From Steroidobacter agaridevorans (GTDB lineage Bacteria; Pseudomonadota; Gammaproteobacteria; Steroidobacterales; Steroidobacteraceae), in contig NZ_BLJO01000001.1 in NCBI RefSeq assembly GCF_009932555.1, positions 130,573 through 194,572 on the forward strand: a stretch of 64,000 bases of DNA, read 5' to 3'. The position numbers and the translations under genes were made by a program. This document shows positions 1 through 64,000 of the stretch, piece after piece. Each line of letters starts with the position of its first letter. Position 1 is the stretch's first letter. The notes beneath the pieces were generated by a model. It was not told the origin of the DNA. It did no database searches and saw only the letters and a program-made list of their open reading frames with translations.

Positions 1-493
1 TGTAAATGTTTGAATTGTCAGCCCGGATCCAATCTGTCGGTGTAGTCCATCATGGGGGGCTACGGAAACGCGGCGGTCTAACTTATTCATTACAAATCAC
101 TTTTTCGCGGCTGTCGGTGTATTCGAGGCCGGACCGACAATCAAACTCAAGGCGTCCCCGTGGATTGGAACTCATTGAATTTTAGAGAACTCCGAGTATC
201 CACTGCAGCGACTTCGGTGGGAAGTCGAGGAGTAAATCTCATCGTAGCTGGTACAGAATTGGCACAACACACTCGTGTACCAACTCGCCTCCGCAAGCGA
301 TGGACCAGCGGCGCGGTTTTCTCTTAGGAACGCATTCCACTGCCGCCGCTTCAACAGACTACCTGCAAATTCTGATGTCAGACCTATCGGCCAAGTTTGG
401 CACGATCGTGTTCCGTCGCTCCATATTGCAACCAAGGTTGCACACGCTGATTTCGGCCGGGTCACTGAAGCCGATGCAACAGGTCGTCCCCGA
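1..493. other. No recognisable gene
   Basis: Several open frames cross this stretch on both strands, but none has recognisable domains or a convincing start. A short phrase, CTGTCGGTGTA, occurs twice (about 34-44 and 112-122); its meaning is unknown. Confidence 0.4.
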
Positions 494-752
494 TCAGTGC
501 GACTCCTGCGGCTTGCCGGTGGTGGCGATTTCCACGTCTCTCGCCACCTCATCGCGGATCAGTGCCCAATGGAACAAATTGTCGTCGTTCGGCACGAAAA
601 AGTTGTGGTTGTAGTGCGTGAGCTTCATATCGCGACACAAGGGCCGTGTGATCGCCACGACTTCGTCCCAGTACCTGAGTGCATTGCGCAGATGGTCGAT
701 AGCCTACTCTCGAGCCAAATTGCAAGAAGGCGGATACGTCCGCTATCTCCAT
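494..752 (-). pseudogene. Frameshifted gene remnant, family not recognised
   Basis: Reading from an ATG at 752, about 17 residues (MEIADVSAFLQFGSRVG) run in one frame. After a single-base shift near 700 a second frame gives a protein-like stretch containing ALRYWDEVVAIT and HYNHNFFVPNDDNLFHW, ending at a stop at 494-496. The joined reading looks more like real protein than the competing frames, but I cannot name the family. It may be a dead gene or a sequencing frameshift. Confidence 0.3.
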
Positions 753-1204
753 TTTCGTCTGATTGAATCGAAGGAAGCGTAGTGGTCAGCAACGCACCCG
801 TTGCATCATGCAACGTGATCGACAGTGGCAGATCGTTCCAGTCCTCGCAATGAAGCTGCACGCACATCGTCGTTCGGCTCGAAGCAAAACGAGTGCCCTC
901 TGCACGGATCGACTCCGCCAGTGCGGCAACTCTATCCTTCGCTCGATCGCTGCCGCATGGCCTTCGACCGCTGGGTCGAGCAGGCTCCCTACCTAGCTCA
1001 ATGCGGGATGGTCGCGAACCCCATGCCGAACGCCTCGCCGCGCTGCCCGGGCCGTAACAGCACGCAGCGGTGGAGTTGCTGCGCGGCGCGATGTTCGGAC
1101 ACAACCTCATCGCGTACCGCGACGATCGATCCAGCGCAAACCAACGCATTGACCTCGTCCATTGACTTCGTCGACCACGCTGGCGCACGTTCGTTCCTAT
1201 CATC
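753..1204. other. No supported gene
   Basis: Open frames exist on both strands but they contradict one another and none has recognisable motifs. The stretch may hold decayed upstream parts of the fragment at 1205-1417. Confidence 0.35.
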
Positions 1205-1417
1205 GTGCCATGGACAGCGTGTGTTCGAGAACGTGTGCCTCCGGGGAGCGTGGCCGTGTTGATCAACCGCGCGCATTCGTTCACTGATCTCGTGCTCACC
1301 GTGGATGCCTTCGAGAACCGGCTGCTCGATGCCATCGATGGCAAGCGAACGCTGGCTCAGATTCTGGCTGTGGGCACTGGCGATCGCGACGAACTCAAGT
1401 GGAGGACCGATCGATGA
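1205..1417 (+). pseudogene. 3' end of a decayed gene coupled to the sulfatase
   Basis: The last 45 or so residues read as real protein, with a tail of the type DAIDGKRTLAQIL. Such short winged-helix-like tails occur at the C-terminus of several enzyme families and in PqqD-like domains. The stop codon overlaps the sulfatase start as ATGA (1414-1417), a typical sign of translational coupling, so this was probably the upstream gene of the same operon. No continuous upstream reading frame remains. I cannot name the parent family. Confidence 0.35.
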
Positions 1418-3753
1418 GTAACACGCGCGATACCGCTCCACACCGCACGATTCTGCCGCTTCCAGAGCCACAGCATCCGCCCATCACCGAAATCGATGCA
1501 CGCAAAGCCAAGGCGCCGGCGCGCTTTGAGTTGAAACCACCGAAAGACGCGGGCGCACCTAACGTTGTCTTCATCTTGATTGACAACATGGGATTCGGCG
1601 ACCCCGGCTGCTTCGGCGGACCGATTGACATGCCGGCCTTCGGTCGCCTCGCCAGAGGCGGCTTGCGCTATAACAACATGCACACCGCGCCTGTCTGCTC
1701 GCCGACGCGGGTGGCACTACTCACCGGCCGCAATTCGCACAGCGCGAACATGGGTGGCGTGGCCGAGATGGGTACTGCGTTTCCAGGGATGAACTGCGTA
1801 CGTCCCAACGCCATCACACCACTGGCCGAAGTACTGCGACTCAACGGCTACGGCACCGCCATGTTCGGCAAATCCCACGAACTGCCGCCGTGGGAATTGA
1901 GTGTCTCCGGGCCGATGGACCGTTGGCCGGCGCACTCTGGGTTCGACAAATTCTACGGGTTTCTTCAGGGCGAGTCCGACCTCTACTCTCCGGCGCTGTA
2001 CGATGGCGTGACCCGGATCCCGACTCCTCGCACTCCAGATTACCACGTCAGCACGGATATCACTGACCAGGCCATTCGCTGGGTTCGCACCCAGCAGTCG
2101 CTCACGCCGGACAAGCCATTCTTCATCTATTACGCGGCAGCGGGCACGCACGATCCGCATCATGTGCCCAAACAATGGATCGACAAATACAAGGGCAAGT
2201 TCGACCAGGGTTGGGACAAGCTGCGCGAGGAAACACTGGCTCGGCAGATCAAGTTGGGCACAGTACCGCCGAATACCAGGCTCGCGCCTATGCCCGAAGT
2301 CGTGAAACCGTGGAACTCCTTCAAGCCGGAGGAGCAGCGAGTCCTGGCACGGGAGATGGAAGTTTATGCCGGTATGGCCGAGCACACCGACTACGAGATC
2401 GGTCGATTGGTGCAGGCCATTGAGGACCTCGGCGAACTCGACAACACACTGATCGTCTGGATCGCCGGCGACAACGGCGGGTCGCCCTTCGGTGGTCCGA
2501 TCGGGTCGTTCAATCAGTTGGCCTCGTTCAACGGCGTGCCGGAGACGATGGAGAATCTCCTCAGGCACATCGATGATCTCGGCGGACCGCACGCGAGCGG
2601 GCACTATGCCATGCCATGGGGCCAGGCGAGCTGTACACCTATGGTCGGCGGGCAGGGTCACGCGACTTTCTCCTCGACGCGCAACGCCACCGTGATCCAC
2701 TGGCCCAAGGGGATCAAGGCGCAAGGTGAGCTTCGCTCCCAGTTTCAGCATGTCATCGACCTAGCCCCGACGGTGTTGGAGGCGGCAGGATTGCCGGAGC
2801 CGACGGTGGTAAACGGCATCGCTCAGCGACCCATCGAAGGTCGCAGCCTGCTCAACACGTTTGATGATGCCAAGGCGAAATCGCGCCATGCCATTCAATA
2901 TTTCGAGTACGGCGGCAACCGCGCGATCTACCAGGATGGTTGGTATGCGACGACGCTACACAAGGCATTCTGGGAAGCGGCGCCCCGGGCAGCTTTCGAA
3001 AATGACACCTGGGAGCTGTACAACGCCGAAGAAGATTTCAGCCTGACAAACGATCTCGCCGCCAAGCATCCGGAAAAGCTTGAGGCTCTCAAAGCGCTCT
3101 TCCTGACAGAAGCGGTGAAATACCAAGTCCTGCCGCTCGACGATCGTGTTCTCGAACGCTTCAATGCCGCCGTCGCCGGGCGGCCTGACCTCATGGGCCC
3201 GCGAACCTCATTGACTCTCTATGAAGGAATGATCGGGCTGTCGGAAAATGCATTCATCAATATGAAGAACCGTTCGTACACCATTACTGCTGAGCTCGAT
3301 ATTCCTAAAGGCGGCGCCGAGGGCGTGATCATCGCACACGGCGGACACACCGGTGGATGGAGTCTGTATGTGAAAAAGGGCCACGCGAAATTCGTGTACA
3401 ACTGGTTCGGTCGTGAGATCTATGAAGTGGCCGCTCCCACGCCGTTGCCGACCGGCCCAGTCACGCTGCGTTGGGAGTTCATCTACGACGGTGGGAAAAA
3501 GCCCGGGGCTGGCGGCCGGGGCGACATGTTCATCGATGGCGAACAGGTGACCTCGGGCCGTATCGATCGCACTATCCCGTTTTTCACCGGCACCGAGCCT
3601 GCGGACGTCGGCATGGACGACCTGACGCCCGTGACGCGCGACTATGTTGCCTACGACAACAAATTCACCGGTACCATCCGCAAGATCGTAATCGGCGTGG
3701 GGCCGGTGGACGAAGCCTTCGATCCGCCCCTCGAATGGAATGGCGTCGGATGA
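1414..3753 (+). CDS. Formylglycine-dependent sulfatase (arylsulfatase family)
   Basis: Hydrolyses sulfate esters; the substrate is unknown. The start at 1414 (MSNTRD) is preferred over the GTG at 1399 because GGAGG at 1401-1405 lies 8 bases upstream. The 779-residue protein has the N-terminal metal site (ILIDNMGFGD, Asp57) and the sulfatase signature CSPTR at 95-99, whose Cys95 would be converted to formylglycine. A second metal-site segment, AGDNGG, lies near 353. The last 190 or so residues form the C-terminal extension usual for the long arylsulfatases of about 780 residues. No signal peptide is visible, so the enzyme is probably cytoplasmic. The neighbours on the opposite strand are a BASS-type transporter and ring/keto-acid enzymes, which fits catabolism of a sulfated organic compound (inference). 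Confidence 0.93.
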   Translation: MSNTRDTAPHRTILPLPEPQHPPITEIDARKAKAPARFELKPPKDAGAPNVVFILIDNMGFGDPGCFGGPIDMPAFGRLARGGLRYNNMHTAPVCSPTRVALLTGRNSHSANMGGVAEMGTAFPGMNCVRPNAITPLAEVLRLNGYGTAMFGKSHELPPWELSVSGPMDRWPAHSGFDKFYGFLQGESDLYSPALYDGVTRIPTPRTPDYHVSTDITDQAIRWVRTQQSLTPDKPFFIYYAAAGTHDPHHVPKQWIDKYKGKFDQGWDKLREETLARQIKLGTVPPNTRLAPMPEVVKPWNSFKPEEQRVLAREMEVYAGMAEHTDYEIGRLVQAIEDLGELDNTLIVWIAGDNGGSPFGGPIGSFNQLASFNGVPETMENLLRHIDDLGGPHASGHYAMPWGQASCTPMVGGQGHATFSSTRNATVIHWPKGIKAQGELRSQFQHVIDLAPTVLEAAGLPEPTVVNGIAQRPIEGRSLLNTFDDAKAKSRHAIQYFEYGGNRAIYQDGWYATTLHKAFWEAAPRAAFENDTWELYNAEEDFSLTNDLAAKHPEKLEALKALFLTEAVKYQVLPLDDRVLERFNAAVAGRPDLMGPRTSLTLYEGMIGLSENAFINMKNRSYTITAELDIPKGGAEGVIIAHGGHTGGWSLYVKKGHAKFVYNWFGREIYEVAAPTPLPTGPVTLRWEFIYDGGKKPGAGGRGDMFIDGEQVTSGRIDRTIPFFTGTEPADVGMDDLTPVTRDYVAYDNKFTGTIRKIVIGVGPVDEAFDPPLEWNGVG

Positions 3754-3824
3754 CACAGGTGCCCGATACGACGAAGAGCCAACGCGATAGTCGGACGTGA
3801 TGATTGCTCATAGTCGTGCTCGGC

Positions 3825-4691
3825 TCACGCCGGCCCCAGTGCCGTTCGCGATTGCCGTCGATGCCAGGCGAGATACGGCACAGCTACGATAGCGCCAAGG
3901 AGCACATAGAGGAGGATGATGGCGCCGAAGCGCTCCTTCGGAAAATTCGCAGCTGCGATTGACAGAGCAATTGCAGGATGACGGCAGGCTGTTGACAACG
4001 CGAGCACCACAGAGTGATTGCGATCGGGCCGGCCGAGCGCATGGCCGACAGCGAGTCCGACAGCCAGAAAAATGAACATGGCGATGAGGACCCCGCCGTG
4101 TCCAATGAGCGCGAGCATCGCGGGCGCCGCAGCGACCAGCAGTACGACCACCGCCACGGGTAATAACACTTTCGCGATCAGTGCGATCGGCCGGTCGATT
4201 CGGGTAACCAGTCCGGGGATGAATGCGCGCACCGACATGCCGGCAGCCAGTGGCAGCAGCGTTGAAATCAGAACCACGCGCACCACAGTCCCTGCCGCCA
4301 GCTCCAATGGCCGTCCGGCAACGCTCTGCAGGATCATGATTTCGAGCGGTGTCACTACAATCGCCAGCAGCGCAAGGATCGCCATCAGCCCGAGCGCGTA
4401 GTGTTCGTCACCGCCCGCTTTGCTTTCCTTTCGTGGCAACAACGGCGGCACGGGAGAGACGGCGAGTGCGATCAAGGTTCTCTCCACCGTCCGTTCGAAG
4501 TCGAACAGCACTGCGAGCAGAACGGCGACGATTGGCATCACCACGAACACAGCCAGGAGCGAGCGCACCAGCAGACTGGGGCGGCGAATGAGATACGACA
4601 GATCTTGTGTCGTCGTCTTGAGGCCGAAGCCAAAGACCATGCAGAACACGCTCACCTGCAAGGCGATTACGACGAACTGCTTCAGGTCCAT
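3825..4691 (-). CDS. Bile acid:sodium symporter-type (BASS/SBF) membrane transporter
   Basis: The 288-residue protein is almost entirely hydrophobic, with about eight to nine predicted membrane segments. It has the BASS features of a hydrophilic PLLPRKE loop after the third segment and a late segment containing STACRHPAIALSIA. The family (SBF-like, PF13593/PF01758) moves organic anions, often with sodium. It is convergent with the sulfatase gene and heads a - strand series with the Rieske/CMD and BKACE genes upstream, so uptake of an organic anion for breakdown is plausible. The substrate cannot be read from sequence. Confidence 0.8.
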   Translation of the reverse strand: MDLKQFVVIALQVSVFCMVFGFGLKTTTQDLSYLIRRPSLLVRSLLAVFVVMPIVAVLLAVLFDFERTVERTLIALAVSPVPPLLPRKESKAGGDEHYALGLMAILALLAIVVTPLEIMILQSVAGRPLELAAGTVVRVVLISTLLPLAAGMSVRAFIPGLVTRIDRPIALIAKVLLPVAVVVLLVAAAPAMLALIGHGGVLIAMFIFLAVGLAVGHALGRPDRNHSVVLALSTACRHPAIALSIAAANFPKERFGAIILLYVLLGAIVAVPYLAWHRRQSRTALGPA

Positions 4692-4713
4692 GGCGCGTGT
4701 TGCTCCCGAAACG

Positions 4714-5043
4714 TCACCAGCGGAAAGTGACTCCCACGGCCGGTCCGTTGAGGCTCAAGTCTGCGATGGGCGCGCCTGATTTGAGCTCGTAATCGAGATA
4801 CCGCCACGCCACAGTCACATCGCCCCAGCCGAACGCGTAGCCAAGCCCCAGCGATGCCTGCCAGGTCGTGTCCGAGTCGCCCGTGCCGACATCGAGGTAA
4901 TAGGGAATCACCCACTTGTGCTCCTGACCGAACGCCCCCTGCCCGGCCATCTCGAGATGGTCCAGGATTGTGTCGATGTCGACGTTGATCGGCACGCCAC
5001 CCGGCGCATTCCCCCGTCGTCTCTGATTGAACCTGCTCATCAC
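4714..5043 (-). pseudogene. Internally deleted outer-membrane beta-barrel protein
   Basis: The C-terminal 60 residues have the alternating pattern of outer-membrane strands (WQASLGLGYAFGWGDVTVAW) and end in the aromatic-terminated signal GVTFRW. The preceding part (INVDIDTILDHLEMAGQGAFG) matches what I recall of the N-terminal region of barrel proteins that carry sensor-like IDTIL segments, but it is joined directly to the last strands. About 80 residues seem to be missing between them, and there is no signal peptide. It lies 22 bases upstream of the BASS gene. The full-length relative was probably the outer-membrane channel of this catabolic group. Confidence 0.6.
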
Positions 5044-5097
5044 AATCGATCCACCTGTCCGCGATCAACAAGACTTCACTCCCGTTCCAACCATTCG

Positions 5098-6258
5098 TCA
5101 TGATGTTGGCGATTGCTCCAGGCGTTCCAGCTCCTCGGCAAGAATCGGGACGCCGAGATTGCTTGCCTCGATACCCTGAGCGACACAGATCTTGAGTACT
5201 TCCATGATCTCCTCAATCGTCGCGCCGAGACTGAGCGCCAACCGGATGTGCCGGCGCGTGCCGGGCGCGTACATGTGAGTGATCGAGGCATCAACCGCAA
5301 TGCTCAGGAGTTCCGCCAGCTTCGGCGAGAGGATACCGCTCGCGTAAACCGGGCGGCTCGCGGCAATGAAGGCTTCCGTCCATTCCGGGTCAATCTCAAA
5401 GAACGCGTCCCATGCTGTATTCCATTGGCCTGCCACTTTCATCCCGTCGCACACCGGTGTCGCCGCCGCCTCTTTGGATCGTGGCTTCACGCCAGCTGGC
5501 TTTGCTTCTTCCAACAGAATGGGTGCGCCCAAGCTGCACGTGTGTATCGATAGAAGAGACGCCATCTTGAGGATCATCAGGATCTCTTCGCGCGTGGCAC
5601 CAGCTTCAAGTGCGGCGCGAATGTGGCGGCGGGTTCCGCCAGCGCTCAGGTTCGTACAAGCAGCATTCACCGCGATGCTGATCAGCTCAACGTGTTTACA
5701 CGGCAGTATGCCGCCGGTCCACGGATCGTCGGACATCTCGAGGCATTGACCGGTCCCGATCGGGTCCCATTCGCGAAGCCGCGTTAGCGCAGCGCTGTCC
5801 CACGGACCCGTTGAAATGCCTCCTATTGACCGCTCGATGGCAGACGGTGCTTCTGCGTTGTCGGGTACTGTCATCTCCGATGGCTTATTGGTGGTTAGTG
5901 TGCGCATGGCCCTGCCCCTCTTTGGTGCTGATTCCATCGCCACGAGCACCTCGCTGCCTTCGACCCTTACCGCAAACTTCTTCACGCTCAAGCCGCCGCC
6001 GGGCACGGCGCCGGTGGCGACATCGATGCGCAGTCCGTGCTCCGGACACTTCACGATGCATCCATTCAAAATGCCGTTTCCCAGCAGGCCGCCCTGATGC
6101 GGGCAAACTCCGTCCAGTGCGTGAAACGCACCGTCAACATTGAAGACGGCGATATACCGCTCATTTATGACAGCGGTCATGCACCGGCCCGGCGACAACT
6201 CTTCAACCGTTGTTACCTTCTTGAACTCGGTCATGTCTGTCTCTGTCACTTGATCCAC
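5098..6258 (-). CDS. Rieske [2Fe-2S] domain fused to two carboxymuconolactone decarboxylase domains
   Basis: The 386-residue protein has three parts. Residues 10-110 are a Rieske domain with Cys52-x-His54 and Cys71-x2-His74 as cluster ligands (CPHQGG and CPEHG). Residues 175-250 and 295-380 are two CMD/AhpD-like all-helical domains, each with a GTRRHIR segment followed by LGAT or AGAT. Neither CMD copy has the CxxC pair of AhpD peroxidases, so a decarboxylase or other non-peroxidase role is more likely. The fusion suggests an electron-transfer module attached to a decarboxylase-like enzyme. It lies between the BKACE gene and the transporter on the same strand. A second start (TDMTEF, residue 9) is possible. 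Confidence 0.88.
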   Translation of the reverse strand: MDQVTETDMTEFKKVTTVEELSPGRCMTAVINERYIAVFNVDGAFHALDGVCPHQGGLLGNGILNGCIVKCPEHGLRIDVATGAVPGGGLSVKKFAVRVEGSEVLVAMESAPKRGRAMRTLTTNKPSEMTVPDNAEAPSAIERSIGGISTGPWDSAALTRLREWDPIGTGQCLEMSDDPWTGGILPCKHVELISIAVNAACTNLSAGGTRRHIRAALEAGATREEILMILKMASLLSIHTCSLGAPILLEEAKPAGVKPRSKEAAATPVCDGMKVAGQWNTAWDAFFEIDPEWTEAFIAASRPVYASGILSPKLAELLSIAVDASITHMYAPGTRRHIRLALSLGATIEEIMEVLKICVAQGIEASNLGVPILAEELERLEQSPTS

Positions 6259-6308
6259 TGATGCGAGCGTAGTGTGCCGCTCACGGCCGTTTGTGCGGAG
6301 GCGCTGAC

Positions 6309-7436
6309 CTACTCCACAGCAACCATGTGACCGTCCGAACCAACCATCCGCTTGCTCGGAAGTTTTCCGTCGGTCACATGCACATGGAACCCCGCGTTGC
6401 CGTCCTCGCGGTTGGGCGGTAGCCCGAGGTTGCTGAGCGTTTCCTCCGTGGTCTTGTAAGTCACGCCGATCTTCAGCATGGCGCGCGTTTGCGCGGCCGT
6501 GGCGATCGGACGACCGATGAGCTCGGCCATCTTGACCTGTTTTTCGATCATCTGAAGCGTGCTGAAGCGCTCTCCCTTCTTCGGGCCCCAGAGGTTGTCC
6601 TCAATGCCGGCACGGGTGTGCTGCCCGAGCGCGATCATCATCATGGAAACCGGATAGGTATGACGGAACGTGCTCTGGTAGGTGAAATTGGAACCCTGCG
6701 GCGTGCGCCGGACCAACTCCATCATGTCGAACGGATTCACCCCGCACGCACCGCCAACACCCATGCTGAAGAAGCCGTTCACCGGCCCCTTGTAGTACCC
6801 CCTGCGGATCAGCCGCTCCACGAGTTCCAATGCGTGGATGTGCGCGAGCGCGAAGTACGGCTGGATGCCATGCTGAACGCAGCGCTTGATGTTCTCGAGA
6901 TAGAACTCAGGCGTCGCGTCCGCCACCAGGTTGGACATGGCCGCGGCCATCGCCGGATTGGTATAGCGTGTCCCAGCCCAGGCGTCGTCCAGGCGGTTGA
7001 TCGCTGTGTGATCGTACAGCGTGGTGCCACAGGAGACGGTGATCTGGTCCGGCTTGGGTTCGATCTCGCACAGCTTGTGACGTGCGTCGTAGCTCCCGAA
7101 CTCTGCCTTTTCTCCCGGCTCTGGTGCAAACGATATGGACCCGCCGATCTGCAGGATCATCTTAGGCACGGCCTCGCGCAGGCGTGCGATCTGTTCGCTG
7201 TACTCCTTGAAGTTCTTGGAGATGTGGCCGGTCTTGGGGTCGCAGACGTGGATGTGCAGGATCGTGGCCCCGGCGTTAAAACAATCCACCGCGGCCTGGG
7301 TCTGCTCCTCCCAAGTGACAGGGAGTTTGTTTTCCGGTGTGCAATCCTCCGGCATCCACACGGGGCCATAGGGTGCTCCGGTGATCATTAACGGCGGCAT
7401 GTTCTCGGGAAGCAGTGAGTCGTCGGTGTAGTACAT
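6309..7436 (-). CDS. Beta-keto acid cleavage enzyme (BKACE, DUF849)
   Basis: BKACE enzymes condense a beta-keto acid with acetyl-CoA and split it into acetoacetate and a new CoA ester; Kce of lysine fermentation is the prototype. The 375-residue protein is of family length. It has the zinc-binding HxH of the TIM barrel (ILHIHVCDPKTG, His61 and His63) and the glycine-rich late strand FFSMGVGGACGVNP. The keto-acid substrate is unknown. It is upstream of the Rieske/CMD gene with a 50-base gap and probably shares its transcript, which supports a small catabolic operon. Confidence 0.88.
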   Translation of the reverse strand: MYYTDDSLLPENMPPLMITGAPYGPVWMPEDCTPENKLPVTWEEQTQAAVDCFNAGATILHIHVCDPKTGHISKNFKEYSEQIARLREAVPKMILQIGGSISFAPEPGEKAEFGSYDARHKLCEIEPKPDQITVSCGTTLYDHTAINRLDDAWAGTRYTNPAMAAAMSNLVADATPEFYLENIKRCVQHGIQPYFALAHIHALELVERLIRRGYYKGPVNGFFSMGVGGACGVNPFDMMELVRRTPQGSNFTYQSTFRHTYPVSMMMIALGQHTRAGIEDNLWGPKKGERFSTLQMIEKQVKMAELIGRPIATAAQTRAMLKIGVTYKTTEETLSNLGLPPNREDGNAGFHVHVTDGKLPSKRMVGSDGHMVAVE

Positions 7437-7783
7437 GATTCGTACCTTCGATCTGATTTAGTCGCGGGGTCTTCTGGTTCGACCTCCGCCACTGGTGATT
7501 GCTCTTGAGTGGGCACGCTCGGCGCCAAAATCCGTGATTTACGATTCGACTCCACGCCATGAGTCGCTTGAGGAAGTGATTCGAATAGAAGTGGATTCGG
7601 AGCCCGCTAACACGTGTGCCGGGGTGACGCATGGCGATGAATTCGCTCAGGTGTGAGCGTCGACAATAGGAACTTGCGTTTCTACCGATGAACCTTGAGA
7701 GCGCACATCAAGGCGTGCGATACGCAGCGCGGGCAACCCCCAGCGCACCTTCCGCTCGACGCCGTGAACCGATGGCAATGCGA
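7437..7783. other. Upstream region of the BKACE operon, no gene seen
   Basis: Short open frames only. This stretch must hold the promoter of the 7436-3825 - strand series, but I see no clear -35/-10 pair. The last part may contain unreadable continuation of the maturase remnant. Confidence 0.35.
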
Positions 7784-8055
7784 TCAGCGTGTCAGGCCCG
7801 CGAGTAATGGTGCCAGTGTGTGTGTTGCGAGATGTCGCAGTCGGTCGCGCGCCGAATCGAAAGGCCTCGGCTTGTGGACGTCAAATTGTTGTACAGCGCG
7901 AGACGTGCGCCAGGCTCGGCGCTGCGATAGAAGCACCCGTAATAATTCAGCCATCCTCTCAATGTGGCGCTGTAGTCCGCCGCCAACTCGTGCAGAGGGA
8001 CGGAGGTTTGTCTTGGGATATGCCACTCGCGAATGCTCTGATGCATTCGCTGCAC
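7784..8055 (-). pseudogene. Group II intron maturase C-terminal remnant (ltrA-like)
   Basis: The first 50 residues contain LRGWLNYYGCFYRSA preceded by a helix (SVPLHELAADYSA). This is the hallmark of the maturase-specific domain at the C-terminus of group II intron reverse transcriptases. About 45 residues later the similarity continues only after a shift into the neighbouring frame (ARDRLRHL..TLAPLLAGL). No reverse transcriptase palm motif (YADD) remains, because the upstream side is taken by the gene at 8111-10093, whose stop lies 55 bases away. The element is dead and strongly truncated. Confidence 0.7.
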
Positions 8056-8110
8056 GCCCTGAATGACAAGGGATAGATGGTTTCTTCGTCGCCGAACAAC
8101 CCGGCGTGGC

Positions 8111-10093
8111 TCAGAAGTAACGTCGCCAGTCGAATGCGATTCGCACGCCGATCGAGTACACGCTATCCAGGTCTGCGCCCGGTGCGCCAGGTGGGAAGAC
8201 AGTCTGCCCCTTGTTGGGAATGTCCACGGCGCCGAAGAGTTTCACGACCAGCGCTGAGCTCTGGGTCGTATCGAATGAGCGATAGGGTCGATACTCGAGG
8301 ATGGGAAATTCGAGATACGTCGATTTGAACTCGACCACCCTCGGCCCTGAACCCGGCGGCTCGCCCGGCGCCAGCAGCGATAGATCCTCTGACCCGAGGC
8401 CGTAGAAGGTCACGCCGACTTCGCGCCCGAGCACGAACTGAAATCGGCCGAAGCGAGTTGCCCAACCGAGCTGCCATGGGATCAGTCCACCATTGACCGA
8501 GGTGACCGCCATCCCCTGATAAGTCTTGGGCGATACGAGATACAACGGCGACAGGAGCAGCAGGTCGCCGGGGATCAGATAGAACGGCATGCGTATTCGG
8601 GCCGTAAAGCCCGTGCGTGCCGGAATCGCTGCCGTCAGGCTACCGCCTTCCTGTGCCGGTGCGGTCTCGGTGAATTCATTGGTGGAGGGCGTATCGCCGC
8701 TATAGCCCACTGAAAAATAGATCAGTCCGTCTCCCGATTCACCAATCACGCCGTCGAGTCCATACCCGACTCGCAGCGACAAGTCCGCCCCGCCAACGAA
8801 GCCGCTGCCATCTTCCAACCCTGTGAAACCACCATCCACAGCACGCACGTTGAACGCGCCAGCGACGCCGAGGAAGGGCCCCAGCTCTGCCCGAAAACGC
8901 GGCATTGCCCCAAGTCCTTCACCCAAACTTGGCACTGGAGTCAGCATCAGAACCTCCACGCCCAACTGCAAAGCCTCGGGTGTTGGCTCTCGTCCTTGCG
9001 ACATTGGCTCGAGCTGGGTGTTCTCGCACACATCGAATGTCTCGGGTTCGTTCGGAGCCGTCGGTGTGTACGGAAGATTGGTCGTTCGCTGACGGCCAGC
9101 TGCCGTGTCGAGTACCTGCTCTAGACTCAGGCGCACTGCCTCGGCCGCTCGCATCGCATCCTCGGGTCGCATGTGCGCATCGCCCATTAACACGGCCGTG
9201 GTCGCGCCTGCCTGCCAGGTACGAACTTCCAATCCGCTCTCGTTGTAGTGGTCGTGAGTGCCCCTGCGTTGTGACACGTCGCCCCAAGTTCCGGCCACGT
9301 GTCCCGCTGCAAAGACGTCTTGCAAGAAATGAAGCGCAAACGCTTCATCAGCGAGTGTGGCGCGCGCGAGCGTGGAACGCTCGTCAGGGGACAGGTTCTC
9401 CTGCGCCAACCTCGTTGCCTTCTGCAAAGCGCTCAGGTGGAACCGCCCCCACACACCTACCGCACTGATCTCGGATCCGGACCTGAGCGTCGTGTCGATG
9501 TATTCCTGTGCCGTGAAGTCCACTCGGGGGCGGGCGAGCAAAAAGTGGGCATTGTTGCTGCCCGCGCGTATCGCATACTCGGAGTCGGCTCGCTGTATAC
9601 GCATGTCGGCAATGCGCAGCGCATTGCTGCGATCGGCCCTGATCGCTTCACTTTCCAGCTGCTGCCGCAGTTCGCTGATGAGCCGGCCGCTCTCCTGCTG
9701 GGGTGTCACAGGCAACGTTTTCGAGATCTGCATCAGATCGACTTTGAGTCGTGCCGCGACTTCGGCAACGGCGAGGATCCATTTCGAGCTGATCACGGTG
9801 TCGAGTAACTGCTGGCTCGAACAAGAATGGTCGCCACCGATGGCGGACATCGCGGCCCAGTCGATGCACTCGGGCGTCACCCCCTGCGCAGTGTCGGCGC
9901 CCTGCTCGCACAGGCGCTTCTCATGACCGGTGCGCGCCTCGGCCCAGAGCTGGTCGAACAGTGCTTTGCGTTCCGGGTCGAGGCTTTCGATGCTGAGCAC
10001 GGCGATGTCACGGTGCTCGGGGTAGACCCATGCGAATGACGGATGAGTAGCGCACGTCAGTCCCAAGGCAACCAGTATGCGGCTGATCGCCAT
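8111..10093 (-). CDS. Exported phospholipase C/S1-P1 nuclease-like protein with C-terminal beta-barrel
   Basis: The 660-residue protein starts with a signal peptide likely cut after SFA at residue 21, leaving Trp22 as the mature N-terminus, then WVYPEHRDIAVLSI. In zinc-dependent phospholipase C and S1/P1 nucleases the mature N-terminal Trp and nearby His residues bind zinc. Further His/Asp-rich helices (FALHFLQDVFAAGHVAG and THDHYNESG) fit that all-alpha fold. From about residue 370 the sequence becomes strand-rich and ends in WRRYF, an outer-membrane barrel signal. I infer a surface-anchored hydrolase, with the enzyme type uncertain. The start codon overlaps the stop of the lipoprotein gene upstream (TAATG), so the two are translated together. 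Confidence 0.65.
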   Translation of the reverse strand: MAISRILVALGLTCATHPSFAWVYPEHRDIAVLSIESLDPERKALFDQLWAEARTGHEKRLCEQGADTAQGVTPECIDWAAMSAIGGDHSCSSQQLLDTVISSKWILAVAEVAARLKVDLMQISKTLPVTPQQESGRLISELRQQLESEAIRADRSNALRIADMRIQRADSEYAIRAGSNNAHFLLARPRVDFTAQEYIDTTLRSGSEISAVGVWGRFHLSALQKATRLAQENLSPDERSTLARATLADEAFALHFLQDVFAAGHVAGTWGDVSQRRGTHDHYNESGLEVRTWQAGATTAVLMGDAHMRPEDAMRAAEAVRLSLEQVLDTAAGRQRTTNLPYTPTAPNEPETFDVCENTQLEPMSQGREPTPEALQLGVEVLMLTPVPSLGEGLGAMPRFRAELGPFLGVAGAFNVRAVDGGFTGLEDGSGFVGGADLSLRVGYGLDGVIGESGDGLIYFSVGYSGDTPSTNEFTETAPAQEGGSLTAAIPARTGFTARIRMPFYLIPGDLLLLSPLYLVSPKTYQGMAVTSVNGGLIPWQLGWATRFGRFQFVLGREVGVTFYGLGSEDLSLLAPGEPPGSGPRVVEFKSTYLEFPILEYRPYRSFDTTQSSALVVKLFGAVDIPNKGQTVFPPGAPGADLDSVYSIGVRIAFDWRRYF

Positions 10094-11169
10094 TAGTGGC
10101 CCCGCCCGCTGATCGAGAGATCTTCCTCCACGAATCGCAGCAAAGCCTCGACCAGGGCTTCACGCGGATAAGCATTTTCGGTGACGAACACGGCGCCGAT
10201 CGTCGCATGCGTCCTTGCGATCGGCACAGCAAGCGCCCAATGATCGGCGTTGACGTACGCCATCAAATGACTGCCGGGGATAACCTGGTCGTAGAAGATG
10301 AGCTGGCCATCGTTGCGCGCGTCGACGCGGGCAAGCTTGCGATAGCTCGATTTCATCACCGACGAAATGCGTTCCGGCTGCGGGAATGTGACCAACGAGT
10401 AGTAACGGACGCCTGTCGGCAATGGATTCGCGGCAAGCCAGGCACTGCGCGTGGCTGGCCGCAGGCTCGCCACCGCCGTGCCCTCGCCAGCCTCGCATTT
10501 GGCGCCGGGGAAGTAACGCAACACGTTTGCTTGATATTCCTTCGCGTCGTTGGCGAGCGGCGAGCCGCCAACCGCCCCTGCCGCGCTCACTACGGCGGCG
10601 ATGCGACTGTGGATCTCTGGATACGTGACCAGCGCGTCGAGGATGTCTGGTGCTCCTTTCGAGTAGCCGATCAACACCAGACGCGCCGGACCTGACTCGG
10701 CCGGCATCGCGAGCAGCGCATCCCGGATCTGGCGCGCGTTGTTCGCCGTGCTGGATAAAGCGCCGACCTTGATCAGCACCAGGTCGTAGCCATAACGCCG
10801 CAAATGCTCCGCGACGCTTCCTATCGGTTCCAGCCATTCCTCGATGCAATCGAATCCGAGGCCGAGCACGACGGCTGCAACGAGCCGCCGGTTCGAACGG
10901 CCCAGTTCGACCGGTTGTGCAGTCCCGACTGGCTCCTCCCCCACCCGCGTCAATGCTTGCTCGCAGGGGCGATAGTCCGGTAAGCCGTGTCTGGCTTCGA
11001 GCACGGCACAGTAGATTTCGCGAAAGCGTCCGCGCTGATCGATGACGCCAGCTTGAGTAGCAGGCACGAGCACGAGTGGCGGGGAGTTCGTCGAATAAGG
11101 GACGAGCGGCTTTCCGCAAGCCGCGACTACCAGACACACTGCGATCGTGATTTTTTTCATCTTCCTCAC
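10093..11169 (-). CDS. Lipoprotein alpha/beta-hydrolase (lipase-like)
   Basis: The N-terminus has a basic start, a hydrophobic stretch and a lipobox (VAAC, Cys18), so this is a lipoprotein. The rest reads as an alpha/beta hydrolase: LVLIGYSKGAPDILDAL carries the nucleophile elbow GYSKG with Ser170, and VNADHW near the C-terminus supplies a likely catalytic His. The substrate could be a lipid ester. It ends in a one-base overlap with the phospholipase-like gene, and the solute-binding gene lies 42 bases upstream, so the three probably form an operon for handling lipids or peptides outside the cytoplasm (inference). Confidence 0.75.
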   Translation of the reverse strand: MRKMKKITIAVCLVVAACGKPLVPYSTNSPPLVLVPATQAGVIDQRGRFREIYCAVLEARHGLPDYRPCEQALTRVGEEPVGTAQPVELGRSNRRLVAAVVLGLGFDCIEEWLEPIGSVAEHLRRYGYDLVLIKVGALSSTANNARQIRDALLAMPAESGPARLVLIGYSKGAPDILDALVTYPEIHSRIAAVVSAAGAVGGSPLANDAKEYQANVLRYFPGAKCEAGEGTAVASLRPATRSAWLAANPLPTGVRYYSLVTFPQPERISSVMKSSYRKLARVDARNDGQLIFYDQVIPGSHLMAYVNADHWALAVPIARTHATIGAVFVTENAYPREALVEALLRFVEEDLSISGRGH

Positions 11170-11211
11170 GGATCGTTGCTGTCCTGGTCTGCCGGGAATG
11201 CAGTGCTGACT

Positions 11212-12018
11212 TTATGTTTGCTTGTCGGGTGCCGCCAGTGGCTGCACATCCTCGTTCGGGTCGAGCGTCAGGTGATACGCCACCCAGTACTTGAGAATAT
11301 TGAGCATATAGTCGACGGTTTCCGCGATATAGGCATCGACGAGGGAAATCGGCACGACACCGGCGTGTGTGAGCTCGAGGACTTCCTCGTCTTCGAGATG
11401 TTCGCCGGCAATCTTGATCCGCACCGGCGGCTTACCGCGCACCTTCCACCGGTTGTTGAGCGCCGTGAGACTCTCATAGTAGCTGCTCGATCGACGGCGG
11501 CCAGCCAGATCCTCCACCGGGCCCAGCGCAGGCGCGTTCGCTCCCGTTACGACGATCTCGTTCATCGTGAGGTCGTATGAAATGAAGTCGACTTGCGTCT
11601 CGCGTGATGCGGTGACGGTGAGGCCCGCAATTTCGACGTCGCCATAACCTTTCACGATATCCGGGATGAATCGGTCCCGCGAGGATGGCAGAAACAACGC
11701 GTGGACCCGGGCATTGGTCGATTTTCCCGGCCTGAGCGTGTTGACTAACTCGGTCATGCACTCGTATGCGAGCCCGCGCGGCTGCGGGCCGTCGTAGAAG
11801 AACAAGGTTCGGTTGTTTGGTACGAGCACGCGGATGAGCCGCCGCTCACGCATTTCCGACAAGTCGCCCTTCCAGGACACCTTGGCTGGCGAGCGGTGCT
11901 CGAAGACCGCCTCGATCTCGCGCGGCATGGTGGGTCGCGGCTCGGCGGGCTGCGCAACAGCTGAATGCACGCAGTATGTTGCTACCACGGCAGCCAGGTA
12001 GGATTTGAGAGGACACAT
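11212..12018 (-). CDS. Periplasmic solute-binding protein, family 3
   Basis: The ATG at 12018 is chosen over an upstream TTG at 12057 because it places a clean signal peptide (MCPLKSYLAAVVATYC) with an AVA-Q cleavage site. The mature part has the order of family 3 extracellular binding proteins: RLIRVLVPNNRTLFFYDG at the start, an Asp-rich ligand segment, then GYGDVEIAGLTVTASRETQVDFISYDL. That segment is also found in MltF-type transglycosylase sensors. It has no transglycosylase domain. No ABC permease lies nearby, so it may be an orphan sensor or binding protein. It is first in the operon with the lipoprotein hydrolase. Confidence 0.72.
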   Translation of the reverse strand: MCPLKSYLAAVVATYCVHSAVAQPAEPRPTMPREIEAVFEHRSPAKVSWKGDLSEMRERRLIRVLVPNNRTLFFYDGPQPRGLAYECMTELVNTLRPGKSTNARVHALFLPSSRDRFIPDIVKGYGDVEIAGLTVTASRETQVDFISYDLTMNEIVVTGANAPALGPVEDLAGRRRSSSYYESLTALNNRWKVRGKPPVRIKIAGEHLEDEEVLELTHAGVVPISLVDAYIAETVDYMLNILKYWVAYHLTLDPNEDVQPLAAPDKQT

Positions 12019-12525
12019 GGCGGCGCACACCGCGGACTGCAACCGATGCCCCAGCAACCTAGCATTCGACCCGTCGGCGCTGCATGCGGGCTAGGTGCAC
12101 TAGGAACCGGCAATTGCGCGCGTTGTGTCCAGCGGGCACCGTACATCGAGGATATGAACGTACCTGTGGCCCATTGTGATGCACATAGCAACGCGAGTCG
12201 CCGCTGGTTGTCAACGCACCTCGCGCAACCGCCGAAGGTTCGGCGACGCGCTCGGAGCCGCCTGGCGACATTGCCCAAGTAGCGAGAGGCAACAGAGCCG
12301 AACGCAGGATATATTGGCAAGAGTGGTTGGCGACCGATCAGCCCGAACATCGCTCCACACTAGATGTAGCGATACGGCGGCTGCATGCGGATCCAGAGAC
12401 ACCGCCGCCGCCTGGTGCGCACCAGCAGAACGCCGCGCTCAAACAGTTCATCAACACTTCCATGAAACAGTGAACGGGGTGTTGTCATCAGGCAGCAGAT
12501 TGTAGCTCGTCCAGCGGCGATGTAA
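12019..12525. other. No supported gene
   Basis: Frames on both strands are arginine- or cysteine-rich shadows without motifs. It should contain the promoter of the 12018-8111 operon. Confidence 0.35.
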
Positions 12526-12810
12526 TCAGTAGGCACATGCATCGCCACGGCAAGATGAGATCAGCAGAGGCACCGATGCCAGCGCGTCGATCTGGACGTC
12601 CGTATGGCTCGCCGGACACGTGTCAGGCTCGTCGAGCACGAGGCCCTTCGTTACCTTGAGACTGAGGAGCGCCGCTGCGAGCGGAAATGACCGGACTGCG
12701 AGTGCCCCATCAATTCCCCCACCCTTCAGCTGACTCGCAAGGTCGGAGATCACCTTGATCGTCGGCGTCGGCAGCCCGCGATTCATATCGACTATCCGAG
12801 CCGCAGGCAC
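12526..12810 (-). CDS. Possible small hypothetical protein or gene fragment
   Basis: Ninety-four residues, with strongly GC-rich third codon positions in the middle (KVISDLASQLKGGG and PLAAALLSLKVTKGLVL), which is coding-like. No ribosome binding site, domain or relative is recognised. It could be the end of a decayed gene, because another frame upstream (to 12928) also looks partly coding. Confidence 0.25.
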   Translation of the reverse strand: MPAARIVDMNRGLPTPTIKVISDLASQLKGGGIDGALAVRSFPLAAALLSLKVTKGLVLDEPDTCPASHTDVQIDALASVPLLISSCRGDACAY

Positions 12811-12861
12811 TCCTCGCCAGCGCGCGTGACCAAACCGAGTGCGAGGAGTCAGTGATCAAAA

Positions 12862-13089
12862 ATGCTCCGGGCTTCAAAACGAGCCCTGTTGGAAGGCGAA
12901 TTGCGATCGTTGCAACGGGAGTTCCCACTATTGAAGATCAAGACCGTCGCCGCTCTGTCGACCCTCGCCGCCGGTGCGCCGATTGAGGCGCAGGAGCGTC
13001 CCTCTGTGGCTCCCAAGAACATGCAGGCGATCGCGCCCGCACTCGCTGACTATGCTGACAACGTTTTGCTCGGGGATGTATGGGTTTAG
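12862..13089 (+). pseudogene. Truncated carboxymuconolactone decarboxylase-family gene
   Basis: After a signal-like segment (TVAALSTLAAGAPIEAQ) the sequence continues MQAIAPALADYADNVLLGDVW. This resembles the start of exported CMD-family proteins, where it is usually followed by ERPGLSPRDRSL and the helical domain. Here the frame stops two codons after GDVW, and nothing downstream in any frame continues the family. It is a 5' fragment of about 75 residues. Confidence 0.55.
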
Positions 13090-13421
13090 ATCGCGCCAGG
13101 AGTCAACATTGGCATGGCGCCACTACGATCCAGCACCATGACACATGCGGCCGTCTCGGAGCCGCTCGAAGGTGAAGTCGTCCGCTGGCTCGGACCTTCA
13201 CGCCAGGTCTTTGCTTTACTCGTGGAGGCGCTCCGCTTTCGCGGATGAGGATGGGTCGCGCAGCTGGATCCGCGTGCAATTCACAGTCGCGGACGCGCAT
13301 TGCGCTAAACTCCGTTCCCGACCAGTGAACGATTAGACGATTTCAAGACGGTCGATCTCACCCGGGAACACCAGTGGTCAAAGTTCTTGGCGTCAGCCTC
13401 CACGACCAGACCGAGGGCGCG
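13090..13421. other. Upstream region of the CheB/CheR kinase gene
   Basis: No gene seen. The kinase frame also extends back to a GTG at 13374. Confidence 0.4.
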
Positions 13422-16400
13422 ATGAAATCAGCTATCGTCGGCATCGGCGCCTCCGCGGGCGGGTTGGAGGCAATTTCCGAGATTCTCGGCGGCCTACCCT
13501 CACATCCGGGCGTGGCAATCATCGTCGTCCAGCATCTGGACCGCGCGCGGGACAGTCTGCTGTCAGAGATTCTGCGACGGCGCACAAACCTGCCCGTCAT
13601 CGAAGCCCGGGACGGTCTGCCTATCGCATCCGATCATGTGTACGTCATTCCACCCAATGCCACTCTGACCGTTGACGGGCGTGTGCTGCGACTCTCGCCT
13701 CGCGCGGCCACTGGAATACACCTGCCGATCGATGCGCTGTTTCGTTCGCTTGCAGACGACTGCGGAGAGGCCGCGGTCGGCATCGTTCTCTCTGGCGCCG
13801 ACTCCGATGGATCGGCGGGCATGCAGGCCATAAAACACGCGGGCGGCATCACCCTCGCGCAGGACCCCAACACCGCCCGGGTGTCTGGGATGCCTCAGTC
13901 CGCCATCGAAACCGGATGTGTCGACTTCGTCCTCCCAGCTGGAGAGATTGCCCCTGAGCTGGTGCGTCTCTGCGCACACTCATATCTCAGGTCTGCTGAC
14001 ATTCCCGAGGCTGTGGTCGCTGATACAGACAGCGACGGCGCGACCGTGGGAGAGCTATTTCGCCGTATCTTCCGTCGGCTGCGGCTCACTCACGGAGTCG
14101 ATTTTAGTGCGTACAAGGCCAGCACCTTGCGCCGCAGGCTGGCACGACGCATGGCCGTGCAGCGCATCGGGACGCTGACGGAATACACAGCGTTCCTGGA
14201 GAACGATTCCAAAGAGGCCGCGGCGCTCTACCAAGATTTCTTGATCCGCGTGACCTCGTTCTTCCGCGATCCAGCCACCTTCAGCGCGCTGATCGAGCAC
14301 GTATTCCCACGCCTCATCAGCGGGCGTTCGCCAAAAGCGCCGATCCGGATCTGGGTGCCGGGTTGCGCCACCGGTGAGGAGGTCTATTCGATTGCCATCG
14401 CCTTGCTGGAGTATCTGGGCGATATGCTGCCGCCCGCAGGGATTCAGATCTTCGGCACCGACATCAGTGAAGCCGCGATCGAAAAATGTCGCGCGGGCAC
14501 GTACTCCGACTCCATCGCGCAGGATGTTTCCGCAGACCGACTCCGTCGCTATTTCGTTCGGCAGAACTCTCACTATGTCATCGCGCGATTCGTCCGTGAT
14601 TTGTGTGTGTTTGCCCGGCAGGACATTGCGCGAGACCCGCCGTTCTCACGACTCGATCTGGTGAGCTGCCGCAATGTGCTGATCTATATCGGGGCCGCCG
14701 CCCAGGGCCGCATCATGCAGACCTTTCGATATGCCCTGCAGCCCAGCGGCTTTCTTCTGCTCGGTCCGTCGGAGAGTGTCGGGCAGGGGGCAGAGCTATT
14801 CGAGTCCATCGACAAGCTGCATCGGCTCTACAAGCCGAGGCCGACAATGAGTTCCGCGGCCGCCGATCGCGCGCTTCCTGGCGTTCACGGTTCGATCTCC
14901 GCGCCGCAGCGCGCAGCAGAGCCGCCCATGGAGACGGAGTCGGCTGTGCGCCATGCCGACCGCCTCCTGCTCGCTCGCTACTCGCCCGCCGGCATCGTCG
15001 TCGACGATGCACTCAACATTCTGCAATTCCGCGGCGAAACCGCGCCTTTCCTCGCGCCGGCAAGCGGACCACCGAGCCTGAACCTGTTGAGAATCGCGCG
15101 CCCCGAACTGCTGCTGACCGTTCCGCCCGCGATAGAGGAGGCTCGCGCGAGCGGCAAGGTCGCCCGCCGAACGGGTTTGACCATAGACGGTGTCGGAAAG
15201 GTGGATCTTGAGGTGATTCCCCTGCGGCAAGCAGGCGATGTCGCCTATCTGATCCTGCTGGAAAGCGAATCATTCCGGACGATTGGCCGGCGAGAGCGGC
15301 TGATCAGCACGACCTCGCTTTCGGAATCGGAGCAGGACCAGCACCTCGCCTACCTCGAGCGCGAGAACCTGGAGCTTCGAGAGTTCCTGCAGGCAACGAT
15401 GGAGCAGCACGAGGCCGCCAAGGAGGAATTGAAGTCGGCGCATGAGGAAGTGCTGTCAGCGAACGAGGAATTTCAGAGCACCAACGAAGAGCTGGAAACG
15501 TCGAAAGAGGAACTGCAATCCGCGAACGAAGAGCTGATCACGACCAACGATGAGCTGCGCGAGCGCAATCGCGAGCTTGCAGTGCTCAACATGCAGCTCG
15601 AAAATGCACAGCAGCTGTCCGACCGGGCGCACGCATTGGCAGAGGCAATCGTGGAGACGGTCCGAGAGCCGCTCGTCGTGCTCGACCACAACCTGAATGT
15701 TCTGCGCACCAACAGAGCCTTCACCACGCAATTCGGCGTGCCGGTTGAGGATATGAAAGGCAGGTCGCTCGATGTAGTCGGCGTCGCGCTGGGGGATGAG
15801 ACGCTGAACCAGCGCCTGTCCGCCATTCTCACTGACGGACCGACCTTCACCGACTTCGAGGTCGTTATGCCGCACAGTCGGGAGGGCCGTCGCATCCTGT
15901 CATTCAGCGCACGGAAGATCGCGGCAGACGTTGACCGCGTCGAACTGATCCTGCTCGCGATCGAAGATGTCACGGAGAAGAGCGCGCGAATCGAAATGGT
16001 ACGCGAGGAACTGGTGGAGTTGCGAAGCAACCTCGCTCATGCCGGTCGAGTCACGGCGCTTGGCGAACTCGCGTCCGGCCTGGCTCACGAGCTTCGCCAG
16101 CCCCTGACCGCGATCCTGACCGATGCGCAGGCCGCGCAGATGCTGCTGCGTGCTCCAGATCCCGATCTGGTTGAGTTGCCAGAGATTCTCGCCGAAATCG
16201 TCCGCGATTCGCAGCGTGCGGCCGGAGTGATCGACCGCTTGGGCAAGATGCTGAAGCGTCAGCCGATGGTGCTTGTACGAATGTCCGTAGAGGACTTGCT
16301 GAAAGATGTCACCTCGCTGGTCCACGGCGACATCGTCAGGCGAGGAATATCGCTGCAGACGAACCTCGGCTACCGCGGTATGTTCGTCCAGGGCGACAGA

Positions 16401-16739
16401 GTGCATTTGTCCCAGGTTCTGATCAACCTGGTCATCAACGCGATGGACGCAGTCGACGGTCTCGAACAAGCGCGCCGACGTGTCGTCTTGCATGCTCGTA
16501 CCAACGCTGAAGGGTGGATCGAGATTGGCGTAGCAGACGCTGGCTCCGGAATTCCGCACGAAGCGATGAAAAAGATCTTCGAGCCCTTCTTCACGACCAA
16601 GCCCTCCGGGATGGGGATGGGACTGGCTATTTCTCGCACTATCATAGAAGCGCACAACGGCAGACTGTGGGCGGAGAACAATCCAGAGCTTGGAGCAACA
16701 TTCTGGCTTGCGATGCCAGCGCTCGTCGAGCAAGCTTGA
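13422..16739 (+). CDS. CheB-CheR-PAS hybrid sensor histidine kinase
   Basis: The ATG at 13422 is preferred over GTG 13374 because GAGGG precedes it at 13413-13417. Domains in the 1105-residue protein are: CheB methylesterase (1-185) with catalytic Ser11 in GASAGG, His38 in QHLD and Asp127 in GADSDG; CheR methyltransferase (210-480) with the SAM loop PGCATGEEVYS; a PAS-like part; a long Glu-rich coiled coil (EELKSAHEEVLSANEEF) typical of these fusions; a second PAS (760-860); and a HisKA domain with phospho-acceptor His889 in GLAHELRQPL. It ends with an HATPase (DAGSGIP, GMGMGLAISRTI). All catalytic residues I checked are present. There is no membrane segment, so it is a cytoplasmic sensor. 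No receptor or response regulator gene is adjacent. Confidence 0.95.
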   Translation: MKSAIVGIGASAGGLEAISEILGGLPSHPGVAIIVVQHLDRARDSLLSEILRRRTNLPVIEARDGLPIASDHVYVIPPNATLTVDGRVLRLSPRAATGIHLPIDALFRSLADDCGEAAVGIVLSGADSDGSAGMQAIKHAGGITLAQDPNTARVSGMPQSAIETGCVDFVLPAGEIAPELVRLCAHSYLRSADIPEAVVADTDSDGATVGELFRRIFRRLRLTHGVDFSAYKASTLRRRLARRMAVQRIGTLTEYTAFLENDSKEAAALYQDFLIRVTSFFRDPATFSALIEHVFPRLISGRSPKAPIRIWVPGCATGEEVYSIAIALLEYLGDMLPPAGIQIFGTDISEAAIEKCRAGTYSDSIAQDVSADRLRRYFVRQNSHYVIARFVRDLCVFARQDIARDPPFSRLDLVSCRNVLIYIGAAAQGRIMQTFRYALQPSGFLLLGPSESVGQGAELFESIDKLHRLYKPRPTMSSAAADRALPGVHGSISAPQRAAEPPMETESAVRHADRLLLARYSPAGIVVDDALNILQFRGETAPFLAPASGPPSLNLLRIARPELLLTVPPAIEEARASGKVARRTGLTIDGVGKVDLEVIPLRQAGDVAYLILLESESFRTIGRRERLISTTSLSESEQDQHLAYLERENLELREFLQATMEQHEAAKEELKSAHEEVLSANEEFQSTNEELETSKEELQSANEELITTNDELRERNRELAVLNMQLENAQQLSDRAHALAEAIVETVREPLVVLDHNLNVLRTNRAFTTQFGVPVEDMKGRSLDVVGVALGDETLNQRLSAILTDGPTFTDFEVVMPHSREGRRILSFSARKIAADVDRVELILLAIEDVTEKSARIEMVREELVELRSNLAHAGRVTALGELASGLAHELRQPLTAILTDAQAAQMLLRAPDPDLVELPEILAEIVRDSQRAAGVIDRLGKMLKRQPMVLVRMSVEDLLKDVTSLVHGDIVRRGISLQTNLGYRGMFVQGDRVHLSQVLINLVINAMDAVDGLEQARRRVVLHARTNAEGWIEIGVADAGSGIPHEAMKKIFEPFFTTKPSGMGMGLAISRTIIEAHNGRLWAENNPELGATFWLAMPALVEQA

Positions 16740-17118
16740 TACAGGGGCAACTGCTCTGCCCTTTCGCCGCGGGCCCGTATCCGATCGCGCGCGTTCATGT
16801 GTCAGCGCACAGCTCTCCACCACCGGGTTGCCGTACCGTTCAAGGACGGCGTTTACACGAGCTTGCGCGAACTGTTCTTGGATTTCGACGCTGATCTGGC
16901 AGCGATCACGGTTGCCACCTCCTCTCCTCTTCGATCCGCGCATGCACCGTGAGCTTCTGGCAGACCTGCTCAGCCAAGCCGACAGCGGATTACTACAATG
17001 AAACAAAATGAGCCGCTGACGCAATTACTCGAGGAACAGACATCTGCCCTCCGCCCGCCGGGTCGAGTGCGCAGCAGGAACTTCAGCCCCTGCCGGCCGT
17101 TAGTCCGGCACACGGTAG
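16740..17118. other. No supported gene
   Basis: Frames here lack domains. The stretch precedes the BON gene, and no dyad of the type listed below was found in it. Confidence 0.35.
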
Positions 17119-17226
17119 GTTCTCCATGCGGTCATCTCGATCTCAGCCATCCGCGAGGACCTCTCCAAGCTCACACCATTTTCATTTTCGACCGCGCTAC
17201 TTGCCGGACTCCTTACAGTCACCGCG

Positions 17227-17577
17227 GTGAATGCACAGACAACCGAGTCGGCCACCGAGCGCGAAGCTGCCGACAACACCAAGGCGAACGCCACGGACCG
17301 GAACACGGATGCGAAGACCCCGGTCGATCAATCGAACGATAAGGACGCGATTGAAGTTGCCGCCGGCATTCGCAGAGCCGTGCTGGACGACAAGTCGCTC
17401 TCAACGTCAGCGCACAACATCAAGATCGTTACCGATGGAGATGTCGTAACACTGGGTGGCCCGGTTGAGAGCGTTGACGAGAAGACGCGCGTCGAAGCGC
17501 CGGCGGTGAAAGTAGCGACGGGCAAGCAGGTGCGCAACGAAATTTCCGTTGCTCGCGGAGCCGAAGCTGCCACCTGA
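17227..17577 (+). CDS. BON-domain exported protein
   Basis: Residues 40-110 form a BON domain (IEVAAGIRRAVLDDKSLSTSAHN, then VTLGGPVESV and GKQVRNEISV), a fold that binds phospholipid and is common in envelope stress proteins such as OsmY. The first legal start is GTG 17227, which begins inside what looks like a signal peptide: the same frame upstream (17161-17229) encodes PFSFSTALLAGLLTVTAVNAQ, ideal for export. That upstream frame has no ATG, GTG or TTG after the stop at 17116, while an ATG at 17126 lies in another frame. Either a one-base frameshift or an unusual start is involved, so the N-terminus is uncertain. Confidence 0.75.
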   Translation: MNAQTTESATEREAADNTKANATDRNTDAKTPVDQSNDKDAIEVAAGIRRAVLDDKSLSTSAHNIKIVTDGDVVTLGGPVESVDEKTRVEAPAVKVATGKQVRNEISVARGAEAAT

Positions 17578-17631
17578 ATGAAGGCACTGGTCGCGACGTC
17601 ACGGTTCTGCCGGCCATCCACCAGGAGTACG

Positions 17632-17677
17632 AGCATGCGCTGGCACACAAGTGACGTCGGTGCGCAACCGTACATAG
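17632..17677 (-). promoter_or_regulatory. Crp/Fnr-type dyad promoter without an obvious gene
   Basis: On the - strand: GTACG-GTTG-CGCAC (dyad 17660-17673), then 27 bases from half-site start to CATGCT (17632-17637). It reads toward the 3' end of the BON gene, where no - strand gene is recognised, so it may drive an antisense or small RNA, or be a copied element. Confidence 0.45.
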
Positions 17678-17695
17678 ACTTGCGCCGAAGTCCGT

Positions 17696-17717
17696 AACGT
17701 TCGCTAGCGCACCGAGC
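17696..17717 (+). promoter_or_regulatory. Crp/Fnr-type dyad, no matching -10
   Basis: GTTCG-CTAG-CGCAC at 17699-17712 followed by CGA, facing away from the dyad at 17660-17673. The position where a -10 would be expected (17735) has no fitting hexamer. Confidence 0.35.
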
Positions 17718-17760
17718 ATTCAGCTACAACAAACAGAGGAGACTTCCGCTCCCGCGGCCC

Positions 17761-17883
17761 CTAGATGAAGCTGCGTGACGCGGCTCGTTCCGCCCGTTTG
17801 ATTTTCTTCGCCGCACGCTTCTCGTCGAGTGTCCTGGTCGGCTTTTTCTTCTGGTCTTTCTTGCGATCCTGGCCCTTGCTCAT
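17761..17883 (-). CDS. Small very basic protein, 40 residues
   Basis: ATG at 17883 preceded by a GGGGTG ribosome-binding-like sequence. The protein begins MSKGQDRKKDQKKKPTRTL and ends in an AERAASRSFI tail. About one third of the residues are Lys or Arg, as in small nucleic-acid-associated proteins. It begins 33 bases after the end of the Cys-rich repeat gene on the same strand, so it is probably its downstream operon partner. The function is unknown. Confidence 0.6.
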   Translation of the reverse strand: MSKGQDRKKDQKKKPTRTLDEKRAAKKIKRAERAASRSFI

Positions 17884-17916
17884 AAGTCACCCCGTTGATC
17901 GTCAGCACAGTGGATA

Positions 17917-18609
17917 TCAATCATTGACGCAGGCCGCGCCGTGGAGATGAAAGCCCTTGTCGCATCTCCAGGCGTCGCCGGAGTAGTCCAGATGAGCATT
18001 CGCGGGGACTCGTACCGCAACGCATGCGGCGCCCTCTCGACGGAAGCCCCGGTCGCATTCCCAACTGCTTCCAGCGCGCGACAGGAATGCATTCGCCGGC
18101 AGCTCGATGGGAATGCAGGCCGCCTGCGAGGACTGGAAACCACGATCGCACTCCCAACCTGGACCGTATGACGAGTCGACCGAGTGCGCGTTGCTGGGAA
18201 CCTCGATGGCCACGCATTGGCCTTGCGCCTCGCGATAGCCGCGCTCGCATCGCCAGCCGCTACCGAATGAATCATCGAGATAGGCATTCTGCGGCACTTT
18301 GACTGCCGTACATGCATCGTTCGTTCTCAGGTAGCCCCGGTTGCAGCGCCATTGATCCCCCGATGCATCCAGGTACGCGTTCGCCGGTACGGCAATGCGC
18401 AAACAGCGATTGGCGATCCTCTCGAAGCCGGTCATGCATTCCCAGCCAAACCCAGCGCGAGTTGTCATTGCGTTATCCGGCAGGATGTCCGGCGCTTCCG
18501 CCGAGGATGAGGAAACGAACGTCGTGAGTGCCATAAACAGCACCGCAAGCAAACCTCCGGCCGTGCGTGTTGAACTCACTGAAATCCCCGAAAGCAGCTT
18601 GAAAGCCAT
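17917..18609 (-). CDS. Secreted Cys-rich tandem-repeat protein (6 repeats)
   Basis: A signal peptide (TAGGLLAVLFMALTTFVSSSSAEA) is followed by about six repeats of 31-33 residues with the pattern W-x-C-x2-G-[FY]-x6-C-x2-[IV]-x-[VL]-P-x-N-A-[YFH]. Each repeat has one cysteine pair spaced C-x10-C, likely a disulfide in the periplasm or outside the cell. A paralogue with seven repeats lies at 41939-42736. I know of no established function. The regular Trp/Cys/Pro layout suggests a binding or structural surface. The start is set by AGGAG seven bases upstream. Its promoter carries the Crp/Fnr-type dyad at 18662-18675, diverging from the cyclic glucan synthase promoter. Confidence 0.8.
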   Translation of the reverse strand: MAFKLLSGISVSSTRTAGGLLAVLFMALTTFVSSSSAEAPDILPDNAMTTRAGFGWECMTGFERIANRCLRIAVPANAYLDASGDQWRCNRGYLRTNDACTAVKVPQNAYLDDSFGSGWRCERGYREAQGQCVAIEVPSNAHSVDSSYGPGWECDRGFQSSQAACIPIELPANAFLSRAGSSWECDRGFRREGAACVAVRVPANAHLDYSGDAWRCDKGFHLHGAACVND

Positions 18610-18633
18610 TCAATGCTCCTGACAGCAGCCCGC

Positions 18634-18679
18634 AGTGTGCGGTCGGTGCGATCCGGCGTCGGTGCGCTAACGAACATAG
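18634..18679 (-). promoter_or_regulatory. Crp/Fnr-type class II promoter of the Cys-rich repeat gene
   Basis: On the - strand: GTTCG-TTAG-CGCAC (dyad 18662-18675), CGA, 16 bases, GCG-like, then CACACT (18634-18639) exactly 27 bases from the half-site start. The predicted leader is about 18 bases to the ATG at 18609. Confidence 0.6.
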
Positions 18680-18711
18680 CCCCGACTGGGTCGTCGCCGA
18701 TGCCTCTCTCT

Positions 18712-18755
18712 AAGTTCGCTACCGCACCGACGGTTGGGCGGCTCGAGTGCAAAGT
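18712..18755 (+). promoter_or_regulatory. Crp/Fnr-type class II promoter of the cyclic glucan synthase gene
   Basis: GTTCG-CTAC-CGCAC (dyad 18714-18727), CGA, then CAAAGT at 18750-18755 with the same 27-base offset. It faces away from the element at 18634-18679, so the two genes share one divergent control region. Confidence 0.6.
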
Positions 18756-18846
18756 CGCCGTTTGAATCCTTCGCTGGAGTGACGCGCGCGATCGACCTCA
18801 CGCCTCCACGCGCACCAACAGAAGTACGCCATGGAGCAGACCTTCC

Positions 18847-21800
18847 TTGAAATCGTTCCTGTCTCGCCTGCCTGGGTGGCAGCAGCCCACACCGCCTTGG
18901 AATAGCTCCGCGATCATTCGTGAGGAGCTGTTCAGCATCACGCGACTCGAACAGCACGCTGAAAGCCTAGCGCAGTCGCAACCCGTTACGACGCGACCGC
19001 AACGCAGGCGCTCGCTCAATGCGCGTCTCAGCAATAACGAAGAGGTGCTGCTCGGGGCTTATCGCACGATTACTTTGGCGGCGAGCAAGGGTGGCAACAT
19101 CACACCCGCGGGAGAATGGCTGGTCGACAACTATCATGTGATCGAACAACAAATTCGCAAGATCCACAGCGACCTGCCGCCGAGCTTCTATCGACAGCTG
19201 CCGAAGCTCGCTGACGGCCCCTTCACCGGCTATCCGCGTGTCTTTGGCATGGCGTGGGCGTGCGTCGCGCACAGCGACAGCCGCTTCGATCTGGACGCGT
19301 TGATTCGCTTCGTGCGTGCGTATCAGGTGGTGCAACCGCTGACGATCGGCGAGTTGTGGGCGATGGCGATCACGCTGCGCATCGTGCTGGTAGAGAACCT
19401 GCGCCGCGCCGCCGAACGAATCGTGAGCGGCCGAGCCGAGCGCGAGCAGGCTGATCGGGTTGCCGATCGGCTGCTCGGAGTGAACGGGCTCACGATCGAT
19501 CGACAGGCGCTGTTCCGATACTTCCAGAAGCACGGCGAGCTCCCCGCATCGTTCGTGGTGCAGGTGGTGAAGCGCTTGCGCGATCAGGACCCACGCGTAA
19601 CGCCGGCGCTGCAGTGGCTGGAAGAGCAGCTCATCGCGCAGGGAACCACTTCCGACCAGATGGTCCACGACGAGCATCAGCGCCAGGGCGCGACGAACGT
19701 CACCGTGCGCAACATCATCACCAGCATGCGCCTGATCTCCGACGTGAACTGGGCGGAATTCTTCGAAGCGGTGAGCCTGGTCGAGGCGGCTCTGTGCAGG
19801 GAGACCGATCTGGCGCAAATGGATTTCGCCACCCGCAACTTGTATCGCAGCGCCATCGAGACCTTGTCCCGTCGGTCCGCGTGCAGCGAGTTGGAAATAA
19901 CGCATGCCCTGATCGCCGCCACTCAATCGGTCGCCGCCTCCGACCCCGATGAGCCTCGCAAGCGGGACCCTGGTTATCATCTCTTGGGTCGCGGGCGACG
20001 CTCCTTCGAAGAGGTCGTTGGCTATCGCGCACCGCTGAGCCATTGGCCGCGAGCCCTGAGTGACTCAGTCGGACCCATGGGCTTCATTCTTTCGGTGCTG
20101 CTGTTAGCTGCGCTCATCATCTCGATACCGCTGGCCGCACTGGCGGCCCAGGGGATCGCGCTGGCGCATCTGTTGGTGTGCGCACTTCTGGGAATGATTC
20201 CCGCCATCGACCTCTCGGTCGCCCTGGTGAATCGTGCAGTTACGCGCGGGTTCGGCGCAACGATGTTGCCTGGGTTGTCGCTGCGCAAGGGCATTCCGGC
20301 AAGCATGAGAACCATGATCGTAGTGCCGGCGCTGCTGACCACGCGCGAAGCTATCGAAGCACTGCTCGAACGACTCGAAGTTCACTACCTCGCCTCCTCT
20401 CACGGCGAGCTGCATCTCGCGCTGCTGCTGGACTGGACCGACGCGGCGACCGAGCACACCGCCGACGACGCAGCTCTGTTGCAGATCGCAGCTGACGGCA
20501 TCGCTCGTCTCAACCGCCTCCATGAGGCTCCTTCGCAGGGCACGCGCTTCTATGCACTGCATCGCCGTCGCATCTGGAGCGACAGCCAGCAACACTGGAT
20601 GGGATGGGAGCGCAAGCGAGGCAAATTGCATGAGTTGAATCAGCTGCTGCGTGGCGCCGTCGACACGACGTTCATTGCCCCCGACACCCGGATGCCGGCG
20701 CTGCCACCCGATGTTCGCTACGTCATCACGCTGGACGCAGACACACGCTTGCCGCGAGAAGCCGTGCGACGCCTGGTCGGTAAGCTGGCGCATCCGCTCA
20801 ATCACGCCCGATTCGATGCGACCGCGGGCCGAGTCGTCGAAGGCTATGGCGTACTCCAGCCACGGGTGACGCCATCGCTGCCGATCGGTCGCGAAGGCTC
20901 GCTGTTCCAACGCACCTTCTCCAGCATGACCGGCATCGACCCGTATGGCGCGGCCGTCTCCGACGTGTACCAGGATCTGTTCGGCGAAGGTTCGTACGCC
21001 GGCAAAGGTATCTACGATATCGACGCGTTCGAGGCGGCGCTGGCCGAGCGGGTGCCGACCGGCTCGCTGCTCAGCCATGATCTGTTCGAAGGCACCTTCG
21101 CACGCGCCGCGCTCGCTTCGGACGTCGAGGTCATCGAAGAGTTTCCTGCGCGATACGACGTCGCGGCGGCACGCAGTCATCGTTGGGTACGTGGCGACTG
21201 GCAGTTGCTACCGTGGCTGTTCGGTCGTCCCCATGCGTCTCGACGCGGCACCGGCTCGTTGCCGCTGCTCGGCCAATGGAAGATGCTCGACAATCTGCGC
21301 CGCAGTCTGTCCGCGCCGACCGCTCTGCTCGCTCTGCTGACAGGCTGGTTGCTGCCGCTGCACGCGGCCTCGATATGGACTGCGTTCGTGCTGACGGCGA
21401 TTGCACTCCCGGCGCTCCTGCCGGCGTTGGCAGCGGCAGTGCCTCGACGCGGCGTCATCGCCCGCAGCCATCTGACTGCCTGGAGCCAGGACATAGCGCT
21501 CGCCTGCGCGCAGATCGGATTGATCATCACATTTCTCCCGCATCAGGCCTGGCTCATGATCGATGCCATCAGCCGCACGCTGTACCGGCTGGCCATCAGC
21601 CGACGCAACTTGCTCGAGTGGGTCACAGCGGCGCAATCGCAGCTCGCCTCGCAACCGGGCCTGGCTGGCATCTACCGACGCATGAGCGCAAGCGTGCTCG
21701 CTGCGCTGAGCGCCGTGGCCCTGATTGCCTTCGGAAAGTTCGAGGCAATCTGGGTGGCACTGCCGTTCGTAATGCTGTGGACCGCGGCGCCTGCGATCGC

Positions 21801-24800
21801 ACGACGGATCAGCGAATCGCCGCTGGTCGCCGGTCGCGTGCCGGTCTCCGATGCCGACCGGCGGGGGTTGCGCCTGGTCGCGCGTCGAACCTGGCGATAT
21901 TTCGAAACGTTCGTCAGCGCCGCTGACCGCATGCTGCCGCCGGACAACTTTCAGGAGGATCCGCGGCCCGTCGTGGCACATCGCACCTCGCCGACCAATA
22001 TGGGCCTGTATCTGCTGTGCGCCGTCAGTGCTCGCGACTTCGGCTGGACCGGAACGCTGGAAAGCATCGAGCGACTGGAAACGACGCTGGCGACCATGCA
22101 GCGCCTGCAACGATTTCGCGGCCACTTCTACAACTGGTATGACACGCGCGACCTGCGACCGCTCGAACCGCCGTATGTATCCTCGGTCGACAGCGGCAAT
22201 CTGGCGGCACACCTGATCACAGTCGCCAATGCATGTCACGAGTGGACCCGCCTCCCACTCGACACCGCAGCCCACTTCGACGGCGTCGCGGATGCTGCTC
22301 ATCTGGCCCGCGATGCCCTGCTGAAACTTCCCGACGAACATCGCACTCAGGCGCTCACGCGCCACCAGCTCACAGAGTCCTTGTCGGAACTATCCAAAGC
22401 GATCGATCGCAAAACTCCGCCAACGGATATCACGACTGCCCTTGTCCACGCCGACGTGCACGCGACCATCCTGAGCGATGGCGCTCGAGCCCTGGCGAGC
22501 GAGCACCCTGCATCGGCGTATCAGGATCTGCTGTTCTGGGCGGAGGCGACGCAGCGCTCTATCAAAAGCTGGCAACGCGACGTCCAGGCAGCGGAAAACG
22601 GTGACCAGAACATACCGCGACGGCTGCTGGCGCTCGCAGCCAGCGCACGCGCACTGGCCCTCGCCATGGAATTCGGCTTCCTCCTCGACCCCGAACGCAA
22701 GCTGCTGGCCATTGGGTATCGTGTCTCGGAAGGGGCGCTCGATGAGAGTTGCTACGACTTGCTGGCATCCGAAGCGCGTCTGGCGAGCTTCTTCTCCATC
22801 GCGAAAAACGATGTGCCGGCAAGCCATTGGTTCCGGCTCGGTCGGGAAGTCACGCCGGTGGGACAGGGTGCGGCGCTCATCTCCTGGTCAGGTTCGATGT
22901 TCGAGTACCTCATGCCCTCGCTCGTCATGCGCGCGCCCGCAGGGAGCCTGCTCGAACAAACGAGCCGCCTCATCGTGCGCCGGCAGATGGGCTACGGTGC
23001 TTCGCTGGACATTCCGTGGGGAGTTTCCGAATCGGCGTATGGCGCGCGCGATCTGGAGCTCACTTATCAGTATTCCAACTTCGGCGTGCCGGGCCTCGGG
23101 CTCAAACGCGGCCTGAGTGACAATCTCGTCATCGCTCCCTACGCAACCGGCCTTGCAGCCATGGTCGATCCGAAGGCGGCGATGCAGAACTACGCGCACC
23201 TTGCCAGTGTAGGTGCACTAGGCACGTACGGATTCTATGAAGCACTCGACTACACACGTACCCGACTGCCGGAGGGAACCGATGTCGTCATCGTAAATGC
23301 CTTCATGGCACATCATCAGGGAATGACCATCGCAGCTGTCGCCAACGTTTTGTTCGACGGAAGGATGCGTGCGCGATTCCACGCCGACGCCATGGTGCAG
23401 GCTGCCGAGCTGCTGTTGCACGAACGGACGCCGCGAGATGTGTCCGTTGCCCATCCAAGAGCCGAAGAAGTGAAAGCCGTCGCGCGCAGCGACGATCAAC
23501 AGCTGCCTACGTTGCGACGAGTGTACACTGCGCACTCCGCCGCTCCCCAGACACATATTCTCTCGAACGGGCGCTATGCCGTGATGCTGAGCGCCGCCGG
23601 ATCTGGTTACAGCAGGTGGGGCGACATCGGCATCACGCGTCTGCAAGAAGATGCCACACGCGATGATTCGGGTAGCTACCTGTTCGTGCGCAACGCCGCC
23701 AGCGGCGCGGCGTGGTCGGCCGGCTTTCAGCCGTGCGGCGTCGAACCCGACAGCTATCAAGTTACCTTCAGCGAGGACCGGGCGGAATTCGTTCGCGTCG
23801 ACGCGACAGTCATCACGACCCTCGAGGTCGTCGTATCCCCGGAGGACGATGCCGAGGTCCGACGTGTCTCGATTGCGAATACGGGCAGTAGCGCGATCGA
23901 TCTCGATGTCACCTCATACAGCGAGCTCGCGCTTGCGCCACCGGCAGCCGACTCGGCTCATCCCGCATTCTCGAAGCTGTTCGTCCAGACCGAGTTCGTG
24001 ACCCATCTCGGCGTCCTGCTGGCAACGAGGCGACGGCGCTCCTCCACCGAACCGGAACTCTGGGCGGCACATCACGTGGCCGTCGAAGGCGCGATCCTGG
24101 GGACGCTGGAATACGAAACCGATCGTGCCCGTTTTCTGGGGCGAGGCCGCGAGGTGCATGAGCCGGTTGCAGTCATGGATGGCCGGCCGCTGTCGAACAC
24201 CGTCGGTACCGTTCTCGATCCGGTGTTCGCGCTGAGACAGCGCGTTCGCGTCCAGCCAGGCGCGATGGCGCGGCTCTCATTCTGGACTTGCGTTTCAGCC
24301 ACACGCGCCAGCGTGCTCGACCTGTTCGACAAACATCGCGACGCTAACGCCTTCAGCCGTGCCGCGACGCTGGCATGGACACAAGCGCAAGTACAACTAC
24401 ATCACCTGGGCATCACGGCGGAAGAAGCACACTTGTTTCAACGTGTCGCCGGCCATGTCCTGTTCGCCGATGCCTCCCTGAGGCCCTCCTCGGCGGCGAT
24501 TCAGCGAGGCGGTTGCACTCGACCTGCCCTTTGGGCGCACGGCATCTCGGGCGATGTGCCGATCGTGCTGTTACGGATCGAGCACATGGAGGATATGGCA
24601 ATCGCCCGGCAGCTGCTGCAGGCACACGAATACTGGCGCCTGAAGCAGCTCGCCGTGGATCTGGTGATTCTGAACGAGCGCGCCGCTTCTTATGTGCGGG
24701 ATCTGCAAATTGCCCTCGAAGGATTGGTCCGCACGCGCCAATCGCAACCACAGCTTCATGTCGACAGCACCAAGGGGTCGGTCTTCGTGTTGCGCACCGA

Positions 24801-27411
24801 TCTGGTGTCCGCCGAGACCCGTGCGACGTTGTCGTCCGTTGCGCGAGCTGTATTCATCGGTGCGCGAGGCGCCCTTGCAGATCAACTCCACCGTCGCGCG
24901 GACCCTGCGGATGTTCCGGCAGGAATGCGGCGGCCGAGACTGAATAACAACGCTCGCACCGGCGCACCGACGCCACGACTGGAATTCTTCAACGGCATGG
25001 GCGGCTTCGCGGATGACGGGCGCGAGTACGCGATCACACTCGATGCCGGACAGACGACGCCCGCGCCCTGGATCAACGTGATTGCCAATCCACACTTCGG
25101 CTTTCAAATCTCAGCAGATGGCGGCGGTTATACCTGGTCGGTGAACAGTCGCGAGAATCAGCTGACGCAATGGTCCAACGATCCGGTGATCGACCGGCCC
25201 GGTGAAGTGCTGTTCGTGCGCGATGAGGATACCGGAGCGCTATGGACCGCGACGCTCGCGCCGGCATGCGATGCAAGCGCGCCCTATCACGTTCGTCACG
25301 GTCGGGGCTACAGCGTCTTCGAACATCACGCGCACGAAATCGCACTCGATCTGCTGTTGTATGTGCCACTCGAAGACTCCATCAAGATATCCCGCTTGCG
25401 AATCCGTAATACCTCGACGCGAAAACGACACCTCTCCGTGACTGCCTATGTCGAATGGGTTCTGGGCACGTCACGCGCCGCATCCGCGCCCTTCGTGGTG
25501 ACGGAAATGGATGCGTTGACCGGTGCGATGTTCGCTCGCAATCCATGGAACTCGCAGTTCGCCGCACGCGTCGCATTTGCAGATCTCGCTGGTCGGCAAA
25601 CGCAGTGGACCGGCGACCGCTGCGAGTTCCTCGGGCGGCATGGCACGCTCGAGCAACCCGCTGCGCTGGGCGTCGTCCCCCAACTCTCCGGGCGCGTCGG
25701 AGCTGGGCTCGATCCCTGCTGCGCGCTGCAGACATCGATCACCGTCGAGCCGAACGAATGCATCGAGCTCGTCTTCCTGCTCGGTGAAGCCGCAAGCGTG
25801 ACCGAGGCACGGTTACTGCTGCAACACTATCGCAACACCGATCTGGATGCCGTGCTCACCCGCGTCAAGGATTTCTGGGACGAAACGCTCGGCGCAATTC
25901 GAGTCAAAACGCCGGATCGCTCCATGGATCTGATGTTGAATGGCTGGCTGCTGTATCAAACGTTGGTTTGCCGCATCTGGGCGCGTTCGGCGTTCTACCA
26001 AGCCAGCGGCGCCTACGGATTCCGCGACCAGTTGCAGGACGGGATGGCAATCGTGACATCGCAGCCCGCGCTCACTCGTGAACATCTGCTGCGTGCAGCC
26101 GGTCGTCAATTTCCAGAGGGCGATGTACAGCACTGGTGGCTGCCGCCGGCTGGGCAAGGCGTTCGTACGCGCATCAGTGACGATCGCGTGTGGCTCGCGT
26201 ACGCGGCCGTGCACTACCTCACCAGAACCGGCGATACCGCGATCCTGGACGAAACCATCGCCTATCTCGAAGGCGTCGCGCTGGAACCGGGGCAACACGA
26301 TGCATACTTCCAACCGAATGTTTCCGATAGCGCCGCGACGTTCTTCGAGCATTGCGCTCGCGCACTGGACGATAGCCTCGCCCTCGGCGCGCACGGCTTG
26401 CCCTTGATAGGAACTGGCGACTGGAACGATGGCATGAATCGCGTCGGCGATCAGGGCCGCGGCGAAAGCGTCTGGCTCGGATGGTTTCTGCACACGACGC
26501 TTTGTGCCTTCGCACCTGTCGCCATCGCCCGGCACGAGAACGCGCGTGCCCAGCGCTGGTTGGCGCACGCCGCGACACTACGGGAATCGCTCGAACGCGA
26601 AGCATGGGACGGCAACTGGTATCGACGGGGATACTATGACGACGGCACGCCCCTGGGCTCGGCCGTCAGCGACGAGTGTCGCATCGACTCCATTGCACAG
26701 TCCTGGAGTGTCATCTCGGGTGCGGCCGATGCCACGCGCGCCGCTCGAGCCATGGCAGCGGTCCATGAACAACTCATCCGACCGGACGACAGTCTCGCGT
26801 TGCTGTTCACACCACCGTTCGATCGCACGCCGCTCGATCCTGGCTACGTCAAAGGTTATCCACCCGGCATCCGCGAGAATGGCGGACAATACACTCACGC
26901 CGCTGCGTGGTCCGTCATCGCCTTTGCACGACTGGGCCAGGGAAACGAAGCAGCCGCATTGTTTGCGCTGCTGAACCCGATCAATCGCACGAGCACCCGG
27001 ACTGCGGTGCGCCGCTACAAGGTGGAACCCTATGTCGTCGCCGCCGATGTTTACTCAGTGGCGCCTCACGTCGGACGCGGCGGCTGGACGTGGTACACCG
27101 GCTCCGCAGGATGGCTGTATCGAGCCGGCATCGAAGCCATTCTCGGTCTGCACGTCCAGGGAACGCAGCTACTGCTCACGCCTTGCATTCCGAAAGAATG
27201 GCCGCGCTTCGACGTGACCTTCCGATATCGATCGGCGCGCTATGAAATTGCCGTCGTGAACCCGAACGGCGTAAGTGGCGGCGTGGCTTCGATCACCCTC
27301 GATGGACTGGCACTGCCCTCAGGCGAGACCCGCATACAGTTACTCGACGATGAGGCCGTCCATCGCGTCGAGCTGATCCTGGGTTCAGTCGCGGCTGCGC
27401 ACGTCCAATAG
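18847..27411 (+). CDS. ndvB: Cyclic beta-1,2-glucan synthase
   Basis: The 2854 residues match the usual length of NdvB/ChvB (about 2800). The protein starts at a TTG; no ATG lies in frame after the stop at 18763. Domains are: N-terminal cytoplasmic part; membrane segments near 408-465; a GT84 glycosyltransferase with DADTRLPREA (Asp630, Asp632), SHDLFEG and HRWVRGDWQLLPWL; more membrane segments; a glycoamylase-like domain (NMGLYLLCAVSARDFGWTG); HHQGMTIAAVANVL near 1488; and a C-terminal GH94 phosphorylase domain with GTGDWNDGMN near 2521 and GESVWLGWF near 2537. It makes and cyclises periplasmic beta-1,2-glucan from UDP-glucose, for osmotic adaptation and envelope function. Its promoter has the Crp/Fnr-type dyad. 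Confidence 0.96.
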   Translation: MKSFLSRLPGWQQPTPPWNSSAIIREELFSITRLEQHAESLAQSQPVTTRPQRRRSLNARLSNNEEVLLGAYRTITLAASKGGNITPAGEWLVDNYHVIEQQIRKIHSDLPPSFYRQLPKLADGPFTGYPRVFGMAWACVAHSDSRFDLDALIRFVRAYQVVQPLTIGELWAMAITLRIVLVENLRRAAERIVSGRAEREQADRVADRLLGVNGLTIDRQALFRYFQKHGELPASFVVQVVKRLRDQDPRVTPALQWLEEQLIAQGTTSDQMVHDEHQRQGATNVTVRNIITSMRLISDVNWAEFFEAVSLVEAALCRETDLAQMDFATRNLYRSAIETLSRRSACSELEITHALIAATQSVAASDPDEPRKRDPGYHLLGRGRRSFEEVVGYRAPLSHWPRALSDSVGPMGFILSVLLLAALIISIPLAALAAQGIALAHLLVCALLGMIPAIDLSVALVNRAVTRGFGATMLPGLSLRKGIPASMRTMIVVPALLTTREAIEALLERLEVHYLASSHGELHLALLLDWTDAATEHTADDAALLQIAADGIARLNRLHEAPSQGTRFYALHRRRIWSDSQQHWMGWERKRGKLHELNQLLRGAVDTTFIAPDTRMPALPPDVRYVITLDADTRLPREAVRRLVGKLAHPLNHARFDATAGRVVEGYGVLQPRVTPSLPIGREGSLFQRTFSSMTGIDPYGAAVSDVYQDLFGEGSYAGKGIYDIDAFEAALAERVPTGSLLSHDLFEGTFARAALASDVEVIEEFPARYDVAAARSHRWVRGDWQLLPWLFGRPHASRRGTGSLPLLGQWKMLDNLRRSLSAPTALLALLTGWLLPLHAASIWTAFVLTAIALPALLPALAAAVPRRGVIARSHLTAWSQDIALACAQIGLIITFLPHQAWLMIDAISRTLYRLAISRRNLLEWVTAAQSQLASQPGLAGIYRRMSASVLAALSAVALIAFGKFEAIWVALPFVMLWTAAPAIARRISESPLVAGRVPVSDADRRGLRLVARRTWRYFETFVSAADRMLPPDNFQEDPRPVVAHRTSPTNMGLYLLCAVSARDFGWTGTLESIERLETTLATMQRLQRFRGHFYNWYDTRDLRPLEPPYVSSVDSGNLAAHLITVANACHEWTRLPLDTAAHFDGVADAAHLARDALLKLPDEHRTQALTRHQLTESLSELSKAIDRKTPPTDITTALVHADVHATILSDGARALASEHPASAYQDLLFWAEATQRSIKSWQRDVQAAENGDQNIPRRLLALAASARALALAMEFGFLLDPERKLLAIGYRVSEGALDESCYDLLASEARLASFFSIAKNDVPASHWFRLGREVTPVGQGAALISWSGSMFEYLMPSLVMRAPAGSLLEQTSRLIVRRQMGYGASLDIPWGVSESAYGARDLELTYQYSNFGVPGLGLKRGLSDNLVIAPYATGLAAMVDPKAAMQNYAHLASVGALGTYGFYEALDYTRTRLPEGTDVVIVNAFMAHHQGMTIAAVANVLFDGRMRARFHADAMVQAAELLLHERTPRDVSVAHPRAEEVKAVARSDDQQLPTLRRVYTAHSAAPQTHILSNGRYAVMLSAAGSGYSRWGDIGITRLQEDATRDDSGSYLFVRNAASGAAWSAGFQPCGVEPDSYQVTFSEDRAEFVRVDATVITTLEVVVSPEDDAEVRRVSIANTGSSAIDLDVTSYSELALAPPAADSAHPAFSKLFVQTEFVTHLGVLLATRRRRSSTEPELWAAHHVAVEGAILGTLEYETDRARFLGRGREVHEPVAVMDGRPLSNTVGTVLDPVFALRQRVRVQPGAMARLSFWTCVSATRASVLDLFDKHRDANAFSRAATLAWTQAQVQLHHLGITAEEAHLFQRVAGHVLFADASLRPSSAAIQRGGCTRPALWAHGISGDVPIVLLRIEHMEDMAIARQLLQAHEYWRLKQLAVDLVILNERAASYVRDLQIALEGLVRTRQSQPQLHVDSTKGSVFVLRTDLVSAETRATLSSVARAVFIGARGALADQLHRRADPADVPAGMRRPRLNNNARTGAPTPRLEFFNGMGGFADDGREYAITLDAGQTTPAPWINVIANPHFGFQISADGGGYTWSVNSRENQLTQWSNDPVIDRPGEVLFVRDEDTGALWTATLAPACDASAPYHVRHGRGYSVFEHHAHEIALDLLLYVPLEDSIKISRLRIRNTSTRKRHLSVTAYVEWVLGTSRAASAPFVVTEMDALTGAMFARNPWNSQFAARVAFADLAGRQTQWTGDRCEFLGRHGTLEQPAALGVVPQLSGRVGAGLDPCCALQTSITVEPNECIELVFLLGEAASVTEARLLLQHYRNTDLDAVLTRVKDFWDETLGAIRVKTPDRSMDLMLNGWLLYQTLVCRIWARSAFYQASGAYGFRDQLQDGMAIVTSQPALTREHLLRAAGRQFPEGDVQHWWLPPAGQGVRTRISDDRVWLAYAAVHYLTRTGDTAILDETIAYLEGVALEPGQHDAYFQPNVSDSAATFFEHCARALDDSLALGAHGLPLIGTGDWNDGMNRVGDQGRGESVWLGWFLHTTLCAFAPVAIARHENARAQRWLAHAATLRESLEREAWDGNWYRRGYYDDGTPLGSAVSDECRIDSIAQSWSVISGAADATRAARAMAAVHEQLIRPDDSLALLFTPPFDRTPLDPGYVKGYPPGIRENGGQYTHAAAWSVIAFARLGQGNEAAALFALLNPINRTSTRTAVRRYKVEPYVVAADVYSVAPHVGRGGWTWYTGSAGWLYRAGIEAILGLHVQGTQLLLTPCIPKEWPRFDVTFRYRSARYEIAVVNPNGVSGGVASITLDGLALPSGETRIQLLDDEAVHRVELILGSVAAAHVQ

Positions 27412-27633
27412 ATCCTGGACCCGGAGGACGCCATGCACGTGCTCAGTGACGTGCAGTGCTTCGATACGGACGATGTCGGTGCCGACAAAGCCGCTCAGCT
27501 CGACAACGCCGGCCAGCGTCTCCACGCGAATGTCATAGCTGGCGGTGATCGAATCCTCTCCCAGCGCCGCACGCACTTTCGCCGTGATGACCCCATCCGT
27601 GATCGCCTCGCGCGTCGACTGTTGCGTGCTCAT
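27385..27633 (-). CDS. BON-domain protein (cytoplasmic)
   Basis: The 82 residues are nearly one BON domain: ITDGVITAKVRAALGEDS, VETLAGVVELSGFVGT, then HGVLRVQDLLDVRSRD. There is no signal peptide, unlike the BON protein at 17227. Its 3' end overlaps the 3' end of the glucan synthase gene by 27 bases (convergent). It may bind lipids at the inner membrane or act as an accessory domain. The response regulator gene upstream on the same strand ends 116 bases away, so co-transcription is possible. Confidence 0.8.
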   Translation of the reverse strand: MSTQQSTREAITDGVITAKVRAALGEDSITASYDIRVETLAGVVELSGFVGTDIVRIEALHVTEHVHGVLRVQDLLDVRSRD

Positions 27634-27749
27634 GGCATTCTCCGCTGTCGCTTCCCACCGTCCACCCTTATGCGCCTGCCGCGGCGAGAATGCCAGGGTT
27701 CAACAGCCGACAAAGCATCGGAACGCGCCGGTCATTCCCATCGGGCATG

Positions 27750-28127
27750 CTATTCAGGATTGTGTTGCGGTGACGGGCCGAGCTGTTCGAGCACCGCCTT
27801 CAGCGCTCCGCGCTCGATCGGCTTGCGCATCACCGTCACGCCTCGGTACTTGGGATCGACACCGCCACTGCCGTAGCCGGTCGCGAAAGCGAACGGAACG
27901 CCCCGCGCCGCGAGAGCGTCGGCAACCGGATAGGAGAGCGAGGTTCCGAGGTTCACATCGAGAATCGCCACATCGAACGACAGTGTCTCGAGCGCGGCCA
28001 GGGCATCGTTGCTGGTCCCGTAAGCGTGCCCGTCGAAGCCGAGCTCCTGGACCAGATCTTCGAACAGCATGGCGATCAGCGCTTCATCCTCCACGATCAA
28101 CACACGCACCATACGGCAGCTCTGCAT
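27750..28127 (-). CDS. Single-domain response regulator
   Basis: A CheY-like receiver: VLIVEDEALIAMLFEDLVQE gives the acidic pocket, VAILDVNLG carries the phospho-acceptor Asp, and VMRKPIERGALKAVLEQL carries the conserved Lys. No output domain follows. The start MQSCRMV at 28127 overlaps the kinase stop as TGATG, so it is translationally coupled to the HWE kinase, its likely partner. This class of short receiver often passes phosphate to other proteins in general stress or light pathways of HWE kinases. Confidence 0.9.
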   Translation of the reverse strand: MQSCRMVRVLIVEDEALIAMLFEDLVQELGFDGHAYGTSNDALAALETLSFDVAILDVNLGTSLSYPVADALAARGVPFAFATGYGSGGVDPKYRGVTVMRKPIERGALKAVLEQLGPSPQHNPE

Positions 28128-29905
28128 CAAGTGGCAGGCGCCGCGGATAGCGGCATATCCATTTCGAAAGCCATCCCCGACGGCTCGAAGGTCAGCTTGC
28201 AATCGGCACGCAGCTCATGCCTCAGTCCTTGCTCGAGCAACCGCGTCCCGAATCCCCGACGAGCGGGTGCCTGCACCGGCGGCCCGCCCGACTCGACCCA
28301 ACGCAGCTGCAACCGGGTACCGCCTGCCAGCAATCGCCACTCGATGACGATGCAACCCGCCGGGTCCGTCAGTGCACCGTACTTGGATGCATTGGTGCAA
28401 AGCTCGTGAATGGCCATCGCCAAGGGCACGACCGCTCGTTGCGGAAGCAACACGCTTGGACCGTCGACGGTCGCGCGTTCTCCGGCATCGCAAGCGAATT
28501 CGATCAACCGTGAGATGAGCTCGCGCAGGTCGGCGCCGCGCCAGTCCTCCCGCGTCAGGATGTCGTGAGTCTTTGCCAGCGCAATGAGCCGCTTCTCGAA
28601 CCGCTGTTTCAAATCCTCATCCGTCTTGCCCCTGAAAGTCTGGTGCGCTATCGATTGGATGGTGGCCAGCGTGTTCTTGACGCGATGATTGAGCTCGTTG
28701 ATGAGCAATTGCTGGCGGCGGTGAGCCTGCTTCAGGTGCGTCAGGTCGATGAGCATGTTGACCGCCCCGACCAGACGATAGTCCGCATCGTGCAGCGGCG
28801 TCGGGTACGGCATGAAGGGCACGCGTGTCCCGTCGGGCCGTTCGGCAATCGCTTCGACGTTGCGCACCACACGATTCTCCTTGAGCGCGATCGCCATCGG
28901 ACACTCGTCGTGCGGCACAGGCGTACCGTCGGGCCAGAACAGCCGCCACGATCCGCACCAGTAGCTCGTGCCCAGGTCGGGCCGTACCCCCCATAGTTCG
29001 GCCGCCGCCTCGTTATAGAAAGTGAGTGCCCCGTTAGTGTCCGTCGTATAGATGGCGGCAGGCAGCGCTTCCAGCAACTCTCGTGAGCGCCGTTCGCTCT
29101 CTTGCAAGTCGAGCTGCGCCAGGTGTCGCTCGGTCACATCCAGGGTAAGGCAGCGCGTGTGGACGAATTCCCCGTCTCGCGAATAAACGTTCGAGCTGAT
29201 GAGCACATGGCGGATTTCACCGCTCTTGGTGCGTAACCGGGCAGGGTACCGTTCGAGTTTCTCGTGGCACGACAAGCGGGCGAGGATATCGTCGATGACG
29301 TCGCGGTCGACATGAAACTCGGCAATGTGCTGACCGACGTACTCCTCGCTTTCATAACCCAGCAGATCGAGCTCCGCCTGGTTGGCGCGCAAAATGCGCC
29401 CGTCCGGCCCTACCCAATGAAGCGCAACGACACCATTCTCGAAAAAATCTTCGAGGTCTCGCTGGCTGAATTGCAACTGCTCATCGGGCTCTGGGCGCTC
29501 CCCGATGACTTGGAAGCAACCGGCCGCACCGACCAGGCCGCCCGCCGCTTCGTGCAGGAGGTTGATCCTCACCATCGCCGCGACGCGTTCACCGTTCGGC
29601 CGCTCGATGACGATCTCCTGATCGGCTGCCACCCCACCGCTCAGCAGCGCCGCCGCCATGGGTGACTCGGAGTGGCTCATGCGTGGTCCGTGCGGCCAAT
29701 GCAGCCGATGCGAACCACAAAACCGATCCGCGTCGTCCCGCATGCGAGGCCGACGCCCCCACAATTCGATTGCTTGCCGGTTGCAGCGGACGATGCGCCC
29801 TTCGTCATCGCACACGTAAGCCGGCGTTGGCAGTTGATCGAAGATGATGTCGCTGATCGAAAGGGCCTGCGCTGATTTCGTGGCGATTGTCGTAGGAGTG
29901 CTCAT
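28127..29905 (-). CDS. Multi-PAS HWE-type sensor histidine kinase
   Basis: The reading frame is open to 30493, but that part is antisense to the permease gene. The ATG at 29905 begins MSTPTTIATKSAQALSISD, directly before the first PAS domain (DQLPTPAYVCDDEGRIVRCN). The 592-residue protein has three to four PAS domains (20-130, 150-270, 280-390). An HWE/HisKA_2 domain follows with the acceptor His near 403 (NELNHRVKNTLATIQSIAHQT), then an ATPase domain with AIHELCTNASKYGAL. No membrane segments are visible, so it is a soluble sensor, possibly for light or redox through a PAS cofactor. The downstream overlapping receiver at 27750-28127 is its likely target. Confidence 0.92.
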   Translation of the reverse strand: MSTPTTIATKSAQALSISDIIFDQLPTPAYVCDDEGRIVRCNRQAIELWGRRPRMRDDADRFCGSHRLHWPHGPRMSHSESPMAAALLSGGVAADQEIVIERPNGERVAAMVRINLLHEAAGGLVGAAGCFQVIGERPEPDEQLQFSQRDLEDFFENGVVALHWVGPDGRILRANQAELDLLGYESEEYVGQHIAEFHVDRDVIDDILARLSCHEKLERYPARLRTKSGEIRHVLISSNVYSRDGEFVHTRCLTLDVTERHLAQLDLQESERRSRELLEALPAAIYTTDTNGALTFYNEAAAELWGVRPDLGTSYWCGSWRLFWPDGTPVPHDECPMAIALKENRVVRNVEAIAERPDGTRVPFMPYPTPLHDADYRLVGAVNMLIDLTHLKQAHRRQQLLINELNHRVKNTLATIQSIAHQTFRGKTDEDLKQRFEKRLIALAKTHDILTREDWRGADLRELISRLIEFACDAGERATVDGPSVLLPQRAVVPLAMAIHELCTNASKYGALTDPAGCIVIEWRLLAGGTRLQLRWVESGGPPVQAPARRGFGTRLLEQGLRHELRADCKLTFEPSGMAFEMDMPLSAAPAT

Positions 29906-29953
29906 GGACCCGCTTGGGGCCCGCAATGAGCCCTGAATCAACATCAATGCGCC

Positions 29954-30205
29954 GTGGGGACGCGAGTTCCGGGACCGCTGAAAATCCTTCAAGCGTCCAG
30001 GAGCGCGCAGCTCGCCGCGATCGTCGAGTCTGCGCAGGACGCCATCATCAACCATACCTTCGAGGGCACGATCATCCGTTGGAATGCGGATGCCAGGCGA
30101 ACGGGTCGAGCACTTCGAGATCGATCGAGTCCGTGAAGACTGCAAGCAGATCATTGCCGCCAGGAACTTTATCGCAAGTAGGCAATTGACTCGCTGTTCC
30201 CTGCT
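29954..30205 (+). pseudogene. PAS-domain gene remnant
   Basis: The + strand reads LAAIVESAQDAIINHTFEGT then IIRWNADA, a typical PAS beginning, but it runs into a non-homologous tail. About 90 bases further another frame reads ERVEHFEIDRVREDCKQI, which looks like the late strand of the same PAS domain (usual form HFETVRVRKDG). The middle of the domain is missing and the frame is broken. It sits between the kinase and permease genes and may be a leftover copy of a PAS kinase. Confidence 0.5.
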
Positions 30206-30250
30206 GCAGCCGAGGTACTCACGTGCCTTGCATCCTCGCGGAACAGAATC

Positions 30251-32029
30251 ATGACGATGGCTCAGACCCAGGCCTTCGCGATCCTCGCCGGCATGATGGT
30301 GCTGTTCGTGTGGGGACGGCTCAGGTATGACCTGGTCGCCGGTCTCGCGCTGCTCGCTGCCGTACTCGTCGGTGTGGTGCCCTACGAAGCCGCTTTCAGC
30401 GGCTTCGGCGACGATATCGTCATCATCGTGGGCAGCGCCTTGCTGGTCAGTGCGGCAGTGGCCCGCTCCGGCATCATCGAGGCGGTCCTGCATCCACTCG
30501 CACCGAAGATCACATCAACGCGTACGCAACTCGTGCTGCTGGTCACCACCGTGACCGTCCTGTCTGCATTCGTAAAAAACATCGGTGCACTTGCGATGAT
30601 GCTTCCGGTCGCTTTCCAGATGGCCAAGCGCTCCAAAACCCCGCCATCGATGTTTCTGATGCCCATGGCATTCGGCTCGCTGCTCGGCGGACTCACAACG
30701 CTGATCGGCACCTCGCCGAACATCATCGTTTCGCACTTGCGTGCCGAAATCACGGGCGCGCCGTTCGCGATGTTCGACTTCGCACCCGTCGGTGTCGGGC
30801 TCGCCGCCGCCGGGATCGCATTTCTCGCAATCGCGTACCGTCTGCTGCCGCTCGATCGCGCAGGAGCACCGACGTTGGCCGAGGCCATGGATATTCATGA
30901 CTATCTCACCGAGGGCCGGGTACGGGCCGCGTCAGCGATCGCCGGCAAGACAATGGCCGACCTGCGTGGATCCGCAGGTCCGGAGGTCGTCGTGACAGCA
31001 GTCGTTCGCGACGGCCAGAAAACTTCGCCGCTGCCCGATATGGTGATGCGAGAGAACGATATCGTGCTGCTGCAAGGTGAGCCGGCGGCTCTACAGCAAG
31101 CGGTCGCGCGGGTGGGCCTCGAACTGGAAGGCGAGGATCGCAGCATGAGGAGCGACAAGGCCAATGAGGAGATCGGCGGTGTCGAAGCGGTGATCGCTCC
31201 AGACTCGCTGCTCATCGGCCAGGCTGCCGGAGATCTGGCTCTGCATGCGCGGTTCAATGTAAATCTGCTCGCCGTGAGTCGCAGTGGCCAGCGCTTCGCC
31301 GATCGATTGCGCGACATCCAGCTTCGAGCCGGAGATATCATCGTACTGCAGGGCTCGCTCGGCGACATGCCCGCGCTCTTGCGCGATCTGGGCTGCCTGC
31401 CGCTGGCAACCCGCGAGATCAGGCTCGGCAGTGTCCGTCGCGGTGTGATCCCGATTGCAATTCTGGCGGGCGCCATGTTGCTGGCGGGCACGGGTCTATT
31501 GCCGGTCGGGCTGGCGTTCTTCGGCGCTGCATTGCTCGTGGTGTTATTTGGCTCGCTCTCGTTGCGTGAGGCTTATGCAACGGTGCAATGGCCGTTGCTC
31601 GTCATGCTCGGCGCTCTGATTCCGGTGAGTGAGGCGATTCGCACGACGGGGGGCGCGGATCTCATTGCGACCTGGCTCTCCAACATCGCTCATTCACTGC
31701 CGCCCTACGCAGCGCTCGCCTTGATCATGGCGGCAGCCATGGCGCTGACACCGTTCTTGAACAATGCCGCGACCGTGTTGGTAATGGCGCCGATCGCGGT
31801 GAGCTTCGCCAGCCGTCTTGGTTTTCAGCCCGATGCATTCCTCATGGCCGTTGCTGTGGGAGCCGCTTGTGACTTCCTCACGCCGATCGGGCATCAGAGC
31901 AACACGCTCGTGATGGGGCCAGGCGGATATAAGTTTAGTGACTACGCGCGCCTGGGTGCACCGCTGTCTTTACTTGTCATCGTGCTGGGCGTGCCGCTCA
32001 TCATGATGACATGGCCCTTGACGCGATGA
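30251..32029 (+). CDS. SLC13/DASS-type permease with two TrkA-C (RCK_C) domains
   Basis: The 592-residue membrane protein has the family plan: N-terminal membrane half (residues 1-205) with FVKNIGALAMMLPVAFQMAK and GSLLGGLTTLIGTSPNIIVS; a cytoplasmic part (215-390) with two TrkA-C domains, each ending in a DIVLLQG or DIIVLQG strand; and a C-terminal membrane half with TPFLNNAATVLVMAPIAVS and LTPIGHQSNTLVMGPGGY. The SNT/SPN motifs bind sodium and the anionic substrate in this family. Substrates may be dicarboxylates, sulfate or other anions; the RCK_C domains suggest ligand gating. No dyad promoter was seen upstream. Confidence 0.88.
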   Translation: MTMAQTQAFAILAGMMVLFVWGRLRYDLVAGLALLAAVLVGVVPYEAAFSGFGDDIVIIVGSALLVSAAVARSGIIEAVLHPLAPKITSTRTQLVLLVTTVTVLSAFVKNIGALAMMLPVAFQMAKRSKTPPSMFLMPMAFGSLLGGLTTLIGTSPNIIVSHLRAEITGAPFAMFDFAPVGVGLAAAGIAFLAIAYRLLPLDRAGAPTLAEAMDIHDYLTEGRVRAASAIAGKTMADLRGSAGPEVVVTAVVRDGQKTSPLPDMVMRENDIVLLQGEPAALQQAVARVGLELEGEDRSMRSDKANEEIGGVEAVIAPDSLLIGQAAGDLALHARFNVNLLAVSRSGQRFADRLRDIQLRAGDIIVLQGSLGDMPALLRDLGCLPLATREIRLGSVRRGVIPIAILAGAMLLAGTGLLPVGLAFFGAALLVVLFGSLSLREAYATVQWPLLVMLGALIPVSEAIRTTGGADLIATWLSNIAHSLPPYAALALIMAAAMALTPFLNNAATVLVMAPIAVSFASRLGFQPDAFLMAVAVGAACDFLTPIGHQSNTLVMGPGGYKFSDYARLGAPLSLLVIVLGVPLIMMTWPLTR

Positions 32030-32045
32030 CCGTTCCACGGCCTGT

Positions 32046-32089
32046 CCGTGCGGTAGCGAACATTGCAGCCCCGCGATCCTGCCCTTGCT
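32046..32089 (+). promoter_or_regulatory. Crp/Fnr-type dyad upstream of the barrel gene
   Basis: GTGCG-GTAG-CGAAC at 32048-32061. At the 27-base offset stands CTTGCT (32084-32089), which has the final T but not the A at position 2, so it is the weakest -10 of the set. The barrel gene starts at 32147. Confidence 0.4.
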
Positions 32090-32146
32090 ACGACTGTTCC
32101 CGGCGCTGGAATCGCCACATCGTTCCCGTTCTATCGGGAGGCCGGG

Positions 32147-33031
32147 ATGCTTGCGTCGCTCCATGGCAGTCACTCACACCCGCGGTTTCGCCACATCCGA
32201 TGGAGTCGATTGTGGCGAACGGCAGTGGCCGCACTTGCCCTGCTTCCCGTCCCCGCATTGTGCGACGACGCGCGTGGCGCATTAGGCGACGCGTTTTATA
32301 TCGCGGTCGGAACGTTCATCGTCGACACTGACACCACGCTGCGTCTCGACGGGAACGCTGGCCAGCAAGGCGTACCCATCGATTGGGAAAGGAATTTCGG
32401 CGACGGCGACGTGAACCGTTTCCGCTTCGACGGCTTTTGGCGCTTCGCCGATCGGCACAAGCTGCGAGCACTGGTGTTCAGCTCTTCGCGCAGCGCCTCC
32501 AGGACATTCGATGAGAATCTGGAATGGGGCGGTGACACCTTCCCGGCCAACGGCACGATCGAGGGCAAGATCAAATTCTCGATCTACGAGCTCGCGTACG
32601 AGTATGCGTTCATTCGTCGCGAGAGTTACGAGCTCGCAGCTTCGATCGGTCTGCATTACCTCGACTTCGAAGCAAGGCTGGCGGGGAACGCGACAGCCAC
32701 GGGCACTGCCGGGACCGCGGAGGAGCGCATCGAGCGGACTGGCAGTGTCGGCGCTCCGTTGCCGGTCTTTGGCTTGCGCGGGACCTGGATGCTGTCGCAA
32801 ACAGTCTCGATCGATGTATCCGGTCAGTTCTTCTCCCTGAGCTACGGCGATTACGACGGCAACATACAAGACTATCGCGCACTGTTTAACTGGCAGCCGA
32901 AGAGCTGGCTGGGCATTGGCGTCGGCTACGATCGCTTCGCCGTCGACCTCGATGTGGACGGCAACAACTTCAAGGGCACCATGGACTGGTCATACCAAGG
33001 GCCGATGATCTTCTATAGCGTATCGTTTTGA
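32147..33031 (+). CDS. Outer-membrane beta-barrel protein
   Basis: The ATG at 32147 has GGGAG at 32136-32140; the frame extends back to 32063 without a better start. The 294-residue protein has a basic start, a signal peptide (LWRTAVAALALLPVPALC) and then alternating strands with many aromatic residues (NRFRFDGFWRFADRHKLRAL, WLGIGVGYDRFAVDL). It ends in MIFYSVSF, the Phe-terminated barrel signal. It is likely a 10-14 strand barrel. No specific substrate can be read. The deleted barrel at 4714-5043 is a different family member or a distant relative. Confidence 0.78.
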   Translation: MLASLHGSHSHPRFRHIRWSRLWRTAVAALALLPVPALCDDARGALGDAFYIAVGTFIVDTDTTLRLDGNAGQQGVPIDWERNFGDGDVNRFRFDGFWRFADRHKLRALVFSSSRSASRTFDENLEWGGDTFPANGTIEGKIKFSIYELAYEYAFIRRESYELAASIGLHYLDFEARLAGNATATGTAGTAEERIERTGSVGAPLPVFGLRGTWMLSQTVSIDVSGQFFSLSYGDYDGNIQDYRALFNWQPKSWLGIGVGYDRFAVDLDVDGNNFKGTMDWSYQGPMIFYSVSF

Positions 33032-33118
33032 TCGCAATCTGGACGGCTGCCGCGCTCCATTTTCAAAGCACACCGCACCAAGAGGCATTTCAGCGTCAGC
33101 GCTTGACCGATGCGGCAT

Positions 33119-33162
33119 ATGTGCGCCACCGCACCGAGGGCGCCGCGGCGCTGGCGCATTCT
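33119..33162 (+). promoter_or_regulatory. Crp/Fnr-type class II promoter of the desaturase operon
   Basis: GTGCG-CCAC-CGCAC (33121-33134), CGA, 16 bases, then GCG-CATTCT with CATTCT at 33157-33162. The dyad is nearly perfect. The predicted leader to ATG 33202 is about 33 bases. Confidence 0.6.
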
Positions 33163-33201
33163 CAATAGCCACGTTCAGTGAGACATGGCGAGCGCAAGGG
33201 C

Positions 33202-33462
33202 ATGAACTGCGAAGAAAGGAATGGACCCGATGACCGGTCCGACTCATCGCCAACGCATGGCGCCGCTCCCGACACGGAAGATGCGGCAAGCACTCCTTCG
33301 CCGCTTGCTCACATCGACGCGCTTGCCGTCGCCACGCTCTCGAGCGAGGCGCTGGCCCGCTATCAGGCGTACAAAGAAGTGCTGCTCGCTCGCGAACAGG
33401 ACGAAGCAGCCATCCTCTCTACGCTGACTCTGTTCGTGCGGGATCTCTCCGAGAGCCGCTAG
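33202..33462 (+). CDS. Small hypothetical protein, paralogue of 35471-35680
   Basis: The start MNCEERNG at 33202 is chosen because the paralogue also begins MNC; a GTG at 33178 is possible. After a polar Ser/Pro/Asp-rich stretch, the C-terminal 48 residues (ALARYQAYKEVLLAREQDEA, then LFVRDLSESR) match the paralogue (QARYTAYRDALIADGQDGEQ, then LFLWNLSEGR) over its whole length, so this is a real small family with a two-helix look. The stop overlaps the desaturase start (TAGTG), so it is coupled to lipid desaturation. Function unknown. Confidence 0.65.
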   Translation: MNCEERNGPDDRSDSSPTHGAAPDTEDAASTPSPLAHIDALAVATLSSEALARYQAYKEVLLAREQDEAAILSTLTLFVRDLSESR

Positions 33463-34580
33463 TGTCCACTCCTGCCGCATTGGAGCGTCCTGCAAGCGTG
33501 CATGCGTCCGGAGCAGTCGCAAGTCACATCAGCGAAAGCGAGCGGTCGCATCCGGCCGAGTTGAAAGATGTCCTCTTGGCGCATCAGAACGCTTCCACGA
33601 AGCGCGCGCTATGGCAGCTCGCAAACACCTTCCTGCCGTACCTTCTGCTGTGGTTGGCGATGTACTGGGCACTGGAGGTGTCGCTGTGGCTCACCCTGCC
33701 GCTTGCAGCTCTCTCGGGCGCGTTGCTGGTGCGCATTTTCATCATCTTCCATGATTGCACGCACGGGTCCTACTTCCGTTCTCGGCGCGCGAACGACATT
33801 GTCGGCTTCATCGCTGGCGCCTTGACGTTCAGTCCGTACCAGCACTGGCGCTGGGAGCACGCGATTCATCACGGCAGTTCCGGAAATCTCGACCGACGCG
33901 GAACCGGCGACGTATGGACCATGACCGTCGAGGAATATCTGAGCGCGTCGCGCCAGCAACGTTTTCTGTACCGGCTGGCGCGCAATCCACTGGTACTGTT
34001 CGTGCTCGCGCCGCTGTTCGTCTTCGTGATCAAGCAGCGCTTTGCGGCCGCGAACGCGCAACGGCGACAACGCCACTCAGTGTGGTGGTTGAACCTGACG
34101 CTGCTGATCAGCACGACGCTGCTGAGCTCGCTATTCGGCCTGGCCCCTTACCTGCTCATTCAATCGATCGCTATGACTGTGGCTGGCGCGACCGGCCTGT
34201 GGCTCTTCTATGTCCAGCATCAGTTCCAAGGTGTCTACTGGGAACGCAACGACAAGTGGGACTACACGGCAGCCGCGCTGCGCGGCAGTTCCTACTACAA
34301 GCTGCCTAAAGTGCTGCAATGGCTCTCCGGGAACATCGGCTTTCATCATATCCACCATCTCAGCCCGCGCATTCCCAATTACAACTTGCAGAAGTGCCAC
34401 GACAGCGACCCGCGATTCGCAGAGGTCACGTCGCTGTCGCTGCTGTCGAGCCTGCAATCGCTCAAGTTCCGCTTTTGGGACGAGCAGACCCGGGAACTCG
34501 TCGGCTATGCGCACATTCGCAAGCTCGAAGCGGGCCGGCGTGCGGACCGCCGCTCGGGCTCCGCACGTCCAGTCGCTTGA
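33462..34580 (+). CDS. Membrane fatty acid desaturase
   Basis: The 372-residue protein starts at a GTG overlapping the previous stop. It has the three histidine boxes of membrane desaturases: HDCTHGS, HAIHHGSSG and HHIHHLSPRIPNY. These bind the di-iron centre, and membrane segments lie before box 1 and between boxes 2 and 3 (WWLNLTLLISTTLLSSLFGL). The family introduces double bonds into acyl chains using oxygen and an electron donor, adjusting membrane fluidity in cold or envelope stress. It is downstream of a Crp/Fnr-type promoter and convergent with a Crp/Fnr gene, with a one-base gap. Confidence 0.9.
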   Translation: MSTPAALERPASVHASGAVASHISESERSHPAELKDVLLAHQNASTKRALWQLANTFLPYLLLWLAMYWALEVSLWLTLPLAALSGALLVRIFIIFHDCTHGSYFRSRRANDIVGFIAGALTFSPYQHWRWEHAIHHGSSGNLDRRGTGDVWTMTVEEYLSASRQQRFLYRLARNPLVLFVLAPLFVFVIKQRFAAANAQRRQRHSVWWLNLTLLISTTLLSSLFGLAPYLLIQSIAMTVAGATGLWLFYVQHQFQGVYWERNDKWDYTAAALRGSSYYKLPKVLQWLSGNIGFHHIHHLSPRIPNYNLQKCHDSDPRFAEVTSLSLLSSLQSLKFRFWDEQTRELVGYAHIRKLEAGRRADRRSGSARPVA

Positions 34581-34581
34581 A

Positions 34582-35301
34582 TCAATACTGAGTCATGGCC
34601 GGCAGCAGCCGATCGAATTCCTTCTTGACCACGGCGTAGCATTCGCAGGTCCGTGCCTCCAGGCCCGGACGATCGAGCACCGTGATGCGTCCGCGACTGT
34701 ATCTGATCAGTCCGGCGCTTTGCAGATTGCCTGCCGCCTCCGTCACGCCTTCACGACGCACGCCCAACATATTGGCGATCAATTCCTGCGTCATCACCAG
34801 CTCGTTGCCCACCAGGCGATCCAGACTCAGCAACAGCCAGCGGCACAGTTGCTGGTCCACCGAATGATGCCGATTACACACCGCAGTCTGCGCCATCTGC
34901 GTCAAGAGCGCCTGCGTGTACCTCAGGAGCAGATGCTGCATGGGTCCGCCGAGCGTAAATTCTTCCTTGAGAAATTTCCCGGACCATCGATACGCGTAGC
35001 CAGCGCTCTGCACCACCGCGCGGCTCGGCGTAGTTTCGCCGCCCATGAAGAGCGACACGCCGATGATCCCTTCGTTGCCGACCACGGCAATTTCCACAGA
35101 AGAGCCGTCCGCCAACGTATAAAGAAGCGAAACGATCGCGCTGGTCGGAAAGTACACTGCCCGCTGACGACTGCCGGATTCATACAGGGCCTCGCCGAGC
35201 GGCAGCTCCACGAGTTTCAGATTTTTGCTCACTCGCTCCAGATCCTCCGAAGGCAACGCGGCCAGGAGTTGGTTCTGACGAAGGTCGTGAGCTGCCGTCA
35301 T
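34582..35301 (-). CDS. Crp/Fnr-family transcriptional regulator (first copy)
   Basis: The start MTAAHDLRQNQLLAALP at 35301 gives the usual N-terminus; a GTG at 35340 would add 13 residues and overlap the predicted promoter. Residues 10-130 form a cyclic-nucleotide-binding-like beta roll (ELPLGEALYESGSRQRAVYF, VVGNEGIIGVSLFMGGETT). Residues 150-225 are a winged helix with the recognition part MLGVRREGVTEAAGNLQ. It has no Cys cluster of the Fnr type and lacks the cAMP-contact RxS motif in a form I recognise, so its signal is unknown. A dyad matching the regional element lies just upstream, suggesting autoregulation. Confidence 0.88.
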   Translation of the reverse strand: MTAAHDLRQNQLLAALPSEDLERVSKNLKLVELPLGEALYESGSRQRAVYFPTSAIVSLLYTLADGSSVEIAVVGNEGIIGVSLFMGGETTPSRAVVQSAGYAYRWSGKFLKEEFTLGGPMQHLLLRYTQALLTQMAQTAVCNRHHSVDQQLCRWLLLSLDRLVGNELVMTQELIANMLGVRREGVTEAAGNLQSAGLIRYSRGRITVLDRPGLEARTCECYAVVKKEFDRLLPAMTQY

Positions 35302-35316
35302 CGAGAGGGCCCGAGC

Positions 35317-35360
35317 ATAGTTGAGTTCCGCGCCACCCACTTATGTCCGATATCGTACAC
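35317..35360 (-). promoter_or_regulatory. Crp/Fnr-type dyad upstream of the first Crp/Fnr gene
   Basis: On the - strand: GTACG-ATAT-CGGAC (35345-35358). At the 27-base offset lies AACTAT (35317-35322), with A at position 2 and T at position 6. It predicts a very short leader before the ATG at 35301. Confidence 0.45.
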
Positions 35361-35470
35361 ACTTCACGTCGTCGCAGCAGCAATTGCGAGGCGCGGCGTA
35401 AGGTGAAGCTTTACAACGATTGTGTGGTGCGCGAGGCCGACAACGGCGCCTCGAGCATGGGGCGCAGCGC

Positions 35471-35680
35471 CTAATGCACCCCATTTACGGAACGACCCTC
35501 CGACAAATTCCACAGAAACAGCCAGAGTGTCTGCACGACCTGCTCACCGTCCTGCCCATCCGCGATGAGTGCATCTCGGTACGCCGTGTAGCGAGCTTGC
35601 CCTGGGCCCGTCAGCGCTGCGTCAGCGACCTGATCGAGGGTCACGAGCTTTGCTGACAGATCGGTGCGCGCGCAATTCAC
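35471..35680 (-). CDS. Small hypothetical protein, paralogue of 33202-33462
   Basis: A 69-residue protein starting at a GTG that overlaps the stop of the PAS gene (GTGA, 35677-35680), so it is translationally coupled. It begins MNCARTDLSAKLVTLDQV and continues ARYTAYRDALIADGQDGEQV, aligned with the paralogue that is coupled to the desaturase. One copy is tied to a PAS sensor and the other to a desaturase, both behind the same kind of promoter. Two helices are likely. Function unknown. Confidence 0.65.
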   Translation of the reverse strand: MNCARTDLSAKLVTLDQVADAALTGPGQARYTAYRDALIADGQDGEQVVQTLWLFLWNLSEGRSVNGVH

Positions 35681-36270
35681 GTTGGCGGGCTCGCCACGTA
35701 GCTGAACCCCTGCACTCGCCCGTCTCGAAGCACCACCGGTTCGATGTCGAAAGAGCCCAAGAACGCGCTTCCGTCCCGCCGGCGCCGCCACGCTCGCCGT
35801 GTGATGCGACCATCGATAACCGCTGCACGCAAATCACGATACGGCTGTCGCTTTCCAACTTCCTCGGAGACATAGAACTGTGACAAATGACGGTCCACGA
35901 CTTCCTCGGAGGCGTAATCACGCCCATCCGGACTGCCGTACCAGCAAACCACGACTCCCGTCTCGTCCAGCATGGCCAGCGAACTCGACTGCCCAGCCGC
36001 AGTCATCTTCGTGTGCAGTCGTGCCCCGCGCTTCGACAACGCTCGCCGCCGCCATAAGCGAATCTTGTCGGAACGGCTGTCGGCATGACTGTCTTGATCC
36101 CACTTCGATATGGAGAGCGATGACCAACCTGGCGGCGAGTCGCTGGCGCCTTCGAGCTTGGAATCGGAGCCCTGCCGCGCGGCTTCCGACATCGGCTGGG
36201 GATTGCTGTCGGTAGAGATCGCAACAACGTTCTGCCGGTCCTCCCCTGGCATTGCCCGCTTGGAATTCAT
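35677..36270 (-). CDS. PAS-domain protein
   Basis: A 197-residue protein with GGGAG upstream of its ATG. The first 85 residues are polar and Arg-rich. Residues 90-195 form a PAS domain: LAMLDETGVVVCWYGSPDG, then VVDRHLSQFYVSEEVGKRQP, AWRRRRDGSAFLGSFDIEPV and QGFSYVAS. A similar PAS protein lies at 43328-43960 with the same HxSQFY segment. No output domain is attached, so it may bind a partner such as the GAF or HWE kinases. It has the Crp/Fnr-type promoter and is coupled to the small protein at 35471-35680. Confidence 0.82.
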   Translation of the reverse strand: MNSKRAMPGEDRQNVVAISTDSNPQPMSEAARQGSDSKLEGASDSPPGWSSLSISKWDQDSHADSRSDKIRLWRRRALSKRGARLHTKMTAAGQSSSLAMLDETGVVVCWYGSPDGRDYASEEVVDRHLSQFYVSEEVGKRQPYRDLRAAVIDGRITRRAWRRRRDGSAFLGSFDIEPVVLRDGRVQGFSYVASPPT

Positions 36271-36297
36271 GTGCTACTCCCTATGAGACCAGCCCGT

Positions 36298-36341
36298 ACT
36301 GTGCGCTGGCGGCATCTGTCGATCAGTGCGCTAGCGAACAT
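36298..36341 (-). promoter_or_regulatory. Crp/Fnr-type class II promoter of the PAS gene
   Basis: On the - strand: GTTCG-CTAG-CGCAC (36326-36339), TGA, 16 bases, then GCG-CACAGT with CACAGT at 36298-36303. The sequence downstream of the -10 (TACGGGCTG) closely matches that of the element at 18634-18679 (GCGGGCTG). Confidence 0.6.
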
Positions 36342-36376
36342 TGCATAGCGAGGGCCCGATTGCGTTACACGCCCGC

Positions 36377-36731
36377 TTAGCATCGCGAATCACTGCGCGA
36401 CACCCATGCCACAGCGATTCCCGTGCACACGGCCAGCCAGCAAAAGGTCAGTATTCCCGCTGGCTTGCCGACGACGAACGCGAAGAAGATCGTCATTGCT
36501 CAACTCGCCCAGCACCAGCTCGCGTTTGAGCCCGACCGGCGACTCTCAAAGGCCAGCGAAGCTGTGCGCCCAGGGAGAGTTGGAAGGCACGAACGCAATG
36601 AGCGCGGCAACCAACAACACCAAGCCGCCGAGCGTCTCAATGCGCAGGAACCTGCCGAACGGATGAGTCAGCCGATCCACAGGCTCTGGCGGCAACCTGG
36701 CTAGGTCCGAGGTGAGCCGGCTTTCGTTCAT
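36377..36731 (-). pseudogene. nhaA: Na+/H+ antiporter NhaA, heavily deleted
   Basis: From ATG 36731 the frame reads DRLTHPFGRFLRIETLGGLV and LLVAALIAFVPSNSPWAHSF, the first segment of NhaA, then stops. Immediately after the stop ESPVG is joined to LKRELVLGEL, which in NhaA lies about 45 residues later. A shift then gives FFAFVVGKPAGILTFCWLAV, which belongs near residue 300 of NhaA. So at least two internal deletions, a stop and a frameshift are present. The remnant ends at the stop 36377-36379. It lies between the dyad promoters of the PAS and OmpA genes. Confidence 0.8.
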
Positions 36732-36879
36732 GCTCACTGGGCACGCGCCGACGCGCGATGCGGGATGTATCTGTGGCTGACGAGGCTGTTGCGAATCCGG
36801 GCCATCTTGGATGCAGATGGAACCCGATGCAATCCTGTGTCTGCGCGGTGGTGGCGAATAGTGCCGAGCCGGGAGCGCT

Positions 36880-36923
36880 GAGTTGGGTACCGCACCGACG
36901 GCAGCGGAGTCCCGGTGCACAGT
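36880..36923 (+). promoter_or_regulatory. Crp/Fnr-type class II promoter of the OmpA gene
   Basis: GTTGG-GTAC-CGCAC (36882-36895), CGA, 16 bases, then CACAGT (36918-36923). One half-site is weaker. The predicted leader is about 20 bases to the TTG start at 36950. Confidence 0.55.
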
Positions 36924-36949
36924 TGCGCTTTCGAACAGGAGCACCGTCC

Positions 36950-37540
36950 TTGCCCTCGCCCGATCGTCATTTGCCTGTAGCCGCCCTCGCTCTAGCAGGC
37001 GCGGTATTGCTCGCGGTCTGCGGGCCGGTCAGCGTCGCAGACTCGCAGACCGAAGCCAATGAACAAAGACAAAAGTTGGAACATCTGCGCGATGTGAACG
37101 CCCAAGCGCGCGATAACGCCACGGAACTGCGACGTGAAATGAACGAGTTGCAGGCCGAAGCTATCGACCGTGGCCTGCTGCTGACGCTGGACGATGCGCT
37201 GTTCACCACGAACGCCGTTAGATTGAGCATCCCTGGTCATCGTCGGGTCGAGGCCTTGGCCGAGTTTCTCGAGCAGCATCCGGAACGCAACGTGGCAGTC
37301 GATGGTTATGCAGGCGCGGGCAACTATCGATACGACCAAGCCTTGTCGACCCGCCGCGCCGATGCTGTCAGGACGTATCTGCTGAGACGCGGCATCGCTG
37401 CAAATCGGCTGACCGCGCGCGGCGCCGACTTACCGCAGGACGATGACGACTTTGCGCCACGGCAGCGTCGCGTCGAGGTGATCATCGAAGATCCGTTGAC
37501 CCTGGCGCCGCAGCTCGATGCGACAGCGCCAGGGACGTAG
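36950..37540 (+). CDS. OmpA-domain protein
   Basis: The frame is open to 36758, but the promoter lies inside that part. A TTG at 36950 preceded by AGGAG (36937-36941) gives 196 residues beginning with a signal peptide (LPVAALALAGAVLLAVCGP). A charged coiled-coil part (EQRQKLEHLRDVNAQARDNA) follows, and residues 75-180 form an OmpA C-terminal domain. This domain has LTLDDALFTTN, VAVDGYAGAGNYRYDQALS and RRADAVRTYLLRRGI; the usual peptidoglycan-contact Asp/Arg pair is represented by ALSTRRADAV. The family links the envelope to peptidoglycan. It is the second OmpA-domain protein of the region. Confidence 0.85.
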   Translation: MPSPDRHLPVAALALAGAVLLAVCGPVSVADSQTEANEQRQKLEHLRDVNAQARDNATELRREMNELQAEAIDRGLLLTLDDALFTTNAVRLSIPGHRRVEALAEFLEQHPERNVAVDGYAGAGNYRYDQALSTRRADAVRTYLLRRGIAANRLTARGADLPQDDDDFAPRQRRVEVIIEDPLTLAPQLDATAPGT

Positions 37541-37577
37541 CACTACATCACCACCCTCTTCACAGGAGCACCCACTC

Positions 37578-37832
37578 ATGCGTCGCACTACAATCGGAAG
37601 CCGCTGGAATACACCGGGCCGGCGCTACGCAGGCGGCTGGCGGCAGAACCCATGGATCAATGCCATGTGCAACGCCTTGCACGTTCGAAACGAAACCGAC
37701 GGTGCGTGTTCCGACCGCAAGCTCGCCGACCAGCCTGGGCCGGACGACCGGCAGCAAAGAGCTGCTGTAAGGATTTGGGAAAATGAAGGCGGCAGCCTCG
37801 GCGCCAATCCGGATCGCACGCTCAGTCACTGA
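37578..37832 (+). CDS. Small hypothetical protein downstream of OmpA
   Basis: AGGAG at 37565-37569 precedes the ATG, 37 bases after the OmpA gene. The 84 residues begin with a basic stretch (MRRTTIGSRWNTPGRRYAGG) and end in DDRQQRAAVRIWENEGGSLG. The WENEGGS ending is the type of sequence I associate with small conserved proteins of unknown function. The 3' end overlaps the convergent Crp/Fnr gene by 11 bases. No signal peptide or domain is seen. Confidence 0.45.
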   Translation: MRRTTIGSRWNTPGRRYAGGWRQNPWINAMCNALHVRNETDGACSDRKLADQPGPDDRQQRAAVRIWENEGGSLGANPDRTLSH

Positions 37833-38601
37833 GCTTGTGCGCCGTCCGCCGCGTCGATGCCTGGTGGGTGCGACGAGGCCTCGGCGAGGACAATGAGCCC
37901 AAAGCACGCTCATACATGTCGTTCGCTCCTCGATAACATGCGCACGATGCCTCCTCGAGCGCAGGCCCGTCCAGGATAGTGATGGCACCACGTCGGTAAT
38001 CGATCAAACCTTCTTCTCGCAACGAGTTCGCGGCGTTCGTGACCCCCACCCGCCGCACGCCGAGCATGTGTGCCAGAAATTCCTGGGTGACATGAAACTG
38101 ATTGCCGCGCACCTGATCGCGGTTCATGAGCAGCCGCCGCGCCAGACGCGCCCGCACTTGGTGATAGTGCGAACAAGCCGTCGTCTGGGCCAATTGTCCC
38201 ATCAGCACATACATGTAACAGTTCAGCAGCCGGCACAGAACGATGTTCTTGCGCAAATGCCGCTGAAACACGGCGGCACCGAGCCGCCACGCCGTACCCG
38301 ACCGCTGGACTATCGCATGCTGCGCCGATGTGTTGACGCCCAGGATGATCGACGAACCCAGCATGCCCTCGTGACCGATGCTGCCGACCTCCAGACGCGA
38401 TCCGTCGTGCAGCGTGGTTACCAAGGATATGATGCCGTCGGTCGGGAAATACACGTGCCTCATCCGCTCGCCCGACCCGCAGATAAGCTCCGCGGAACAC
38501 AGCTCGACCCGCTCGAAGTCAGCAAACAAGCGCTGCCGATCCGGCCCGGCCAATGTCGCCAGCAGACGGTTCTCGCCCGCACTTTGTTTGAACGAACGCA
38601 A
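37822..38601 (-). CDS. Crp/Fnr-family transcriptional regulator (second copy)
   Basis: A 259-residue paralogue of the regulator at 34582. It starts at TTG 38601. The N-terminal beta roll has ELICGSGERMRHVYFPTDGI and VGSIGHEGMLGSSIILGVNT. The winged helix has VTQEFLAHMLGVRRVGVTNA, with the shared LGVRR part, and a C-terminal basic tail of about 35 residues not seen in the first copy. The shared recognition segment suggests that both proteins read similar DNA sites. A dyad with a good TACCCT hexamer lies 45-86 bases upstream, so autoregulation is likely. It diverges from the DUF4398/OmpA/kinase operon. Confidence 0.88.
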   Translation of the reverse strand: MRSFKQSAGENRLLATLAGPDRQRLFADFERVELCSAELICGSGERMRHVYFPTDGIISLVTTLHDGSRLEVGSIGHEGMLGSSIILGVNTSAQHAIVQRSGTAWRLGAAVFQRHLRKNIVLCRLLNCYMYVLMGQLAQTTACSHYHQVRARLARRLLMNRDQVRGNQFHVTQEFLAHMLGVRRVGVTNAANSLREEGLIDYRRGAITILDGPALEEASCACYRGANDMYERALGSLSSPRPRRTHQASTRRTAHKLSD

Positions 38602-38645
38602 TGAGTTCTCGCGCTACGGCCGGAAGATGTTTCAGCCTCGCGTCG

Positions 38646-38689
38646 AGGGTACCCCCGCCGACGTCATCTCGATGTACGTTGGCGCACAC
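38646..38689 (-). promoter_or_regulatory. Crp/Fnr-type class II promoter of the second Crp/Fnr gene
   Basis: On the - strand: GTGCG-CCAA-CGTAC (38674-38687), then TACCCT (38646-38651) at the 27-base offset. This is the best -10 of the set. The predicted leader is about 38 bases to TTG 38601. Confidence 0.55.
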
Positions 38690-38738
38690 CCGAATGAATA
38701 TTCCAAGCTTGGTCGGCGATGCCGCATCGCGCCCCCCT

Positions 38739-38782
38739 ATGTGCGCCAACGCACCGAGATCCCCAGCGCGGCAGCGCAATCT
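38739..38782 (+). promoter_or_regulatory. Crp/Fnr-type class II promoter of the DUF4398/OmpA/kinase operon
   Basis: GTGCG-CCAA-CGCAC (38741-38754), CGA, 16 bases, then GCG-CAATCT with CAATCT at 38777-38782. The dyad is nearly perfect. It diverges from the promoter of the second Crp/Fnr gene. Confidence 0.6.
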
Positions 38783-38839
38783 CACCGACCGTACAAAGCT
38801 GCCGACCCGGCAGGCCTCCACCCACCGGAGATACTTACA

Positions 38840-39283
38840 ATGCGTTCCTCCTCGGCTGCTCTCGCAAATGTTTACTCGCGGTTGATTGTTGCAACACCTG
38901 TCCACCGAAAAGGTACAGCGCTGGCCATTGGCGTGAGCCTCCTCGCGACGCTCGGTGCGTGCGCCAACACGTCGGCGCTCACGAAGGAGCGAGTCGCCCA
39001 AAGCGACACATCGGTTCAGCAGGCACAACAGGCCGTCGGGCGATCGGAAGCCGGCGCGATAGAGCTGCAGCAGGCCAAAGACAAACTGAGCGCGGCCAAG
39101 GTTGCGCTCGACAACGAGCAACCGCAGGAAGCGGAGCGCTCGGCTGCGCAGGCGCACTTGTACGCCGAGCTTGCGATAGCGAAATCGCAGACTGCCAGTG
39201 CGCGCAAGGCCGCTGAAGAAGTACTTGCCAGCCTCGAGATATTGCGCACTGAAGCCGAGCGCACATCGCCGACGCAACACTGA
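38840..39283 (+). CDS. DUF4398 lipoprotein
   Basis: ATG 38840 has GGAG upstream (38827-38830). The 147-residue protein has a signal ending in a lipobox (LATLGAC) after AIGVSLLATLG, so it is lipid-anchored. The mature part is a helical hairpin rich in Ala/Gln/Glu (QQAQQAVGRSEAGAIELQQA, KLSAAKVALDNEQPQEAERS), the DUF4398 pattern. It is followed after 27 bases by an OmpA protein that has its own DUF4398-like part, so the two may form a complex at the outer membrane. Confidence 0.82.
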   Translation: MRSSSAALANVYSRLIVATPVHRKGTALAIGVSLLATLGACANTSALTKERVAQSDTSVQQAQQAVGRSEAGAIELQQAKDKLSAAKVALDNEQPQEAERSAAQAHLYAELAIAKSQTASARKAAEEVLASLEILRTEAERTSPTQH

Positions 39284-39310
39284 TGTATTCCCAATCATAC
39301 GCATGAGGTC

Positions 39311-40126
39311 ATGGACATGAAATTCAACAAGCGCATCGTGCTGAGCGTGGCGGTAGCCGCGATACTCAGCGCGTGCAATACCCCTCCAGAGCGCAACGAA
39401 ACGCTGGAACGAGCGCGAATCCTGGTGCCGGAAATGGAACAATCGCCGCGCGCGGGTATAGCAGCAGCCGATATCGCCAACGCGCGCACAGCACTGGACG
39501 CGGCAAATCGTCTCGCCGAATCCAGGAGCAGGAAAACCGACATTGAATTCGAAGCGACGAACGCAGTACTCAGCGCGCAGATCGCCAACGAGAAAATTCT
39601 GACCGCGCAGGCAAACGAGCAAGTCGCCGCTGGCACGGCTCAGCGCCAGACGGTTCTGCTTCAGGCGCGCGAACGGGACGTCCAGCGCAGTGCCACTCAT
39701 GCCAGGTCTCTCGAGGCGGAACTGGCGGATATGAAGCTGCAGAAGACCGAGAGAGGTCTGGTCCTGACTCTTGGCGACGTGCTGTTCGACACCTCGCAAG
39801 CGACGTTCGGAGCGGGCGCGGATGCGCCGCTCGATCGGCTAGCCACGGCCTTGAAAGAGCAACCCGACCGCAAAGTGCTCATCGAAGGCCATACCGACAA
39901 CGTGGGCTCGGACCAGAACAACATGGACTTGTCGGAACGTCGGGCCCAGTCCGTACAGACAGGCCTGATTCAGCGCGGCGTGGATCGCAGTCAGATCACC
40001 GCGGTGGGCAAAGGTGAAAACTTCCCCATCGCGAGCAATGACAGCGCCGCGGGCCGCCAGTCGAACCGTCGCGTCGAACTGATCTTCACCGACAGCGCCG
40101 CGCATGTCGGGGCGGGATCCGGATGA
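39311..40126 (+). CDS. DUF4398-OmpA lipoprotein
   Basis: A 271-residue protein with lipobox (AILSAC) after a short signal. Residues 40-130 are a DUF4398-like helical region (AAADIANARTALDAANRLAE), followed by a coiled coil and an OmpA C-terminal domain (155-260). The OmpA domain is typical, with LTLGDVLFDTSQATFGAGAD, VLIEGHTDNVGSDQNNMDLS and the peptidoglycan-contact NxxLSxRRA represented by NMDLSERRAQSV. It should tie the outer membrane to peptidoglycan. Its stop overlaps the start of the GAF kinase (ATGA), an unusual coupling of a structural envelope protein to a sensor kinase. Confidence 0.9.
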   Translation: MDMKFNKRIVLSVAVAAILSACNTPPERNETLERARILVPEMEQSPRAGIAAADIANARTALDAANRLAESRSRKTDIEFEATNAVLSAQIANEKILTAQANEQVAAGTAQRQTVLLQARERDVQRSATHARSLEAELADMKLQKTERGLVLTLGDVLFDTSQATFGAGADAPLDRLATALKEQPDRKVLIEGHTDNVGSDQNNMDLSERRAQSVQTGLIQRGVDRSQITAVGKGENFPIASNDSAAGRQSNRRVELIFTDSAAHVGAGSG

Positions 40127-41586
40127 CCGCCCTGCTGGCTGGAGGCGACGCTGCCTCATACGCAATGGACTGTTCGCACTACGGAGCACGATCCATGACC
40201 AACTCGACCATCGCGGAGCGACGCAGTCGATATTCCGACTGCTACGTTTCAGCACATACATTACCGCCGCGGGTGTTTCCTCCGAATCTGCGCGCCGAGT
40301 CAGCGGCGATCTGTGAGCTAACGAAGTCCCTTGCTGAAAACCCAAGCGCAACCGTGCGCTACGTGCTCGACATCGCGCAGGATCTTTGCGGCGCGGGCAG
40401 CGCCGGGCTGAGCCTCGTGCATCTGGATCAAACCGGTGCAGCAACCATGCGCTGGGAAGCCGTTCAGGGAGCCCTGTCCGCGCACGAGGCTACCGACATG
40501 CGTCGCGACAGTAGTCCTTGCGGCCTCTGTTTAGATATCGGGATCGCCATTCTTATCTCACGGCCCGAGCGCGTGTTCGACCAAGTGGCCGATAAACTAC
40601 CGTCCATCGCCGAGATCCTGACCATTCCACTGTACGACGGCGGGCGAAAGCCGCTGGGCACGCTCTGGGTGGCGCATCACGACAGCCAGGCGCACTTCGA
40701 CAGCGACGACGTGCGTATCGCGGAACAACTGGCGGCACAACTGGCGCTGGCGCTGAAGCTGCAGGAACAAGCACGCGACCACGCTCGCGCGCTGGCCTTG
40801 TTCGAGTCGCACCAACGGGCGCAGCAAAATCTGCTGACTTATCATCAGTACGAAGAGCGCGCGCTGTTCGAACAGGCGGAGATCGAAAATCAGCAAGCAC
40901 TCAGGTTCAAAGACGCGCTGATCGTCGAAGCGCATCACCGCACCAAGAATACGCTGCAGATAGCCTCGAATCTGTTGGCCCTGCAAGCGCAAGCAAGCTC
41001 ATTGGCGCAAGTGCGCGATGCTTTGCTGGATAACGCTGCCCGCCTGCATATCATGGCCCGGGTTCACGAACTGCTGTGCGCGAATGCCAACAGCACGCAG
41101 AGCGTTTTCATGCCGCAGTTATTGCAGTCACTGGGGAGCGCGCTAGGGCAATCGCTTGGCCGCACGCACCCGCATGTGGCGTTGGAGATCGAATGCGATC
41201 AGATGGAACTGCCCGCCCAGGACGCGGTAGCTTTGGTGCTGCTCGCGAATGAGGCTGTAACCAACGCCTACAAGCATGCATTTGCGAACGAATCCGCCGG
41301 CCTGATCACTGTGGCGCTCCAGCGCACGCGCGAGAACGCCTTATTACTTCGCATCGAAGACACTGGCAATGGATTTGCCTCGCCCAACGGCGCCGAGGGC
41401 ACGGGGTTGAAGCTGATCCGTACTTTGGCAGCTCAATTGCGCGGAACGCTCGATGTGGGCGGTAGAGACATCGGCATGGGCACGCGGGTCACGCTTACCC
41501 TCGCCGCCCCGGTTCCGTCGGTGGACTCGGAGAACGCTGACGATCACTCGTCGCGGCTCAGCTTGAATGTCCTGACGAATCGATAG
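40123..41586 (+). CDS. GAF-domain histidine kinase (HisKA_2)
   Basis: The ATG at 40123 overlaps the OmpA stop (ATGA); another start, MTNSTIAERR at 40198, is possible. The 487-residue protein has a GAF domain (60-220), with CDISSPCGLC-like SSPCGLCLDIG and LTIPLYDGGRKPLGTLW. A coiled part follows, then a HisKA_2 domain with the acceptor His near 270 (IVEAHHRTKNTLQIASNLLA) and an HATPase (LANEAVTNAYKHAF, DTGNGF). No membrane segment is present. The operon order lipoprotein, OmpA, kinase suggests it monitors a signal linked to envelope state. No response regulator is adjacent; the receiver at 27750 is the nearest. Confidence 0.9.
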   Translation: MTALLAGGDAASYAMDCSHYGARSMTNSTIAERRSRYSDCYVSAHTLPPRVFPPNLRAESAAICELTKSLAENPSATVRYVLDIAQDLCGAGSAGLSLVHLDQTGAATMRWEAVQGALSAHEATDMRRDSSPCGLCLDIGIAILISRPERVFDQVADKLPSIAEILTIPLYDGGRKPLGTLWVAHHDSQAHFDSDDVRIAEQLAAQLALALKLQEQARDHARALALFESHQRAQQNLLTYHQYEERALFEQAEIENQQALRFKDALIVEAHHRTKNTLQIASNLLALQAQASSLAQVRDALLDNAARLHIMARVHELLCANANSTQSVFMPQLLQSLGSALGQSLGRTHPHVALEIECDQMELPAQDAVALVLLANEAVTNAYKHAFANESAGLITVALQRTRENALLLRIEDTGNGFASPNGAEGTGLKLIRTLAAQLRGTLDVGGRDIGMGTRVTLTLAAPVPSVDSENADDHSSRLSLNVLTNR

Positions 41587-41924
41587 TCAACCGCCGGGCC
41601 GAGGCCGAGCTCCGTTGCCTTGTGCCGAACGGCGCCAGGATCCCGATGCAACCGCGTCGCCAGCTGCATCACACACTCGTCCGCATGTTGCCAGCTTCTG
41701 GCCGTCTGGCCGTGCAAGAAGGATTTCAGCTCCTCGAGCTCGTGCTCCCGCCATTCCCCTTGCGACCGGGCAACAGACTGGCGATGCAGCTCAGCCGCCT
41801 CGTCGTCACGGATAGCCTGGGTCAACACTTCGATCAAAGTGGCCTTGTGTTCCGACGGCAGCTCGCTCGTGATCACGAATCGAAGCGCGGCATGCAGCGC
41901 CGCCAACCGATCCAGATGTTTCAT
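41544..41924 (-). CDS. Hypothetical protein, 126 residues
   Basis: The start MKHLDRLAALHAALRF at 41924 has GAGG close upstream; a GTG at 41963 or 41936 is also possible, overlapping the upstream gene. The protein is helical, with a charged middle (HELEELKSFLHGQTARSWQH) and an end resembling a small DNA-binding helix set (DPGAVRHKATELGLGPAVDY). The last part is like the folds of SANT/Myb-like or restriction-associated short helices, but this is only a guess. It follows the seven-repeat Cys-rich gene in the same operon and overlaps the 3' end of the kinase gene by 43 bases. Confidence 0.5.
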   Translation of the reverse strand: MKHLDRLAALHAALRFVITSELPSEHKATLIEVLTQAIRDDEAAELHRQSVARSQGEWREHELEELKSFLHGQTARSWQHADECVMQLATRLHRDPGAVRHKATELGLGPAVDYRFVRTFKLSRDE

Positions 41925-41938
41925 ATCCTCAGGCACGG

Positions 41939-42736
41939 TCAACTCCCGGGCACGGCAATGCACGCTGCCTCTTGCTTGCGAAATCCCGCGTCACACGACC
42001 AGTCGTCTCCCGCGTAACCGATGAACGCATTGGCTGGGACGCGCACGGCGACACAGTCCACGCCTTGCTTGCGAAAGCCACGCTCGCAGCGCCATTCACT
42101 GCCGCGGTCATCGAGATATGCGTTCGTCGGGACGACTATGGGTGAGCACTGGTTGTCGGTCCGCTGAAAGCCGCGCTCGCACTTCCAATCATCGCCGGCG
42201 CGAACGAGATATGCGTTAGCAGGAACGTCGATCGCGACACATCGATCCTTCGTTTGTCTGAAACCTCGATCGCATAGCCATGCGAAGCCGTGAATCGAGT
42301 CGAGCAAGTAGGCATGTGCCGGCAGCTCGACCTTCACACAGGATTCGCCGTCCGCGCGGTATCCGCGATGGCAGCGCCATCCCCGATCGTAGCCGGAGTC
42401 CACTGCATAACCATTCTGCGGCACTCGCACGGCCGTACATTGCCCATTGTCATCGAGGAATCCGCGATTGCAGCGCCAGGACGTCCCCCGCACATCCAAA
42501 TATGCGTTCGCCGGAACGACCACCACGACACAACGTCCCTCCATCTGCCGATAGCCGCGCACACACTCCCAACCGCCGCCATAACTTACCGGACGGGCAT
42601 TCTCCGGGATCGCGGAGAGAGAGCGTTGCGCCTGAGCGCTGGCTGTGACCGCTGCGAGCAATAGCGCCGAACATCCAGCAACGAGCCGAGCAATTTCCCA
42701 AAAGCGCAAGACCTTCTCCAGGATGCGAACCGACAC
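41939..42736 (-). CDS. Secreted Cys-rich tandem-repeat protein (7 repeats)
   Basis: Paralogue of 17917-18609. A signal peptide (LVAGCSALLLAAVTASAQAQ) precedes seven repeats of 31-33 residues of the form W-x-C-x2-G-[FY]-x6-C-x2-[IV]-x-[VL]-P-x-[NH]-[AG]-[YF]. Individual repeats such as WRCNRGF..CTAVRVPQNGY are very close to repeat 2 of the other protein, so the families share a recent ancestor. The number of repeats differs (6 versus 7). It is probably periplasmic or exported. No lipobox or anchor is seen. Its upstream region is AT-rich and lacks the dyad found before the other copy. Confidence 0.8.
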   Translation of the reverse strand: MSVRILEKVLRFWEIARLVAGCSALLLAAVTASAQAQRSLSAIPENARPVSYGGGWECVRGYRQMEGRCVVVVVPANAYLDVRGTSWRCNRGFLDDNGQCTAVRVPQNGYAVDSGYDRGWRCHRGYRADGESCVKVELPAHAYLLDSIHGFAWLCDRGFRQTKDRCVAIDVPANAYLVRAGDDWKCERGFQRTDNQCSPIVVPTNAYLDDRGSEWRCERGFRKQGVDCVAVRVPANAFIGYAGDDWSCDAGFRKQEAACIAVPGS

Positions 42737-42761
42737 CCAGTCTGCGCGCTTCGGTCACCTT

Positions 42762-42789
42762 TAGATAGCTAAATATATATATTTCTAAC
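42762..42789 (-). promoter_or_regulatory. AT-rich palindrome upstream of the second Cys-rich repeat gene
   Basis: A perfect 14-base palindrome AAATATATATATTT (42771-42784) in an otherwise GC-rich region, 35-48 bases before the ATG at 42736. It could be a -10 region, an AT-rich protein site or a bent-DNA promoter part. Confidence 0.4.
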
Positions 42790-42821
42790 GCCGTGCGTGC
42801 AGCGATCCAAGGGTCAGATCG

Positions 42822-43037
42822 CTACTTCGGCTGATAATTCCTGTTGCGCTCCTCGAATGCGCGGATCTCTCGTTCCGCCTCGCCGCGGTTGATGCCGTAA
42901 ACCTCTTGAATCGCGCTCAGCAGCGAGGCTCGCTTACCGGCGATCGCTCGCAATTGCTCCGCATCGAGCTTCAGCCAGCGCGCCTTCACCGTGCCTTGGA
43001 ACTGCGCCCAGTTATTCTCCGCCAAAGTCCAATTCAT
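42822..43037 (-). CDS. CsbD-like stress protein
   Basis: The frame is open to 43205, but the family start is MNWTLAENNWAQFQGTVKAR at 43037, giving 71 residues. This matches the CsbD plan: W at positions 3 and 10, KARWLKLDAEQL, AGKRASLLSAIQEVYGI, then GEAEREIRAFEER. CsbD-like proteins are small, acidic/basic helical proteins induced in general stress; their molecular role is not known. It lies in the stress region but shows no dyad upstream. Confidence 0.82.
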   Translation of the reverse strand: MNWTLAENNWAQFQGTVKARWLKLDAEQLRAIAGKRASLLSAIQEVYGINRGEAEREIRAFEERNRNYQPK

Positions 43038-43327
43038 GATGTCATCGCAGTCCAAAGAAGGGGCGCGCAGCCTACTCCTGTTCGTGGCAGCGCGCTTGGG
43101 TGTCGTCCAGGCGGATCGGCGTAGCTGGCGGCCTACGCGGCGATTTATGTATCTATCCCCGATGATAGAGCGCACACTGCCAACAGATTGTGGAGTCGTC
43201 CGCACTCAGCTCAGTGGCGAAGGGATGCGCGGCCAGCACCCGCGCAGTCATTCTTATCGCTCGACGTGCAGTAGAGCCCACCTCCCCTATCCGCGCGTCA
43301 TTCCTTCACCGCACTGCGGAGAGCTTC

Positions 43328-43960
43328 ATGAACATATATAGATTGCATCGGCGCGTCAGTCGCGCGCTGGCTCGAGTGAGAAATACGGCTCATCGACGAA
43401 CGTCCGCAACCCATGAACGAGTTCAGCTCGAAAGCAGTGCGATTTGCTCACCTCACTGGACCATGCCCACCGTCTCAAACGCCGACCTCGATTCGCATGA
43501 CTGCGCAGAGTGGCGACGACGTCTGCTGGCGGCGCGAGGCCGACAAATCAACATCGCAAGCGTGGAACGTAACGATCGCTGCGCTATAGCGATTCTCGAC
43601 GCAAAGGGCATCGTGATTGCGTGGCACGACCACATGCCGCGCGCCCGGCCCTACGATCCCGGCGTCCTGAGTCACCACATGTCGCAGTTCTATCTGCCGG
43701 ACGATATCGCGCTCCATGTTCCTGCCCGCCATTTGTCGATCGCAGCCGAGTACGGCGTGGACACGCAGCGTGGTTGGCGACGCCGACCGATCGGAGAAAT
43801 ATTCTGGGGAGTGACGGTCATGCAGAGCATCCTGCTGGGGGACGGCGAATTGCTGGGATATTCGCACGTGACTCGCTCGGTGCGCGCCCCCGCTCAATAC
43901 CTCTCCCGGCCGTTACGAACACGACTACCAGGAACGGCAAGTCTCGCCCTGATGGCGTAG
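43328..43960 (+). CDS. PAS-domain protein, paralogue of 35677-36270
   Basis: The start MNIYRLHRRVSRAL at 43328 has GGAG six bases upstream. The 210-residue protein has an Arg-rich start. A PAS domain (80-195) follows: IAILDAKGIVIAWHDHMPRA, LSHHMSQFYLPDDIALHVPA, GWRRRPIGEIFWGVTVMQSI, then GELLGYSHVTRSV. The HxSQFY and GWRRRP segments are shared with the other PAS protein. There is no output domain. The stop overlaps the GTG start of the next gene (TAGTG), so the two are coupled. Confidence 0.78.
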   Translation: MNIYRLHRRVSRALARVRNTAHRRTSATHERVQLESSAICSPHWTMPTVSNADLDSHDCAEWRRRLLAARGRQINIASVERNDRCAIAILDAKGIVIAWHDHMPRARPYDPGVLSHHMSQFYLPDDIALHVPARHLSIAAEYGVDTQRGWRRRPIGEIFWGVTVMQSILLGDGELLGYSHVTRSVRAPAQYLSRPLRTRLPGTASLALMA

Positions 43961-44427
43961 TGATAACGTCCGTGAACTCACAACAGCGCACGAATCAACC
44001 AGCGACCCGGCAATCGGGTCCCGTCGTAGAGCTGTCCGGAGCGAGCGGCGACGATCAGTTCACCTGCACTTTGTCGGATTGGAATTTCATCCGCGATCTC
44101 GGCCTGACGTTCGGCTGGCATCCGACCGGCACCACCTATCTGCCGCAGCAAGGCCAGCGAGCGCGACACAACCCGATCAAACACGATTATCAGCCAGGCG
44201 ACAGTCAGGATCGTAAGCGTGTCGAAGCCGATGACTCCGCACACTGGGCGGCAGCGGTGGACAGAGCCAAACGCTCGCCGTTCATTCTGGGGATGCTTCG
44301 AAAGCATGCCCAACTGCGGGATGGGAACCGCCCGAGCGCCGAGTCCTCGCTGTGCTCACAATTGCAGAGCTTTATTGAGTTTGCTCGTCGCGGGGCATTC
44401 ACAATCGCGCTTCAGAGCACCCGGTAA
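43960..44427 (+). CDS. Hypothetical protein coupled to the PAS gene
   Basis: GTG at 43960 overlaps the PAS stop; a second GTG at 43972 is possible. The 155-residue protein has a conserved-looking core, LSDWNFIRDLGLTFGWHPTG, and a helical end (LCSQLQSFIEFARRGAFTIA) of the type seen in small conserved proteins of unknown function. It has no signal peptide or membrane segment. Because of the one-base coupling I treat it as the functional partner of the PAS protein. Function unknown. Confidence 0.6.
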   Translation: MITSVNSQQRTNQPATRQSGPVVELSGASGDDQFTCTLSDWNFIRDLGLTFGWHPTGTTYLPQQGQRARHNPIKHDYQPGDSQDRKRVEADDSAHWAAAVDRAKRSPFILGMLRKHAQLRDGNRPSAESSLCSQLQSFIEFARRGAFTIALQSTR

Positions 44428-44663
44428 GCACGTAGCGCACAGCCGAGAGAAAGCCGAGCATCGCCAGCGACGAAGCTGTATAGTGATTTCGGCTCGTAAC
44501 CTTTCTCTTTATCTTAGTCTGGCCACCACCGCCGTCCGGCGCCTCTCGGCCACTCAACCTAAACCGAATCGTTCTCGAACCTTGGAGACAGCGACATTGG
44601 CGCTGTCGGTGTACTTGCGTTCTTTCGATTCGACCGGACGCGTTCTTTAAAGAGAGTTACGAT

Positions 44664-44939
44664 ATGAGCAAGATCTACGTGGGCAATCTGCCCTTTTCCG
44701 TCACCGAAGACAGCTTACGCGCGCTGTTTGCGCAGCATGGCTCGGTCGACTCGGTTGCATTGATCAACGATCGCGAGACCGGTCAACCTCGTGGATTTGG
44801 TTTCGTCGAAATGCCTCGCGCCGACGCGGCACGAGCCATTCAGAGCCTGAACGGTCAGGACATGGGCGGTCGGGCGCTCAAGGTCAACGAGGCGCAGGAC
44901 AAGCCTCGTGGCGGTGGCGGCGGTCAATGGCGCCGGTGA
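44664..44939 (+). CDS. RRM RNA-binding protein
   Basis: A 91-residue single RRM with RNP2 (KIYVGNLPF) and RNP1 (RGFGFVEM), plus a Gly-rich tail (PRGGGGGQWRR). In cyanobacteria and proteobacteria such small RRM proteins are cold-shock and RNA-chaperone factors. An AGAGAG ribosome-binding-like sequence precedes the ATG. The preceding gene ends 236 bases upstream and that gap shows no other gene, so a long leader of the cold-shock type is possible. Confidence 0.93.
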   Translation: MSKIYVGNLPFSVTEDSLRALFAQHGSVDSVALINDRETGQPRGFGFVEMPRADAARAIQSLNGQDMGGRALKVNEAQDKPRGGGGGQWRR

Positions 44940-44961
44940 TTCGGCATCCGGTTACTGACCC

Positions 44962-45180
44962 ATGCTGAAGTTCGGAACACTCTCGTTCGAGCAGCCTTTC
45001 CGCATCGAAGAGATCGTTCGCGCACCCGCGCCCGATGGCAGCGATTCACTGTGGCATCGCTATGTGATCTCTCAGGGTACGAACACCATCGACGGCCTGC
45101 GAGCGGGTAAGCAAGTGGACGTACTCTCGCAAGTCGAAGCGATGGTGGAGCGTTTGAATCAGCGCCGCATGGGCAAGTGA
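44962..45180 (+). CDS. Small conserved hypothetical protein
   Basis: A 72-residue protein 22 bases after the RRM gene. MLKFGTLSFEQPFRIEEIVR, then SLWHRYVISQGTNTIDGLRA and VERLNQRRMGK look like a conserved small fold of mixed strands and helices. I recall similar short proteins in proteobacteria but no function. The tight spacing suggests co-transcription with the RRM gene. Confidence 0.6.
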   Translation: MLKFGTLSFEQPFRIEEIVRAPAPDGSDSLWHRYVISQGTNTIDGLRAGKQVDVLSQVEAMVERLNQRRMGK

Positions 45181-45211
45181 CCCAGATGAATCGATTGCAA
45201 TGAACTGACGC

Positions 45212-46410
45212 TGTCCTGCCGCGGTTGTAACTTCATGGGGCAGCTGTCGTCCGCAATAATCTCGTCTGACCGGTCTTGGCTGAGTCTATTTCCGTCACGA
45301 ACGCGCCAACGAATACTCGTGGTGCAACCCACCGAGTATTGCTTTGGCCTGAACCAAGCGAAAGTCGTCGAGCCGATGCCGAGAAGGCGACAACGGCACG
45401 GTCGAACTCGCGGGAGGATCAGGAACGCCTGGGCCTAGCGCTGAGTGCGGGCGTCCGCGGTTGTAATGCGTCACCCAAGCCTTGAGCGTCTGACGCAGAT
45501 GCGCTTCCGAGAGCGGAATGAACCAGTCCAAACATTCTCTGCGAATCGTCCCGATGACGCGTTCGCAGAGGGAATTCGCTTTGGGACTGCGCGGGGGGCT
45601 TTTCAGCACGCGTAGCCCCAGCCGCCGGATAGACTCATCCAACTCCGCCGAGAAGATGGCGTCGCGATCATGCAGCAGGTACTCATATCGCTCCTCGTAT
45701 CCCACCGCCTCTCTCAATTGCTGCCGCGTCCACTGCGCCGTCGGGTGCGCCGTCACGTTGAGGTGAATGAGTCTACGGCTGCGGTGTTCGATGACAACGA
45801 GCACGTACAGCACTCGGAATGTGCTGGTCACAGCGACAAGGAAATCACAGGCGACTACACCCCGTGCGTGGTTGCGAAGGAACGTTGACCACCGCTGACC
45901 TCCCCTCGGCCGACCCGGCGCGGGTTGCGGCATGTACTTCGCCACCGTGCGCGGCGACACTCGAAGACCTAGCTTCAGCAGCAGTTCGTTCGTGATGCGC
46001 TCCTGACCCCACACGGGATTCTCTTCTGCCATTCGGCGGATCAGTTCGCGTAGCTCTTTCGGAATCGGTGGCCGCCCAGGGCGCGACTTCCATCGCCACC
46101 AAAGCCGAAAGCCTGCTCTGTGCCAGCCGATCAGCGTCTCAGGCCGTACGACAACCAAAGCAGACCGCCAGTCGAACCAACGCGATAGAAACGTCAACGC
46201 CACTCGAGTGGATGCATCGATCCGCTTAGGTTTCACCCCGCGCTCCCCATACAGCGCCAGCTGCCGACGCAGAAAAAGTATCTCCGCCTCCAACGACTCG
46301 CGCGGCCGAAGCCAGAGCCCGCACCACAGGATTAGATCCCAGGTCAGTCGGACGATGATGAAGAACGCGCTCAGCACGCCATGATCATGCCACAGTTGTG
46401 CCCGCCGACA
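45212..46410 (-). mobile_element. Insertion sequence with rve-type transposase, ends approximate
   Basis: The transposase gene (45295-46377) is flanked by short similar ends starting TGTC: at 45212 on + (TGTCCTGCCGC) and at 46410 on - (TGTCGGCGGG). Further similarity (AAC..CATGG) continues inward. No clear target duplication was found, so the ends are tentative. Confidence 0.4.
45295..46377 (-). CDS. Integrase-core (rve, DDE) transposase
   Basis: The 360-residue protein has an N-terminal region with a hydrophobic start and helix-turn-helix part (AEILFLRRQLALYGERG, VWGQERITNELLLKLGLRV). It then has an rve catalytic core with Asp178 (VVACDFLVA), Asp237 (LLHDRDAIF) and Glu272 (KANSLCERVIGT); the D-E spacing of 35 fits IS3/IS481-type enzymes. 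The C-terminal THYNRGRPHSALG is the usual signature of this group. The gene appears intact. It marks the left side of the mobile region. Confidence 0.9.
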   Translation of the reverse strand: MLSAFFIIVRLTWDLILWCGLWLRPRESLEAEILFLRRQLALYGERGVKPKRIDASTRVALTFLSRWFDWRSALVVVRPETLIGWHRAGFRLWWRWKSRPGRPPIPKELRELIRRMAEENPVWGQERITNELLLKLGLRVSPRTVAKYMPQPAPGRPRGGQRWSTFLRNHARGVVACDFLVAVTSTFRVLYVLVVIEHRSRRLIHLNVTAHPTAQWTRQQLREAVGYEERYEYLLHDRDAIFSAELDESIRRLGLRVLKSPPRSPKANSLCERVIGTIRRECLDWFIPLSEAHLRQTLKAWVTHYNRGRPHSALGPGVPDPPASSTVPLSPSRHRLDDFRLVQAKAILGGLHHEYSLARS

Positions 46411-46465
46411 ATTTCAGAAGGCCAGATCGAATTTTTGCGGAGGACAGGACCGCTCTCGCCATCGA

Positions 46466-46891
46466 TCAAATAAACACAGCCGGCGAAATCACCAGACGCT
46501 GCCCCAGTGCCCTGGCTTGGCGCGCATTGATCTCACGTTTACCGTTCAGGACTTCACTCACGTTCGACTGAGATCCAAACACATCGGCGAAATCGACCTG
46601 TCGCAGGCCGCGTTGATCCATCAGGAAACGCAGCACTGCAGCTGGGCTCGCCTGGGGAATCTCAACCTCGCGCTCTTCGTAGTCGCGGACAAACATAGTG
46701 ACCACGTCGATCAGCCCGGCGAGCGGATGCGACTCACGATCGCCGATTTCGTCCAGAAGTTCATTCATGAACTCTGTCATCGCCTTGTAGTGACGCTGGC
46801 TGCGGATCGCGCTCAGCTTGACCGGCGCGCGAGCTTCAAGCTCCTTCCACGCAGGAGTCATTTCATCAACCTTACGAACGACGTCATGCAT
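46466..46891 (-). CDS. HigA-like antitoxin, orphan
   Basis: The start MHDVVRKVDEMTPAWKELEA at 46891 has AGGAG upstream (spacing about 10). The 141-residue protein has a helical N-terminal part with HYKAMTEFMNELLDEIGD, then an XRE helix-turn-helix (FLMDQRGLRQVDFADVFGSQ, NVSEVLNGKREINARQARAL). This is the layout of longer HigA antitoxins that sit downstream of higB. No HigB-like toxin is seen on either side, so it is an orphan, perhaps a remnant of a module broken by the neighbouring IS. Confidence 0.8.
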   Translation of the reverse strand: MHDVVRKVDEMTPAWKELEARAPVKLSAIRSQRHYKAMTEFMNELLDEIGDRESHPLAGLIDVVTMFVRDYEEREVEIPQASPAAVLRFLMDQRGLRQVDFADVFGSQSNVSEVLNGKREINARQARALGQRLVISPAVFI

Positions 46892-47048
46892 TATCGCTTG
46901 CTCCTCTTCGCCTTTCGAAGTACTCAGGGTGAGTAAACCCGATACTCGTTGCCGAGCCGAGTCGGCGTATGACCGGTAGAGATTCATCATCGGCCTGCCC
47001 TGCTTTCTGGAAGGGAGAGTCAACACCCAATTCTCCAATTCGAGTTTC

Positions 47049-47459
47049 TCAGCATCCGATGAAGACGACCAAGACGAAGACCACGAGCGCAACCCACCGC
47101 CATAGCGGAGTCGATGGAGGGAGCATGAAGTCGCGATACGTCTCAGCACAGAACGGACACACCGACCGCTCTACCACCCCTTGATAGCTGATGATCCGCG
47201 GGACCATCTTCCTTTCACAATGGCCGCATCTCACGCGATCGTCACCACGACGGCCCTCCTCGCTTCGGGCAACCAGCTGAATGCCCGATGCACGTGGACC
47301 ACGACTCGTATCTTGCGATTGAAACTGAACATGATCGCCGGATGCCGGCAGATTTGCCCCTCGAGCATCCTGCACCGAGAAGTAGTGATCCCGTGCCTGC
47401 TCGTCGGTGATGAAGCCGTAACCTTTCTCTCGAGAGAACCACTTTACCTTGCCACGCAT
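47049..47459 (-). CDS. Cold-shock domain/zinc ribbon/membrane anchor fusion protein
   Basis: The start MRGKVKWFSREKGYGFITDE at 47459 has GAGG six bases upstream; the frame is open to 47792 but that part lacks domains. The 136-residue protein has a CSD with RNP1-like KGYGFI and a shortened RNP2 (HYFSVQDA). A zinc-ribbon-like part with CGHC and CPFC pairs (about residues 78-106) follows, and the C-terminus is one membrane helix (PLWRWVALVVFVLVVFIGC). This arrangement would hold a nucleic-acid-binding domain at the inner membrane. The zinc pairs are about 24 residues apart. Confidence 0.8.
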   Translation of the reverse strand: MRGKVKWFSREKGYGFITDEQARDHYFSVQDARGANLPASGDHVQFQSQDTSRGPRASGIQLVARSEEGRRGDDRVRCGHCERKMVPRIISYQGVVERSVCPFCAETYRDFMLPPSTPLWRWVALVVFVLVVFIGC

Positions 47460-47834
47460 AAGCGCCTCGACTGAAGATGTGCTCACAGTCAAGGAATAGC
47501 ATCGACCGTCGAACCTGCAACAGGTTCCGCCGCCAACCCGGCACACAACTGACACGGCGACTGTCAAATCCACTTTGATCCCCCCTTCACCGACGGCCAT
47601 CGGGCTTTCGGCACCCGCGCGGCCCACCGATACAGGCTGAAACAATCGCCGACCGGGAGTGACCCATCGCTCAGCACGACAACGCTTTCCGCGCAAAATA
47701 CTTATGTAGGCCCGAGCGAGGACCGGCAATTTCCATCTACTCTCACAACCCGAACCCTGCGATCGAAGGTTGTAGACACGCTCGATGAGCAAGGGTCAGT
47801 ATTCCTGCTCCCGAACAACACTTCGCAGCGATGT
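47460..47834. other. No supported gene
   Basis: Only the unlikely upstream extension of the cold-shock frame and shadow frames. Should contain the promoter of the cold-shock fusion gene. Confidence 0.35.
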
Positions 47835-49046
47835 TTACTTCTTCGATCGCCTGTACTTTCGCCCCTCGCGCGGTCGCCTGGGTTGCGGCCCGATATAGCG
47901 ATTGACCGTTGTAACGGAAATTCCGGCCATCTGCGCGACAAGCTCTCGCGCCGCCATGTCACGGTAGTAGTCGTCCATCGAGAGCCGCTTGCCTTGGAAC
48001 TGCTCAGTCCGCAGCTCGCTCTTGTCGCCCGACCGCAGGGATGAAAAAAGCGCTTGCAGTCTGTCTGTCAGGCCGAACTCCGGGCATGCTGCAAAGCCTA
48101 CGCTTTCAAGGTCCATCCAACGAATCACGAGACTGGACACAAACAGGTCGATGCAAGGAGTCCACTGCTCGGTGACCGGCAACAGTATTCGATACCGCAA
48201 CGATCCATCCTCGCTATTGCGATACCAAGCGCCAACGCCCAGCGACTCGTCCTCGCTCGCTTCGTCGCTGCGATTCAGGAGACTCACCGCCTCGCTGCCA
48301 CCGATGCCTCGATCCGGCCCCCAAGGCACAACAAGTTCGGCGCAGACCAGGCTTTTCGAAAGCTCATGCTGGAAGTTCGTTGACACCTCGACTCGGCAGC
48401 CCTCCAGGCTCGGAACGTCTAAGTCATCGTCGATCACGACGCAGCCAGTATTAGTCTCGACCACACGAAACCCGGCCGGGGCAAGTGCATGGCGAAGCGC
48501 CGCAAAGACAACTTGCAACTGCTCGCCTGCGAGAGCCTGCGGCCCCATTGCCCAAATCGCATACTGCGCCCTGAGCCGGTCTCCATACGAACCGACAAGC
48601 ATGAACCCCTGGAGCCGAATGATCGGCTCTACAGCAGATACAATCGATTCTGAGATCGCACGGTCCGCGAATATCGGCAGACGAGTCTGCGCCTCGATTC
48701 CGGTTCCTCCCTCATCTCGCGTGTAGCGCATGAGCACCGCAGACCTTTGCAGCCGTGCGACCCACTCATCTGTGGGAGTCGACCTCGTGGGAAACAAGGT
48801 TCGTATGTACACTGATCCGATCCGCCTTTCGGCGCCCACGGATGCACGTATCGCGATTATGTCCGTCCACCCGAACCTTGTTTGCACGCAGCCGGCGAAG
48901 ATCACGTCAGAATCTCTTCGGTCGGACTCGCGGATAGACATGACAAAGAGGGACTGTGCAATCCGATCGCGAAGTTCTCTGAGGTAGTCACTACTGATCC
49001 GACTGGACTCCGAGCCTGACTCGTCGGGAAGTTTGCTGTCGCTCAT
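47835..49046 (-). CDS. Unknown protein with two YbjN-like halves and a C-terminal HTH-like tail
   Basis: A 403-residue protein. I do not recognise the family. Two stretches (about 40-180 and 190-350) have a similar order of strands, each with a conserved-looking LP or PI core (TRLPIFADRAISESIVSAV and YRILLPVTEQWTPCIDLFVS). This suggests a tandem YbjN/type III chaperone-like fold (inference). The last 40 residues read LVAQMAGISVTTVNRYIGPQ, a helix-turn-helix, followed by a very basic tail. It ends 375 bases from the cold-shock gene and starts 56 bases downstream of a tyrosine recombinase on the same strand, so it may be an accessory protein of the mobile element. Confidence 0.6.
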   Translation of the reverse strand: MSDSKLPDESGSESSRISSDYLRELRDRIAQSLFVMSIRESDRRDSDVIFAGCVQTRFGWTDIIAIRASVGAERRIGSVYIRTLFPTRSTPTDEWVARLQRSAVLMRYTRDEGGTGIEAQTRLPIFADRAISESIVSAVEPIIRLQGFMLVGSYGDRLRAQYAIWAMGPQALAGEQLQVVFAALRHALAPAGFRVVETNTGCVVIDDDLDVPSLEGCRVEVSTNFQHELSKSLVCAELVVPWGPDRGIGGSEAVSLLNRSDEASEDESLGVGAWYRNSEDGSLRYRILLPVTEQWTPCIDLFVSSLVIRWMDLESVGFAACPEFGLTDRLQALFSSLRSGDKSELRTEQFQGKRLSMDDYYRDMAARELVAQMAGISVTTVNRYIGPQPRRPREGRKYRRSKK

Positions 49047-49102
49047 TTGGCTTACCTTTGATTGAAACTAGGGATGGTGCATTTGCTATGCGGACACCGT
49101 TC

Positions 49103-50140
49103 TTACTCGTCATCGGGCTCATCCTTTCGGGGCGGGACGTGAGGCTCATCCGTCGGTCCAACGCCGCCGATGTATGCTGCAGCAATGGCTGGTCGTGAGT
49201 GGCCGAGCTCCTCCGCCACCAAACTGCGAACAGCGCGATCAACGTCGGGATCGGTTTGCGAAAGCACGCCGCCTTGAACGGGACTGAGGCGGCCCGAGAT
49301 CGTCTCGTAGGCACGATTGGCGTAGCTGTGGCGGAGACCGTGAGGTGTGATCCCAATCCCTTTTTTCGTCAGACCGACTTGGCGAGCCACCGAGTAGTAG
49401 AAGCTCTTCCACTTTTGCAGCGTCGTTCGGCTATCGACCATGGAGCCCGACTTGCACGTCATGGACTTGGCGTATTCCAACAACGCGATTTGAATTTCAG
49501 TCAGCGGTCGATTGATGACTCGGCGACGTCCACCTTTCGTCCCCCAATAGATTCGCAACTGCCCGTCACACAGCGCCTCGTGCGCCCGGAAGCACCAGGA
49601 TTCCTTGGCGCGCATCCCGAAAAAATATGCGAGCGCAAACTGGCACGCGACCCGCGGACTGATGGCGTGAGTGCGATGGTAGAGATCAAAGAAGTCGACA
49701 CCGGCGCTCTCGAGTGTCTTCTCGACCTCGGTAACACCGCTCCGCGCCAGGACGCTGGGATCACTGAAATATCTTTGGTGATCCCGGAGCAGTTCCGACT
49801 TCCCTATGTGGACGCACAGCACTCCGAGATGTGATAGCGTCGAGCAAATCGAGGCCGCCGAGAGAGGCTTCGCCTCCATGTGCTGGCAATACGCCAATAG
49901 ATGCTTCTCCTTGAGATGGCGAATGCTGTGCACCCCGAAGTACACGACCAACCAGAAAACGAATGATCTGATGACGCGCCGACGTTCCGCGCGGGATCTA
50001 TTTGATATCGAACGAGACGCGTCCGCAGACATGCGCAGAGCCCCCGAATACTCAGACTCGATCTCCCGGAAGATCTTAAAGCCGCGCGTCGCGGTCTCAC
50101 GCCCTGCCTGTCTCATCAATGTTTCGGCTGACTTTGACAC
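49103..50140 (-). CDS. Tyrosine recombinase/integrase
   Basis: The 345-residue protein has a SAM-like N-terminal DNA-binding region (AYCQHMEAKPLSAASICSTL). The catalytic domain has Arg177 (FFGMRAKES), His267-x2-Arg270 (ITPHGLRHSYA), His314 (ELGHSRPA) and the nucleophile Tyr323 (AAAYIGG). All residues of the R-H-R-H-Y set that I can check are present, so it looks active. The extra insert near 283-305 (SPVQGGVLSQTDPDVDRAV) is typical of some integrative-element recombinases. It should catalyse insertion or excision of the local mobile region. Confidence 0.9.
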   Translation of the reverse strand: MSKSAETLMRQAGRETATRGFKIFREIESEYSGALRMSADASRSISNRSRAERRRVIRSFVFWLVVYFGVHSIRHLKEKHLLAYCQHMEAKPLSAASICSTLSHLGVLCVHIGKSELLRDHQRYFSDPSVLARSGVTEVEKTLESAGVDFFDLYHRTHAISPRVACQFALAYFFGMRAKESWCFRAHEALCDGQLRIYWGTKGGRRRVINRPLTEIQIALLEYAKSMTCKSGSMVDSRTTLQKWKSFYYSVARQVGLTKKGIGITPHGLRHSYANRAYETISGRLSPVQGGVLSQTDPDVDRAVRSLVAEELGHSRPAIAAAYIGGVGPTDEPHVPPRKDEPDDE

Positions 50141-50191
50141 GTTGACACTCCGACAGAATTAGATGAACGAAACGACCGACCCCCAAAGATT

Positions 50192-50207
50192 TGTGGGCAT
50201 GCCCACA
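50192..50207. promoter_or_regulatory. Perfect 16-base palindrome upstream of the integrase gene
   Basis: TGTGGGCATGCCCACA is self-complementary over all 16 bases, 52 bases upstream of the integrase start. It could be an operator or recombinase accessory site. Confidence 0.45.
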
Positions 50208-51322
50208 GGCGAACACTTGAACGCGAGATGTCCGCGCACGGGCGGACGCACTGGTTTGGGCGGCATGTGCCGAGCAAACCTCGAAGGAGCTGTTCACCAT
50301 CGTGGGGAGCACCGCCAGGCCAAGGCGGAGCGATGGGTGCGCGCGTGCGTGCGCTGGAGGCTCCGATAGGAGCTACCAGTGCGTCGCCGAGTGAGAACTC
50401 GCTTAGCTGCGCGTGAACAACACCGTGATGCGCGAGCGCGGTCTAAGCAGACGCGCCATGGCATCGGATGAGCAGGAGGGAAAACGGAAGTACGCCACGG
50501 AGATTCCGCGTACGCACTGAGAACGGGAGGATCAACGATCGAACTTTCAGATTAAAACAAACCGGCTTCGCGCCGGGTCCGACGTTCAGGGCAGGAGAAC
50601 GAAGGACATGCTCTGGCCAACTTGTAGAGCGCCGGCTCGCGCTGCTCTGGGGTTTCCCAGTCGTTCCTAGAGAACGTTAGATGCGGAATTAGCCTGCACT
50701 ACGCCAGGTGCATTTGCAAGGGCGTTCGTAGCTTTCCGTGTCGATCTCGCCAGTACGCGCTCGTACCCTGTACGCAAGGAAGTCACGGCGCACTTTCCAT
50801 TTTGGGGTGCGATAGTTTTCGCGTTCACGCACCGGATCGATACGGCATTGATATGTGTGAGAAAATGAGGCGGAGTTGTCCACAGCCCGATCACTCTGGT
50901 TTTAAATCTGGGGGCTGCGTGTCCTAAGATGATGAGATGACCGTCGGCCATTACTTCGAATCGTTGTAAGGTCGACTGCGGCCTTGGCACTCGCGGCTGG
51001 CAAACCGTCCTCCTTACGGTTGTCCAAGTCACGGCTCTACTCGCGTTGACCAGCGTGCTCAAATGAGCCATCGATTGGCTTGGCTTGGCGCGACTGTTGG
51101 CGGGCATCCCCTCGCCTAACGCTCGGCCGACCAGCGAACACGCTGGTTCGATTGCCGTTGGTCGCCGCGCGCTTCGCACAACGCACCGCCATCGAACAGC
51201 CAGTGCCTGTCGCACCAACGTTTGTATGCGTTTTACTCTGGCGGCATGCCGCCCGTACTGGCGCGCTGGAGGCACAGGTTCGCGCCTGTTGAGCGAAGCC
51301 GCTTTGAGAGTGGAGCCGAGAC
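50208..51322. other. Gene-poor stretch, no supported gene
   Basis: More than 1 kb without a convincing frame. A hairpin ACCAGCG-AACA-CGCTGGT lies at 51130-51147 and a GTTAGAT-like core at 50670. The stretch looks like old mobile-element DNA. Confidence 0.35.
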
Positions 51323-51723
51323 AATGTGCACCACTTTGTGCGATCCGACCGAAATGGTCGCCAGTTCGGCGAGATGGGCGGAAAGCGACGCGATCTTGTG
51401 CACCACTTTCTTCAGATTGACGCGTTATTGGTAACCACTTTGTGAAAGTGACGCGTTGCTTGGGAGCTTTAGCAACCGACGTTAGCCGAACTCATTCGGC
51501 TAACTGCCTGTCTATCGCCAATTGGATGACGCGTTTTCTCAGTATCGAGTCGACGCATTGACAGCGAGCTCAATGGAATAACGCACTTCGATATGCTCTC
51601 GTCGGCGCCGGTGCAGAAATGACGCGTTCCATGTACGTTGGCTACGAAATGTGCACCACTTGGAGCGTGCTCTTCTGAAATGGTTACCAGTTCCAACCCG
51701 TTGGGTGAAATGGACACCACTCC
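51323..51723. repeat. Array of about 12 short repeats of two types
   Basis: Type A follows GAAATGNNNACCACTT: examples at about 51323 (AATGTGCACCACTT), 51351 (GAAATGGTCGCCAGTT), 51395, 51430, 51646 (GAAATGTGCACCACTT), 51677 (GAAATGGTTACCAGTT) and 51706 (GAAATGGACACCACTC). Type B follows GAAANTGACGCGTT: about 51381, 51415, 51445, 51524 and 51616. The spacing is irregular. Multiple short repeats at an element end are typical of IS21-type terminal regions, but no istA or istB is present, so it may be a nested set of element ends. Confidence 0.6.
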
Positions 51724-51869
51724 ATCTGCGATCTGTGAACCCCCGTAGGAAGTCACCTTCGACCCAGCCGTACAGATGGAGTGTCGCCTGCTGCGAGACG
51801 TAGACAATCTCGCAGCTGCCGGGCTGCGAGGGGCGCACCGGGACTTGTCGAACGAGTCGACCTCGACTA

Positions 51870-51883
51870 AACTAAGCTTAGTT
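51870..51883. promoter_or_regulatory. Palindromic operator of the Phd/VapC module
   Basis: The perfect 14-base palindrome AACTAAGCTTAGTT lies 22 bases before the antitoxin ATG, where Phd-type antitoxins bind to repress their own promoter. Confidence 0.65.
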
Positions 51884-51904
51884 CAATATTGGATCGCCCG
51901 CCAC

Positions 51905-52144
51905 ATGAGCACCGTCATCAATATCCACGAAGCGAAAACCCACCTCTCCCGAATCGTGGATGAGGTAGCGGCCGGCACGGAAGTGATTATCGCCAAGGCG
52001 GGCAAGCCGCTTGCCAAATTGAGCCCGGTATCATCTTCGGTGAAAAAAAAGAAACTCGGATTGCTGAAGGGGAAGGTGAAGGTTCCGGACGACTTCAATG
52101 CGCCGTTGCCGCCCGAAATCATCGCCGGTTTTGAGGGGCATTGA
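51905..52144 (+). CDS. Phd/YefM-family antitoxin
   Basis: The 79-residue protein starts at ATG 51905. STVINIHEAKTHLSRIVDEV and AAGTEVIIAKAGKPLAKLSP match the Phd/YefM DNA-binding domain, and the C-terminal part (KVKVPDDFNAPLPPEIIAGF) has the toxin-wrapping segment typical of antitoxins paired with PIN toxins. It represses its own promoter through the palindrome at 51870-51883 (inference). Its stop overlaps the toxin start by four bases (TTGA). Confidence 0.92.
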   Translation: MSTVINIHEAKTHLSRIVDEVAAGTEVIIAKAGKPLAKLSPVSSSVKKKKLGLLKGKVKVPDDFNAPLPPEIIAGFEGH

Positions 52145-52521
52145 GCGTGCGTATTCTGCTCGATACGCACTTATTTCTATGGGCGGTAAGCGCTCCATCC
52201 AAGCTATCCGCTGCTGCCAGAAAGCAAATTGATGCCGCCGAAGTCTTCATCAGCGCGGCGTCGATCTGGGAAATCAGCATCAAATCGAGCATCGGCAAGC
52301 TCGATGCCGACCCCGACGAGTTACTGGCCGGTGTCGAGCCGGCCGGTTTCTCGCTGTTGCCGATCACAGGCGATCACGCGGCCAAGGTCGCCAGGCTTCC
52401 GCCGATACACAAAGATCCGTTCGATCGACTACTCGTTGCGCAGGCGTCCGTAGAGCCCATGATTCTGCTAACGAACGATGATGCGCTTCGAGATTACGGC
52501 TCGCTTGTCACCATCGCTTAA
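52141..52521 (+). CDS. vapC: VapC-like PIN-domain toxin
   Basis: A 126-residue PIN ribonuclease. The likely start is TTG 52141, overlapping the antitoxin stop (TTGA); GTG 52147 is also possible. The acidic active site is visible: Asp in RILLDTHLFLW, Glu in ISAASIWEISIKS, and the Asp pair in HKDPFDRLLVAQA and ILLTNDDALRDYG. The toxin cleaves RNA when free of antitoxin. The pair is the complete addiction module of the mobile region. Confidence 0.92.
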   Translation: MSVRILLDTHLFLWAVSAPSKLSAAARKQIDAAEVFISAASIWEISIKSSIGKLDADPDELLAGVEPAGFSLLPITGDHAAKVARLPPIHKDPFDRLLVAQASVEPMILLTNDDALRDYGSLVTIA

Positions 52522-53087
52522 AGAACGATGCAGACCTGGGTGAGCCGACTTCGCTAAGATATTCAACCTTCGGCTTCACGGTGATTCCCTGCCGCCCGCT
52601 CGTATCACGAGCGCGACTCAGGGCCATCGCGATCCAGAGAAAGTGCGCGTTGGTTAACGCATGCGTTGTGGCTGTGCTGAAACGCAACGGTCAATTTTTG
52701 TTTGTCGCAATTGCTGCTTTTTCTTCTGACACATTCGTCGCAGGTCTGATACCCACGAGATTTGCGCACGGCCGGATGCTCGGCGATTTGGCAACCAAGA
52801 TCGCATCGCCTACGTGGAACCATCGCACCAGCCTCGCTCGTATACAATCAATCCTCTCGAGAGACCAGGCAGAAGCGACTGGAAGCTAGAATTTTCGGTA
52901 CGCGCACAGTGGAGCCCAGTGGTTGAGCCCGTACCCATTTTGTACCCAACATGTTAAAAGTCAGCGTGATCGGGCGTAACCAAGTGTCTTCGATTTTGTC
53001 TGTAACACCTTACGCCGGCTCATCTTCGCTGACACTCGCTGTTGCGCAGCTGAGACTGGAATTCCAGTAACATCCTCACAGGTGTTC
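52522..53087. other. No supported gene
   Basis: Only shadow frames. The stretch lies between the toxin-antitoxin module and the tRNA fragment. Confidence 0.35.
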
Positions 53088-53115
53088 CAGGGTTCGAATC
53101 CCTGTCTCTCCGCCA
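53088..53115 (+). other. 3' end of a tRNA-Ser gene, likely attachment site
   Basis: CAGGG-TTCGAAT-CCCTG is a T-arm, followed by TCTCTCC, G and CCA, which is the acceptor 3' strand and CCA end of a tRNA-Ser. The 5' half of the tRNA is not present upstream: no GGAGAGA, D-arm or anticodon arm is found. Integrases often use the 3' end of tRNA genes as target, so this may be the copy left at one end of an integrated element. Confidence 0.7.
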
Positions 53116-53121
53116 AAACAT

Positions 53122-53145
53122 AAAAGCCCCCTTGCGGGGCTTTTT
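53122..53145 (+). terminator. Rho-independent terminator after the tRNA fragment
   Basis: AAAAGCCCC and GGGGCTTTT form a strong stem with a short loop, followed by T. It is the usual terminator of a tRNA gene and was kept with the 3' fragment. Confidence 0.85.
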
Positions 53146-53395
53146 CGTTTGGGCAATCGGCAGGGACTATGAGAAGCCTGGCGGTTCCAGGGTTCGACAA
53201 AACGGCAGGACAGCGTGGCTTCGGGATCGCCTGCGCGTCAGTCTTCAGCGTGATGTATGCATTGACGTGTCCGAGCGCTCTGGAAACGGTCGCGATGTTC
53301 TCGCCCGCTTCGAGCAGGTTGCTCGCCCAGGAATGGCGGAGATCGTGAAAGCGGACTCGACGAATTTCCGCCCGATCCAATGCTGGATAGAAGCC
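53130..53395 (-). pseudogene. Tyrosine recombinase C-terminal remnant
   Basis: The - strand reads RVRFHDLRHSWASNLLEAGE then NIATVSRALGHVNAYITLK, the HxxR and LGH segments of a phage-type tyrosine recombinase. A stop lies just upstream (about 53397), no N-terminal part is found, and after LGH the nucleophile Tyr motif is not recognisable. The frame then runs through the antisense of the terminator and tRNA end, as is common for integrases beside tRNA genes. It differs from the intact recombinase at 49103. Confidence 0.75.
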
Positions 53396-53513
53396 CCGGC
53401 GCTAATCGCAACGGTGGTATCGGCCGTGCCGTGAACGATATCGGGCCAAAAAGGCGCCTGGGGATACACATACGAGGCTGCCTGGAAAGCGGAGCACCAT
53501 TGATTTGTCACGC

Positions 53514-56453
53514 CTACCGAATGACGAGCAACCAGTCGCGCGTGCCGTCGGCGTGTAAGCCAGGCGTCGTGACTCTACCCGAACCGTCGATGATCGCCGG
53601 CTGCGACACCGTAGCGTCGGTCGGGTCCACCCAGGTAGCCGTGTAACCAGGTAACAGCAGCGTCAGATCGAGCGTAATCGTGCGAGCGTTTGTGTTGCCC
53701 GTGTTGGTCGGCACGTAGATCACGGCTTGTGACTTGTCCGGCGTCTGAGCCGCCGTCACATAGTCGTTAGCCCGCACGTCGAGGCTTTGGTCGGTCGTAA
53801 TCTTCGTACCGCGACCGGCAATCACGAGCGGCGTGGCTTCATCCGGGACTAACAAGTGCCAGTTGAGCGTCGAGAATAGATTACGATTCTTCGTCGCCTG
53901 CAAAATCCACGTTGTGCCCAGACGGGTCTGCCAGGCGTCCAGGAACTGCCAATCTTCCGTGCCGAGAATCTCACCGGGGCTGCCACTCGTTAGCGCCCAG
54001 AGTTGCTGGCGGCGAAGCGTTTCGTCCGTGGTGGGCAGACTGCCGTACCAGTCCTCTCGTTCGTAGTTGCCCTCGCCAAAAAGCGCCGGACGCGGGTCTC
54101 GGACTCCGGGCGCCCGATTGTAAGCTCGCAGCACTTTTTGGTAAGTCGTGGTGTAGGTGTAGACGAAGTTCCACTGCGCCAGCCGTTCGTAGAAGGCGAT
54201 GTCGGTAGTCACTGTCTCGTTACCCAACTGGGTGCTGAATAACCGCGTGTCACCCGCGGCACGGATGCCGTTCAACAGGTTCTGGAATTGTCCATTGATG
54301 ATGTTGTCCCAACCGTTATAGTCGCCACCGGCGTTCCAGATGATGTTTGGATAGCCAGCATACCTCGTCGCCACCATCTGACCGTACGTGTAAATGCTGG
54401 CGTTGGACTTACCTGCGAACACGCCGTCCGGTAGCGTGTTCCAACCATCCATCGGGTACAAAATGACCGTGATGCCATGGTTCATGAGGATGGTCATGTA
54501 GCTATCGATCCGAGTCCAGTACGCCTCGTTCCAGGAAGTAACATCCCCTCCGTTGAACGGCAGAACACCATCATAGGTCGCGCCGCTCGCAGCCGGGCAG
54601 CCGTTAGTCGTATGGCCGATCAAAGCTACGATCGCCGTGTTGAAGCCGAGGCTTTCGCGGTTCGCCGCCCATAGCTCGACGTCAGCCGCCGACAGGTTAC
54701 AAAACATCGACCAAGGCGAATCGGCCTTGATCAGAATCGGATCGCCCACCTGGTCTACGAAGTAGCGAGAGTTCGAGGACAGACCGGTTACGTATCGCCG
54801 GGTCTGGACGTTGTCCACCGTCACATTGACCGCAGCCGTATTGGTGTTGCCGGCAACGTCTCGAGCCACCGCCGTCAGCTGCACGATACCGTTTTCAGCA
54901 CTCGTCGAATTCCATGTCACGCTATAAGGCGCCGAGGCATCTTCGCTGGCGATCAGCGCACCATTGGCATAAAACCTCACGCCTACGACACCCACGTTGT
55001 CGCTGGCATTGGCGCTCACGACCACGCTGCCCGATACCGTCGCACCTTGCGCCGGACTCGAGATGCTCACATTCGGAGCAACGGTGTCCGGGTCAGCCTC
55101 ACTGTTGTCTGTGGGCGAGCTGCATCCTGGGTCATCGGCGTCGACCCGCGAGTCGCCGTCGTTGTCCACGCCATCGCTACATTGCGGCAACACCGTCACT
55201 GTGGCGGAAGCCACCGCCTGGCCGCCAGGTCCGACGCAAGTCAGGGTGTAGGTGGAGTTGGCCGCGATACCACTCTTGACCTCTGAGCCGCTGGTTGCCT
55301 TGCCTCCACTCCAGCTGCCTGAAGCGTTGCAGTTGGTCGCATTCACGGTGCTCCAAGTGAGCGTTGAAGACCCGCCGCCGGCCACGACGCTCGGGATAGC
55401 CGTAATCGCCGCGGTCGGCGCTGCAGGTGACAAGAACGTGGTAGCCGAGCTGGATACGCTGTGGGCGCTCTGGTTACCCGCGACGTCGTAAGCACGAACC
55501 GTATATGTGTATGTCGTGTTCGGCGTGAGACCGGCATCTTGGAAAGTCGTTGCGCTGGTTGTCGTGCGCTCCACGCTATCGCGGAAGATGCGGTAACCGG
55601 CAACAGCAACGTCGTCGGTGGAAGCTATCCAGGACAAATTGATCTGGTTATGCGAGACCGCACTTGCGCCGAACCCATCCGGCACGCTCGGCGAGACGCT
55701 GTCAGATCCACTCAACCTTATTTCATTGACTTCAGCCAAACTCAGGGCGCGGGCGTACAACCAGGTGTCATCAACCTGACCATTCGAGTAAGACCCCTGT
55801 ATCCCTCCAATATTGAGCGGAGTCGTATTGACAGTCGTCGTGGCCGGAACCGTGCCATTGAAAGTCAGCGTCCTCTGAACGCCGTCGACGTATGCTTTCA
55901 GCCGGTTCGCGTTGCCGCTGAGCGTACCGTCATAAACCAGAGCCACGTGGTGCCAAGCGGTGTCGCTGAGAGTGAGGTACCCGTATGTATCCGAGCCATT
56001 GCTGAGCTGGAAGTACAGACTGCCGTCTTCCCAAGCCTCGATTGCCACGTCATGGTTAGTGGTTTGCTTACCCACCAGCACCATGCCTCCAGTCACCGAC
56101 CGCTTCAACCAGGTCGCCAATGTCAGCTTGTTTACGCCATTGATCGCTGCAATATCGCCCAGCTCTACATTGTCGGTCTCATTGAGGGCCAGGCCATTAC
56201 CAACGACGCCAGCTGTCCAGGTCGGCGTTCCGGAAAAAGTACCATTGTGACCATTGCCGCTATCGTCATTCAGCACAGTCCCGCTTGACTGGTCATAGCT
56301 CCAGTGGGCCACCAGATCCGTAGTCGAGGGCACGGCTGCTACATCGTTACTGACGACGAGAAGCGCCAGCGCCGCACACAGCAATAGGCCGAAGTATCTG
56401 GCCCCCTCTGCTAACGATGACAGTCCTGTTGTCACCTGGAATGACTTGGCCAT
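53514..56453 (-). CDS. Large secreted glycosidase-like protein (LamG, Fn3, DUF4038)
   Basis: The start MAKSFQ at 56453 is chosen; the frame also opens at 56546. It has a signal peptide near 17-38. Domains (approximate): a LamG/concanavalin-like lectin (38-240: HWSYDQSSGTVLNDDSGNGH, DTAWHHVALVYDG), Fn3 (251-335), an Ig-like domain, a calcium-binding loop near 423 (CSDGVDNDGDSRVDADDPGC), a second Ig-like domain, then from about 555 a DUF4038 TIM-barrel (apiosidase-like). The barrel has DQVGDPILIKADSPWSMF, NIIWNAGGDYNGWDN and ALFGEGNYE. The last 80 residues resemble the collagen-binding-like beta domain that often follows DUF4038. It probably attacks plant or microbial polysaccharides outside the cell. 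It lies next to the tRNA/integrase site and may be cargo. Confidence 0.85.
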   Translation of the reverse strand: MAKSFQVTTGLSSLAEGARYFGLLLCAALALLVVSNDVAAVPSTTDLVAHWSYDQSSGTVLNDDSGNGHNGTFSGTPTWTAGVVGNGLALNETDNVELGDIAAINGVNKLTLATWLKRSVTGGMVLVGKQTTNHDVAIEAWEDGSLYFQLSNGSDTYGYLTLSDTAWHHVALVYDGTLSGNANRLKAYVDGVQRTLTFNGTVPATTTVNTTPLNIGGIQGSYSNGQVDDTWLYARALSLAEVNEIRLSGSDSVSPSVPDGFGASAVSHNQINLSWIASTDDVAVAGYRIFRDSVERTTTSATTFQDAGLTPNTTYTYTVRAYDVAGNQSAHSVSSSATTFLSPAAPTAAITAIPSVVAGGGSSTLTWSTVNATNCNASGSWSGGKATSGSEVKSGIAANSTYTLTCVGPGGQAVASATVTVLPQCSDGVDNDGDSRVDADDPGCSSPTDNSEADPDTVAPNVSISSPAQGATVSGSVVVSANASDNVGVVGVRFYANGALIASEDASAPYSVTWNSTSAENGIVQLTAVARDVAGNTNTAAVNVTVDNVQTRRYVTGLSSNSRYFVDQVGDPILIKADSPWSMFCNLSAADVELWAANRESLGFNTAIVALIGHTTNGCPAASGATYDGVLPFNGGDVTSWNEAYWTRIDSYMTILMNHGITVILYPMDGWNTLPDGVFAGKSNASIYTYGQMVATRYAGYPNIIWNAGGDYNGWDNIINGQFQNLLNGIRAAGDTRLFSTQLGNETVTTDIAFYERLAQWNFVYTYTTTYQKVLRAYNRAPGVRDPRPALFGEGNYEREDWYGSLPTTDETLRRQQLWALTSGSPGEILGTEDWQFLDAWQTRLGTTWILQATKNRNLFSTLNWHLLVPDEATPLVIAGRGTKITTDQSLDVRANDYVTAAQTPDKSQAVIYVPTNTGNTNARTITLDLTLLLPGYTATWVDPTDATVSQPAIIDGSGRVTTPGLHADGTRDWLLVIR

Positions 56454-56880
56454 ATAGGTCCATCGGTCCTTGAACGTTGTCTGGGAAGCTTGCTGCGCGA
56501 GGAGTATCCAGAGCGCCACGATGGACATCAACGCACTTTCCGCCATTCACGACACCATTGGACGTGCGAAATTTTTTCGCGTGCCATTGACGGAAGAGCG
56601 GCCGTTGCGCGTGTTTCAGCAGCTACGCGATTAGCTGGCGCGGATGGCGCAAAGATCCAACCGGTCTGCGATTGCGCGCGGCCGGCGTGTCATCGAGGAT
56701 CGTCAGGACTTACTTAGGGCAACCTCGCTACGCTCGTTAACCGTCGTCGCTGTTGCACTCACGTTCGGCAGTCCAAGCCGCGTGCGCAAGGCGATCACTG
56801 GAACGATCGCGCCACGAGGGGGCAATTCCAGGCGCGGCGACGCTGACGTTATGAGTAACAGCCAGCGTCGTGCGCAGCGT
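56454..56880. other. No supported gene
   Basis: Besides the possible upstream extension of the glycosidase frame (to 56546) nothing is recognised. This gap separates two - strand genes. Confidence 0.35.
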
Positions 56881-59511
56881 CTACAGTCGCAAATTATTGA
56901 CGTAGACCTGCAGTTTATCCGGCGGCATGTTGTTCACCGCCTGCATCGTCTCCGCGGGGGTCAGGGGGCGTCCATCGGGGCTCAAAGTCTTGGCCCCACG
57001 GCGGCCCTCCTCCATGAGCAGAGGCACGACCGGGATGGATTGGTAATATTTGTCTTGACCCAGGTCGCCGATGATCCTGGCGGCCTCGGGAGTGAAGCCG
57101 GCATCGATCAGAAACTGATAGGACGCTTCGATCTTGGCGTTCTCGTCCCGCTGGCCGGCCAAGGCGCTGTTGCCGAACACCGAGATGCCCACCATTACCG
57201 CACCGGTCAGCGCGCCGGCCGGACCGGAGGACAAGGTCATCACGACCGTTCCTACGCCGCCGATCGCATGGAGGCCGGCCTCGACTTCCTTGTACGGACG
57301 ATCGGACAACAACGCATCGACCATTTTGGCGACATCGCCCGTTGCTGAAATCAGGCCGAGCGCGCGATTCCAGTTTTCGAAACGCACCTCGCCGCGGATC
57401 CCCCGCTGAGTGTCGGTGAACGGCGTGTCCGCACCGACCGGCACGCTGCCGGGCCGATGCATCAGATCGCGGATGTCCTTGTGCAGACCCGCGGCGTCGC
57501 CGAATGCGGCGATCGTATTGGCCCAGGTCGGATCACTGATCAGCTCGCTGGTGGATTTGGCGAAGATCAGACCCGCCGCTGCCACACCGATCGATCTGAA
57601 GGTGATACCAGCCGGTTGATCCGGGTTGAAGCCTTCGATGCCACGCAACGCGCTGTCGAACTGCTTCAGGCGTGTTTGCAGCAGGAGCGCATTGTCCCCT
57701 GGCACGTCCACCAGTTTCTCGAGCGCCGAGATCGCCTGCTGATACTGCGAGGCGTCCTTGCCCAGCATATTGGCGTAACGCTTGCCCAGTTGTTCCAACT
57801 GAGTTTTGGCGTTGGCGACACTGGCAGGATCGGTTCGGTCGAGGCCGGCGAACACCGCCAATGCGTTTTGTTGGATCGCGTCCGTGGCCAGGCGCTTGAG
57901 CAGTTCCGCGCCTTCCTTCGACACCTTGTTGACATCGAACAGGCTCAACATCGAGTCGGCCTCGGGGCCAACCAGAAAACTGCGATCGCGGGAAGCGGCG
58001 AGACCGATCGCCTGCAAGACCGAATCCTTGTTGGCGAGATCCTTCAGCTGCGATTCCAGCTCGGGATACGTCGCCTTCACGTCGGCGGGCAGGTCGTTGA
58101 GGCCGACGAGCGCCTGCTTGAGCTGGTTGCCGCTGTCGACCAGGCGCTGTTCCAACTCACGAAATTTCGTCTGCCACTGCGGATCTTTGCCGTTGACATA
58201 CTCCTCAACCGCCTTGGCGAGCGCCTCCGGCGGCAAGCCTTCGGCGTACTTCAGCACCCGGCCGAGCTCGGTGAGCATGCTCTGATATTCGGCCAGGTCG
58301 GCCTTGGCCCGTTGCTCCACAGCCTGCGCGCCTTGAAGGACGCCGCGCACGATGACGCCAGCTTCTTCAGTGCGTCCCTTCGCTTCCAGCTGCCGCGCCA
58401 ATTCCAGCCCCAGTGCGGGACTGGCCCCGTCGCGGATGGAATTGGAAATGTTTTCACTCAGCGGAACCCACTGTCCGCGCCAGTCGCCCGCATGAGCCAG
58501 ATAGGTGCTCGCGATGTCGCTGGTGAGTTGCTTCGCTTCGGGACTGTCGCCCAACGAACCCACGACACGCGCCATGTTCGTGTACGAAGTGCCGCCGAAC
58601 TTTTCGCCCGCGTACATCGGTTTGACCTCGGCGATCTTCATGATCGTGTCGAGGTTCTGCGTCACGACGGCGTAGGCCAGCTCTGGCGGCAGGCCGGCGG
58701 TCAGCTGAGCCAATCGTCCGGATGCGTCGTTCGCCGGTGTGACCCAGGCCCTGGGGTCGCCGTTGTCCTTGAAGTTCGCGAATGGCTCAGCGACCCACGG
58801 CTCAACCCGATCGCGCATCAAGCTTGCAAGCTCTGGGCTCGTGGCCAGTCGTGCACGCGCCTCCGGCGACATCGACTCCCACTGGCTCTTGAGTATGTTC
58901 ATCACGGCTTTGGCGTCGCCGCCGCCTCGCGCGACATCGAGCGCGAATGTGACTTCGTGATCGACTTTCAGCTCGCCAACAATTTCCTTCACCACGGACA
59001 CCGTCTGCGGATCGTTGCCATAGCGTGCCGCGATGCTGATGCCGTAGTGCTCGATCCCTTCGGTGTCATACACAGCACCCGTCGGTCTCGCGCGGTATTC
59101 CGCGGCGTATCGGTCCTGCATCTCCGCCTCGATGGCAGCTTTCAATTCCGCCCGCGCCTCTGGCGTCGGCGACTGCTGATACTTCAGAACCGCCGCGTCG
59201 ACTCGTTCCTTTGGCGACAGCGTACGTCCGTCCGCAGGCGCTGCCATGTTGAATACCTCGACTGTCTCGGACTCATCCACGGGGATCTGCAACGTCTCGT
59301 CCGGATACAGCGTCTCCCAGTTGAGGATCTGCGGATTGGCGTCTTTGATACGTTGTTCGAATACCGGACGCGGCGTCTCGCCGCGGTACTGGTCCGATAT
59401 CAGTGCGACGGTTTCACCGCGCTTGATGGTATGTGTCACCGTCGGCTTTACAGTGTCGACCAGAGCCTGAAAGGTGCGCGCTACGGAAGTGAACGCATCG
59501 ATAAATGCCAT
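56881..59511 (-). CDS. 876-residue LysM protein of unknown role
   Basis: Residues 25-78 form a LysM domain (THTIKRGETVALISDQYRGE, ILNWETLYPDETLQIPVDES), which binds peptidoglycan or chitin. No signal peptide is visible. Residues 95-640 are almost all helical, with long charged segments (ARAELKAAIEAEMQDRYAAE, TKFRELEQRLVDSGNQLKQA). Near 745-785 there is a Gly/Ala-rich hydrophobic part (HAIGGVGTVVMTLSSGPAGA) that could insert in a membrane. The end MQAVNNMPPDKLQVYVNNLR is helical. It may be a secreted effector or a large structural protein. No immunity gene or secretion gene is next to it. I do not recognise the family. Confidence 0.65.
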   Translation of the reverse strand: MAFIDAFTSVARTFQALVDTVKPTVTHTIKRGETVALISDQYRGETPRPVFEQRIKDANPQILNWETLYPDETLQIPVDESETVEVFNMAAPADGRTLSPKERVDAAVLKYQQSPTPEARAELKAAIEAEMQDRYAAEYRARPTGAVYDTEGIEHYGISIAARYGNDPQTVSVVKEIVGELKVDHEVTFALDVARGGGDAKAVMNILKSQWESMSPEARARLATSPELASLMRDRVEPWVAEPFANFKDNGDPRAWVTPANDASGRLAQLTAGLPPELAYAVVTQNLDTIMKIAEVKPMYAGEKFGGTSYTNMARVVGSLGDSPEAKQLTSDIASTYLAHAGDWRGQWVPLSENISNSIRDGASPALGLELARQLEAKGRTEEAGVIVRGVLQGAQAVEQRAKADLAEYQSMLTELGRVLKYAEGLPPEALAKAVEEYVNGKDPQWQTKFRELEQRLVDSGNQLKQALVGLNDLPADVKATYPELESQLKDLANKDSVLQAIGLAASRDRSFLVGPEADSMLSLFDVNKVSKEGAELLKRLATDAIQQNALAVFAGLDRTDPASVANAKTQLEQLGKRYANMLGKDASQYQQAISALEKLVDVPGDNALLLQTRLKQFDSALRGIEGFNPDQPAGITFRSIGVAAAGLIFAKSTSELISDPTWANTIAAFGDAAGLHKDIRDLMHRPGSVPVGADTPFTDTQRGIRGEVRFENWNRALGLISATGDVAKMVDALLSDRPYKEVEAGLHAIGGVGTVVMTLSSGPAGALTGAVMVGISVFGNSALAGQRDENAKIEASYQFLIDAGFTPEAARIIGDLGQDKYYQSIPVVPLLMEEGRRGAKTLSPDGRPLTPAETMQAVNNMPPDKLQVYVNNLRL

Positions 59512-59756
59512 GGGTATGCACCTGTTGAACGAGCGACTTGATCACATCGATATTTGACAGGTCTCGACATTACCTAACATGTACGCCATCGCCACGAATC
59601 GCCCGCAAAAGAACGCCTAGCCCCCGACGATTGCGGACTGGCGGTCGTCGGCAACCTTTACAAGGGACTCCGTCGCCAATCGGCGTCGTATGCACCGCTG
59701 TACAGGCTCAACATCACGTACAACAATCGGTGTGCGATAGGGAGGTTGGCGGCTCG

Positions 59757-60356
59757 ATGCCGGCAGCAGCGTCCAAAAAACGCGACGGATATTCGCAAGT
59801 TAAGGGAACTCGAGTGCTGGAAAGCCATCGCCGTCATGAGCTTGAACCGTCGATCGAGGCTTTATTGCCCGCGGTGTATGACGAGCTGCGGCGACTTGCG
59901 GCGACCCAAATAGCCAGGCGTGCGCACGATGCGACGTTACAACCCACGGCCCTCGTACATGAAGCCTGGCTGCGCCTGACCCGCTCAGAATCCGCCGACT
60001 GGGAAAGTCGTGCCCATTTTATCGCGGCGGCCGCCGAAGCCATGCGGCATATATTGATCGACCGCGCTCGCCGGCGTCGGGCATTACGACACGGCGGCGG
60101 AAATCATCACGTCAATGTGGATGAAGTCGATCTTGCCGCAACCTCGGAAGAGGATGACCAGTTGCTTGCCGTCAGCACGGCCATCGACAAACTGGAAGGC
60201 GAACATCCGCAAGTCGCCGAACTGGTGAAGCTTCGGTACTTCGTCGGCCTGGAGGTCAAGGAAGCAGCGCTGGCTCTAAATGTCTCGCGCGCGACGGCGA
60301 ATCGTTGGTGGACGTTCGCGAGAACGTGGATCTATAGCGAGCTGCGCAGTTCCTGA
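59757..60356 (+). CDS. ECF sigma factor of the kinase-linked type
   Basis: ATG 59757 has GGAGG at 59741-59745 (long spacing of 11). The 199-residue protein belongs to the ECF subgroup that sits beside Ser/Thr kinases: region 2 with LLPAVYDELRRLAATQIARR and LVHEAWLRL, then HFIAAAAEAMRHILIDRARR, and region 4 with LVKLRYFVGLEVKEAALALN and SRATANRWWTFARTWIYSEL. No anti-sigma factor is present; the kinase 18 bases downstream is the likely control partner. In this group the kinase and the sigma factor are thought to act together in signal response. Confidence 0.9.
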   Translation: MPAAASKKRDGYSQVKGTRVLESHRRHELEPSIEALLPAVYDELRRLAATQIARRAHDATLQPTALVHEAWLRLTRSESADWESRAHFIAAAAEAMRHILIDRARRRRALRHGGGNHHVNVDEVDLAATSEEDDQLLAVSTAIDKLEGEHPQVAELVKLRYFVGLEVKEAALALNVSRATANRWWTFARTWIYSELRSS

Positions 60357-60374
60357 CCCCGCGGCCCATCTAAC

Positions 60375-63206
60375 ATGAACCAGAGGCTGCAGCAGGAAGA
60401 AGCGCTGTTCTCTTCATCAATGGCGCTGCCCGAAGCCGAGCGCGTTCATTTTCTCGATCGGGCCTGCGGGAGCGATAAAGAGTTGCGGGCGCGTATCGAA
60501 GCACTGCTTGCCAGTGTGCAGCCCGCGGCGGAGCTCATCTTACCCCTCCTCCCCTTCGAGGCGCGCGCGTCCGCGGACTGGCTCGACGATCAGGTGGATG
60601 GCGAACGCATTGGCTCTTATACGCTGCTGGAACAAATCGGCGAGGGCGGCTGTGGCGTCGTTTATCTGGCCGAGCAGTCCGAGCCCCTGCAACGACAGGT
60701 CGCGCTGAAAGTCATCAAGCTCGGCATGGACACGCGAGCCGTGATCGCCCGCTTCCAGGCGGAGCGGCAAGTGCTCGCCATCATGGATCACCCAGGCATC
60801 GCCAAGGTGTTCGATGCCGGCTCGACACCGGCCGGTCGCCCCTACTTCGTGATGGAGCTGGTGCGGGGGATCAAGATCACCGACTACTGCACGCAATGTC
60901 AGCTCACGATCCCGGAACGGATCCGGCTGTTCATTCAAGTGTGTCACGCGATTCAGCACGCCCATTCGAAAGGGGTCATTCATCGCGACATCAAGCCTTC
61001 GAACATCCTGGTCACGTTGCATGCGGGCGCGCCGCTCGCCAAGGTAATCGACTTCGGCGTAGCCAAGGCGACGCAAGGCCGCCTGGACGATCACACCGGG
61101 TTCACGGCGTTCAACCAGTTCGTGGGCACGCCCGCCTACATGAGTCCCGAGCAGACTTATTCGGCCACCGGTGCGGTGGACGCGCAGAGCGATATCTATG
61201 GTCTGGGCGTGCTCTTATATGAGCTTTTGACAGGCCACCTGCCCTTTCAAGGCACGGTCGGCTCGGATTCGCAGATCGCCGACATCAAGCAGCGCATTCG
61301 AGGTGACGAGCCGCAGCGGCCGTCGCAAAAATTGCGTTCGCTCACGCCCGAAGAAGCGACTCGGACCGAGGCGCGATTTCGTTGCCCGATCGCGCAGCTG
61401 AGCAAACATCTGCAAGGTGAGCTGGATTGGATCGTACTACGCTGTCTGGAAAAGGAACCGGGCCGACGCTACGCCAGCGCCACCGAGCTGGCACAGGATC
61501 TGGAACGTCACTTGCGGCACGAGCCAGTGCTCGCACGGCCACAGACCGCCAGCTACGCGATGGCGAAGTTCGCGCGCCGGCATCGAAGCCTGGTCGCGGT
61601 ATTTTCTGCGTTCATCCTCATGCTGCTGCTCTCCATGGTAGTGAGTGCGTGGCTGGCCGTACGCGCAACCCAAGCCGAACAGCGAGCGCAGACCGAGGCC
61701 GCATCGAGAGAGCAAGTCATCAACTTTCTGCGTGACGACTTGCTCGCCCAGGCGGGACCGGACGAACAGCCGGACCCCGATGTGAAGCTGCGCACCGTGC
61801 TGGACCGTGCCGCCGCCAAGGCACGCGAACGCTTCACCAGCGAGCCGTTGCTCGAAGCCAATGTGCAGCAGACGCTCGCGACAACATACGACGCCTTGGG
61901 CGATTACGGCCAAGCCCGGCAACATCACGAGCGGGCTTTGGAGCTACGGCGCAAGCATCTCGGCGAGGATCATCCGGACACACTCAAGTCGCAGGCTTTT
62001 CTCGTCAGCATCATGATCGCCGAGGCCAGCTTCGAGGAGGCCGAGCCGCTGGCGAAGCAGACTTTGGAGCGCATGACACGCGTGCTCGGCCCCGAGCATT
62101 CCGAGACCTTGGCGCACACGGGCAATCTTGGCTTGCTGCTGTATGAGCGCGGCAAGTTCGAAGACATGGCGGAACTGCTTGCTCGCCTCCTGCCTCTGCA
62201 ACAGCGCGCACTGGGCGACGCGCATGAAGCGACGCTGTCGACGATGAACAATCTGGCGATCGCGTATCGCAATCTGGGCAGGTATGCGGAAGCGGCGGAG
62301 TTGCACACGCGCGAGCTCGCAATCTGCCGCAAGGCGTTCGGGCCAGAGCATCCCGGCACACTCACCTCGATGAACAATCTGGCGAACGCCAGGTCGGATC
62401 TGGGCCTGTTCGACGAAGCGCGCGCCCTCAACCTCGAAGCGCTCCAAAAGTCGCGTCGGGCCGCGGGAGAGAATCATCCGGAAACGCTCATCCTGCAGCA
62501 CAGCCTCGCCGCGAACTATCGCGATCTCGGCGACTTCGAAAGCGCGGAGCGCCTGCAGACCGACACCGTCGAGCGCGCGCGTAAAGTCAACGGCCCGACT
62601 CACACGAACACGCTGCGAGCCGAATCTTTTCTGGGCCAGATCTATCGGGATCGCCGCAAGCTGGATCAATCCGCGTCGTTGCACGAGAGTGTCATTAAAC
62701 GCGCGACGGCAACGTACGGTAGCGACAATCCCATCGCGATAATCACCTCCACGCATCTCGCCGAAACCTATCAGCAGCAAGGCAGACTGGCGGAGGCGGA
62801 AGAGTTGCTGCGCAAGCAAGCGCCGCTCGCGGTCGCAGCGTTCGGCGCAAACAACTCCTACACGCTCGATCTCAACGATTGCTTGGCTTCCGTGCTCATC
62901 GCGCGCGGAGAATTCGCAGCTGCGCTCGAGCTGCTGCGCGAGACGACAGCGCAACGACAACGTAATGCGCCGACCCATTGGAAGACATTGAATGCTCAAG
63001 TCCTGTTGGGCGCGGCATTGGCGGGCACCGGCATGGGTGCGAGTGCCGAGAAGATATTAATGCACACCTATGACGAGTTACTAACAAGTCGCCTGCCCGC
63101 CTACGAGGGGCGGTTACGCAAGCGCACCGCCAAGGCGCTCGTCGAGCTCTACACCGCCTGGAACAAGCCAGCGGAAGCCGCCCGCTGGCGCGATCGGATT
63201 TTGTGA
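60375..63206 (+). CDS. Membrane Ser/Thr protein kinase with TPR repeats
   Basis: The 943-residue protein has a cytoplasmic kinase domain (about 80-380): G-loop IGEGGCGVVYLAE near 88, catalytic Lys in VALKVIKLGMD near 110, HRDIKPSNILV near 202, DFGVAKA near 225 and APE-like GTPAYMSPEQ. One membrane helix follows near 405-425 (SAFILMLLLSMVVSAWLAV), then many TPR repeats (about 500-900) such as AEPLAKQTLERMTRVLGPEH and SMNNLANARSDLGLFDEARA, facing the periplasm. All kinase residues are present, so it should be active. It is coupled to the ECF sigma gene as in many planctomycete and proteobacterial pairs. Confidence 0.95.
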   Translation: MNQRLQQEEALFSSSMALPEAERVHFLDRACGSDKELRARIEALLASVQPAAELILPLLPFEARASADWLDDQVDGERIGSYTLLEQIGEGGCGVVYLAEQSEPLQRQVALKVIKLGMDTRAVIARFQAERQVLAIMDHPGIAKVFDAGSTPAGRPYFVMELVRGIKITDYCTQCQLTIPERIRLFIQVCHAIQHAHSKGVIHRDIKPSNILVTLHAGAPLAKVIDFGVAKATQGRLDDHTGFTAFNQFVGTPAYMSPEQTYSATGAVDAQSDIYGLGVLLYELLTGHLPFQGTVGSDSQIADIKQRIRGDEPQRPSQKLRSLTPEEATRTEARFRCPIAQLSKHLQGELDWIVLRCLEKEPGRRYASATELAQDLERHLRHEPVLARPQTASYAMAKFARRHRSLVAVFSAFILMLLLSMVVSAWLAVRATQAEQRAQTEAASREQVINFLRDDLLAQAGPDEQPDPDVKLRTVLDRAAAKARERFTSEPLLEANVQQTLATTYDALGDYGQARQHHERALELRRKHLGEDHPDTLKSQAFLVSIMIAEASFEEAEPLAKQTLERMTRVLGPEHSETLAHTGNLGLLLYERGKFEDMAELLARLLPLQQRALGDAHEATLSTMNNLAIAYRNLGRYAEAAELHTRELAICRKAFGPEHPGTLTSMNNLANARSDLGLFDEARALNLEALQKSRRAAGENHPETLILQHSLAANYRDLGDFESAERLQTDTVERARKVNGPTHTNTLRAESFLGQIYRDRRKLDQSASLHESVIKRATATYGSDNPIAIITSTHLAETYQQQGRLAEAEELLRKQAPLAVAAFGANNSYTLDLNDCLASVLIARGEFAAALELLRETTAQRQRNAPTHWKTLNAQVLLGAALAGTGMGASAEKILMHTYDELLTSRLPAYEGRLRKRTAKALVELYTAWNKPAEAARWRDRIL

Positions 63207-63216
63207 ACCCTCCTCG

Positions 63217-63272
63217 AGAGCCTTTTGGCTCTTAGATTTCGTATCTAGCAGTAGAGCCGCGCGTCGCGCGGC
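63217..63272 (+). terminator. Two hairpins after the kinase gene
   Basis: AGAGCC-TTTT-GGCTCT at 63217-63232, followed by TTAGATTT, is a weak terminator. GCCGCGC-GTC-GCGCGGC at 63256-63272 is a perfect 7-base stem with no T run. They end the sigma/kinase operon. Confidence 0.4.
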
Positions 63273-63301
63273 GTCGACTGACGAATATCGAAGGAGCAGG
63301 C

Positions 63302-64000
63302 ATGTCTGCATGTCCGCATTGCTCGTGCGAGCAAAGCTGGAAGTTGGGCGACGGACGCTACAAATGCCACGGTTGCGGCCGCCGTTACAGCTGGCGTTCA
63401 GTTTGGGAATCCGTGCGCCTCACCGAGGCCGCCAAGATGCAGCTGTTGAGCGCGTTCGTCCAAGGCGCCTCGGTGTACAGCCAGCGCAACGAATCGGACG
63501 CATGCGTCGACACCAAAGAGCGCTTCTATCGTCTCATCCGGGCCTGCTGTGCAATCGAATCACGCGTGAGCCGGTCCGCCTTCGCTCTCGCGCACTGCCG
63601 GTCCGCTCCTTCGCTACAGCGCAGCGGTTTTCGAGGCTGGGCGACCGCCACGCGAGTGCTCGTCCTGGGCATCGCCGAGCATGAAGGCTCGGTGGTCGTT
63701 GGAAGCCCGTACGTTCCCGCCGACGCAAGCATTCCTCTGCTGCGCGAACGCACGGCGGTGGGCGGCGTATGGACGATCGATCATCACCAGGCGCTCGCCA
63801 ACCTCCAGGTCCGCGGCAGATATGTGATCGTCAACACTCCTCGCAGCCGGACTGTCGGCTCGACGGCCATCGAGGAATTCTGGGATTTCGCGAAAGATCG
63901 TCTGCGCGCACTTCGCAAGATTCCGTGTGATTTCTTTCATCTCTATCTCGGCGAGATGTGCTTTCGTTTCAATCACCGGCACCAGGATTTGCTGACGCTA
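63302..64000 (+). CDS. IS1595/ISXO2-like transposase, cut by the window end
   Basis: ATG 63302 is preceded by AAGGAG. The open frame has at least 233 residues and continues past the window. The N-terminal part has a zinc ribbon (CPHC and CHGC), and the catalytic part ends with AIEEFWDFAKDRLRALRKIP and LYLGEMCFRFNHR. This is the usual EFWxxAKxRL..FRFNHR pattern of the ISXO2-like group. The first Asp (DxxY-like) is less clear: GSVVVGSPYVPADASIPLLR. No terminal repeat could be set because the right end is outside. It may be an active IS or a stray domesticated copy. Confidence 0.8.
   Translation, partial: MSACPHCSCEQSWKLGDGRYKCHGCGRRYSWRSVWESVRLTEAAKMQLLSAFVQGASVYSQRNESDACVDTKERFYRLIRACCAIESRVSRSAFALAHCRSAPSLQRSGFRGWATATRVLVLGIAEHEGSVVVGSPYVPADASIPLLRERTAVGGVWTIDHHQALANLQVRGRYVIVNTPRSRTVGSTAIEEFWDFAKDRLRALRKIPCDFFHLYLGEMCFRFNHRHQDLLTL

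Follow-up and report, generated by a model that had tools for sequence, protein, structure and literature searches.

A candidate class II promoter element and its putative Crp/Fnr regulator on islands of Steroidobacter agaridevorans and other bacteria

Genomes encode many Crp/Fnr proteins whose targets are not known. The closest described systems are the FNR, FixK and DNR regulons, which use TTGAT-N4-ATCAA-type boxes (for FnrL boxes, see PMC2908626). They share with the locus described here a 5-4-5 dyad, a predicted Crp/Fnr dimer, a putative class II position and frequent, here predicted, autoregulation. Unlike these regulons, the present locus has GTNCG rather than TTGAT as its half-site, an LGVRR recognition helix, and predicted envelope and stress targets located on islands. 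In Herbaspirillum, asymmetric half-sites in the hybrid promoters of Fnr1 and Fnr3 were proposed to accommodate heterodimers, according to PMC5934665; that system likewise has two Crp/Fnr paralogues, with a different operator and a different gene set. The low-oxygen-activated (lxa) locus of Burkholderia cenocepacia includes six USP genes, and a CRP-family protein was named as its candidate regulator (PMC6127331). It resembles the present locus as a co-regulated stress island, in that case in a beta-proteobacterium. Identity of the two was considered and rejected, as none of the five Usp matches of NZ_CP091013.1 lay in its dyad island, a comparison of one replicon from a strain that may not carry lxa.

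Another likeness is found among the accessory genes of Pseudomonas aeruginosa pKLC102, where a GH94 gene, a desaturase gene and a Crp/Fnr relative 73.5% identical to our regulator A occur together with three dyads followed by the hexamer. In contrast to the present locus, no dyad directly precedes the regulator gene of pKLC102 and no second LGVRR regulator is annotated in that stretch. A literature search found no description of how these accessory genes are regulated. It covered the main text of papers and few subscription journals, and returned no paper on the operator or the LGVRR subfamily; neither is described in the accessible parts of PMC8510549, PMC2908626, PMC5934665, PMC6127331, PMC4603805 and PMC9045368. 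The subfamily of autoregulated Crp/Fnr proteins predicted here, together with its new operator and co-travelling regulon, is probably undescribed.

We analysed a window of 64,000 nucleotides of S. agaridevorans (contig NZ_BLJO01000001.1, positions 130,573 to 194,572). Judging from comparative sequence evidence, it is quite likely that the dyad in this window is a class II promoter element bound by the LGVRR-E regulator, and that this regulator activates its own gene and its neighbours as an island- and plasmid-borne regulon.

Dyads and hexamers in the window

A first-pass annotation had listed eleven dyads of the form GTNCG-N4-CGNAC, nine of them with a hexamer. Ten of the eleven are exact matches, and the one at 36882 carries one mismatch (GTTGG-GTAC-CGCAC). 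All nine hexamers are present, with A at position 2 and T at position 6, and each begins exactly 27 bases from the first base of the downstream half-site; at the two listed exceptions, 32048 and 17699, this offset is occupied by CTTGCT and AGAGGA, respectively. As had been claimed, eight of the nine hexamer sites precede genes in the right direction, the exception being 17660, which faces no evident gene. The elements and genes are collected in the table.

Table. Dyads, hexamers and associated genes (window coordinates)
Feature	Position	Strand	Remarks
Dyad 17660-17673, hexamer CATGCT 17632-17637	17632..17673	-	conserved in genus relative G284 (L247)
Dyad lacking a hexamer at offset 27	17699..17712	+	39 bases from 17660 dyad
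Putative class II element before Cys-rich repeat gene; dyad 18662-18675, hexamer CACACT 18634-18639	18634..18675	-
Cys-rich repeat protein, 230 aa	17917..18609	-	predicted leader 17 bases; in Pfam, just a sub-threshold EGF_MSP1_1 match
Putative class II element before glucan synthase; dyad 18714-18727, hexamer CAAAGT 18750-18755	18714..18755	+
GH94-type cyclic glucan synthase-like protein, 2854 aa	18847..27411	+	predicted leader 84 bases
Dyad without hexamer (CTTGCT)	32048..32061		strand not assigned
Putative class II element before 94-aa ORF and desaturase; dyad 33121-33134, hexamer CATTCT 33157-33162	33121..33162	+
94-aa ORF 33178-33462, fatty acid desaturase 33462-34580	33178..34580	+	start of 94-aa ORF uncertain
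Putative autoregulatory element upstream of regulator A gene; dyad 35345-35358, hexamer AACTAT 35317-35322	35317..35358	-
Regulator A, Crp/Fnr, LGVRR-E	34582..35340	-	ORF from 35340; likely start ATG at 35301
Putative class II element before 197-aa protein; dyad 36326-36339, hexamer CACAGT 36298-36303	36298..36339	-
197-aa protein ("PAS gene" of the first-pass annotation)	35677..36270	-	predicted leader 20 bases; no Pfam match at E 0.001
Element upstream of OmpA gene, one mismatch in dyad (GTTGG); dyad 36882-36895, hexamer CACAGT 36918-36923	36882..36923	+
OmpA-family protein	36758..37540	+	ORF starts before element; by eye, true start probably near 36950
Element upstream of regulator B gene; dyad 38674-38687, hexamer TACCCT 38646-38651	38646..38687	-
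Regulator B, Crp/Fnr, LGVRR-V	37822..38601	-	predicted leader 37 bases
Putative class II element of DUF4398-OmpA unit; dyad 38741-38754, hexamer CAATCT 38777-38782	38741..38782	+
DUF4398 protein 38840-39283, OmpA-family protein 39311-40126, GAF histidine kinase 40123-41586	38840..41586	+

Sites 17660, 17699 and 32048 fall outside the simple promoter scheme.

Dyad and hexamer recur more often than chance would predict, as judged against 100 Markov versions (order 2) of the same sequence. There are 15 exact dyads in the window, as compared to a mean of 2.9 (maximum 8) in the Markov versions. Nine dyads carry ANNNT at offset 27 (Markov mean 0.23, maximum 1), and five CGA-dyads are followed by CANNNT, a combination that occurred in none of the Markov versions. 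Since the nine include the 17660 site in its other direction and the 36882 site lies outside the exact pattern, eight exact matches agree with the earlier list. Control patterns were less frequent, with 3 mirrored dyads and with 1, 2, 3, 5 and 1 dyads having spacers of 2, 3, 5, 6 and 7 bases, respectively. Five exact dyads outside the list (4493, 7058, 23733, 30772 and 50753) look like chance matches, as they lie outside 17.6-38.8 kb or within long ORFs.

In the mechanism that we propose, the LGVRR-E regulator (34582-35340) would bind as a dimer to TATGTNCG-N4-CGNAC(A/C)GA, a site with its centre 41.5 bases upstream of the transcription start. The dimer would take the place of a -35 box and bring RNA polymerase to a weak -10 hexamer of the form CANNNT here and often TANNNT elsewhere. 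Regulator A would thereby activate its own gene, its paralogue at 37822, and the adjoining envelope and stress-type genes.

Promoter geometry and distribution of the element

A fixed distance between dyad and -10 hexamer characterizes class II Crp/Fnr promoters, and offset 27 was found both in the window and in loci that carry relatives of regulator A. Among island sites of these relatives, ANNNT stood at offset 27 in 39 of 58, as compared to 0-12 at other offsets. In two samples selected without regard to the hexamer, entirely from Burkholderia, the corresponding counts were 10 of 14 (other offsets 0-1) and 13 of 22 (0-3). The class II geometry suggested earlier thus recurs in relatives. For a transcription start 7 bases past the hexamer, the dyad would be centred at -41.5. 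It is from this geometry that we infer activation. Some Crp/Fnr proteins repress from positions over the -35 region, and a dyad at -41.5 also overlies that region, so that the regulator might bind the dyad mainly as a repressor, blocking polymerase until a signal releases it. We regard repression as unlikely, because one fixed hexamer offset at promoters of many genera fits contact with polymerase, whereas a repressor tolerates more positions.

Autoregulation had also been proposed, and a dyad was indeed present within 300 bases upstream of the regulator gene in 40 of 80 loci with relatives of regulator A. The 300 bases before these genes held 1.90 dyads per kb, 12 times the density elsewhere in these loci (0.158 per kb). 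The other 40 loci had no exact dyad in this interval, so autoregulation is perhaps not universal. Taken together, the comparisons of geometry, regulator and autoregulation favour the earlier interpretation of a Crp/Fnr class II regulon.

In the 8.0 Mb genome, GTNCGN4CGNACCGA occurs 25 times, with six of these matches in the window, three in C3:1-20000 and the other 16 elsewhere. Its reversed control has 18 matches, so that the bare dyad is not enriched genome-wide, whereas ANNNT at offset 27 was restricted to island sites (7 of 9, vs 0 of the 16 others). The full pattern GTNCGN4CGNACCGA-N19-CANNNT occurs seven times, five in the window and two in a second island, with no match to the reversed control. 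This second island is paralogous to the window region, so that the element is not confined to one region, contrary to the earlier label of a regional regulon. The two islands with the full element also hold all four regulators found in the genome at E<=1e-30. Some of their elements are copies of each other, and islands in Burkholderia also resemble one another, which might suggest passive repeats spread by island duplication. Such an origin is extremely unlikely, given that the sites are intergenic and that distant genera have them before different genes; in addition, alignments within the genus showed fixed dyads and hexamers with variable spacer bases. Dyads were intergenic in 41 of 46 cases, as compared to 26% of bases. 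Related islands are not independent, and the counts reported here treat kinship only through one tree.

The presence of the regulator also bears on which protein binds the dyad. PF13545 was found in 13 places in the genome, 10 of them over the cut-off, showing that further Crp/Fnr family members exist, and one of these might be the binder, with the LGVRR genes being mere neighbours. The extended motif occurred in 23 of 31 genomes of the class with the regulator, being absent from 8, and in 38 of 243 genomes without it. However, the genomes without the regulator held 44 motif matches vs 67 control matches (counted by hand), which means that there is no motif excess in genomes lacking the regulator. 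Genus members without it had one full-pattern match in four genomes, dyads cluster around LGVRR regulators in several genomes, and the operator covaries with the LGVRR helix, all of which makes another Crp/Fnr binder very unlikely. Within the genus, G285 has the regulator and no full-pattern match, and G275, G276, G281 and G284 have eight such matches away from regulator genes.

Regulators A and B and the recognition helix

Both regulators match PF00027 and PF13545 over the cut-off, indicating a cyclic-nucleotide-binding-like domain and a Crp-type helix-turn-helix. A predicted structure of regulator A alone has the Crp/Fnr fold (pLDDT 87.5), and its best Foldseek matches were mycobacterial CRP, GlxR and FNR of A. 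fischeri. FNR proper has an N-terminal cysteine cluster for its 4Fe-4S centre. This cluster is absent from regulator A, whose only cysteines are at 155, 166, 232 and 234, which sets it apart from FNR proper. Regulator B belongs to the LGVRR-V clade and is approximately 41% identical to regulator A, of the LGVRR-E clade. Both had been proposed to bind the dyad; the comparisons point to regulator A as the probable binder, but are thin for regulator B. The motif was present in 3 of 6 genomes with only A-like matches and in neither of 2 with only B-like matches.

The residue that follows LGVRR and the third base of the half-site vary together. This base was G or T in 219 of 316 half-sites with Glu and in 4 of 74 with Ser. 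For this count, nine island stretches lacking a regulator were placed manually in the Glu group, following their genome, and L193 was placed in the Ser group; a locus-level count omits these nine stretches. In the tree, the covariation traces to about one evolutionary switch. CH34 has Glu inside the Burkholderiaceae, and its stretch contains GTGCG dyads. The Glu/Ser rule may offer a simple handle on operator recognition across the Crp/Fnr superfamily.

The base after the dyad was considered as a marker for A-B heterodimers. It was C in 14 of 55 sites from loci with LGVRR-V and in 47 of 123 from loci without, contrary to the tracking of regulator B that was expected, and such heterodimers are therefore speculation.

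Gene content of islands and plasmids

In several other genomes, and on plasmids, dyads are likewise grouped around the regulator and precede BON, CsbD, PRC-barrel and Ysc84 genes, and similar islands are found in other genera. The tally of these downstream genes took mechanically the longest ORF starting within 260 bases and describes downstream content rather than enrichment; the Pfam scan covered 148 of 187 distinct ORFs, those of 45-900 aa outside the window and L026. The regulator and its predicted regulon lie side by side on islands, of which some are carried by plasmids or a conjugative element, and they may move as a unit.

More tentatively, this may be a portable general-stress regulon, in which a self-activating Crp/Fnr protein serves many class II promoters on islands and plasmids. 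A conserved Cys/His set (CNRHH, C166, CECY) might let the regulator sense redox state or a metal, the paralogue with its different helix might form heterodimers, and Glu or Ser, by setting base 3, might create operator dialects. A recipient would then gain a stress programme under its own control. For a widespread Crp/Fnr subgroup, the analysis predicts an operator, a promoter architecture and a set of genes. On the islands and plasmids examined, BON, CsbD, PRC-barrel, Ysc84, glycine-zipper, desaturase and GH94 synthase genes co-recur, and a shared switch would explain why they remain together.

The element and its source genome

In the first-pass annotation, a recurring GTNCG-N4-CGNAC dyad, followed by a hexamer that starts 27 bases from the start of the downstream half-site (offset 27), was read as a class II Crp/Fnr-type promoter element bound by the two Crp/Fnr regulators encoded in the region. 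This interpretation stands, and on sequence grounds regulator A is the probable binder. Ten of the eleven listed dyads are exact, the one at 36882 having one mismatch, and all nine listed hexamers were found where they had been placed. The window contains 15 dyads, as compared to a mean of 2.9 and a maximum of 8 in 100 order-2 Markov versions of it. The dyad with ANNNT at offset 27 gave 9 pattern matches, one being 17660 in its opposite reading and 36882 being missed by the exact pattern, versus a mean of 0.23 and a maximum of 1 in 100 such versions.

Genome-wide (8.0 Mb), GTNCGN4CGNACCGA has 25 matches (reversed control, 18), of which 6 lie in the window, 3 in C3:1-20000 (L026) and 16 in the rest of the genome. 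ANNNT stands at offset 27 in 7/9 of the island sites versus 0/16 of those elsewhere, and addition of CANNNT (the full pattern) leaves 7 matches, 5 in the window and 2 on C3, with none in the control. L026 duplicates most of the region (window 13-45 kb) as a paralogous, rearranged copy; long matching segments are 75-91% identical, and it has a regulator pair and elements of its own. The genome's four regulator matches at E <= 1e-30 all fall within these two islands.

Several smaller features were observed (Table). The second copy of the 36326 element, in L026, has CACAGT one base farther, at offset 28, and is perhaps a decaying promoter. Two dyads 39 bases apart are kept in the genus relative G284; no gene is evident after the hexamer, where a small gene or an RNA may have escaped annotation. 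A short conserved stretch is 88% identical in L026, with a small Lys-rich ORF by eye. GCG immediately precedes several CANNNT hexamers (window 17660, 33121, 36326 and 38741; L249 and L250 of the B. cenocepacia island), a possible extra promoter feature.

Table. Positions of regulators and smaller features
Feature	Stretch	Position	Strand
Regulator A	window	34582-35340	-
Regulator B	window	37822-38601	-
Dyad pair	window	17660-17712	
Conserved stretch (Lys-rich ORF)	window	17762-17882	-
Second copy of 36326 element	L026	7122	
CheB/CheR-type gene(s)	window	13374-16739	
CheB/CheR-type gene	L192	14347-18114	
CheB/CheR-type gene	L192	34109-37102	
CheB/CheR-type gene	L192	38206-40675	
Adjacent regulator genes	L194	20022-21633	
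Adjacent regulator genes	L195	20001-21853	

Distribution of regulator and element

The regulator is present in 9/21 genomes searched (genus and order), each with one A-like match (80-100%) and a second at 39-45%. Full-pattern matches adjoin regulators at G284:C11, G275:C1, G281:C645, G283:C11 and C22, G278:C56 and C291, and G280:C2 (genome:contig), and eight lie away from them (three in G284, two each in G275 and G281, one in G276); G285, also a regulator genome, has zero. The 12 regulator-free genomes have 3 in total, the four genus members among them 1. Orthologous promoter alignments retain dyad and hexamer, with much of the spacer variable.

Of 576 loci that hold relatives of regulator A, the 80 best (68-87% identity) come from genomes and MAGs, by title mostly beta- and gammaproteobacteria; judged by the regulator, Steroidobacter gossypii (87%) is the nearest named relative. 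A dyad lies <=300 bases upstream of the regulator in 40/80. These 80 loci (865 kb) contain 178 dyads versus 46 mirrored-control matches, at 1.90 per kb upstream of the regulator versus 0.158 in the rest. The consensus of 45 upstream dyads extends to TNTGTNCG-N4-CGNACANA (-3 T 38, -1 T 34, +14 A 33, +16 A 32), and hexamers resembling TATAAT in at least 4 of 6 positions are most frequent after them at offset 27 (11/45; 0-4 at other offsets 15-44).

Stretches around regulators of eight class members (20 stretches) hold 72 dyads. At 58 island sites where (A/C)GA follows the dyad, offset 27 carries ANNNT in 39 and TANNNT in 25, versus 0-12 and 0-5 at other offsets 14-44. Samples not selected for the hexamer, all mutually similar Burkholderia islands, gave 10/14 in 40 kb of NZ_CP091013.1 (0 or 1 at other offsets) and 13/22 in L190 and L198 (0-3). 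On that 3.2 Mb replicon GTMCGN4CGKACMG has 24 matches (control, 9): 21 within 250.7-295.3 kb, two dyads there being counted on both strands, one beside a regulator at about 70.9 kb and two at other positions.

The regulator (E <= 1e-30) is present in 31 of 274 class genomes and TNTGTNCGNTANCGNAC in 61: the motif occurs in 23/31 regulator genomes versus 38/243 others (Fisher p 5e-11, genomes treated without kinship correction). With palindromic sites counted twice, regulator genomes have 104 matches versus 9 in the control; regulator-free class genomes show no excess (44 versus 67 in the control, by hand count).

Regulator residues and operator base

By its domains and its fold, regulator A belongs to the Crp/Fnr family. 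An N-terminal Cys cluster is a defining feature of FNR; the Cys positions of regulator A include no such cluster. Because Cys and His residues are conserved across 51 aligned proteins including B (C155, H159, C232 and C234 invariant; H158 and C166 nearly so), the regulator may sense redox state or a metal.

In 162 distinct LGVRR proteins the next residue is Glu (113), Val (29) or Ser (16), among others. The third base of the half-site is G or T in 219/316 half-sites of Glu loci and C in 4, versus 4/74 and 13 for Ser loci; any G/T half occurs in 62/66 Glu loci versus 2/15 Ser/Pro/Ala loci. Glu-retaining Burkholderiales with sites also use G/T (Collimonas, Duganella, Noviherbaspirillum, Acidovorax, Variovorax, Polaromonas), and the CH34 stretch (LGVRRE, a Burkholderiaceae genome) has dyads such as GTGCG-GAAT-CGAAC. 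Since the Ser, Pro and Ala proteins form one clade (96/98), specificity would have changed about once; the Val proteins form a clade of their own (100/100).

Genes accompanying the element

In seven annotated plasmid stretches (L193 excluded, as it overlaps L190), 41/46 dyads are intergenic versus 26% of bases, a share perhaps overstated by the incomplete PLSDB gene table. On the plasmids, the genes that follow an element are, among others, of the PRC-barrel, Ysc84, CsbD, glycine-zipper, BON, slipin and phasin types. When 148 ORFs downstream of elements were scanned against Pfam, the counts were HTH_Crp_2 13, BON 11, CsbD 7, Ysc84 5, PRC 5 and GGDEF 5, an uncontrolled tally of what stands downstream, not an enrichment. 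The P. aeruginosa pKLC102 has a GH94 gene, the regulator and a desaturase in common with the window. Element, regulator and stress-type genes form a recurrent island; the direction of control, the signal, the part played by regulator B and joint transfer of the whole are inferences.

An A-like regulator gene often adjoins a more distantly related one, in L194, L195 and several class genomes, a hint that the two may work as a pair. Also close to the regulator, in the window and on the C. pauculus plasmid L192, are CheB-CheR-PAS histidine kinase fusions or CheB/CheR genes, possibly its signalling partner.
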